IMG/VR virus record: IMGVR_UViG_3300022907_000067
Location: 1 to 30,342 of that record
Length of the DNA stretch: 30,342 bases
Origin: a virus
Strand: one strand, 5' to 3'
Shown: one piece after another, positions 1 to 30,342 of the stretch
Layout of the letters: every line of letters begins with the position of its first letter
Numbering within the stretch: position 1 is the stretch's first letter
Notes under the pieces: generated by a model
The model's input: the letters and a program-made list of their open reading frames with translations, nothing else
Told to the model about the DNA's origin: nothing
Databases searched by the model: none
Position numbers and translations under genes: made by a program

Positions 1-277
1 TCGTGTTCATGTTGACCTGCATGCCCTGCTTGTATAGCTTGGCAACGTCAAGTACCTGGTCAACCTGGACCTCACCGAAGTCTGGCTGGAACTGAAGCTC
101 CAAACCATTCATGGTGTATCCAACGTTAGTGAAAGTACTGTCGTCCTGCAGTGTGTCACGCATTGACTCGCCATCAGCGTATGCTGGTAGGTCGGAGTCA
201 GCCATCTCTGTACCAAAGGTAAAGAGAGCAGCTGCACCAACAATAATGTTAGTGCTAGAACCACGTGTGTATGCCAT
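1..277 (-). CDS. Major tail (tube) protein, N-terminal part, cut by window edge
   Basis: This reading frame is open from an ATG at 277 to the left edge, giving 92 residues. The start is supported by AGAGGTG about 7 nt upstream. The part around residues 50-88 (VGYTMNGLELQFQPDFGEVQ, then VDQVLDVAKLYKQGM) resembles the N-terminal region of actinophage major tail proteins, where a 'GxEVDQLLDAARLFKQG'-like stretch is common; that comparison is from memory. The position directly after four neck genes fits a tail-tube subunit, the polymer that forms the tail conduit. It has its own promoter at 330-338, as expected for a highly expressed gene. The C-terminus is outside the window. Confidence 0.7.
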   Translation of the reverse strand, partial: MAYTRGSSTNIIVGAAALFTFGTEMADSDLPAYADGESMRDTLQDDSTFTNVGYTMNGLELQFQPDFGEVQVDQVLDVAKLYKQGMQVNMNT

Positions 278-329
278 ATTTATTCACCTCTTTTTCATAG
301 AATAAGAGGGCTTCGTTTCCTCAAGTCTA

Positions 330-338
330 ATTATACCA
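330..338 (-). promoter_or_regulatory. Extended -10 promoter for the major tail gene
   Basis: The minus strand reads TGGTATAAT inside AGTGGTATAAT. No convincing -35 is seen. The predicted start lies about 45 nt before the ATG at 277, leaving room for a leader with a Shine-Dalgarno site. AGTGGTATAAT also precedes the genes starting at 8037, 13926 and 17326 (27281 has GTGGTATAAT). Confidence 0.6.
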
Positions 339-352
339 CTAATTTTGGACTA

Positions 353-892
353 TTATGATTTGTGCCAACAATAATCAATAATGATTTTGTTTCCTGCAAA
401 AGTGCGTGCTGTGCCAAAGTCAATAATGTCTCTGGTTTCTTCTAGCTGATAAATCTTTAGCTCATGAAAGAATACTGGGTAGAAATCTGCTCCGTTGATT
501 TCCTTTGTGCCTTCTGTAGTGCCATTTGGCTGAGAGGCTATCCATGCATTAAGCTCTTGGGCAGACTCATCTCCTCTATCTAGTAGGTCTTGAATTACCT
601 GTGTAGACTCAATTAGGTCTACTGGATCCCCTGCCATTTTATAGAAATAGTAAAGCAGTTGCTCATACTTCATGTGTGGGAATGGCCCCCTACGCATCTT
701 GAGCATCCTGTCAAACACTGCAAACACATCTCCTGCAGCATCTGGAAAAGTTTCTGTAAGATCGTCGATGGCTGTTGGAGAAGTAGGAAAAAACTTCATC
801 AGACCATTATCAAACCTATCTGTTCCAAGCTCTGCTGGAACCTTCTCTGCTAAATATGCATTAATAAATGCTGGTGGATAATAGATTGCCAT
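353..892 (-). CDS. Neck protein, probable tail terminator/tail completion protein
   Basis: 179 residues, soluble, with no signal or membrane segment. A longer frame starts at 919, but the ATG at 892 overlaps the TAA of the preceding gene by one base (TAATG), the junction used throughout this operon, so 892 is chosen. No motif identifies it. It is the last gene before the major tail protein, where siphophages usually encode the tail terminator that caps the tube and joins it to the head. A 61-nt gap follows before the tail promoter. Function is by position only; a second connector protein is the alternative. Confidence 0.5.
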   Translation of the reverse strand: MAIYYPPAFINAYLAEKVPAELGTDRFDNGLMKFFPTSPTAIDDLTETFPDAAGDVFAVFDRMLKMRRGPFPHMKYEQLLYYFYKMAGDPVDLIESTQVIQDLLDRGDESAQELNAWIASQPNGTTEGTKEINGADFYPVFFHELKIYQLEETRDIIDFGTARTFAGNKIIIDYCWHKS

Positions 893-1560
893 TATGCTGC
901 TGCACCTCCTGATGCCCAACTATACCCGACTGACCTTCCGTATCCCCTACCACCACGGACACCACGCTGAACATTATCCTTGTATGGGAATGGGTTTTTT
1001 AGGTAGTCAAAGATTTGGCTTGAGTTTAGATATGCCTGAGTAAAGTAGCTGTTAAAGAATGTTTCGAGTGTTTGCTCTAGAGCACCAGTAGTCTCTTCTC
1101 CTCCAGGATTTGCAACTACAACTGGCTTGCTTGTAAATACCTGCTCGCCATTATCCTCAAATGCCAGAACCTTTTTACGAGGTCGGATGGTAACTGGAAT
1201 ACCCATTTCCATAATCCTAGCCTTGTCATAGAATGGGACGGTAGAGCCATCTGAGATAGAGGTAGACTGTCTAAAAGTATAGTTAAAGGATATGCCTGCA
1301 CCACTTACACGATATCCTAGGTCAAAGAGTCTTCCCTGTGGTGTTCCTGTCATTGACCACTCATAAATGTGGTGTAGAGCTTGTGGGTTGACTCTTGCAT
1401 TGGCATCAACAAACTCTTTGATACGCTCAATGACTTCCTTACCTAGCTTGTCTAGTATCTGTGGCTTTGCGTTTTGAACTCCCTGCAAGAATCCCTCTGT
1501 ATACTCTACAAACTTAGTCATATCCTTATAAAACTTTTTGTCGTCAAATGCTACCCTCAT
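892..1560 (-). CDS. HK97 gp10-like neck/tail-completion protein
   Basis: 222 residues. The N-terminal third (about 5-60) is helical and charged, in the pattern 'FYKDMTKFVEYTEGFLQGVQ' followed by LGKEVIERIKEFVDAN, which recalls the helix of HK97 gp10-like neck proteins. The middle is beta-rich and includes a run with IPVTIRPRKKVLAF. The C-terminus is Gly-rich (GVRGGRGYGRSVGY) and probably flexible. The start overlaps the upstream TAA by one base and the stop overlaps the downstream ATG in the same way, so the three neck genes are translationally coupled. The family placement rests on helix pattern and gene order, not on catalytic or invariant residues. Confidence 0.5.
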   Translation of the reverse strand: MRVAFDDKKFYKDMTKFVEYTEGFLQGVQNAKPQILDKLGKEVIERIKEFVDANARVNPQALHHIYEWSMTGTPQGRLFDLGYRVSGAGISFNYTFRQSTSISDGSTVPFYDKARIMEMGIPVTIRPRKKVLAFEDNGEQVFTSKPVVVANPGGEETTGALEQTLETFFNSYFTQAYLNSSQIFDYLKNPFPYKDNVQRGVRGGRGYGRSVGYSWASGGAAA

Positions 1561-2009
1561 TAGATGTCCACCGCCTGATTCTCTGAACGGCGTAGAACAA
1601 TCTTGTAGTATTCTACTTTTCCAAAAGGTCCAACGTATGGCTCTTGGCTTGCAACCTCAAAGATGGTTGACTTGTTTGCACGAACGCCAGATGTCTCCAT
1701 ATAAATTGGATTACAGTTTCTATCTTTAATGTTGCTAATTACAACGTTAGTGATAGAGTTCTTTCCATCTTCTGATGTTACTCGTAGGTCTTGCTTTGAA
1801 CGACCAACTAAAACCTTTTCCTGTGTAATGTTCACATTTGGGGTAACTTCTTCTTTCATGGCAGAGCCTGGAGATGCAACAGATATAGCAATATTCCTAT
1901 CATACATCCATTGCTTTTTTACGTTACCGTATGCACCCTGCTCAACTGTAGGGTAAAAGATTTCTGCAGAGAGCGGAAAAAGAAAGTCTCCTGTATTGCA
2001 ATCTGCCAT
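1560..2009 (-). CDS. Probable head-tail stopper (head closure) protein
   Basis: 149 residues, mostly beta-strand in composition, with an N-terminal Cys (MADCNTGDFLFPLSAEIFYP). It contains a long loop region (SKQDLRVTSEDGKNS) and ends VDI. Small beta-barrel proteins of this size that follow the adaptor gene are normally stoppers of the SPP1 gp16 / HK97 gp7 type, which close the head after DNA packaging. ATG and stop each share a base with their neighbours. The sequence alone does not prove the fold; order and size carry the call. Confidence 0.5.
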   Translation of the reverse strand: MADCNTGDFLFPLSAEIFYPTVEQGAYGNVKKQWMYDRNIAISVASPGSAMKEEVTPNVNITQEKVLVGRSKQDLRVTSEDGKNSITNVVISNIKDRNCNPIYMETSGVRANKSTIFEVASQEPYVGPFGKVEYYKIVLRRSENQAVDI

Positions 2010-2890
2010 TATAACACTCCAGGTTTTGAAATCGCCTTTTTGTATTTGGAAAGAATCTTGTCTACAATTAGGTTTCCAGTTCCTTCAAATACACCCTTTT
2101 CAAACTGAATCTTAAACTGATCAGTGTTGTATGAAGAAACATAGTTCTTGTAATAATCCATTCTTCCACATGCAATATCGTCAACGAGTAGCTCTGCTGC
2201 TCTTACGATATCGGATGGTACTGTTGGATATCCGTGCTCATAGACAACACGGTAGTCCCAGTTCTTTGGGAATCCTAAATAGCTGTATCCAATGATACCG
2301 CTGTCAGATGAGGACGACGGCAATACAAGTCGTGCCTGCTCATCTCTATTATTTGGACCTTCAACAATTTCAACGATTGCTGTGCGGTCTCTAGAAAGTC
2401 CAAATGTTCTATCTGTAACAAGTTCGTTGTTCTCATATACGCTTGCTACCTTTACTACCTTATCCCAGACTGGAAGGAAGTCTGTTCCGCTTCCTGGAAT
2501 TTCTGCAGTCTTCTTTTGGTAGTAGAATCCTTCTCTTACGATGGAGTCAATAATTGCACGTGCAAGCTCTTCATTCTTTCTGTACTCTGCAATATCTGAG
2601 GCAACCTCTGCATGCTCTGTAGCCAACACATATGGCCTTCTTACCTCGTAAGTGTCGTGGATAACTAGACTGTTATCACTTGTTTGAATTTCAACATAGT
2701 AGTCGTTATCAAATTTAGCACTAAGCTCTACTACGAACTCTTCCCCTGTTGCCCCAGAGAAAGATTGTGAGGATACAGAAAGATCCGCCATATCTGTAAT
2801 ATACGCAACAAAATCCTGTGTGGCATAGCCCTCAGGAATAGTTAGTGATGCTTCTACTACATCATACGGCGGAACTCTCAGTATCTCCAT
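2009..2890 (-). CDS. Head-tail adaptor (connector) protein
   Basis: 293 residues, larger than typical gp6-like adaptors (about 100). The first about 85 residues look like an added beta-rich domain (PPYDVVEASLTIPEGYATQD). The middle has helical stretches (EVASDIAEYRKNEELARAII), and the end carries the adaptor-like helical part, with VPSDIVRAAELLVDDIACGR and KYKKAISKPGVL. The phrase 'YRVVYEHGYPTVPSDIVRAA' matches the usual adaptor feature 'Y..GYp.vP.dI..A...l', which is the best evidence. It starts 5 nt after the upstream stop. It would dock on the portal. Confidence 0.65.
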   Translation of the reverse strand: MEILRVPPYDVVEASLTIPEGYATQDFVAYITDMADLSVSSQSFSGATGEEFVVELSAKFDNDYYVEIQTSDNSLVIHDTYEVRRPYVLATEHAEVASDIAEYRKNEELARAIIDSIVREGFYYQKKTAEIPGSGTDFLPVWDKVVKVASVYENNELVTDRTFGLSRDRTAIVEIVEGPNNRDEQARLVLPSSSSDSGIIGYSYLGFPKNWDYRVVYEHGYPTVPSDIVRAAELLVDDIACGRMDYYKNYVSSYNTDQFKIQFEKGVFEGTGNLIVDKILSKYKKAISKPGVL

Positions 2891-2895
2891 TTAGC

Positions 2896-3342
2896 TTAAA
2901 GCTCCTTGGCAACGTCTTTCGGATCTGCTGCCCTAATGTGCTCACGTGTTAGCCACTGCTCTGCCTGGTCTTTAGTTACAATGTTAAGTCCTACATTGAC
3001 CCTACCGACTCCTGGCCATGACACGTTACGTGTTGAGTAAAGTGCAACAGTCTCTGGCTTAGGTGATGTGTCACCTTTACGTGGTGCCTTCTTTGTTGTC
3101 TTTTTCTTTGTGCTAGTTCCAATGACACCGTCACTTACTGGTGCAAGTGCTGGCTCCTCAGAAGCAACTGGCTCTGGTGATGAAATGAGTCCATCTTCCT
3201 CAGCCTCTGGTGCTTCTTCTACAACAGCCTCTACCTCTGGCATTACTGCTGCATCTTCTACTGGACGCTCCCACTCGGTACCGTCCTGAACCAGGCCATC
3301 GCCGTCGCCATCTGTAGCATCTGGATTAAACTCGTCTGCCAT
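2896..3342 (-). CDS. Acidic structural/head-accessory protein with DxDGDG loop
   Basis: 148 residues in three parts. Residues about 5-28 carry a calcium-loop-like motif (DATDGDGDGLVQDGTEWERP). Residues about 30-75 are a low-complexity acidic stretch rich in Glu, Pro, Ala and Val. A Lys-rich linker (TKKKTTKKAPRK) then leads to a folded C-terminal domain of about 50 residues (YSTRNVSWPGVGRVNVG ... AEQWLTREHIRAADP). It sits just after the capsid gene but behind a terminator and with its own promoter and strong ribosome site (AGGAGGAATC-ATG). Head decoration, head fibre or neck roles are possible; I do not recognise a proven function. Confidence 0.55.
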   Translation of the reverse strand: MADEFNPDATDGDGDGLVQDGTEWERPVEDAAVMPEVEAVVEEAPEAEEDGLISSPEPVASEEPALAPVSDGVIGTSTKKKTTKKAPRKGDTSPKPETVALYSTRNVSWPGVGRVNVGLNIVTKDQAEQWLTREHIRAADPKDVAKEL

Positions 3343-3367
3343 GATTCCTCCTAAGATTCTTTATTAT

Positions 3368-3376
3368 ATTATAGCA
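3368..3376 (-). promoter_or_regulatory. Extended -10 promoter TGCTATAAT
   Basis: On the minus strand TGCTATAAT lies immediately downstream of the capsid terminator and about 25 nt before the ATG at 3342. An AGGAGG ribosome site separates them. It restarts transcription into the acidic protein and neck genes. Confidence 0.55.
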
Positions 3377-3380
3377 GAAT

Positions 3381-3420
3381 AAAAACCTAAAAAGGGCAGG
3401 AGCTGGAATAGCCCCTGCCC
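3381..3420 (-). terminator. Intrinsic terminator after the major capsid gene
   Basis: On the minus strand an 11-bp stem (GGGCAGGGGCT paired with AGCTCCTGCCC, one G-U) with a 5-nt loop is followed by TTTTTAGGTTTTT. The stem covers 3394-3420. There is no comparable T-run on the plus side. Confidence 0.8.
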
Positions 3421-3443
3421 CTTTGGGTTTATATTGTTAGGAT

Positions 3444-4568
3444 TTAGGCATCCGCAGCTGCGTCAGCATATGCGATTGCGTCCTCTTCCTCCCACTGAAT
3501 ACCGAAGCGGACGAAGACGGTGTACTCTACAGTATCCTTCTTTGCCTTGTACTCACGGTTTACAGTGATGTCACGCTGGAATCCCCATACACGGTTCTGT
3601 GGGAATGTTAGGTCAACGTAACCATCTGGGTAGTAAGGTACTTCCTGAACCTGAACACCAAGAACACGGGTAGTGCGTGCACCACCGAATGTCTGGTCGG
3701 TACCTGCTAGGTAACGATCACGTCCAGCCTCTGTACCAGCAGCACCTGGGTGAGATCCGAAGGCCTCAGCAATAGCGTCTGCTAGTGTACCATTGTTCTT
3801 GACAATACCCTGGAATGCGTCTGTACCTACGTAGAACTTAAGGTTGTTCTTAAGTGCACGGTACTTACGTGGCAGTGCCAGGATAACATTCTGCATAACC
3901 TCTGGGGTCCATGCGTTGTCAGTAACTGTGACTACGGACTCGTGGGCGTAGCCACCAGTCTTAGCCTTGTTTACGAAACCATCCATGATGGACAGGAAGT
4001 TTCCTGTTGCTCCATCACCATTAATGGCAAGGTCCTCGATGTCATTTGCAAAAGCATTTGTCATCAGTCGTACTAGGTGATCCTCTAGTGCTGCACCTTC
4101 AACGTTGTCCTCGAGGGCCTCAGCTGAGACCTCCCAGTCCAAGCGGATCTTCTTTGTAGTAAGCTCCACCTTGCTGAATGTCGCACCAGTGTTTGTGTAG
4201 TCACCATCAGCCTGTGCAGCTGCACGGATTACACGCTCACCTACATTGACCTTCTCAAGCTCCATTGTGTTAGCTCGCATAGTAACACGACGGCCATCCT
4301 TGGCGAGAACGGTAGCATCCCAAACGTAATCAATGAAACGTTGTGCCTGCTCTGGGCGTAGGATTCCGCTACCTGCATCACCAGAAGGGTTTACAGCATT
4401 TGCTCCAGTGGTTGTACCGAAGCTAGCGGTTGGAATGTTTCCGAGGGTGCTAGCACCTGGATCGGTTACACCTCCAACTCCACCAGATGCGAATGCACCC
4501 TCACCGTTATATAGACCTGAGTCTGCACCAGCGGCATCTGGATTGTTTTTGATAATCTCTTCCGACAT
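3444..4568 (-). CDS. Major capsid protein (HK97 fold)
   Basis: 374 residues. The first about 65 are Gly/Ala/Ser/Thr-rich and flexible, then the folded part begins (ILRPEQAQRFIDYVWDATVL). Capsid-like signs are the segment KIRLDWEVSAEALEDNVEG, the spine-helix-like DHLVRLMTNAFANDIEDLAI, and the end 'VWGFQRDITVNREYKAKKDT' followed by VEYTVFVRFGIQWEEEDAIA, which is typical of actinophage capsid subunits. It lies 27 nt after the protease/scaffold gene and has an excellent ribosome site (TTAGGAGGTGACAAA-ATG). A terminator directly follows, so the capsid message ends here. HK97 fold is inferred from gene order and these segments. Confidence 0.85.
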   Translation of the reverse strand: MSEEIIKNNPDAAGADSGLYNGEGAFASGGVGGVTDPGASTLGNIPTASFGTTTGANAVNPSGDAGSGILRPEQAQRFIDYVWDATVLAKDGRRVTMRANTMELEKVNVGERVIRAAAQADGDYTNTGATFSKVELTTKKIRLDWEVSAEALEDNVEGAALEDHLVRLMTNAFANDIEDLAINGDGATGNFLSIMDGFVNKAKTGGYAHESVVTVTDNAWTPEVMQNVILALPRKYRALKNNLKFYVGTDAFQGIVKNNGTLADAIAEAFGSHPGAAGTEAGRDRYLAGTDQTFGGARTTRVLGVQVQEVPYYPDGYVDLTFPQNRVWGFQRDITVNREYKAKKDTVEYTVFVRFGIQWEEEDAIAYADAAADA

Positions 4569-4595
4569 TTTGTCACCTCCTAAGTGATTTGTTTC

Positions 4596-5219
4596 TTAAC
4601 TAAATAAGTCGGCAGTTTTGAGGAAACGTCCGCCCCATATTGATTTTTCAACCTGTTCTGGTTGGTACTGCACGATCTCGCCTAGATCGCCAGATTTGCG
4701 GAAAGCGGTGTCTGTTTCTACAGCATCTACCCTCTTTCCAAACTCATCAAGACCACTCTTGGCTGCAGTGACTTCGTCCTTTACGGCTTTAATCTCTGCA
4801 TTGGCTCCATCAAGTGACTTCTTTAGATCAGCAATTTGCTCGTTTAGAGACTTAACAACTGCTGAAAGATCGCTAAAGGCTGATGTAATTCCATCCTTCA
4901 GTTCGGAAACTGCTTCAGATACATCGTCTGACTTTGATACCTCTTCAGTTGTCTCAACAGATGCCTCAACGGAATCTGACTTCTCCTTGTCGTAGGACTT
5001 GTCGTCTTCTTCCTCTTCCATGTTGTCTGACTTCTCTTCGGTCTCGTCCATATCTTCGGACTTCTCCTCCATGTCATCTTCATCCATGTCATCTGTCTTG
5101 GCAACCTCTGCCTCGTCTGCCTTTGTGGCATCCTCAGCTACGGCAACTGCCTCTGGAGCGACCTCGTCTGATTTCTCTACTACAGCCTCATCAGCTGGAG
5201 TTGTGTTTTCTTCAGTCAT
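4596..5219 (-). CDS. Nested in-frame scaffolding protein (internal start)
   Basis: An ATG at codon 254 of the protease gene is preceded by a textbook ribosome site, AAGGAGGT at 5227-5234, with 7 nt between. It would give a 207-residue protein starting MTEENTTPADEAVVEKSDEV: an acidic first third, a coiled coil near residues 100-175 and a basic/aromatic tail. This is the composition expected of a free scaffold, and the layout parallels the lambda C/Nu3 nested pair (known biology). The full-length start has a far weaker site, so the short form may be more abundant. The ribosome site is read directly; separate expression is inference. Confidence 0.65.
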   Translation of the reverse strand: MTEENTTPADEAVVEKSDEVAPEAVAVAEDATKADEAEVAKTDDMDEDDMEEKSEDMDETEEKSDNMEEEEDDKSYDKEKSDSVEASVETTEEVSKSDDVSEAVSELKDGITSAFSDLSAVVKSLNEQIADLKKSLDGANAEIKAVKDEVTAAKSGLDEFGKRVDAVETDTAFRKSGDLGEIVQYQPEQVEKSIWGGRFLKTADLFS

Positions 5220-5978
5220 AGGACTTACCTCCTTGTTCATCTTAGAAAGATCAATGCCTTTAGCACTATCAACTAAGAACTTTATCATTTCTGATTTCTC
5301 GTTGTCATTCTTTTCAACGAAACCTATATTCTTCATCGCATTTCCGTTAATCGGACTAGATGCGGAATCATCCTGAGTAATTAGAACCATTCCAGACTCT
5401 TCATCCCAAAAAACATTTTCAATCTCAACGTCTGCTACGTCACCCTTGACGACATCAACGCCGTCTACCTTTTCGATAGACATGATGTTTGCAAACTGAT
5501 TGGCTGGTGTATCTACTAGCGATAGCTCTACTAGGTCATACTCCTTAATTACACGAATGGACTTATCCATCTTCTCGTCGTATGCGTCATCCCAGTCATT
5601 CATTCTTCCTCCAATAGAGAAACCAGAAAGGGTGCCATCCAGGACCTTTTCCCAAGTATCCTGTGCACCCTTTGAAACATATGCTGATACGTATACGCCA
5701 GAATAAAACTTCTTGGATTCTGGGTCAAAGTACTTATCCTCTTTAAATGCAATCATCTTGCCAACTGCAAGTGGCTGGTGCATTTCACGGATGTTTCCAC
5801 GGAACTTAGCGAATGCTTTTAGAGATGCGTCCGTGGTTACAATATCATCTTGGCGGTCTACATTATCTAGGGTAGCAAAACCCGAAACGATGCGACGCTC
5901 TTTATCAACTTTAGAAAAGGGCATCGACAGACGGAGATTGTCTCCCTCTGTTGTAAACTGCGATTTTGAAATAGTCAT
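4596..5978 (-). CDS. Prohead protease with C-terminal scaffolding domain
   Basis: 460 residues. The N-terminal about 165 form an HK97-type prohead protease (peptidase U35): FSKVDKERRIVSGFAT, the likely catalytic His67 in REMHQP, the likely Ser121 in LSGFSIGG, and YDLVELSLVDTPAN near 148-160. Residues about 254-345 are very acidic and low in complexity (MDEDDMEEKSEDMDE), and about 355-430 form a coiled coil (VVKSLNEQIADLKKSLDGAN). The end is WGGRFLKTADLFS. Protease matures the head; the acidic coiled-coil part is a scaffold. The first start has no good Shine-Dalgarno; TATAAT lies 8 nt upstream, so the message may be leaderless. An internal start gives a second product (see 4596-5219). Confidence 0.85.
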   Translation of the reverse strand: MTISKSQFTTEGDNLRLSMPFSKVDKERRIVSGFATLDNVDRQDDIVTTDASLKAFAKFRGNIREMHQPLAVGKMIAFKEDKYFDPESKKFYSGVYVSAYVSKGAQDTWEKVLDGTLSGFSIGGRMNDWDDAYDEKMDKSIRVIKEYDLVELSLVDTPANQFANIMSIEKVDGVDVVKGDVADVEIENVFWDEESGMVLITQDDSASSPINGNAMKNIGFVEKNDNEKSEMIKFLVDSAKGIDLSKMNKEVSPMTEENTTPADEAVVEKSDEVAPEAVAVAEDATKADEAEVAKTDDMDEDDMEEKSEDMDETEEKSDNMEEEEDDKSYDKEKSDSVEASVETTEEVSKSDDVSEAVSELKDGITSAFSDLSAVVKSLNEQIADLKKSLDGANAEIKAVKDEVTAAKSGLDEFGKRVDAVETDTAFRKSGDLGEIVQYQPEQVEKSIWGGRFLKTADLFS

Positions 5979-5986
5979 ACTAGTTT

Positions 5987-6038
5987 ATTATATACCCCTT
6001 TTGTGTAAAAGTTACAAAAATGTAATACAATTATAACA
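5987..6038 (-). promoter_or_regulatory. Two -10 boxes before the protease gene
   Basis: Minus-strand TGTTATAAT lies at 6030-6038, just past the portal stop. A second TATAAT at 5987-5992 lies 8 nt before the ATG at 5978. The second position suits a near-leaderless message; the first would give a leader of about 45 nt without a clear Shine-Dalgarno site. A small TTACA/TGTAA stem lies between them. Confidence 0.5.
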
Positions 6039-6043
6039 CAATT

Positions 6044-7648
6044 TTAGTTAGAGGCATTTCCTTCCCCTTGGGCATTACGACCATTAATCGTAGCATCACC
6101 ATCTGACTGATTATTTGCTCTTTCTGCATCTCTTTCACGATTACCTGCTAGGTTAGCTCGTGCATCAGTAGACTGTCTAGAAGACATTTCAAATACGTCA
6201 TCTCCACCATTACGCTGTGGTAGGCCCAGGGCCTCTCTAGCTTCATTTGGTGTCATAACCTGAGTCTTAACATATCTTTCAAGAATCTGTGACTGTGCAA
6301 TCTCATCTGTCAGGGTAAGCTCGTTGAACTTAAACTCGAAGATGTCTGTCTTCTCTCGAATAATCTTGTTGATCATCTTGCCAAGGTTGGTCTGTGCTGG
6401 TCTAGCTACCTGCTCCTTAAATGTCCGATCTTGAGCAAGTGCAGAAGCAATAGAAGAAGAGTCTGCACCACCAATCTTTGATAGAGGAACCTGATGTGCT
6501 ACTAGAATGTCATCTCTATTACGAAGCCTGTATTCGTTAAACGATGCCTCTTGGACACCATTCTCAATTGGCTTCATATCGAACTCTACCTTGTTCATAT
6601 CGTTATCGCCAGGTAGTGGGATGTAGAGTGTCCTGTGGTTCTGACCCTTCAGGTTAGTCTGTAGGAATCTGAACAGCTTGTCCTCTGCATCTGCAGATAG
6701 CTTTGCACCCTTTAGAGTAACGATATACCTTGGTGTTGCCTTGTTTCCAAAGTAGTCAATGTTATACTGTGATGCTAGCTGGTCGCCGTGTAGTGAGGAA
6801 ACGGCAGACATAATATCTGGAACACCATAGAAAGTATTTAGTGGTGAATACTCCTTGTAGTGCAAAATCTCATTTGGTCTTGGGTCATTGGTTACTGGGT
6901 TCTGGTTCCTTGCCCCAAAGTTTCTAAAGTAGACAACCTTCTGTCCAATAATCTGAACATAGCCGTCACGAAGTCTGCGGGCACGCATTGTTGTAGCAGG
7001 GATGTGTCCTAGATAACCTATCTCGCCATTTGTTTTACGACCAATCTCTAGGTATCCATTTCCAGTAGCCTGCACATCTGTATAGAACTTCATTAGAATA
7101 TGTGTAAGAGAGTCATCCTGGTTAAGGCCTTCTATCCAGTCACGGACCTCAATCTTCATTCTTTCAATTCTACGCCTTGCTTTGTCTACAGCAGTCTCAT
7201 TAGTATTTGACTCTAGCTGCATCATAGCTCGTCTAGAAATCTCAAAGTCGTAGCCTAGACCTACAATGTTTTCTACCTTTGCATCAATGGCTGCGTGGTT
7301 TGCAAATGAGGTGTCGTAGAAGTTAGCAAGCTCATAGAGATTCCATGGTGGGGTAATTACATCAAACATCCCGTACCCATTGTGATAGACAGCACCTGGG
7401 TTAATCTCCTTAGAACTAGCACCATCACCAGTTCTAATTGCACCAGCGTTTCTTAGGTAAGCGTCTGTTGGCTCTACGGCATTCTTGGCAATCCTTGTAG
7501 CCCTACGCTTAAAGTTTGCATCTAGACCGTTTAGTCCTTTGAGGTCATCCCAGGACTTGTTAAATGGGTCCTGTTGCTGAAACTTATCTACCTCTGGCTT
7601 TGTCTCTCCCAGTCTGGCTCCAACGATGTATTCATTTGCTTCTGACAT
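6044..7648 (-). CDS. Portal protein
   Basis: 534 residues, the usual portal size. Typical portal segments are ITPPWNLYELANFYDTSFAN, a KARRRIERMKIEVRDWIEGL helix, GNGYLEIGRKTNGEIGYLGH, PNEILHYKEYSPLNTFYGVP, DIMSAVSSLHGDQLASQYN, YFGNKATPRYIVTLKG, and the C-terminal MTPNEAREALGLPQRNGGDD. This matches the phage portal family of HK97/SPP1-like phages. The protein forms the dodecameric ring at one head vertex through which DNA is packaged. The last about 45 residues are polar and probably disordered. Its ATG overlaps the upstream stop by one base. The large terminase that usually precedes it is not here; a small unknown gene and fibre genes precede it instead. Confidence 0.9.
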   Translation of the reverse strand: MSEANEYIVGARLGETKPEVDKFQQQDPFNKSWDDLKGLNGLDANFKRRATRIAKNAVEPTDAYLRNAGAIRTGDGASSKEINPGAVYHNGYGMFDVITPPWNLYELANFYDTSFANHAAIDAKVENIVGLGYDFEISRRAMMQLESNTNETAVDKARRRIERMKIEVRDWIEGLNQDDSLTHILMKFYTDVQATGNGYLEIGRKTNGEIGYLGHIPATTMRARRLRDGYVQIIGQKVVYFRNFGARNQNPVTNDPRPNEILHYKEYSPLNTFYGVPDIMSAVSSLHGDQLASQYNIDYFGNKATPRYIVTLKGAKLSADAEDKLFRFLQTNLKGQNHRTLYIPLPGDNDMNKVEFDMKPIENGVQEASFNEYRLRNRDDILVAHQVPLSKIGGADSSSIASALAQDRTFKEQVARPAQTNLGKMINKIIREKTDIFEFKFNELTLTDEIAQSQILERYVKTQVMTPNEAREALGLPQRNGGDDVFEMSSRQSTDARANLAGNRERDAERANNQSDGDATINGRNAQGEGNASN

Positions 7649-8037
7649 TAGCCTTCATCTCCATATGCGTTAAGTGTCTGTTTTGCAGCTATGAGGGCAC
7701 CAACGTCATTCATGGAAGGAATTAGTCCTTGCTTCATTCTGTCCATCTGTTCGCTATGCTCTTCATCTGTAATTCTTGCTGATCCAGGGAAGAATATTGC
7801 CTCTCCCTCTGGCTCTCCATAATGCCTTGCAGCATCTTTAAGTTTCTGAATTTGGTTCTGGTCACCCTTGTTGGCAGGAACATTTAGAACATTTCCGTTA
7901 CCATCGGTAAACCATTTTCCGTTTGATTTCTTCCAAACGTATACGCCCCAGGCGTAACCAGACTGTGGCATTAGTGTTAGCTTAGCTTTTCCTAGTGCTT
8001 CTGCGAATAAATCTTGCTTTTCTTTCTTATTACCCAT
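7648..8037 (-). CDS. Small conserved-looking protein upstream of portal, unknown function
   Basis: 129 residues from ATG 8037. A TTG at 8043 is in frame but would place the start inside the spacer of the -10 box. Residues about 25-50 are aromatic and beta-like (SGYAWGVYVWKKSNGKWFTD), followed by a Gly/Asn loop and a helical C-terminal half (SEQMDRMKQGLIPSMNDVGA). TATAAT ends 7 nt before the ATG and there is no ribosome site, so the transcript is probably leaderless. It is coupled to the portal by a one-base overlap. I do not recognise the family; a packaging or portal accessory role is a guess from position. Confidence 0.6.
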   Translation of the reverse strand: MGNKKEKQDLFAEALGKAKLTLMPQSGYAWGVYVWKKSNGKWFTDGNGNVLNVPANKGDQNQIQKLKDAARHYGEPEGEAIFFPGSARITDEEHSEQMDRMKQGLIPSMNDVGALIAAKQTLNAYGDEG

Positions 8038-8044
8038 GAACAAT

Positions 8045-8053
8045 ATTATACCA
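8045..8053 (-). promoter_or_regulatory. Extended -10 promoter TGGTATAAT, leaderless spacing
   Basis: Minus-strand TGGTATAAT with 7 nt to the ATG at 8037, which would place the transcription start at or next to the start codon. It drives the portal unit and sits just after the stop of the large fibre gene. Confidence 0.6.
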
Positions 8054-8055
8054 CA

Positions 8056-11000
8056 TTAAACTGGAGAAACAACACTTGAGTTCCAAACTGCACCAATATA
8101 TGCTCGATACTTGTAATTATTAAACAATAAGCTGCTAGTATCAGAGACAATAAACTTGTTTGTTCCAATATAAGTCTTATATATGCCAGCTATGTCAATA
8201 AGATACTGAATAGTGGTTGGGATGTAAAGCACATTGGCCCATGTTATGACTGGGACGTGAGATAGGAAGTTCCCCCATGTAGCTGGGTTGATACCTTCGT
8301 CATCAAGAATGCTTTCTAGCTCTGCCCACGTTCTAAACTTTGTTGTAACACCAGTCTTATCTGGAGCAATCTTATAACTTGAAACTAAATCTACCCCAAT
8401 ATTACCAGAAATATCTACAAATCCAGAAAAACTATCCATATTTAGAGGTTCTGCCATCTGAACACCTATCATATTCCATTCATTACCAAGTAAGTATCCA
8501 TTACGAACTAGATTCCCATTAACAAAGAGTGATACACCTGGTGCCTCTACTCCAGCCTCATTTTCAAAATAGAGCCTTCCTCTGGTCTGAGAGGATTCTT
8601 CGGCAACAACATATCCGATTATGGATTGGTCTCTTGAGGATATGGTCATTACCTTTTCTGGTGTTGTTGGGAATGACTGTTCGTGATACCTCATTAGCAT
8701 CTGCACTCCACCAACTCTATATGTGGCAGATCTCTGTGGATTAATTGGGAAACGAATTGCTCTATCTGCTGAGGTATCCCCTACTAGCTGAATTCCTGTA
8801 TCATCACAGATATATAGATATGGGCTGCTGTTTTTATAGATTTGAACTGGGTTTGGTGCTGAGTAGTCATAGTAAATACCCTTCTTTATGTAAGGGTAAA
8901 TATCCTGACCTAGCTTAGTGTTAATTGGAGTCAGCGATGCTTCCTCTTGCACCTGAGAGGCTATTTGCAAAGAACTTATCCTAATGTTTCCGCTCTGCAC
9001 TCCTGCAATATTCATATCAATATGTATAACTACTGCAATGTCATCAAAGCTTACATTCTTAGGTGGAAAGACAATAGAGCCATCCACAATCTCATACTTA
9101 GAAGTAGTCCATTCATCTCCTGGCTCTACAGACCTGCTTAGTGGTGCAGGATAGGAGTTGGCTATGTTTTCAGAAAGGACGTTGGCACCATCGGCAAGAT
9201 ACTGGAATGAAACGTATGTCTTTACAGATGCATTGCTTGTGTTGTAGCTATCTCCATCCTGAGCATAGACAGTTGGGCTGTCTAGATTTATCTGTAAGTA
9301 ATCTAGTGCATACTCTGTATTGCCCTCAATATCTGAAACATTTTTGGCAAAGTATTTTAGTGGCAGGTAGTCTTGCCAAGCAGAGTCTACTGCAACATCT
9401 AGAATAAATGCTCCTAAGTATAGTTTAGGGAATAGGGTATATGTAGCTGTGTGGCCATATAGAGTGCTACTAATTAAGAATGAGTCTGGAAATCCACCAT
9501 CTAAAAAGTCTGTGCTTGTAGTGTCGTAGTCTCCACCATAGATTCCCGATGGATCTGCTGCAAGGTAGTCCTCAAAAAGATTTTGAATATTTACAGATGT
9601 TCCGTCATCAGTAAAGAACTCGCTAACCTTTCTAAGGTTTCTTGCTGTAGAGAGCCCAACCTTATATATCCTACCAGTAAAAGTATTATTGTATCCTGGC
9701 TTGCCTCCAACATACATCCTTAGTCTACTCTTGGCACCGAAGAAGGAAGATATGTTTGAGCCGTATGTTTCTGCAAACCTATCTATGTCAATTCCAGCTG
9801 CAGCACTAATACCCACAATGTGCTGGTCTTCCTTAGTCACAGTGGTTATTTCTGAGTTGTATGATAGCTGGTAGATAAGCTGTGAGTCGCTAACAGAAAC
9901 TTCGAAGTAGTTTCCAGTCACTTTGTCCTCAATTAAGAATAGTGTTTGCTGGCTAGTTGAGTCTGACCTAAAAACAATGTAGGCAGCCTTAAGATCTTTT
10001 TGCAGCAGGTCAATGCTGTTAAATAGAAGGTAGCCTCCAGGGTCTGTCTCATCGTCAAGCCCAAAGCTAAAGTATGGCCTGTTCTCTGTATTTGCAACTC
10101 TGCAAGCCTCTAGCCAGCCTGACTCATTTGAGTTTTTAAGAAATACAGATGGAAGCTCGTAATCTGGTGCACTAATACTGTCAGAAGTAGTGGATATATT
10201 CTCTGATATTCCCTGATTCCATAATCCAAGATCTGGGTATAAGTAGTTGTTTGCATACTCGGAATTACGATAGTCAATGATAGCTGCTGAACCCGATATG
10301 GAGCTGTTGCTATTTTCTGGATACTCTACACCTTGACCGTAGATAAATCTACGCTTTGCCACAACAGATGGCACAGAATAAGAGTATAGGGCTGGAGACT
10401 CTATATCGAAGTAAAGGAAGTCATCACTGCCATAGAATCCTACCCAGTCTTGATCAAAGCCATAGAAAAGAGAGGACAGTGTTTCGTTTGTTCTGGCTGG
10501 CAAATCTATAGTGGCAGTATCTACAATCATAGACACAACCTCTTCTCCATTAATTAGCATGCTAATAGAGTTTTCAATAAATCTAAGGTGGACCAACATT
10601 GGTCTGCCCCAGGTTCCAACAAAGTGGGACATCGTTTGATTGCCTAGCTTAAATGTCAGGAATTGGCCGTCTACGTATAGCCCGTCTGTAGAAGCTACTG
10701 GACCCATAATCCTAGTAGCAGTATAGGAGCTTGTTGATACCCTCATCCAAAATTCTAGTGTGAGATCTTTATATCTTCCAGACTCATTCATTAGGCCTAG
10801 ACCTGGCAATATTAGTGATGGTCCGTTAGGGTTTTCAATAATCTTTGTTGCATTGGATGAGCCATACACAATAGGAAACCCAGCATTGTATGCATACATT
10901 TTATTTTCTGATGCTAAGTAGTATCCTGGGTTTTCTCCAAGACCATATGCTGCTGCCCTAACTGCTGGGGCATTTGTGATGCCAATACTTGCTCCATGCA

Positions 11001-11598
11001 AAGAGTAAAGGCTGTTAGAAGCAACACCAGAGCTTGCTGTAGCATAGTTCTCTGACCACTGTGCCATAGAAATTGCATTTATATAGCAGCTATAGTTACC
11101 GTCAGAGCTGGCGTTTACCTTGATAACTATTCGTAAGTTTGATGAGGTATCAGGAATATCAAATGTTTTTGATACAAATGCCCAAACACCAGTACCAGCA
11201 ATCTCAAAATTTTCTAGAACCTGTGTTGTTGTTCCATCAGTATACTCGTATCCTACGTCAACAGAGTCTATGGCTGAATTCTGAGAATATAGGTAAAAGG
11301 ATATATTAAAACTTCCTCTATCTGAATCTAAATCTTGTGTTGATATTACGTCTGGGCTAATAGCTATAACTTGGCTTGTGCCAGAGAAGTCAATCTCTGT
11401 TGTTGGACTTACCACTGGTGCACTTAATCCAGAAAGCTGAGCTGTTGTTGCCGTACCGCCAGAAACATTCCAGTTTACTAACTTTTTGTTTTGTTGTGAT
11501 ATCAGAGAGAGGAATTCTGAAGAATCATCCAGTGACCAAAGAGCTAGCGGGTGTTCTGAAAATACCTTCTCCGCATAAAGGTTGGCTGGCTGTGTCAT
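8056..11598 (-). CDS. Large LamG/concanavalin-like fibre or minor tail protein
   Basis: 1180 residues, the longest gene here. It opens with 'HPLALWSLDDSSEF' (residues about 16-29), a frequent lead-in to LamG/jelly-roll modules in phage minor tail proteins. A first beta-sandwich covers roughly 30-190. A LamG-like unit follows at about 195-420 (LTLEFWMRVSTSSYTATRIM, WGRPMLVHLRFIENSISMLI), and a second at about 430-680 ending FTGRIYKVGLSTARNLRKVS. The remaining 500 residues are beta-rich without a known motif. Such domains bind carbohydrate or spread contact surface, so a receptor-binding role is likely. It has a ribosome site (TAGGAGAATT-ATG) and a weak upstream -10. Domain limits are approximate. 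Confidence 0.65.
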   Translation of the reverse strand: MTQPANLYAEKVFSEHPLALWSLDDSSEFLSLISQQNKKLVNWNVSGGTATTAQLSGLSAPVVSPTTEIDFSGTSQVIAISPDVISTQDLDSDRGSFNISFYLYSQNSAIDSVDVGYEYTDGTTTQVLENFEIAGTGVWAFVSKTFDIPDTSSNLRIVIKVNASSDGNYSCYINAISMAQWSENYATASSGVASNSLYSLHGASIGITNAPAVRAAAYGLGENPGYYLASENKMYAYNAGFPIVYGSSNATKIIENPNGPSLILPGLGLMNESGRYKDLTLEFWMRVSTSSYTATRIMGPVASTDGLYVDGQFLTFKLGNQTMSHFVGTWGRPMLVHLRFIENSISMLINGEEVVSMIVDTATIDLPARTNETLSSLFYGFDQDWVGFYGSDDFLYFDIESPALYSYSVPSVVAKRRFIYGQGVEYPENSNSSISGSAAIIDYRNSEYANNYLYPDLGLWNQGISENISTTSDSISAPDYELPSVFLKNSNESGWLEACRVANTENRPYFSFGLDDETDPGGYLLFNSIDLLQKDLKAAYIVFRSDSTSQQTLFLIEDKVTGNYFEVSVSDSQLIYQLSYNSEITTVTKEDQHIVGISAAAGIDIDRFAETYGSNISSFFGAKSRLRMYVGGKPGYNNTFTGRIYKVGLSTARNLRKVSEFFTDDGTSVNIQNLFEDYLAADPSGIYGGDYDTTSTDFLDGGFPDSFLISSTLYGHTATYTLFPKLYLGAFILDVAVDSAWQDYLPLKYFAKNVSDIEGNTEYALDYLQINLDSPTVYAQDGDSYNTSNASVKTYVSFQYLADGANVLSENIANSYPAPLSRSVEPGDEWTTSKYEIVDGSIVFPPKNVSFDDIAVVIHIDMNIAGVQSGNIRISSLQIASQVQEEASLTPINTKLGQDIYPYIKKGIYYDYSAPNPVQIYKNSSPYLYICDDTGIQLVGDTSADRAIRFPINPQRSATYRVGGVQMLMRYHEQSFPTTPEKVMTISSRDQSIIGYVVAEESSQTRGRLYFENEAGVEAPGVSLFVNGNLVRNGYLLGNEWNMIGVQMAEPLNMDSFSGFVDISGNIGVDLVSSYKIAPDKTGVTTKFRTWAELESILDDEGINPATWGNFLSHVPVITWANVLYIPTTIQYLIDIAGIYKTYIGTNKFIVSDTSSLLFNNYKYRAYIGAVWNSSVVSPV

Positions 11599-11623
11599 AA
11601 TTCTCCTACTTTATTTTATCATA

Positions 11624-12844
11624 CTACTGCAGTGATTTTTGCCACTGTGTACCATCATAATAGTATACAGTTGCCTTTGACCAACCAGCATTATATGTAT
11701 CTAGCTCTCGTTCTATCCAGCTAGATCCGTCATACACAAATACTTTTCCGCCAATGTCATCAATAGTGACTGAAAAAGGAGATGTATAGATATACTCATT
11801 ACTGCCATTATAAGCAGACAGTGTAAAGTTAAAGGTTCCAGGTGCAACTGGTATTCCAGAAATTACACCTGTCGAAGTATCTAGCGATATTCCATCTGGA
11901 AGTGCTCCAGAAGAAACTGCATATCCAGCAGCATTGCTTGCAGATATAGAGTCAGAATACGGAGTATCAATAGCAAATGCTGTTGATATCGTATCGTCAG
12001 TCCAAGTTGCCAGTGGATATTTGACGGTGACGGTAAAGTTAGATGTTCCTATTCCTTCCCCGTCAGCATTAAATGCTTGGAAAGCAAAAGTATATGTGCT
12101 TCCTGGACTTGTAGGTGTTCCTGAGAATGTTCCATTGCTAGTATTAAAGCTAAGTCCAGCAGGAATGCTACCAGAAGCAGTATAATAGCTAGTATAGTTT
12201 GCACTTACCCCATCCGAATAATAAACCCCTTGCCTCATACTAGTTGATACAGTGTTGTCTGTCCATGATGGGTATCTGTTTGCTACGTTGATTGTTCTAG
12301 TAATAGTAGAACTGTTTCCTCCTGGACCTGAAGCATAAAAGCTAACACTGTAGCTTCCACTGCTAGATGGAGTACCTGAAATAGATCCACCACTTGCACT
12401 TATTCCTGGTGGAAGACCACTCCAGGTATAGGAGGTTGCATTACTAGCACTAATAGAGCTGCTATAGTATGATCCAACTCTGGCAGTAGAGGTAATGCTG
12501 TTATCTGTCCAAGTTGGAGCTGCAGCTGTTGTAGTAAATGATACGCTAGTTGCATAAATTGCACTTGCTGAGCCGTCAAAAAAGTTACCAGGAGTAGACG
12601 TAGATGTGTCCATCCATGCGTCCAAATCATAGGTAGTTCCTGGGCTTAGCCCTGTTCTTGACCAGTTTAGTGTTACAAGTTTGTTAATGGCTGCACCACT
12701 ACTGCTACCAATTCTTGTGTAAAGATCGAGAAAAAGATGTCCATATGCTGTTGCACCCATGGAAGGACTAGCATTATAAACGTTTAGGCGACCACTAGCT
12801 GATGTAGAGCCAATGCTGTCAACATATATAGCGATTTGTGCCAT
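11624..12844 (-). CDS. Fibre protein with FN3-like start and three He_PIG (Ig-like) repeats
   Basis: 406 residues. The first about 110 form an FN3-like beta domain (LSPGTTYDLDAWMDTSTS). Three repeats of about 80-85 residues follow, each starting with a Trp (PTWTDNSITS, PSWTDNTVST, ATWTDDTIST) and containing a proline/glycine turn and a G(T/I)P strand, the signature of He_PIG putative Ig domains. The tail (YDGSSWIERELDTY, YYYDGTQWQKSLQ) has the 'Y(D/N)G(S/T)xW' end motif also found in the protein at 22294-23778. It starts from an AGGAG site 9 nt after the upstream gene. A role in adhesion or spacer architecture is likely. Confidence 0.65.
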   Translation of the reverse strand: MAQIAIYVDSIGSTSASGRLNVYNASPSMGATAYGHLFLDLYTRIGSSSGAAINKLVTLNWSRTGLSPGTTYDLDAWMDTSTSTPGNFFDGSASAIYATSVSFTTTAAAPTWTDNSITSTARVGSYYSSSISASNATSYTWSGLPPGISASGGSISGTPSSSGSYSVSFYASGPGGNSSTITRTINVANRYPSWTDNTVSTSMRQGVYYSDGVSANYTSYYTASGSIPAGLSFNTSNGTFSGTPTSPGSTYTFAFQAFNADGEGIGTSNFTVTVKYPLATWTDDTISTAFAIDTPYSDSISASNAAGYAVSSGALPDGISLDTSTGVISGIPVAPGTFNFTLSAYNGSNEYIYTSPFSVTIDDIGGKVFVYDGSSWIERELDTYNAGWSKATVYYYDGTQWQKSLQ

Positions 12845-12852
12845 GCTAGCTC

Positions 12853-13926
12853 CTAAGCAGTCTTAATCCAAATATCTCCAGATACCATACCACTGCTAGG
12901 TGCATTAGCCTGAACAAAGAGAGAGCGATTGTTAATCTTCAGGGCGTTGTCTGCATTGCCCGTTAGATTTCCAATAATTGTTCCACCAGTAACCGATACA
13001 GCATCTATTGCGTCTGCAGTTAGTGTTCCAGTAAATGTTGGATCTACCAACTCTGCAATTACTGTCGTGTCTACAGATATTTGGGTTCCTGCTACAACTA
13101 TTCCTGTCCCCGCTGTCAGAGATACTCCTCCAGCAAACTGTGTCATTGTGATATCGCTTGTTCCAACAGTAAATGTTGCTGGATCATCTACAAGTGCTAC
13201 ATAACCTGCACCAGCATTAAGTGTTCCATACTTTACGAAGATATACATTCCTGGAATTTCGCTTGGCTCGTCGCAAAGACTGCACCTACGCAAAACCCAA
13301 GGAGAGGTTGCATCTCCAAGGTCTTCAATTACGTATCTTCCATTTTCTGCAGCATTAGTCTGATCTTTAACAAGAATGCCATCTAGCAATTCCCAGTCTG
13401 TGGTCACGTCGTCAAGAGATGTCCATGCACCGTTAGAGTTAGCAGTAAGGGTTGCCCCTACACCAGATGCTCCATTATCATAGGTTGCATCTAGGTTAGA
13501 TGTTGTAGCTGCCTCTACAGCAGGCTTTGCAACAATACCAGCTGCAACATTGTCTACATACTCTCTTGTTGCCAAATTAGCAGTATTGGCGATGCCGTGT
13601 ACATTAGTTGTAGTATTATGTGCCGTAATGGCAGTGTTAATTGCAGAGACTGCATTTGCAAGCTGAGTTGTTGGTACCTGACCATTTGTGTCTAGGCTAG
13701 CCACTCCATCATTTTCTCCCACGCTAGATGATAGAAGATAGTCTTGGAAGCTTCCTGCTTCAAAAGGCTCTAGGTTGCTCCAGTCTGTTGAGCTATCGCC
13801 CATCTTAAATGCTGTTGTTCCATCGGTTCTAATCTCAACACCGATTTCACCAAATTCAAGAACTGGATTGGCTGAATCCCACTGAGCAGTGGTACCACGC
13901 CTAAGGGTAATTCTCTGAACGGCCAA
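12853..13926 (-). CDS. Tail fibre with Mtd_N-like N-terminus
   Basis: 357 residues. The start is TTG at 13926, preceded by AGGAG at suitable distance; no ATG lies near. Residues 1-52 (ITLRRGTTAQWDSANPVLEF, then GEIGVEIRTDGTTAFKMGDS) match the N-terminal domain of the major tropism determinant family, used by many fibres to attach to the virion. A 'TTNVHGIANTANLAT' repeat near 105-120 recurs in the 15665-17326 protein. The middle region (about 130-250) is beta-rich (YVALVDDPATFTVGTSDIT). The C-terminus NNRSLFVQANAPSSGMVSG with DIWIKTA is a common fibre end, similar to the end of 23788-24546. It probably forms a trimeric fibre. Confidence 0.7.
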   Translation of the reverse strand: MAVQRITLRRGTTAQWDSANPVLEFGEIGVEIRTDGTTAFKMGDSSTDWSNLEPFEAGSFQDYLLSSSVGENDGVASLDTNGQVPTTQLANAVSAINTAITAHNTTTNVHGIANTANLATREYVDNVAAGIVAKPAVEAATTSNLDATYDNGASGVGATLTANSNGAWTSLDDVTTDWELLDGILVKDQTNAAENGRYVIEDLGDATSPWVLRRCSLCDEPSEIPGMYIFVKYGTLNAGAGYVALVDDPATFTVGTSDITMTQFAGGVSLTAGTGIVVAGTQISVDTTVIAELVDPTFTGTLTADAIDAVSVTGGTIIGNLTGNADNALKINNRSLFVQANAPSSGMVSGDIWIKTA

Positions 13927-13953
13927 AATTTATTCTCCTAATAGATACAAACT

Positions 13954-13962
13954 ATTATACCA
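13954..13962 (-). promoter_or_regulatory. Extended -10 promoter TGGTATAAT
   Basis: Minus-strand AGTGGTATAAT, overlapping the region just after the stop of the small zinc-ribbon frame (13963). About 20-25 nt of leader with AGGAG precede the TTG at 13926. Confidence 0.6.
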
Positions 13963-14124
13963 CTAGTTGAATGACATTTTATGCTTTTTGTTATCGTGGA
14001 TAGGTCCACATTCATTACATGTATAAGACCTTATTCCCGTAACAGGACACTGCTTAATTTCAGTATTATGGCCTCTAATCTTACACCAAAGAGCTTTTAT
14101 AGATCTTATGAAAGGGGAAGCCAA
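13963..14124 (-). CDS. Small zinc-ribbon-like protein (53 aa) overlapping the oxygenase end
   Basis: A 53-codon frame starts at TTG 14124 and overlaps the 3' end of the oxygenase gene by 19 nt. It reads SIKALWCKIRGHNTEIKQC and then PVTGIRSYTCNECGPIH. Cys14, Cys26, Cys36 and Cys39 could bind one zinc, with His nearby. The peptide is compositionally protein-like (CxxC, Trp, basic N-terminus) and the region would otherwise be an empty 180 nt between operon genes. A GAGG lies 10 nt before the TTG, a weak site; an unconventional start nearer the first Ile is possible. Its stop abuts the next promoter. Function unknown; small phage zinc ribbons are often nucleic-acid or protein binders. Confidence 0.5.
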   Translation of the reverse strand: MASPFIRSIKALWCKIRGHNTEIKQCPVTGIRSYTCNECGPIHDNKKHKMSFN

Positions 14125-14762
14125 TGCTGCTCTGCCTCAAGTCCTGCATCCTTTAATGCCCAAAGTGGTGTTACGTCATACGCAATTGTGATTCTAGGAC
14201 CTTCCCAGTCCCAATCGGCCATTGCATGTGAGTGTCCCATTTCTGAAAGAATGGCTTTATTATTTACGTTATTGTTAATTTTGTGCTCACCAAAAGCATA
14301 GTAGTGTGTCTCTGATGGCTCAGCGGAAACAGAGTAGTATCCATGATAGAATGGTGCTCCTACTGGAGAGTGATCGTGCCAGTCAAGTCTTCCCTTTTTA
14401 GAATAGTTTACGTTAAACCATCCCTGTAGCATATACTGCTGTTCAGAAAAATCTACCTCGTAATAGTTGCAGGCTTCTTTAACCATACTAGAAATTGCAT
14501 CATATAGCTTTCTAACCCCATCAATGTGGAATTGAAAAACATTATACTGCCTCCACTTCATGGTTGAAATACTGCCAGTGTCTTTCCAGACTTCTGCGTC
14601 GCCTACTGGAGTTACTCCTGCAACCTTGGCTTGCTCAATAAGATCATACCTTACTAAAAGCTCTTTTTTTAGCTCATCTAGATCATTGTCAAGAAAATAT
14701 TCAAAAAACCTGTGTGGCTGGGTAGAGTGACTTTTACTTATTGTTGGATCATACTGTTGCAA
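14106..14762 (-). CDS. 2-oxoglutarate/Fe(II)-dependent oxygenase
   Basis: 218 residues. The start is TTG at 14762, with ACGGAG 6 nt upstream. The core is QGWFNVNYSKKGRLDWHDHS, in which His129 and His131 (or Asp130) are the likely first iron ligands. GAPFYHGYYSVSAEPSETHY follows, then the second His in EMGHSHAM (177/179), and the 2-oxoglutarate-binding Arg190 in GPRITIAYDV. This is the layout of the putative 2OG-Fe(II) oxygenase family common in T4-like and marine phages, whose members hydroxylate a protein or small molecule. It lies among fibre genes, two of which encode collagen-like GXY proteins, so a prolyl-hydroxylase-like role is an attractive guess. The substrate cannot be read from sequence. 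Confidence 0.75.
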   Translation of the reverse strand: MQQYDPTISKSHSTQPHRFFEYFLDNDLDELKKELLVRYDLIEQAKVAGVTPVGDAEVWKDTGSISTMKWRQYNVFQFHIDGVRKLYDAISSMVKEACNYYEVDFSEQQYMLQGWFNVNYSKKGRLDWHDHSPVGAPFYHGYYSVSAEPSETHYYAFGEHKINNNVNNKAILSEMGHSHAMADWDWEGPRITIAYDVTPLWALKDAGLEAEQHWLPLS

Positions 14763-14788
14763 ACTATACTCCGTTCTTTGCTATAAAT

Positions 14789-14797
14789 ATTATAGCA
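14789..14797 (-). promoter_or_regulatory. Extended -10 promoter TGCTATAAT before the oxygenase
   Basis: Minus-strand TGCTATAAT, about 26 nt before the TTG at 14762, with ACGGAG between. It lies just after the stop of the FTPF-repeat gene (14803). Confidence 0.55.
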
Positions 14798-14802
14798 CAA
14801 AG

Positions 14803-15642
14803 CTACTTGAGGAATGATGGCAAGAAGTTGAACGGTGTGAAGTTGAACGGTGTGAAGGCAAAGTTACCAAATGGAGTAAAGTTAAATGGTGTAAAAGCAA
14901 ATGTTGGAGTGAAGCTAAAGTTGCCAAATGGAACAAATCCAAAGTTAGAAAAAGGAACAAATCCAAACGGAGTGAATCCGAAGTTACCGAATGGAGTAAA
15001 GCTAAATGGTGTAAATCCAAATGTAGTAATTGAAGATGAAGCTGGTGAATCAGCACCATCTCCATTTCCATTAGTTGCATAGACGGTATATGTCTGTGAA
15101 GTTCCACCCTCCTGGTTTACAGTTACAGAAAGCTCTGTCGTATCTCCAGACTTGCCGTCAGAGGAGGTCCAGTGATAGTTTGTGATTGCTGATCCACCAT
15201 TAGCAGGTGCTGTCCAAGTAACGACATCTTGCTCTGCACCAGCAGCGTTGGTTGCTGCAGAAGGTGTTGGAGAGGAAACAGATGGAGCAGCCATAGTTGC
15301 TGGAACTGTTGTAATAGTTATTGCAGAGGATGCAGATGATGCTGGAGAATCTCCAGAGTCATTGCTTGCAACAACAGTAAATGTTGGAGTATCTCCTGAG
15401 TCAAAACCAGTAACAACAATTGGAGAAGATGATCCAGTTGCTGTCTCTCCAGTAGAAGCGGTCACCTCATATGATGTTGCAGCAGGAGAATTAGCTGGCA
15501 ATTCGAAAGATACTGAAGCAGCACCATCGTTATACGGCCTATCTGTACCGACGTTTGTTGCTGTTACATTAATTGGTGCAAATGGCTCCAAAAAGTCATT
15601 TGAGCTCTGTGAGTTTGCACCTAGATTTTTTCCAATTGCCAT
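14803..15642 (-). CDS. FN3-domain protein with C-terminal FTPF aromatic repeat
   Basis: 279 residues. Residues about 20-115 form an FN3-like domain (PINVTATNVGTDRPYNDGAA, FTVVASNDSGDSPASS) and about 118-205 a second one (PTPSAATNAAGAEQDVVTWT, TYTVYATNGNGDGADSPASS). Residues 208-279 are about 72 residues of almost only F, T, P, N, G and S in units such as GFTPF, SFTPF, GNFGFTPF, NFTPF, ending PSFLK. The aromatic tail may bundle, coat a hydrophobic surface or stick to the host envelope. AGGAG lies before the ATG, and it follows the 553-residue fibre gene by 22 nt. I know no proven function for FTPF tails. Confidence 0.65.
   Translation of the reverse strand: MAIGKNLGANSQSSNDFLEPFAPINVTATNVGTDRPYNDGAASVSFELPANSPAATSYEVTASTGETATGSSSPIVVTGFDSGDTPTFTVVASNDSGDSPASSASSAITITTVPATMAAPSVSSPTPSAATNAAGAEQDVVTWTAPANGGSAITNYHWTSSDGKSGDTTELSVTVNQEGGTSQTYTVYATNGNGDGADSPASSSITTFGFTPFSFTPFGNFGFTPFGFVPFSNFGFVPFGNFSFTPTFAFTPFNFTPFGNFAFTPFNFTPFNFLPSFLK
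14806..15021 (-). repeat. Degenerate tandem repeat coding FTPF units
   Basis: DNA repeats of 15-24 nt code xFTPF units of the protein above (residues 208-279). On the plus strand they read as variants of AAATGGAGTAAAGTTAAATG. Unit length varies by whole codons (5 or 8 residues), so the frame is kept. Confidence 0.8.
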
Positions 15643-15664
15643 GCTAATTTTCTCCTATCAATTT

Positions 15665-17326
15665 TTAAGCGGCTGTATCTCCGAAGACAAGCCATGAGTT
15701 TGCTGCCCTCTTTAGGAGGGTAACGGATGACCACTGTGTGCGTAGCTTTGTACCAGGGGTTCCGTTTACTACTGCCGAACCAGTTCCAGCGATTGTAACC
15801 TGACCAGCTCCAGTCTGAATGATGTCTAGCGTAGAACCTACTGGGAAGTTTACGGTTGCATCTTCTGGGATAGTTAGTGTTACTGCAGAACCACTGTTGA
15901 CCTCAATAATTGTGTCTTTTTCGTCAGTGCTTGTAAGTGTGTAAGCTGCTGTCTTCTCAGCGATTGGTGTAATGGAAGGCACTCCAACCTTTGTCTGAGT
16001 TCCATCTGTAAATACAACTCCAGCCACCTCAACATTGTTAACTGCTAGGTCATCAAGTGATCCCTGAGCAAAGTTAATTGTTGTGCTTGGCTCGTCTGTA
16101 ACACCCTTAAAGAGCTTCCAGATGTCGTCAGAAGCATCACGAACAATACCTGCGTGCTGGTAGGTGCCGTCATCAAACGATCCTACGAGACCAAGGTCTG
16201 CAGTGTTAGAGGTTGAGCCCTCACCAATGTAGATCATTGGGTCATTTACGACTAGGTCCTGTGTGCTAACTGTAGTTGTAGTACCAGATACTGTAAAGTC
16301 TCCAGACACTGTAATGTTTCCAGAGAATGTCTGGTCTGCACCACTTAGAAGTGCTAGGTCGGATGTATCTGCAATGCCGTGAACATTTGTGGTTACAGCA
16401 GCGTGGGTTACAATCTCTCCATCTGCGTGTCCCTCAGCAGCTGTTTGTGCTGCAGTGACATCTGAAGTTGTTGCAAGCACAGAGGTGTCTGCAATACCGT
16501 GCACGTTAGTTGTAATAGCTGCGTGAGTAGATACTGCAGAAGATACATCAGTGTCTGTCGCTAGAACTGATGTGTCTGCGATACCGTGAACATTTGTGGT
16601 TGTAGAGTTGTGGGTGCTTACAGCTGCATCTGCATCTCCTGCAGCATCATAATTTGATGCTAGGCTATCTGCATATGCCTCTGCTGTTGCCTCTGCTGCT
16701 GCCTGAGCATCGTTTGCTGCATCTTGTGCATATGTCTTCGTAGCAAGCTCTGCTGTGTCTGCAATACCGTGCACATTTGTGGTTACGGCAGCGTGGGTTA
16801 CAAGGTCAGCAGCATCTGAAGTTACATCTGCCTGCAACTGAGTAATATCTGCTGTGGCTGCATCAATGTTGTTTTGAAGAGTCGTATCTGCAGCCTGATA
16901 GTCAGTCTCTAGCTGAGTATCTGCTAGCTGATATGCCGATGTTACAGCAGTATCCTGTAGATCTGCATAGTCAAAGGCTGCCTGCAAATTAGTTGCATCC
17001 TGTGTTGTCAGAGTAGTTGTAGTTGTTGAAAGATCGCTCTGTAGCGAAGCAATTGCATTAGTATTTGCTGCTACTGTTGTATAGAAGTCTGGGTTCTCGT
17101 CAATTGCAATTGCAATCTCTGCCAGAGTATCTAGGGTAGCTGGGGCAGCACCAATAATAGCGGAAGCATCCGAGAAAGCCTCTAGGTTACTCCAGGTGTT
17201 GGTTCCGTCACCAAACTTAAATTTTCCAGTGTCGGTTTCATAACCAATCTCGCCAGCAGCGAGTACTGGATCTGCTGCTGTCCATTCTGCCGCAGTTCCA
17301 CGGCGTTGCTGCATTCTAGTTGCCAT
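15665..17326 (-). CDS. Tail fibre with Mtd_N-like start, NVHGI repeats and coiled coil
   Basis: 553 residues. Residues 1-50 (MATRMQQRRGTAAEWTAADP, VLAAGEIGYETDTGKFKFGD, TWSNLE) are a clear Mtd_N-like anchor, paralogous to 12853-13926. About 85-300 are Ala/Thr/Asp-rich heptad-like repeats, with four copies of 'TTNVHGIADTS', probably a trimeric coiled coil with repeated turns. About 315-430 form a beta shaft (GNITVSGDFTVSGTTTTVST, DPMIYIGEGSTSNTADLGLV) and the end is a beta tip (TPGTKLRTQWSSVTLLKRAA, NSWLVFGDTAA). The layout is a full fibre: anchor, shaft, tip. It begins after a promoter, a small leader hairpin and TAGGAGATTAAATA-ATG. Tip target is unknown. Confidence 0.75.
   Translation of the reverse strand: MATRMQQRRGTAAEWTAADPVLAAGEIGYETDTGKFKFGDGTNTWSNLEAFSDASAIIGAAPATLDTLAEIAIAIDENPDFYTTVAANTNAIASLQSDLSTTTTTLTTQDATNLQAAFDYADLQDTAVTSAYQLADTQLETDYQAADTTLQNNIDAATADITQLQADVTSDAADLVTHAAVTTNVHGIADTAELATKTYAQDAANDAQAAAEATAEAYADSLASNYDAAGDADAAVSTHNSTTTNVHGIADTSVLATDTDVSSAVSTHAAITTNVHGIADTSVLATTSDVTAAQTAAEGHADGEIVTHAAVTTNVHGIADTSDLALLSGADQTFSGNITVSGDFTVSGTTTTVSTQDLVVNDPMIYIGEGSTSNTADLGLVGSFDDGTYQHAGIVRDASDDIWKLFKGVTDEPSTTINFAQGSLDDLAVNNVEVAGVVFTDGTQTKVGVPSITPIAEKTAAYTLTSTDEKDTIIEVNSGSAVTLTIPEDATVNFPVGSTLDIIQTGAGQVTIAGTGSAVVNGTPGTKLRTQWSSVTLLKRAANSWLVFGDTAA
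16362..16800 (-). repeat. Four dispersed NVHGIADT-coding repeats
   Basis: Copies near 16365-16395, 16484-16512, 16573-16602 and 16755-16785 each encode TTNVHGIADT(S/A). They are spaced about 90-180 nt apart, in phase, within one gene; a related copy lies in the gene at 12853-13926. Confidence 0.7.
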
Positions 17327-17344
17327 TATTTAATCTCCTAATGA

Positions 17345-17376
17345 AGGGTGTTGCCCTATCTTTTTAAATTATACCA
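17345..17376 (-). promoter_or_regulatory. Extended -10 promoter TGGTATAAT with leader hairpin
   Basis: Minus-strand AGTGGTATAAT (-10 at 17368-17373) lies ahead of a short AGGG/CCCT stem at 17345-17357, which precedes the TAGGAG site of the 553-residue fibre gene. The hairpin is only 4 bp, so a regulatory role is weak. Confidence 0.55.
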
Positions 17377-17394
17377 CTATTTTAGTGATGATAT

Positions 17395-17850
17395 TTAGTT
17401 GTACTGATCTGTTACGATACCGCCAGACCAAGTTGTATCCCAATCTGTAGTTGATGGGTCTCCAGCACTAACTGCCAGAGATTGTGGGTCAGAAACTGTC
17501 CCACCCTCAACAAATGTAGTTGAGATAAGTCCATTTCCTTCGATTGACGTGTCGTGGATGTGGTCTTGTAGAACTTCAGCATCCTGAATTGTTGCAATCG
17601 TAATCCAAACGCCACTGTAGTAGACGTTAACTCTCTGGGTGATTGTGTCGAACCACAATGCACCATTTGATGGTGAAGAGGGAGCGGTAGAAGATACAGG
17701 AATTTTACCTGCATTGGCATCAAGATAAGACTTTGTAACTACATGGGAATCCGCTGTAGGGTCAGAGGCACTAATTGTACCTCCAATGGTAGCATCTCCA
17801 GCTACCTGAATTCCATTTTTGACTCTAAAGTCTTTGTTTGATGTTGCCAT
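17395..17850 (-). CDS. Short fibre protein with NKxFxxKNG start
   Basis: 151 residues. The start MATSNKDFRVKNGIQVAGDA is a paralogous version of the N-terminus of 17877-19535 (MATVNKNFKIKNGLVVEG), probably a shared attachment module. The middle (SSTAPSSPSNGALWFDTITQ, VYYSGVWITIA) is the common 'xxxGxLWxD' fibre end found in many phage tail fibres, and a HIHDTSIEGNGLI stretch follows. GAGGGAG provides a ribosome site; it comes 26 nt after the larger paralogue. It may be a small fibre tip, a chaperone-like cap, or an accessory fibre. Confidence 0.6.
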   Translation of the reverse strand: MATSNKDFRVKNGIQVAGDATIGGTISASDPTADSHVVTKSYLDANAGKIPVSSTAPSSPSNGALWFDTITQRVNVYYSGVWITIATIQDAEVLQDHIHDTSIEGNGLISTTFVEGGTVSDPQSLAVSAGDPSTTDWDTTWSGGIVTDQYN

Positions 17851-17876
17851 CTATTACCACTCCCTCTTTAATTAAT

Positions 17877-19535
17877 TTAGACCATCAAGGTTCCAGTGAC
17901 TGTGACATCACTGTTGTTGTTTTCTGTTGTTACAAGCAGCTCTATGTCTGTTCCGTTGATTCCAGCGGAAACCGAAGATAGTGAGCCACTTGTTTGTACA
18001 TTTCCATACTCTGTGATAGCAATGTTGTTAGAGCTGTCAAGTGTTAGCAAGACCTTGGAGATTTCGGTGTTTGTTCCGTCTCCAACCTTAACAACAAGCT
18101 CTGCAGAGCCGTAGTCGGCAAGTGCCCAGCTGTATGCAACTACCTGGCTTGCTGTAGCTACCGACTGGGTAGCAGCAACCTGAAGAGCAACAGAGTTTAC
18201 ATCTACTGCTAGGTAAGTTGGTGTAGCTGTTCCATCACCAGCTGCTACTGCATCTGAGATGTCAGTTGCAACTGCTGCCTGTGCACGAGCGTCTGTAAAG
18301 TAAAGGTTAGTTGAACCTTCAGCTAGATCGTCAGTGTCAGAATCTGCAACACCGTTCTCAGCTGTAATTGTAAGACCAGTTCCGTCACCAGAGATGGTGA
18401 TGTTGGTTAGGCTTGCATTTGTTAGCAAGTCTGCAGCGGATGTCTTTGCACGAGCGTCTGTAAAGTACTGGTTTGAACCCTCAGCTACGTCATCAGTGTC
18501 TAGTGCACCAATTGTAGTATTTACAGTGCTAATCTGTCCATCAGTGTAGGTGTTAGCGTCTGTCTCAGCCTGGTCAGCGTAAGCCTCGTAAGCTGTGGTG
18601 ATTGCTGTCTCACGACCATCGGTGTAAGAATTAGCTGTGGTTACTGCGTCAGACTCAGCTGCATCTACGTACTGCTTTGTAGCAGCGTGTAGGGCAAGTG
18701 TTGGGTCTCCAGAAAGAACCAGAGCACCTGTCATGGTATCGCCAGACTTTGCAACCTTTTCACCAATAGATGTGGTGAGGTCAGAAATAATATCTGGGTT
18801 GTCATTCAGAGCTGCAGCTAGCTCATTCAGTGTGTCAAGAGTAGCTGGTGCAGAATCTACAAGATCAGCAACTGCTGTAGCAATGCGGTCAGTAATTGTA
18901 TTTCCGCCAGTACCGTCAACAGTAGCATCTCCAACGAGGCTATCGGTGTAGCTGTTTGCAGCTGCCTCGGCATCATCGGCGTATGTCTGAAGAGAACCCT
19001 CTAGAGTGCTGATTTCACCATCGGTGTAGCTGTTAGCTGAAGTGATAGCATCTGCTTCTGCTGTATCGGCATATGACTGTAGAGAAGACTCTAGTGTAGA
19101 AATCTCTCCATCTGTGTAGGTGTTAGCATTGGCCTCTGCTGTAGAAGCTGAGCCAGCTGGGTCATATGCAGCTGATGTAGCAGATAGTGCACGTGCATCT
19201 GTAAAGTAAAGGTTTGTTACACCTTCAGAAAGCGAATCTGTATCGTGGTTTGAAATGTCAGATACTGTACCAGTTACATCACCGAGTACATCGCCTGTGA
19301 GGTCTCCGACAAACGATGTTGCTGTGATTGTTCCAGCAGCGAAGTCTCCATTTGAATCACGAAGTACTAGGGTATCTGGGGTGTTTGTGGAAGTACCTGA
19401 GCCTCCAACGAGCGTAGTAATGTAACTCTGGTCAGCTGAACTCTTGGTCAGAATATCAAAGTTATTTACTGTAGCTGTTGTGCCCTCAACTACAAGACCA
19501 TTTTTGATCTTAAAGTTTTTGTTTACTGTAGCCAT
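17877..19535 (-). CDS. Long fibre protein with coiled-coil repeats and YFTDARA motifs
   Basis: 552 residues. N-terminus MATVNKNFKIKNGLVVEGTT (shared module). About 95-330 are heptad-like repeats rich in Y, T, D and A (SYTDGEISTLESSLQSYADT, then AEADAITSANSYTDGEIST), probably a trimeric helical shaft. The motif NLYFTDARA (with QYFTDARA) appears three times, as in fibres of T4-like and marine phages. A C-terminal beta domain (about 455-552: SWALADYGSAELVVKVGDG ... ITEYGN) resembles the main domain of the next gene's protein (19559-20005). ATG 19535 has an AGGAGATG site. An adhesive-fibre role is well supported; its receptor is not. Confidence 0.75.
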   Translation of the reverse strand: MATVNKNFKIKNGLVVEGTTATVNNFDILTKSSADQSYITTLVGGSGTSTNTPDTLVLRDSNGDFAAGTITATSFVGDLTGDVLGDVTGTVSDISNHDTDSLSEGVTNLYFTDARALSATSAAYDPAGSASTAEANANTYTDGEISTLESSLQSYADTAEADAITSANSYTDGEISTLEGSLQTYADDAEAAANSYTDSLVGDATVDGTGGNTITDRIATAVADLVDSAPATLDTLNELAAALNDNPDIISDLTTSIGEKVAKSGDTMTGALVLSGDPTLALHAATKQYVDAAESDAVTTANSYTDGRETAITTAYEAYADQAETDANTYTDGQISTVNTTIGALDTDDVAEGSNQYFTDARAKTSAADLLTNASLTNITISGDGTGLTITAENGVADSDTDDLAEGSTNLYFTDARAQAAVATDISDAVAAGDGTATPTYLAVDVNSVALQVAATQSVATASQVVAYSWALADYGSAELVVKVGDGTNTEISKVLLTLDSSNNIAITEYGNVQTSGSLSSVSAGINGTDIELLVTTENNNSDVTVTGTLMV

Positions 19536-19558
19536 TTATTAATCATCTCCTGTATAAA

Positions 19559-20005
19559 TTAAGCCTTGAGACCAATGCGACCATATCGCACGGTAACTGG
19601 CTTGATAGCTGAATCTGGGGTCACAGTCAAAGCGACTGTATCTCCAGTACGAGAGACATCAATGGTGCCCATATTCCCATCATTGTCAATTGTTCCATAC
19701 TCGGCAACGGAAACATTTGATCCGTCTACCAAGATGGTGAACTCTGTTGCATAGAACTTGTTATCTCCCTCTGTAGTCTTTGAGATAGAAACAATGTATT
19801 TCACCATTCTCCATACCGTTGCATCAAAGCTGTCGATTACGGTTGCATTCTCAATTCCAGAGATGGTGTTTTCGTTATTACCAGCTGTTCCAAGATCAGT
19901 TGCCTGACCTGCAGCGGTATCGATAAGATCTTCGTAGTCCTGTTGCTCAGGACGATCACCCTGCTCAAAGCGGGTTTTTACATATGGGATAGACGTTCTA
20001 GACAT
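19559..20005 (-). CDS. Small fibre-tip-like beta protein
   Basis: 148 residues. After a helical N-terminus (YVKTRFEQGDRPEQQDYEDL) comes a domain of about 85 residues with ATVWRMVKYIVSISKTTEGD ... SVAEYGTIDNDGNMGTIDVS ... LTVTPDSAIKPVTVRYGRIG. This repeats the layout of the C-terminal domain of 17877-19535 (Y-V-V...LL.L..S.N....EYG...T...L), so the two are probable domain paralogues. TATAAT lies 6 nt before the ATG inside a 15-bp palindrome and no ribosome site is seen, so it may be leaderless. The protein may be a stand-alone tip or baseplate piece. Confidence 0.6.
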   Translation of the reverse strand: MSRTSIPYVKTRFEQGDRPEQQDYEDLIDTAAGQATDLGTAGNNENTISGIENATVIDSFDATVWRMVKYIVSISKTTEGDNKFYATEFTILVDGSNVSVAEYGTIDNDGNMGTIDVSRTGDTVALTVTPDSAIKPVTVRYGRIGLKA

Positions 20006-20006
20006 A

Positions 20007-20021
20007 GCTCTATTATAGAGC
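20007..20021 (-). promoter_or_regulatory. -10 box inside a 15-bp palindrome
   Basis: The minus strand reads GCTCTATAATAGAGC, a perfect palindrome with one central base. It contains TATAAT and ends just before the ATG at 20005 (6 nt after the box). It could be an operator or an RNA-level hairpin. Confidence 0.5.
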
Positions 20022-20036
20022 CCTTTTTAAATAAAA

Positions 20037-20258
20037 CTACATTACATAGTTGTTCAGACCTATGATAGCAATGCCAATCGGGGCAGCATTGCCTGGACCA
20101 TACGCCTCTATGCCAATGTTTACAAATTTTACACGAAATGGTAATATTTCTGTAATTTTAACATTGTTTTTGACATCAATAAACTTAGCGGTATACTTTT
20201 TTGGTTGAATAAAGTCAGCTTTATATCTGTCTTTAGTATAGAATGTTGACTTTGCCAT
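20037..20258 (-). CDS. Small unknown protein in the fibre operon
   Basis: 73 residues: a basic N-terminal half (STFYTKDRYKADFIQPKKYT) and an aliphatic C-terminal half (ILPFRVKFVNIGIEAYGPGN, IGIAIIGLNNYVM). Not a clear membrane protein. Its ATG overlaps the TAA of 20258-20656 by one base (TAATG), so it is coupled to that gene. No family is recognised; a baseplate or fibre accessory role is likely only by position. Confidence 0.5.
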   Translation of the reverse strand: MAKSTFYTKDRYKADFIQPKKYTAKFIDVKNNVKITEILPFRVKFVNIGIEAYGPGNAAPIGIAIIGLNNYVM

Positions 20259-20656
20259 TAGTTGGTTACATCCTCAACTACTGAAACACTACCCTGACCA
20301 ACTGTCCATACAACTGCATCCTGTGCAGAGCGTAGCTCTATGTCAAAAATATCTCCTGTTTCGAGTTGAGATGACTGTGCAGCCGATAAGCGGACAGTAA
20401 ATTCGCCAGCCTCATCGTCTGGATCTTGATATGGACTTAGTGTAAGCACTAGGGTTGCATCGTCTGTAATAATTCCCAAATCTGAAGAGTTATTTGGTCT
20501 CTTAATCTCCATTGAGATTGTGTAGTCTGGGATATTTAGCGGAATCCTATTATCATCTGTAGCATAAACCTTAAATGCAGCAGTATCTCCACGCACAATA
20601 GTCCAAACTAATTGTGGTGGGGTGCTTCCAAGTCCTTGCGGTCCGCCTCTTGCCAT
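20258..20656 (-). CDS. BppU-like Ig-fold tail protein (paralogue 1)
   Basis: 132 residues. The pattern 'W.(I/V)VRGDTaafkV' near residues 18-32, the MEIKRPN strand and the EDVTN end match the BppU-like Ig domain seen in baseplate upper proteins. Two related small proteins lie at 25229-25588 (RGDT) and 26895-27281 (VVRGDT). RGDT here reflects the domain's first strand, not an integrin ligand. TATAAT lies 7 nt before the ATG with no ribosome site, consistent with a leaderless transcript from the divergent region shared with the lysozyme-like gene. Likely a small structural adaptor for fibres. Confidence 0.6.
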   Translation of the reverse strand: MARGGPQGLGSTPPQLVWTIVRGDTAAFKVYATDDNRIPLNIPDYTISMEIKRPNNSSDLGIITDDATLVLTLSPYQDPDDEAGEFTVRLSAAQSSQLETGDIFDIELRSAQDAVVWTVGQGSVSVVEDVTN

Positions 20657-20663
20657 ATCTTAT

Positions 20664-20701
20664 ATTATAGCATAGACTTTTGGGGAAATCACTGGTATAA
20701 T
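20664..20701. promoter_or_regulatory. Divergent promoter pair
   Basis: A minus-strand TGCTATAAT (20664-20672) points left to the gene at 20656 and a plus-strand TGGTATAAT (20693-20701) points right to the lysozyme-like gene. The boxes are only 26 nt apart, so both polymerases cannot easily bind at once. Start spacing is 7 nt left and 10 nt right. Confidence 0.65.
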
Positions 20702-20711
20702 GGTAAGTCTT

Positions 20712-21326
20712 ATGAACAAAACTATTGCCAAAGTAGGCGTTGTCGGAATGGTAGTTCTCGGTATCTCAGAATGCCATATGATAACTGCCCCAGCTGTTCT
20801 TGCTGATGACTCAGAACCCCAAACACAAAGTTTACAATTAGGTAAAGTAAGAAGTCTGGTTGGCACAGAAGATAGTAGCCACGGATGGATTGACCTAAAT
20901 GCTCCTGACTTTACTAGAAACTCTAGCTATGAAATTATTACAATAGCTCCTTGGGAAAAACCAGAAGTTGCTGCAAAGCAAATGGATGTTGATCAGCTAA
21001 AGCGTGTTTTACGATACGCAGGTTTTGAAGGGTATTCTCTTAGAATGGCTCAAGCAATCATTTTCCTAGAGTCAACAAGAAGAATGTATGCTCATAACCC
21101 AAATCACCTAACTGGTGATAACTCTTATGGTCTATTCCAGATTAATATGTTTAGGGGTCTAGAGGAGCAAAGGCTTGAACAGTTTGGGCTTTCTAGAAAC
21201 GAAGATTTATTTAATCCTGGGATTAATGCTAGGGTAGCTTGGGAAATATCTAATGGTGGAACTGATTGGTCTGCTTGGACTACATACCCTGAAGCAAAAA
21301 AGATTGTTGGAAACTATTCAGACTAA
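20712..21326 (+). CDS. Secreted lysozyme-like/transglycosylase endolysin
   Basis: 204 residues from ATG 20712; an ATG at 20700 is in frame but overlaps the -10 box. A signal peptide spans about residues 1-31 (positive start, hydrophobic core VGVVGMVVLG, probable cut after AVLA). Residues about 100-200 form a lysozyme-like fold: QAIIFLESTRR with probable catalytic Glu120, then DNSYGLFQINM and DLFNPGINARVAWEISNGG with DWSAWTTY, as in goose-type/SLT enzymes that cut peptidoglycan. It is the only plus-strand gene among the late genes, with its own promoter. Its stop overlaps the epimerase stop by 4 nt. It could lyse the host or act on the wall after secretion. Confidence 0.75.
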   Translation: MNKTIAKVGVVGMVVLGISECHMITAPAVLADDSEPQTQSLQLGKVRSLVGTEDSSHGWIDLNAPDFTRNSSYEIITIAPWEKPEVAAKQMDVDQLKRVLRYAGFEGYSLRMAQAIIFLESTRRMYAHNPNHLTGDNSYGLFQINMFRGLEEQRLEQFGLSRNEDLFNPGINARVAWEISNGGTDWSAWTTYPEAKKIVGNYSD

Positions 21327-22294
21327 GTTATCTGGTCTGCTATCCACCAAAAAGTTTTTTCTAATCCTCTAGCCAATGGGGTTTTTGGCTTCCATCCAGT
21401 TTGCTGAAATACAAAAGTGTTTTCTGAGTTTCTAGCAACAACCCCTGTTGGTCCAGGTATATGCTTTTTCTTTAGTCTTTTGCCAGCAATGTCTGCCACT
21501 ATGTCAAAAAGCTGATTAATTGTGACAGGCATGTCGGAGCCTATATTTACTGGCAATACACATTCAGATTTCATTAGTGCATAGATACCATCTAATGCAT
21601 CTTCTATAAATAGAAAAGATCTTAGCTGTTCTCCATCGCCAAAGATTTCTACTTCTGTCCCCCAGTTAGCAGATGCTATCTTTCTACAAATTGCTGCTGG
21701 TGCTTTTTCTTTTCCGCCAGTCCATGTTCCTTCTGGCCCAAAGACATTATGAAATCTAGCAATTCTTACGGGGACTCCGTAGTTTTTGTGCAGAGCTGAG
21801 AACAACCTCTCGCTAAATAGTTTTTCCCATCCATACTCTGAATCTGGATTAGCTGGATAGGCAGCCGTTTCTACTAAGTTAACTATACTACTGTCTAGCT
21901 GTGCCTCTTCTGGATAAATACAAGCACTACTTGAATAAAATATTTTTGAACTATACATTCCCAGCTCAAGGATTGCTTTTATTAGGTTAAGGTTTATCTG
22001 CACTGAGTTAGTCATGATATTTGTATCGTTGTCGCCAACAAAAATATACTCTGCACCACCCATATCTGCTGCTAGCTGATATATTTCGTCAAATGGGTGG
22101 CCATGTAGAGATATAGACTTTTTTACAGACTCATAATCTGTTAGGTCTAAGAGAAGGTATTCATCTGCTGGAGATTTTGAAAACTCTGGCTCCTTTATAT
22201 CCACTGCCCTGACCCAGTAGCCCATAGCCTTAAGCCTTTTAACCAGATGACTTCCTATAAGTCCACCTGCACCGAATACAAGTGCATTCGTCAC
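21323..22294 (-). CDS. NAD-dependent epimerase, GDP-mannose 3,5-epimerase-like
   Basis: About 323 residues. GTG at 22294 overlaps the upstream TAG by one base (TAGTG), echoing this operon's usual junction; an ATG at 22309 also exists. It has a Rossmann GxxGxxG (FGAGGLIGSHL), an active-site YGWEK (YxxxK), SSS catalytic serines (FYSSSACIYPE), and an RFHNVFGPEGTWTGG stretch followed by KEKAPAAICRK, features shared with GDP-D-mannose 3,5-epimerases. It is complete, with no missing motif. It probably alters a nucleotide sugar, for glycosylating a virion protein or remodelling host surface sugar. Substrate is inferred from motif resemblance only. Confidence 0.75.
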   Translation of the reverse strand: MTNALVFGAGGLIGSHLVKRLKAMGYWVRAVDIKEPEFSKSPADEYLLLDLTDYESVKKSISLHGHPFDEIYQLAADMGGAEYIFVGDNDTNIMTNSVQINLNLIKAILELGMYSSKIFYSSSACIYPEEAQLDSSIVNLVETAAYPANPDSEYGWEKLFSERLFSALHKNYGVPVRIARFHNVFGPEGTWTGGKEKAPAAICRKIASANWGTEVEIFGDGEQLRSFLFIEDALDGIYALMKSECVLPVNIGSDMPVTINQLFDIVADIAGKRLKKKHIPGPTGVVARNSENTFVFQQTGWKPKTPLARGLEKTFWWIADQIT

Positions 22295-23778
22295 TAGATA
22301 TCTTCCCAACTACTTCCATTATATCTTTTAGCTACTGTCAGATCCACCCAGCTGCTTCCGTTATACCTTTTAAAAGTTGTTAGTTGAGTAGATGAGCTTG
22401 GTCCTGTCATTCTGTAACCTCCATTAAGAAGTGCTGACTCAACTGTAATTGTAAAAGTTTTTTCTGTAGTTCCAGAAGTATTGGAGGCATAGATAGTAAA
22501 GGTGTAACTTCCTGCTGTTGTTGGGGTTCCTCCAAGAGAGCCATTGCTAAAAATTAATCCTGCTGGAAGAGTTCCCGAATAGGACCAGCTATCAACATTG
22601 GATGCTGAAACCGAATCAGAATAGGATACTCCAATTGTAGCTGTAGTAGCTAGTGTCTGGTCAATCCATGACGGGGCTGGCAAAGATGCTATATAAATAG
22701 AGAACTGCTGTTCTGCTGGCCCGCCGTCGTTTTCTGCACGAAGAGTAAATGTGTATGTTCCAGAAGATGTTGGGGTTCCGCTTACGTAGTAGTATTCTCC
22801 AGAAGCACTTCCTGATAACCCTGGTGGCAACGATCCAGAAGATATATAGATATTTCCATATGCAGTATCGTGTCCTGATGCCCTTGCAGAGTCTTGAACA
22901 TACCCAGTATTAATTTGTCCAGAGTTAAAAGAGCCACTCCATGTTGGTGCTGGAACTGGTGGGGTATCTGATTCAGTAGTTGCACTGGCTGTAGATGACC
23001 ATGGCCCAGTAGATCCTGATACAACATTTCTGATAGTGCTGTCATAGGCTGCTACCCTAAAGTCATAGGCTGTTCCTGCAGATAGTCCAGTTACAGAAGC
23101 AGATGTAGAAGTAGTTGTTGTAAATGATATCCAAGTAGAAGATGATGATGCTTTATATTGAACATCATATCCATCTGCACCAGTAGCAACACCAGAAGCA
23201 GAGACAGATCCCCAAGACAAGCTTACGCTATTTTGACCTGTTGTGGTTGCAGACAAAGAAGATGGTGCATTCGGTAGTCCATAGTATTCAAGAGAGAGGT
23301 ATTGCTGATATCCACTCCAACTATAGGTAACAGAGCCAGTGCTTGGTGCTACAACATACGTAGTCTCTCCTGAAGCGGACCCCCTTAAGGTGTATGCTCC
23401 TCCTGGACCCAGAGCTTCCAGTCCACCATAATATTCTGAGGTGCTTCCTAATACTGCAGAAACATTCCCTGCCATATATTTATAGCTACTACCAAGCTGG
23501 CTTGATCCATCATAGGTACTATACGCTCTAGTTCTTGCTTTATTAAAAGATGCAGTAGTACTACCCATAACAACGTTGACACCATTGTCTCCGCTATCAG
23601 CGTCTCCCAGCCTTGCATACACTGTCATTTTGGTAACAGTATAGAGAGCTCTTCCTTCTTGTGGGTTTGTGTTTCCTCCCCAATCATCTGGGGTGAAGCT
23701 AGAAATAATTGCTCTATCAGAACTTGTTACATAGGCAACATTGCTTCCGCCAGTTGTTCCATAAGTCTTAGTTGCCAT
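22294..23778 (-). CDS. Fibre protein with FN3 and two He_PIG domains
   Basis: 494 residues. About 1-165 form an N-terminal beta domain rich in Ser/Gly/Tyr (ATKTYGTTGGSNVAYVTSSD). An FN3 domain follows at about 170-265 (PSSLSATTTGQNSVSLSWGS, GLSAGTAYDFRVAAYDSTIR), then two He_PIG-like repeats (about 275-365 and 366-450: PTWSGSFNSGQ, PSWIDQTLAT). The tail has two RYNGSSW copies (KRYNGSSWVDL, RYNGSSWEDI), related to the Y(D/N)G(S/T)xW end of 11624-12844. It starts after AGGAGG. Likely an adhesive or spacer protein of the tail; target unknown. Confidence 0.65.
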   Translation of the reverse strand: MATKTYGTTGGSNVAYVTSSDRAIISSFTPDDWGGNTNPQEGRALYTVTKMTVYARLGDADSGDNGVNVVMGSTTASFNKARTRAYSTYDGSSQLGSSYKYMAGNVSAVLGSTSEYYGGLEALGPGGAYTLRGSASGETTYVVAPSTGSVTYSWSGYQQYLSLEYYGLPNAPSSLSATTTGQNSVSLSWGSVSASGVATGADGYDVQYKASSSSTWISFTTTTSTSASVTGLSAGTAYDFRVAAYDSTIRNVVSGSTGPWSSTASATTESDTPPVPAPTWSGSFNSGQINTGYVQDSARASGHDTAYGNIYISSGSLPPGLSGSASGEYYYVSGTPTSSGTYTFTLRAENDGGPAEQQFSIYIASLPAPSWIDQTLATTATIGVSYSDSVSASNVDSWSYSGTLPAGLIFSNGSLGGTPTTAGSYTFTIYASNTSGTTEKTFTITVESALLNGGYRMTGPSSSTQLTTFKRYNGSSWVDLTVAKRYNGSSWEDI

Positions 23779-23787
23779 TTAAGCCTC

Positions 23788-24546
23788 CTAGTAGAACCAA
23801 AGGTCCCCTGCAGAAGCTCCTGAAGGTTGGGAAGACTGGACATAGATTTTAGGCTGCTCAGACTTTGTATAATACAAATCATTGTGATCATGTGAGGCAA
23901 GTGCCCTGTCGTCAAGCTGTGTCTGCACATTCTGAGTTACACCCTCTAGGAATTCTAGCTCTGCCTGAGAAATAAGTGGTGACGAAGAAATCTTGCCATC
24001 TGCATTTATGATAGCAGCTGTTGAGCTTGTAACAGATGTGCTAACCCTAGAGTCAATCTGGTCTTTGGTGTAATACCTTGTATCGTGAGTGTGTCCATCT
24101 TTAGATGCTAGTGCCCAGGAGCTCCAGGTGGTTGTTCCAAACTGTGTAGAGCGGTAATAGATATTATTCGTTGCACCAGCTGTGTGATAAGTCTGATAGG
24201 TTGTTCCAGATGCGTTGTAGACAACTAGAATACCATTTTGTGTGCTTGGATAGTTTAGTTCTACAGTTGGTGACCCAGTGCTATTGTAAACCCCTGTGTC
24301 TACAATGTCATTAAGGTTGGTTGTTAGTCCAAGGTTTGTAATTGCAGAAACACCAGCTTCTACGTTTTCTAGTGCAGCTAGGGTATCCCTAATATAGCCA
24401 GCCATTGACTCTGGCAAGATGTCATTCTCATTTGTTGGTACCGTTGTGGTACCGTAGTGATAAAGATTAAAAGCTTGTCTGATGTCGGCAGACTCTGAGT
24501 ATGCTGGCACCTGTGTTGGGTAAAGATTTCCGATTTGCTCTGGCAT
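23788..24546 (-). CDS. Tail fibre with pyocin-knob-like domain and HxHD motifs
   Basis: 252 residues. The N-terminal about 45 is anchor-like (MPEQIGNLYPTQVPAYSE). Residues about 75-145 resemble a pyocin-knob domain (DIVDTGVYNSTGSPTVELNY ... STQFGTTTWSSWALASKDG). Two HxHD motifs (HTHDTRYYTKDQIDSRV and HDHNDLYYTKSEQ) are typical of trimeric fibres that chelate metal with His. The C-terminus (IYVQSSQPSGASAGDLWFY) matches the end of the 12853-13926 protein. Its ATG shares a base with the upstream TAA. Clear fibre, receptor unknown. Confidence 0.75.
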   Translation of the reverse strand: MPEQIGNLYPTQVPAYSESADIRQAFNLYHYGTTTVPTNENDILPESMAGYIRDTLAALENVEAGVSAITNLGLTTNLNDIVDTGVYNSTGSPTVELNYPSTQNGILVVYNASGTTYQTYHTAGATNNIYYRSTQFGTTTWSSWALASKDGHTHDTRYYTKDQIDSRVSTSVTSSTAAIINADGKISSSPLISQAELEFLEGVTQNVQTQLDDRALASHDHNDLYYTKSEQPKIYVQSSQPSGASAGDLWFY

Positions 24547-25229
24547 TATGAAACCTCCGTAAGATTAAACTTATACTTTTTACCATTTCTGTGATTTATA
24601 AGAAATAGGTCAGTCTCGCCTTCCTGAATAGTATAGTTACCCCATGTTCCATCAACATCGTTTCCTATGCCCTCGTTGCTCATATGGATATCTGTAGTAT
24701 ATAGATATCTCCACTTATATTCTGCAGTACCCAAATCATAGGTAGCATGTGTACTTGGTATCATGTGAGAATCAATGTTTCCATTAAGATACGTTCCATC
24801 AAGATAGCTGGCTACGTCGGTATCTCCATAAGTGGAACTGCTTGTAGATGGAGTTACCCACTCTACATCGTAATCGGTATTTGAAGCCTTAGCTAGCACT
24901 TGACCAGATGTACCTGCAGCTGGGATACCTTCTACATCTGATGCAGCTGCACTAAGGTTAAGATCAATCAGCTCTATCCAGTCTTCTGCACCATTTCCAG
25001 TTTTCTGGTACATAACACGATAGTCTGTTTCTGTATCAGTAACGACTATTGCAATATCATAGAGGGCTACTCCAGCAGGTTTAGTGGTTGTTGATAGTCT
25101 TGGGTCTGCAGTAACTCCCCAAGTGCGAGTACCCCTGGTTCCCTGTGGTCCGATATTCAAGTCTACTTCTTGACTAGTTGACCCACCGACAACTACGACA
25201 CTAACTGAGGAGATGTCTACTTCTGCCAT
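24546..25229 (-). CDS. Tail fibre protein with short collagen-like start
   Basis: 227 residues. A short collagen-like stretch lies near residues 26-36 (IGPQGTRGTRT), then a globular part with DYRVMYQKTGNGAEDWIELI and the fibre phrase AAGTSGQVLAKASNTDYDVE. The C-terminal region carries YDLGTAEYKWRYLYTTDIH, a frequent fibre motif, and ends GKKYKFNLTEVS. ATG and stop each overlap their neighbour by one base. It is part of the leaderless unit starting at 25588. Confidence 0.6.
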   Translation of the reverse strand: MAEVDISSVSVVVVGGSTSQEVDLNIGPQGTRGTRTWGVTADPRLSTTTKPAGVALYDIAIVVTDTETDYRVMYQKTGNGAEDWIELIDLNLSAAASDVEGIPAAGTSGQVLAKASNTDYDVEWVTPSTSSSTYGDTDVASYLDGTYLNGNIDSHMIPSTHATYDLGTAEYKWRYLYTTDIHMSNEGIGNDVDGTWGNYTIQEGETDLFLINHRNGKKYKFNLTEVS

Positions 25230-25588
25230 TATGCACCGCTAACCTGTTCTGTAACTGTGATTGTTCCAGTTAGCACTGTATAGGTCTTTGGATATGGCGT
25301 AGCATCTGGATCGCTAATCTCTACGTCATAAACGTAAGTTGTGGCAAGCGTTAGGGCATCAGAGTCGGATGGGGTTATCGCACACTCAATTGCTGCATCT
25401 GTGACATTTGTGTAAGCTGTAATCTGGTTAGCAGAACCATCTGCACCCCTACTTGTAGAGATCGTAAAGGTAGCATCATATCCAGATAGATTGTCTAGGA
25501 CAGTGCCGTCAGATTTGCGAGGGATGACATTAAACTCGTAAGTGTCACCTCGATAATAAGAAAAATTATAAGTACCTGGAAAAGCCAT
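25229..25588 (-). CDS. BppU-like Ig-fold tail protein (paralogue 2)
   Basis: 119 residues, same family as 20258-20656 and 26895-27281: YYRGDTYEFNV near the start, a central DATFTISTSRG strand, a late YDVEISDP strand and an ITVTEQV end. TATAAT lies 6 nt before the ATG at 25588 with no ribosome site, so the transcript is probably leaderless. It heads a three-gene coupled unit (25588 to 23788). Likely a baseplate or fibre adaptor. Confidence 0.6.
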   Translation of the reverse strand: MAFPGTYNFSYYRGDTYEFNVIPRKSDGTVLDNLSGYDATFTISTSRGADGSANQITAYTNVTDAAIECAITPSDSDALTLATTYVYDVEISDPDATPYPKTYTVLTGTITVTEQVSGA

Positions 25589-25594
25589 ATGAAT

Positions 25595-25603
25595 ATTATA
25601 GCA
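25595..25603 (-). promoter_or_regulatory. Extended -10 promoter TGCTATAAT, leaderless spacing
   Basis: Minus-strand TGCTATAAT, 6 nt before the ATG at 25588. Confidence 0.6.
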
Positions 25604-25605
25604 CG

Positions 25606-26310
25606 TTAGCTGACAGAAATTGTAATACTTAGAGGTGTGAAGAGGCTGTTCATATCTGATCTTGCTTGTGGCAAAATACCGTGTGTTTTTTCAGAATCTT
25701 CTTCCAAGGTAAGGAAGTGTGTTACAGATAGGCGATACTCATATTCATACTTGAAAAGACCTACAAATGATGTATATGCTCTTTCGCTATTTGGGAATAC
25801 AGAGCGTAGCCATAGCTCAGTATTGGAACCTAGGGTCACAAAATCAAAGTCGTAAGTGATTTGTAGTCTTGTTCCTAGCTTGAGGTGTTTGAGATTAATT
25901 CTATCTGCTTCTTTGTTGTAAAGAGCTACAGACTTTTCTGGTAGGTATAGTTCTGTAGTATCTTTTCCAGATGCGTCTAGGTCAAAAGATACCCAGCCGT
26001 CTCTACCTTTCTTGGCACCCAAAGATATCTGCTCTTGCTTCTTGGCAGTATACCTTGCCCATCCAGTCTTTTGTTTGTAAGTTGGAAAATAACTTTCTCC
26101 ATCTTTTCCTGGAAGACCTCTCTCTCCCCTAGGACCTTCTGGACCATCTTTACCAGGAATACCCTGTGGACCCCTCTCCCCCTGTGGACCACGTGGGCCT
26201 TCTGGCCCTGGCACAGCAATATATTGGGGACCATCTAGTAGTGGTTGCGAGGAAGCTTCTTTTTCATACGGAGAAGCCTTTTTACGAATTTTTGGGAAGT
26301 CCTGTTCCAT
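25606..26310 (-). CDS. Collagen-like tail protein 1
   Basis: 234 residues. Residues about 33-73 contain about 13 consecutive GXY triplets ([19 protein letters not shown] and so on), a collagen-like triple helix with charged Y positions (E/K/R/D) that suit stable trimers. A globular beta domain of about 150 residues follows ([37 protein letters not shown]) and ends [13 protein letters not shown]. Pro in Y positions (GIP, GLP) could be hydroxylated by the oxygenase at 14106-14762, but that is speculation. A GATAAT box lies 7 nt before the ATG. Confidence 0.7.
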
Positions 26311-26317
26311 ATAATCT

Positions 26318-26326
26318 ATTATCTCA
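26318..26326 (-). promoter_or_regulatory. -10 box TGAGATAAT, leaderless spacing
   Basis: Minus-strand TGAGATAAT, 7 nt before the ATG at 26310 and close behind the stop of the preceding collagen gene (26332). GATAAT is weaker than TATAAT. Confidence 0.4.
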
Positions 26327-26331
26327 GATTG

Positions 26332-26895
26332 TTAGGATTTCAGATACGTTCCGCTAATGTGAAAATTATCTTCTACTGTTAGGGACACTGGTGTAGTAGA
26401 AGTAAAGGTCTCGTCCTGACCATTGCTAGCCGTGTAGTAAAGGTTAAGCTGGCTTGAGCCTGCTGCTACATTGCCAGAAATCCCATAGCTCTTGCTACTT
26501 GAGTCATCATAAAGGTGACCACTTCTGAAGTAGTATTCATCTCTTGCATTGAATGGTAGTGTGACATAATACTGCCCCGTTCCAAAGTTTGTGATGTTAT
26601 CAAAATCTACATTAACTGTAAAGTGCACAAGGTCTCCAATAACAATTGCTTCGCCTGCAAATAGTGGGTCTCCACTGAATGTTGGCTGAGTTCCATCTGT
26701 TCCTCCACCTACAATATACGAAGTGATTTCTGAAACTCCAGACTCACCCTGAATTCCCTGCTCTCCCTGTGGGCCTTGCTCACCCTGTGGACCCATTGGT
26801 CCTGTTAGTCCAGTCTCTCCCTGGATGCCCTGTAGTCCACGTGGGCCCTGTGGTCCAGGTACGCCTGGAAACGGTACAATCTTAACTGTTGGCAT
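26332..26895 (-). CDS. Collagen-like tail protein 2
   Basis: 187 residues. Residues about 10-55 hold about 14 GXY triplets ([19 protein letters not shown] and so on). A globular beta C-terminus follows ([51 protein letters not shown]), so it is a stalk plus tip. The stop of 26895-27281 overlaps its ATG by one base and GGAGG lies 7 nt upstream. Probably a thin trimeric fibre. Confidence 0.7.
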
Positions 26896-27281
26896 TATAA
26901 ACTACCTCCTGTAACGTCTCCAATAACTGATATAGTCCCCACGACTGGTGTCCACACCGTGTCTCTGTCAATTGTTACTTGAAGATCGAAAGCCAATTCT
27001 GCTACGGTGCGAGAATATCCTTCTCCCCATAGCGATGTAATATCTGCTGTTGCGGTAATTGTTACATATCCGTCGCCAGCGACAACTTCTAATTCATCTG
27101 TGATGCCATTTTTGTAATCATAGGCCGACGCAGCATATTCCCAACTGCTGGTATCCCAAGCAGTGGCTTCGTCGTTTTCGTAAAACTCTACACGTAGCTC
27201 AGACGTGTCGCCTCGCACAACATTCCATTTAATGTTGGCGGGATTAGCCCCAAAGGCTTCTGGTCCACAAGATGATGTCAT
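26895..27281 (-). CDS. BppU-like Ig-fold tail protein (paralogue 3)
   Basis: 128 residues. [19 protein letters not shown] near residues 19-37 and the [13 protein letters not shown] end match 20258-20656, the closest paralogue. Beta-sandwich composition, no signal peptide. A TGGTATAAT box lies 9 nt before the ATG and there is no ribosome site. It heads the unit that includes the collagen-like gene at 26332-26895. Confidence 0.6.
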
Positions 27282-27290
27282 AGTACTTTT

Positions 27291-27299
27291 ATTATACCA
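27291..27299 (-). promoter_or_regulatory. Extended -10 promoter TGGTATAAT
   Basis: Minus-strand GTGGTATAAT, 9 nt before the ATG at 27281, directly downstream of the T-rich terminator tract. Confidence 0.6.
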
Positions 27300-27300
27300 C

Positions 27301-27355
27301 CAAAAACTAAAAACTGGTACCTAGTAGTGGGTATGAGAGACATCCTAGGTACCAG
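27301..27355 (-). terminator. Long-loop hairpin terminator before the fibre operon
   Basis: A perfect 11-bp inverted repeat (CTGGTACCTAG and CTAGGTACCAG, 27314-27324 and 27345-27355) with a 20-nt loop. On the minus strand TTTTTAGTTTTTGG follows, like the TTTTTAGGTTTTT of the capsid terminator. The plus side has no long T-run. It would stop transcripts coming from the 98-residue gene. Confidence 0.65.
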
Positions 27356-27375
27356 CTTTATATAATTATATCATA

Positions 27376-27394
27376 TGTAACGAAATGATAACAA
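27376..27394 (-). promoter_or_regulatory. GTTAYCA-pair regulator site, copy 1
   Basis: Minus-strand TTGTTATCATTTCGTTACA: two GTTAYCA-type halves 11 bp apart. It lies 57 bp before the TTGACA of the plus-strand promoter at 27452. Confidence 0.55.
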
Positions 27395-27451
27395 AAGCAT
27401 CAAGAGATAGAGAACTTTATAATTGTTATATAAAAGTTATTAAAAAAAGAC

Positions 27452-27481
27452 TTGACAAAGATATTTTTAGTGTATTATATA
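27452..27481 (+). promoter_or_regulatory. TTGACA-type promoter reading rightward
   Basis: TTGACA at 27452-27457 and TATATA at 27476-27481 with 18 bp between. It shares AAAAAAGACTTGACAAAG with the module at 29772. It would read antisense to the 98-residue gene towards the small-gene region. Confidence 0.5.
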
Positions 27482-27575
27482 GAAGGGTTGATTATTAATA
27501 TATATTATTCAAACTAACTCTAATAGAGTTTAGTGAATTTACTTATATTTATTATTTATATATAATATATAGTAA

Positions 27576-27872
27576 TTACTTCTTATTAGCAATATAGTCT
27601 ATAAACTTTTCATAAAGATCATCGATTTTGCGTTCTACTTTTTCTATTCTTCTAAAGCTTTCTGTGTTTAGGTTTTCGTTTCTTTCGGTTCTAACTTCTA
27701 GACGGTTAATCTGATCCTTTATGCTTCCTCCGCCGTTAGGCTTAAGCTCTTGCTTAATTTCTCCCAGGTAATGTTTGACTAACCATCTAATTGCCATGGC
27801 CACCATTGTAAATAGCGTACCTATCGCTACTGAAATTGCAAGGATAGTTTCTATTGTCGATAGTGGGGTCAT
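27576..27872 (-). CDS. Membrane-anchored coiled-coil protein, possible holin
   Basis: 98 residues: one hydrophobic segment (about 8-30, TILAISVAIGTLFTMVAMAI), then WLVKHYLGEIKQELKPNGGG and a charged coiled coil (about 50-98, INRLEVRTERNENLNTESFR and on). I recall similar phage membrane proteins with ELKPNGG-then-coiled-coil and no clear role; holin or envelope-associated roles are usual guesses. The gene is isolated between two noncoding regions. TATAAT lies 9 nt upstream in a palindrome, and AAAGGG before the ATG could be a weak ribosome site. Confidence 0.55.
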   Translation of the reverse strand: MTPLSTIETILAISVAIGTLFTMVAMAIRWLVKHYLGEIKQELKPNGGGSIKDQINRLEVRTERNENLNTESFRRIEKVERKIDDLYEKFIDYIANKK

Positions 27873-27873
27873 A

Positions 27874-27892
27874 ACCCTTTAATTATAAGGGT
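27874..27892 (-). promoter_or_regulatory. -10 box within an ACCCTT/AAGGGT palindrome
   Basis: TATAAT (27882-27887, minus) lies within the inverted repeat ACCCTT...AAGGGT, 9 nt before the ATG at 27872. The neighbouring site copy 2 (27896-27912) lies immediately upstream. Confidence 0.45.
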
Positions 27893-27895
27893 GTT

Positions 27896-27912
27896 TATAA
27901 CAAAATGATAAA
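27896..27912 (-). promoter_or_regulatory. GTTAYCA-pair regulator site, copy 2
   Basis: Minus-strand TTTATCATTTTGTTATA, 9 bp before the -10 of the 98-residue gene. Weaker first half. Confidence 0.5.
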
Positions 27913-27917
27913 TAAAT

Positions 27918-27965
27918 TCGGCGGTAAAGTTCGTTTTTAAAGTTCGCTTTTAAAATCGGCGGCGA
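27918..27965. repeat. Three 13-bp iteron-like repeats flanked by CGGCGG
   Basis: TAAAGTTCG starts at 27925 and 27938, and TAAAATCGG at 27951, a strict 13-bp period. CGGCGG lies at both ends (27919 and 27957). It is noncoding and lies between the two divergent units. Confidence 0.5.
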
Positions 27966-28004
27966 GAAGTACCCCTACCAAAATAACAGCGAATATAGCA
28001 AAAC

Positions 28005-28021
28005 GGTAACAGAATGGTATC
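28005..28021 (-). promoter_or_regulatory. GTTAYCA-pair regulator site, copy 3
   Basis: Minus-strand GATACCATTCTGTTACC, followed by GTTTTGCTA as a possible third half. It lies 12 bp before the -10 at 28034, over the -35 position. Confidence 0.5.
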
Positions 28022-28030
28022 GCTGATCTA

Positions 28031-28039
28031 TGGTAGAAT
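28031..28039 (+). promoter_or_regulatory. Extended -10 promoter TGGTAGAAT, leaderless spacing
   Basis: TGG-TAGAAT with 7 nt to the ATG at 28047. No ribosome site is seen, so a leaderless start is likely. Confidence 0.55.
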
Positions 28040-28046
28040 ATACTAT

Positions 28047-28250
28047 ATGAGTGACGTAAATTTCTTTGATCTCTTTGATCCTAAACAACCTAGGACCCAG
28101 AAAGATATCCAGAAAGAACGTCTAGAAACATGCAGAAGCTGTGAGTTCTTTTTACCAGGATCGCAACGATGCAAACTTTGTGGGTGTTTTATGACTATGA
28201 AGACAACCTTGGAACAAGCAAAATGTCCTATGGGATATTGGAAGGAATAA
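28047..28250 (+). CDS. Small zinc-binding phage protein (67 aa)
   Basis: 67 residues from ATG 28047. Frames from 28014 would start ahead of the -10. Cys29, Cys32, Cys42, Cys45, Cys47 and Cys60 lie in TCRSCEFF, RCKLCGCF and KCPMGYW, a zinc-ribbon-like pattern with a 'C..CGCFM..K' core that I know from small proteins of cyanophages and other phages. The N-terminus (MSDVNFFDLFDPKQPRT) is amphipathic. It is followed 1 nt later by 28252-28446. Leaderless-type promoter. Role unknown; a host-takeover or nucleic-acid-binding protein is likely. Confidence 0.7.
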   Translation: MSDVNFFDLFDPKQPRTQKDIQKERLETCRSCEFFLPGSQRCKLCGCFMTMKTTLEQAKCPMGYWKE

Positions 28251-28251
28251 A

Positions 28252-28446
28252 ATGAGACGAGAAGAAGCTATCGATGTTATGACTAAGGTAGTATTAGATA
28301 TGAATAGAGAAATGGGAGAACAACAAGGAGTCCCAGAACAGCAGATTGTAATGACACTAGAGGCTATGAAGCCTGAACTAGATAGAGTTAATAGTATGTT
28401 GTTTGATGCTCTATACGAGCATGGTGTGATTAATTTGCATCAGTGA
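28252..28446 (+). CDS. Small helical acidic protein, unknown
   Basis: 64 residues, almost entirely helical (REEAIDVMTKVVLDMNREMG, EAMKPELDRVNSMLFDALYE), with no Cys or membrane segment. It begins 1 nt after the stop of the zinc-ribbon gene and is probably translated with it; GGAAGG lies near the stop of that gene. No family is recognised. Confidence 0.6.
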   Translation: MRREEAIDVMTKVVLDMNREMGEQQGVPEQQIVMTLEAMKPELDRVNSMLFDALYEHGVINLHQ

Positions 28447-28448
28447 TC

Positions 28449-28466
28449 GTTACCATTTCGTTATAA
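28449..28466 (+). promoter_or_regulatory. GTTAYCA-pair regulator site, copy 4
   Basis: GTTACCATTTCGTTATAA, 20 bp before TATAAT at 28487 and overlapping a second TATAAT at 28462. Confidence 0.55.
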
Positions 28467-28483
28467 TTATACCTCCGAAGATA

Positions 28484-28492
28484 TGATATAAT
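28484..28492 (+). promoter_or_regulatory. Extended -10 promoter TGATATAAT
   Basis: TGA-TATAAT, 30 nt before ATG 28523. It probably drives the next two tiny genes. A 5-codon ATG...TGA frame (28496-28513) lies in the leader. Confidence 0.5.
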
Positions 28493-28522
28493 GTAATGTC
28501 CCCAGACAAGTGAGCTATCAAG

Positions 28523-28630
28523 ATGAAGAAACTATGGATTTTGTTGTATACCTCCATAATTATTGCTAGTTGGATAGGTCTTTTTATGGGAGTTATACAT
28601 ATATTAGGAAATTATGCTACATCAAGATGA
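28523..28630 (+). CDS. Single-helix membrane peptide (35 aa)
   Basis: 35 residues: MKKLWILLYTSIIIASWIGL, then a Gly/Met/His stretch and YATSR. One hydrophobic helix (about 4-28) with a Lys start suggests an inner-membrane peptide. It overlaps the following HTH frame by 17 nt. The ribosome site is weak. Small membrane peptides of this kind can be holins, antiholins or exclusion proteins; none can be chosen. Confidence 0.45.
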   Translation: MKKLWILLYTSIIIASWIGLFMGVIHILGNYATSR

Positions 28631-28781
28631 AAATTACTTAAGAAACGCTATAGAGTCAGGAAAGACCTCTAGAGATATCTCTAAGGACCTAGGCGTTTCG
28701 TATAAGCTTGTCGAGATTTACCTCGAAAAGTTTAACATACCGTTTACATCTATGATACCTGTTGTTATTGACGAAGATTAG
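28614..28781 (+). CDS. Small helix-turn-helix protein (55 aa)
   Basis: 55 residues. Residues about 8-38 (NAIESGKTSRDISKDLGVSY, KLVEIYLEKFNI) have the spacing and turn of a helix-turn-helix (SGKTSRDISKDLGVSYKLVE), as in sigma-region-4-like or resolvase-tail HTH units. TAGGA lies 4 nt before the ATG. It is a candidate regulator for the repeated sites around it. Its stop overlaps that of the opposite-strand peptide at 28778. Confidence 0.6.
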   Translation: MLHQDENYLRNAIESGKTSRDISKDLGVSYKLVEIYLEKFNIPFTSMIPVVIDED

Positions 28782-28843
28782 ACTCCGTGATCACAGCAAC
28801 AACTACCATTTTTAACTTTGCATCCGCATCGATTGCATTTCAT
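28778..28843 (-). CDS. 21-residue Cys-rich micropeptide (candidate)
   Basis: The frame reads MKCNRCGCKVKNGSCCCDHG and V: six Cys and one His in 21 residues. TGGTATAAT lies 5 nt before the ATG with no ribosome site. It runs convergent to the HTH gene and their stops overlap. The Cys density and the good promoter favour a real, metal-binding gene; its small size keeps the call modest. Confidence 0.45.
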   Translation of the reverse strand: MKCNRCGCKVKNGSCCCDHGV

Positions 28844-28848
28844 ATCTA

Positions 28849-28857
28849 ATTATACCA
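28849..28857 (-). promoter_or_regulatory. Extended -10 promoter TGGTATAAT
   Basis: Minus-strand CTGGTATAAT, 5 nt before the ATG at 28843. Confidence 0.5.
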
Positions 28858-28967
28858 GAATCTGAAAAATTTCATTTTTACCAAAAATCTGAATATTTTG
28901 TAATGATGTACGATGCATGTTTTGAGAAAAAATACAACCAGGATTAGTCCGCACACCCCTACGCCCT

Positions 28968-28987
28968 TTATAACAAAAAGGTAACAA
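28968..28987 (-). promoter_or_regulatory. GTTAYCA-pair regulator site, copy 5
   Basis: Minus-strand TTGTTACCTTTTTGTTATAA, 31 bp upstream of the TGTCA of the promoter at 29014. Confidence 0.5.
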
Positions 28988-29013
28988 CTATTCCGACACG
29001 CCGTCAAACAGGG

Positions 29014-29044
29014 CTAAAATGTCACCCCCCTCCCCTACTATAAT
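29014..29044 (+). promoter_or_regulatory. TGTCA-N-TAnnnT-type promoter for 29085
   Basis: CTAAAATGTCA with a C-rich run, then TACTAT at 29036-29041, 8 bp after the 9-mer ATGTCACCC. This fits the TTGTCRGTG-N8-TAnnnT architecture of actinobacterial RecA-NDp/PafBC-type promoters; spacing is read directly, regulator identity is inference. A TATAAT at 29039 overlaps. Confidence 0.55.
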
Positions 29045-29084
29045 AGTATAAAGAAATAAAGATAAATCATAGAAAGGATAGAAA

Positions 29085-29225
29085 ATGATTTCAATTTCAG
29101 AAAACATAATCGTCGCTTCAAAGGCTGGCGAGGTGATGGAAATCACCGTTCCAGTTTCGGACTTCCAGTCAGCAGTTGCTTGGCTGAGGTCAGATGGATT
29201 CCAGATTCTGGATTTCATCTACTAG
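29085..29225 (+). CDS. Small protein (46 aa), MIS(I/V)S start
   Basis: 46 residues: MISISENIIVASKAGEVMEI, TVPVSDFQSAVAWLRSDGFQ and ILDFIY. It looks like a small mixed alpha/beta protein without Cys. AGAAAGGATAGAAA precedes the ATG. The start DNA and MIS(I/V)S residues match the gene at 29846. Function unknown. Confidence 0.55.
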   Translation: MISISENIIVASKAGEVMEITVPVSDFQSAVAWLRSDGFQILDFIY

Positions 29226-29228
29226 AAT

Positions 29229-29249
29229 TTGTTACCAATTTGTTATCAA
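29229..29249 (+). promoter_or_regulatory. GTTAYCA-pair regulator site, copy 6
   Basis: TTGTTACCAATTTGTTATCAA, 6 bp before TTGACA at 29256. Confidence 0.6.
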
Positions 29250-29255
29250 AAACAC

Positions 29256-29290
29256 TTGACAAATTCAACAAAGTGTGATTGACTATACAT
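29256..29290 (+). promoter_or_regulatory. TTGACA-type promoter with atypical -10
   Basis: TTGACAAA, then TCAnCAAAGTGTGATTGA, is nearly identical to the module at 29772. The best -10 (TATACA at 29284) lies 22 bp downstream of TTGACA, longer than the usual 16-19; TTGACT at 17 bp is poor. Confidence 0.45.
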
Positions 29291-29312
29291 AGATACAAAG
29301 AAAGGATATCAA

Positions 29313-29453
29313 ATGTACAAAGTAACTTTTTCAGACGGAGTTCTAAAGCAGGCTCTCTACCCTGCTACCGTTTCCATTGAGGAACTAACTGAGAGACTAG
29401 AGTCTCAAGGTCTAGTTGTTGTAATGGTTGAGACTAGTGGTAACCTAGACTAA
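29313..29453 (+). CDS. Small protein (46 aa), unknown
   Basis: 46 residues: MYKVTFSDGVLKQALYPATV, SIEELTERLESQGLVVVMVE and TSGNLD. An AAAGAAAGGATATCAAATG start is a clear ribosome site. The pattern beta-beta-alpha-beta suggests a small fold. An AGACT/AGTCT hairpin (29444-29462) overlaps the stop but lacks a T-run. Function unknown. Confidence 0.55.
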   Translation: MYKVTFSDGVLKQALYPATVSIEELTERLESQGLVVVMVETSGNLD

Positions 29454-29498
29454 AAAGTCTGGCCCTAGTTGTATAATAATCTTAGAAAGGATAATCAA

Positions 29499-29666
29499 AT
29501 GGATTCAAGATACAAAGTTCTAAACACTCTATCTCTACAAGATGTAGAACAAGAGTTGGCTTTCCTGTTCACTCTCAACCCTGACACTATGTCAGATGAA
29601 ACTGCGGAATACATAAACCGCCTAATTGGTTTGGCTAATGCCCTTGGCACTAAGCAGGTCTACTAA
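29499..29666 (+). CDS. Small helical protein (55 aa), unknown
   Basis: 55 residues (MDSRYKVLNTLSLQDVEQEL, AFLFTLNPDTMSDETAEYIN and on), two helices, acidic. The AGAAAGGATAATCAA site fixes ATG 29499; an upstream in-frame ATG at 29469 lies before TATAAT (29472-29477) and is rejected. It overlaps the next ATG by one base (TAATG). Function unknown. Confidence 0.6.
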   Translation: MDSRYKVLNTLSLQDVEQELAFLFTLNPDTMSDETAEYINRLIGLANALGTKQVY

Positions 29667-29740
29667 TGCTAATTGACCTACTAATCTTCAGTGCCTGGTT
29701 CCTGGTCTCGCTGTTCATAATCAGGACAATGTCAGTCTAA
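29666..29740 (+). CDS. 24-residue membrane peptide (candidate)
   Basis: MLIDLLIFSAWFLVSLFIIR followed by TMSV, one hydrophobic helix with a positive end. ATG shares a base with the preceding stop (TAATG), the coupling seen in this genome, which favours a real gene. Small size lowers certainty. Confidence 0.4.
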   Translation: MLIDLLIFSAWFLVSLFIIRTMSV

Positions 29741-29743
29741 AAT

Positions 29744-29764
29744 TTGTTACCATTTTGTTACCAA
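29744..29764 (+). promoter_or_regulatory. GTTAYCA-pair regulator site, copy 7
   Basis: TTGTTACCATTTTGTTACCAA, the cleanest copy: two GTTACCA halves exactly 11 bp apart. It lies 7 bp before TTGACA at 29772. Confidence 0.65.
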
Positions 29765-29771
29765 AAAAGAC

Positions 29772-29806
29772 TTGACAAAGTCACCAAAGTGTGATTGAAT
29801 AATACT
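29772..29806 (+). promoter_or_regulatory. TTGACA-type promoter module, second copy
   Basis: TTGACAAAG and then TCACCAAAGTGTGATTGA repeat the module at 29256 with the same order after regulator-site copy 7. Confidence 0.45.
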
Positions 29807-29845
29807 AGATAAAAGAAAACAAGATTTCATAGAAAGGATAAAAAA

Positions 29846-30004
29846 ATGATTTCAGTTTCAAACATTTCAGTTCAGTTCCTAGCAGGAGAGTTCGCATTCT
29901 GCGACATCTGCTCCAACTACACCCCACAGGTGTTGGTTACTGAAAGTGGTTACCCAGAACAGGGTTGCCAGTATTGCTGGGAAGCCTATGGTGAAATAAA
30001 CTAG
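29846..30004 (+). CDS. Small zinc-ribbon-like protein (52 aa)
   Basis: 52 residues: MISVSNISVQFLAGEFAFCD and ICSNYTPQ, ending QGCQYCWEAYGEIN. Cys19, Cys22, Cys41 and Cys44 form two CxxC pairs, a zinc-ribbon layout. The CATAGAAAGGATAAAAAAATG start is shared with 29085. Function unknown; small Zn proteins in phage early regions often target host proteins. Confidence 0.65.
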   Translation: MISVSNISVQFLAGEFAFCDICSNYTPQVLVTESGYPEQGCQYCWEAYGEIN

Positions 30005-30013
30005 GCTTTTTCA

Positions 30014-30048
30014 AATTCCTCGGCGTGTCGCCTTGACACCCAGGAATT
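30014..30048. other. Hairpin with GTGTC/GACAC arms after 30004
   Basis: AATTCCT and GTGTC on the left pair with GACAC and AGGAATT on the right, around a GCCTT loop, with an internal CGGC/CC bulge. No T-run follows, so it may be a regulatory or RNA structure rather than a terminator. The left arm contains CGGCGTGTC. Confidence 0.4.
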
Positions 30049-30151
30049 GGTGTGTACCGTATACGGGCATACGGGCCCCCCCAGATCCGAATTTACGAAG
30101 TGTTACGAGAGACGGTCGAAACCCCACAGTTGATTCGAACACTTGTTCTAA

Positions 30152-30170
30152 TGTAACAGAATGATAACAA
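30152..30170 (-). promoter_or_regulatory. GTTAYCA-pair regulator site, copy 8
   Basis: Minus-strand TTGTTATCATTCTGTTACA, 42 bp upstream of the TGTCA in the promoter at 30207. Confidence 0.55.
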
Positions 30171-30206
30171 AGATAAAAAAGAATAAGAAAACACGGCGTG
30201 TCATCC

Positions 30207-30234
30207 CTAAAATGTCAGACCCCTGTGTTAGTGT
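30207..30234 (+). promoter_or_regulatory. TGTCA-N-TAnnnT-type promoter for 30261
   Basis: CTAAAATGTCAGAC, then 8 bp, then TAGTGT (30229-30234). The same TGTCA-then-TAnnnT spacing is used at 29014-29041. Confidence 0.55.
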
Positions 30235-30260
30235 ATACACATAACAAGAAAGGATGACAA

Positions 30261-30342
30261 ATGTCAAAATCAGTAGCGGATGTAATCGCAGAGTTTGAGG
30301 CTACCCAGGTAGCGTTCGTAGAGAAGAGGGATGGCGAGACGG
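30261..30342 (+). CDS. N-terminus of a further small early gene, cut by window edge
   Basis: 27 residues visible: MSKSVADVIAEFEATQVAFV and EKRDGET. AAGAAAGGATGACAA precedes the ATG at 30261. The frame stays open to the right edge, so length and function are unknown. It follows the second TGTCA-type promoter. Confidence 0.6.
   Translation, partial: MSKSVADVIAEFEATQVAFVEKRDGET

Follow-up and report, generated by a model that had tools for sequence, protein, structure and literature searches.

How are the genes of this phage begun, when many of their start codons lie a few basepairs downstream of a promoter-like box and others are preceded by a leader and a ribosome site? The window analysed here is the whole 30,342-nucleotide stretch of viral DNA (IMG/VR record IMGVR_UViG_3300022907_000067). 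It probably belongs to a tailed phage of actinobacteria that is a distant relative of the Stanwilliamsviridae. The sequence TGn-TATAAT is the extended −10 element; the housekeeping sigma factor recognises it without the help of a −35 element. Leaderless mRNAs are common in actinobacteria. The reading that we consider best, and likely to be correct, is that host sigma-A uses extended −10 promoters in this phage and that actinobacterial leaderless translation follows. As judged from sequence, the pattern is what the usual machinery of an actinobacterial host would give, and does not point to a new one.

Promoter boxes lie at two distances from start codons

The motif TGNTATAAT matched the window 15 times, against a mean of 1.66 and a maximum of 5 in 100 shuffles, and the majority of these matches lie directly 5' of a gene on its coding strand. 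A box matching TATAAT at five or more of its six positions was found 5–10 nt before 13 of the 35 listed starts (shuffled mean 2.3, maximum 8), and the remaining distance bins of 5–6 nt held 0–3 such boxes each. All eleven starts for which the first-pass annotation had proposed a box at this spacing are among the 13. Two further starts, at 22309 and 28614, also have a box 5–10 nt upstream.

Those eleven starts all use ATG. Nine are on the minus strand: the capsid maturation protease gene (4596–5978; phrog_9427, E 3e-118; 42% identity to gene 26 of the Streptomyces phage Faust), with TATAAT at 5987–5992, 8 nt before its ATG; a phrog_9394 gene upstream of the portal gene (TGGTATAAT at 8045–8053, 7 nt before 8037); the gene starting at 20005 (AAAAAGGGCTCTATAAT at 20012–20028, 6 nt); three phrog_1084 paralogues starting at 20656 (TGCTATAAT at 20664–20672, 7 nt), 25588 (TGCTATAAT at 25595–25603, 6 nt) and 27281 (TGGTATAAT at 27291–27299, 9 nt); a collagen-like fibre gene (box at 26318–26326, 7 nt before 26310); the gene starting at 27872 (TATAAT without TGn at 27882–27887, 9 nt); and a gene starting at 28843 (TGGTATAAT at 28849–28857, 5 nt) that is doubtful because its reading frame has 21 codons. 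The two on the plus strand are a lysozyme-like gene starting at 20712 (TGGTATAAT at 20693–20701, 10 nt), divergent from the promoter at 20656, and a 67-residue phrog_13558 gene starting at 28047 (box at 28031–28039, 7 nt).

Genes with a ribosome site had been described as having a more distant box, and five on the minus strand follow this rule, with boxes 25–54 nt away and a Shine–Dalgarno (SD) site in each. They are the major tail protein homologue starting at 277 (TGGTATAAT at 330–338, kept in relatives; leader of about 50 nt; SD GAGGTGA), gene 2896–3342 (TGCTATAAT at 3368–3376, 25 nt before the ATG; SD AGGAGG), two genes that start with TTG at 13926 (TGGTATAAT at 13954–13962; SD AGGAG) and 14762 (TGCTATAAT at 14789–14797; SD GGAG), and an Mtd_N tail fibre gene (15665–17326; TGGTATAAT at 17368–17376; SD AGGAG). 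The major capsid gene (3444–4568, minus strand; 41% identity to the Faust capsid protein) has the SD sequence AGGAGGTGA and is without a promoter box of its own.

The boxes had been grouped as a single TG(G/C)TATAAT family; the enrichment bears this out, but several leaderless-type boxes deviate, with TGn missing at 5978 and 20005 and the forms TGAGATAAT, CCTTATAAT and TGGTAGAAT at 26310, 27872 and 28047. A longer sequence said to recur at four late promoters does recur, but AGTGGTATAAT precedes three genes (277, 13926 and 17326); GTGGTATAAT, without the leading A, precedes 8037 and 27281. The matches to TGTTATAAT at 2008–2016, which overlaps a start codon, and at 6030–6038 (minus strand), 51 nt 5' of the protease start, are not start-proximal leaderless boxes. 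The latter is a possible second promoter, and TGnTATAAT is visible at a similar place in several relatives. An Rfam search of the window gave no match.

Since a box at 5–8 nt occupies the position of an SD site, the lack of one there is partly mechanical; the independent evidence for the leaderless mode is the positional peak and its conservation rather than SD absence.

Two promoter classes differ in their upstream elements

In promoters of the TGn class, where TGn abuts TATAAT, TTGACA-like matches were as frequent as in shuffles and the sequence logo was flat upstream, so that no −35 element is detectable. The protease promoter forms a second class. Its relatives carry no TGn consensus, and 78% of them have a TTGACA-like hexamer matching at least four of six positions at 15–19 nt, compared with 27% of shuffles. 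They also share a spacer A-tract (AAAA at 5999–6002 of the window, minus strand), which lies 4–8 nt before the box in 78/78 relatives and 9% of shuffles; three of its positions are invariant in 80 of 80 promoters and the fourth is A in 85%. The earlier description of these promoters as lacking a −35 element thus stands for the TGn class and fails for the protease promoter at 5978. The element before 20005 is probably the protease-type promoter reused.

A probable role for the host sigma factor, and possible phage regulators

The missing −35 element had been taken to suggest a phage or host factor. A WhiB gene is present in 11 of 12 long records, and the Pfam sigma region 2 model (Sigma70_r2, PF04542) matched none of 12 records (11 long relatives and Faust, mostly fragments), as compared with 10 of 14 control genomes. 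That suggestion therefore needs narrowing: given that the housekeeping sigma factor needs no −35 element at TGn-TATAAT and that no sigma region 2 was found, a special factor is not required, and the WhiB genes make a phage modulator of host sigma conceivable.

In one such scheme, a phage regulator, possibly WhiB-like, would bind region 4 of sigma-A and shift the polymerase from −35-dependent host promoters to the TGn promoters, with the A-tract class as a regulated subset. WhiB proteins do bind this region (PMC3905903; PMC10245118), and the TGn promoters show no −35 element, as the scheme would have it. However, the promoters that WhiB7 activates contain a −35 element directly preceded by an AT-rich motif (PMC3905903), unlike the TGn promoters here, and plain sigma-A suffices at extended −10 promoters; we regard such a regulator as unlikely. 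A fuller version, in which phage WhiB acting on host sigma-A switches between the TGn and A-tract classes as two late promoter classes, and leaderless and SD-led starts set the ratios of capsid operon products, is likewise unlikely.

TGn-TATAAT might instead be a phage-specific promoter, read by a sigma factor or RNA polymerase of the phage that the Pfam model missed, and the consensus is indeed strong and uniform across the family. That consensus is, however, the ordinary bacterial one, and the null result with PF04542, in records that are mostly fragments, led us to reject a phage sigma factor; we rate this explanation as highly improbable.

Host sigma-A would here be an actinobacterial one. 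WhiB is described as exclusive to Actinobacteria (PMC6282962), and the WhiB genes, together with kinship to Streptomyces phages, point to a host in that phylum. A search of genome contigs for the portal protein, as a clue to the host, found no relative. The epimerase gene (21323–22309) was uninformative in this respect, with its best matches scattered over several phyla at 53–59% identity.

The choice of start is conserved gene by gene

Box-to-ATG distances were collected from 84 dereplicated relatives and are bimodal, at either 6–9 nt or about 17–50 nt, across many protein families. TGn boxes 5–10 nt from a start precede genes of 15 protein families, none with a strong SD site; at 17–30 nt, 65% have one. 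Boxes without TG gave large peaks at 9 and 17 nt, but these were traced mainly to single orthologous sites, those of the protease and the pre-portal gene, and the counts were therefore redone per protein family.

The mode is fixed at individual genes. TATA[AC]T lies 7–10 nt from the ATG in 78/78 relatives of the capsid protease gene, with a strong SD site in 0/78, while capsid genes have a strong SD site in 64/68 and TATAAT within 60 nt in 1/68. Gene 2896–3342 keeps its order of TATAAT, SD and ATG in 39/54 relatives. The major tail gene has a 5' leader (275–324, up to its start codon, minus strand) that opens (TT)GAGGAAAC, and GAGGAAAC is invariant in 38 aligned leaders and begins 6–7 nt past the −10 box in 40 of 41 loci. 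This is the spacing of most leaderless ATGs, so the tail leader serves as an internal ruler.

In Faust (NC_070783.1), whose starts were annotated by others, a box lies 6–8 nt upstream of 9 of 57 coding sequences and at 0–5 or 9–14 nt of none; all nine starts are ATG, and an SD site accompanies 0/9 of them and 30/48 of the others (p = 5e-4). Faust has the same promoter modes as the window at matching genes.

The claim of two modes mixed by design thus gains from the bimodal distances, their gene-specific retention and the agreement with Faust, and the leaderless interpretation is likewise well supported by bimodality, gene-by-gene conservation and the matching arrangement in an isolated Streptomyces phage. 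A large family of aquatic phages keeps the choice of genes that are read as leaderless, and Streptomyces phages keep it in part. That the boxes are instead promoters or remnants belonging to downstream genes, with SD-less translation from read-through and a short spacing due to chance or AT-richness selection, is very improbable: starts do lie in AT-rich sequence, transcripts of upstream genes could read through and there is a further box some 50 nt 5' of the protease start, but positional enrichment is far above shuffles, the pre-portal gene (homologues of 8037) has TGNTATA[AC]T 6–7 nt from its ATG in 77/78 loci, and permuted motifs give no peak at 6–9 nt (a reversed-motif control peaks at 6 and 12 nt, resembling single orthologous sites).

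A model for transcription and translation

Box enrichment, positional peaks and gene-specific conservation are directly supported; we infer the transcription starts, the identity of the sigma factor and a role in stoichiometry. Under the preferred reading, the phage genes would be transcribed by the polymerase of the host, carrying its housekeeping sigma factor, mostly from extended −10 promoters that need no −35 element. At the protease gene, and probably at 20005, the invariant A-tract would replace TGn, accompanied at the protease promoter by a weak −35 element. Transcription would begin about 7 nt past the −10 box. Where an ATG lies at that point, the mRNA would be leaderless or carry 1–3 extra nucleotides, the latter being predicted at genes with a spacing of 8–10 nt, and would be translated from its 5'-terminal AUG, as is common in actinobacteria; an ATG 25–55 nt downstream would leave room for an SD site within a leader. 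Each gene keeps to one of these two modes.

One likely use is control of stoichiometry. A leaderless mRNA begun at the protease gene would continue into the capsid gene, with its strong SD site and no promoter of its own, so that a single protease–capsid mRNA could yield much capsid protein and little protease. Against such a role, leaderless translation in mycobacteria is reported to be not clearly weaker (PMC7148126).

In the open-access literature we found neither a leaderless programme conserved gene by gene across a phage family nor leaderless promoters in Streptomyces phages. Because both uncultured aquatic phages and a cultured phage of Streptomyces lividans show the pattern, it is directly testable. 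It also tells annotators of these genomes how to choose start codons, and its spacing serves as a ruler from which transcription starts can be predicted.

Comparison with known systems

The window resembles the Stanwilliamsviridae (Streptomyces phages Faust, Wakanda, Tomas and Bmoc) in its capsid module, where the portal, capsid protease and capsid genes are homologous and syntenic, and like Faust it has a leaderless-type box upstream of the protease gene and another upstream of the pre-portal gene. It differs in having no membrane-protein gene between portal and protease, and in the Boydwoodruffvirinae (Tomas and Bmoc) the box before the protease gene is degraded.

The TGn promoters resemble extended −10 sigma-70 promoters in form and in having no detectable −35 element, whereas the protease type departs from these, with no TGn, an invariant AAAA near positions −22 to −19 and a −35-like hexamer.

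The closest parallel to the leaderless starts is found in the TA-led genes of actinobacteria (PMC3160421; S. lividans, PMC6742748), with which they share a −10-like box within about 10 bp of the start, no SD site (in part mechanically) and a preference for AUG. Their frequency is also similar, around a fifth of genes; in S. lividans about 20% of mRNAs are leaderless, with AUG preferred (PMC6742748). Across a sample of 118 actinobacterial genomes, the exact arrangement TATAAT-N6-7-ATG shows hardly any enrichment (about 76 occurrences against about 61 for a reversed control), so that the phage version is far nearer consensus than host usage; the comparison is not decisive, since most of these genomes are probably high-GC. 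Five small actinobacterial genomes of 47–49% GC, pooled, gave few boxes, five at 5–8 nt and none at 0–4 or 9–16 nt. Unlike the actinobacterial genes, for which the Streptomyces motif is TANNNT, those described here are phage late genes with a near-consensus TATAAT, often preceded by TGn.

Boxes at two distances from the start codon

Almost all genes of the window, a 30,342-base IMG/VR virus record, lie on the minus strand, and they include genes for a capsid protein, a capsid maturation protease, a portal, a tail fibre and a lysozyme-like protein. A viral contig scan gave 157 relatives, which were dereplicated to 84 and together with the window total 1.20 Mb; protease protein identity in the set compared gene by gene below ranges from 58% to 85%.

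TGNTATAAT occurs 15 times in the window (expected 1.66). The start-proximal boxes reported in the first-pass annotation were borne out: a TATAAT-like box lies 5–10 nt upstream of 13 of the 35 starts, compared with a mean of 2.3, and never more than 8, in 2000 trials with shuffled upstream regions. Among the relatives, the spacing between TGNTATAAT and the first ATG of any ORF of ≥60 aa has one peak at 6 nt and a second from 17 to ~40 nt, and permuted motifs gave no comparable pair of peaks. Orthologues inflate raw distance counts, and the sites were therefore pooled into protein families. Extended −10 elements (TGn boxes) at 5–10 nt precede 15 families, none with a strong Shine-Dalgarno (SD) site, and those at 17–30 nt precede 7 families, with a strong SD in 65%. 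Part of this contrast is a mechanical effect: a box at 5–8 nt fills the place where an SD would lie. Neither the positional peak nor the conservation described below suffers from that weakness. The two distance peaks, spread over many protein families, also support the earlier claim that leaderless-type and leadered starts are mixed.

Conservation gene by gene

The gene upstream of the portal (start codon at 8037) carries TGNTATA[AC]T in 77 of 78 loci, with the ATG at 7 nt in 75 and at 6 nt in 2. The protease gene (5978) has TATA[AC]T 7–10 nt before its ATG in all 78 loci and a strong SD in none. AGGAGG precedes the capsid gene in 64 of 68 loci, with TATAAT within 60 nt in one only, and at the gene at 3342 the order TATAAT, SD, ATG is kept in 39 of 54.

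A separate TGn leaderless-type promoter precedes each of three phrog_1084 paralogues (20656, 25588 and 27281), and collagen-like fibre genes (26310 and 26895) lie between the last two, an arrangement that suggests that promoter and gene duplicate as one cassette. The divergent promoters of 20656 (minus) and 20712 (plus), at 20664–20701, both fall in a stretch of ~40 nt. An NAD-dependent epimerase gene with a TTG start (21323–22309, minus) sits inside the tail-fibre region; its nearest bacterial homologues, from many phyla, are 53–59% identical.

Two promoter classes

The reported lack of a −35 element held for the TGn class, in which family-weighted logos contain no −35 signal and TTGACA matches are at shuffle level (25% versus 21%; 15% versus 24%), and failed for the protease promoters. 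The latter lack the TGn consensus and have a TTGACA-like hexamer at 15–19 nt in 78% (27% in shuffles), a score to which an adjoining AT-rich tract may add, since a control window at 8–12 nt is also high (68%). Their spacer carries AAAA (5999–6002 in the window), its first three positions invariant in 80 of 80, which is possibly an operator or sigma contact. TTT often precedes this AAAA, forming a partial dyad (65% versus 1.5% in shuffles). A similar A-tract promoter precedes the gene at 20005.

The major tail leader as a spacing ruler

A leader precedes the major tail gene (277); in 41 relatives it opens with GAGGAAAC, whose onset lies 6 or 7 nt past the −10 box in 40. Its eight bases are invariant in 38 aligned leaders (alignment A1), but GAGGAAAC was also the search string by which the leaders were gathered, which leaves the spacing rather than the invariance as the independent result. 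If GAGGAAAC is the conserved transcript 5′ end, equal spacing from the leaderless boxes would for the most part place transcript starts at the ATG or at most 3 nt off; two boxes of the window, one at 5 and one at 10 nt, agree less well with this ruler. Within the leader (275–324, minus), CGCC(T/C) could pair with the SD GAGGTG. Its predicted hairpins are weak (z approximately −2.4 to +0.5), and it has no Rfam match.

Transcription machinery and comparison with known systems

A search of 11 long relatives and Streptomyces phage Faust (NC_070783.1) detected no sigma region 2; WhiB is present in 11 of these 12 records, and WhiB-like proteins are exclusive to Actinobacteria (PMC6282962). The simplest account is that host sigma-A would read the extended −10 promoters, with host leaderless translation following. 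In S. lividans −10 elements are TANNNT, and ~20% of mRNAs are leaderless, with AUG preferred in them (PMC6742748). Five small actinobacterial genomes of 47–49% GC, pooled, have few TATAAT-like boxes: five at 5–8 nt and none at 0–4 or 9–16 nt. We propose that leaderless versus SD-led starts may serve to set the protease:capsid ratio; bearing on this, leaderless translation in mycobacteria is not clearly weaker (PMC7148126).

Faust and window capsid genes share 41–45% identity. The first 50 kb of Faust holds 57 genes, whose start codons were annotated by others; nine have a box 6–8 nt upstream, and there are no boxes at 0–5 or 9–14 nt. All nine start with ATG and none has an SD, versus 30 of the 48 others (p = 5e-4). 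As in the window, Faust has leaderless-type boxes at its homologues of 8037 and 5978 and an SD-led capsid gene; the gene next to the capsid gene carries TGCTATAAT and an SD, and 3342 is matched to the Faust gene after the capsid by weak similarity (E 0.004) and position. Not every gene keeps its mode: Faust 11130 is leaderless-type, whereas its weak window homologue, 11598, has an SD. The leaderless-type promoter pattern is a real, conserved and testable feature that is ordinary in kind for actinobacteria; a family-wide phage programme of such starts is, as far as the literature searched shows, new.
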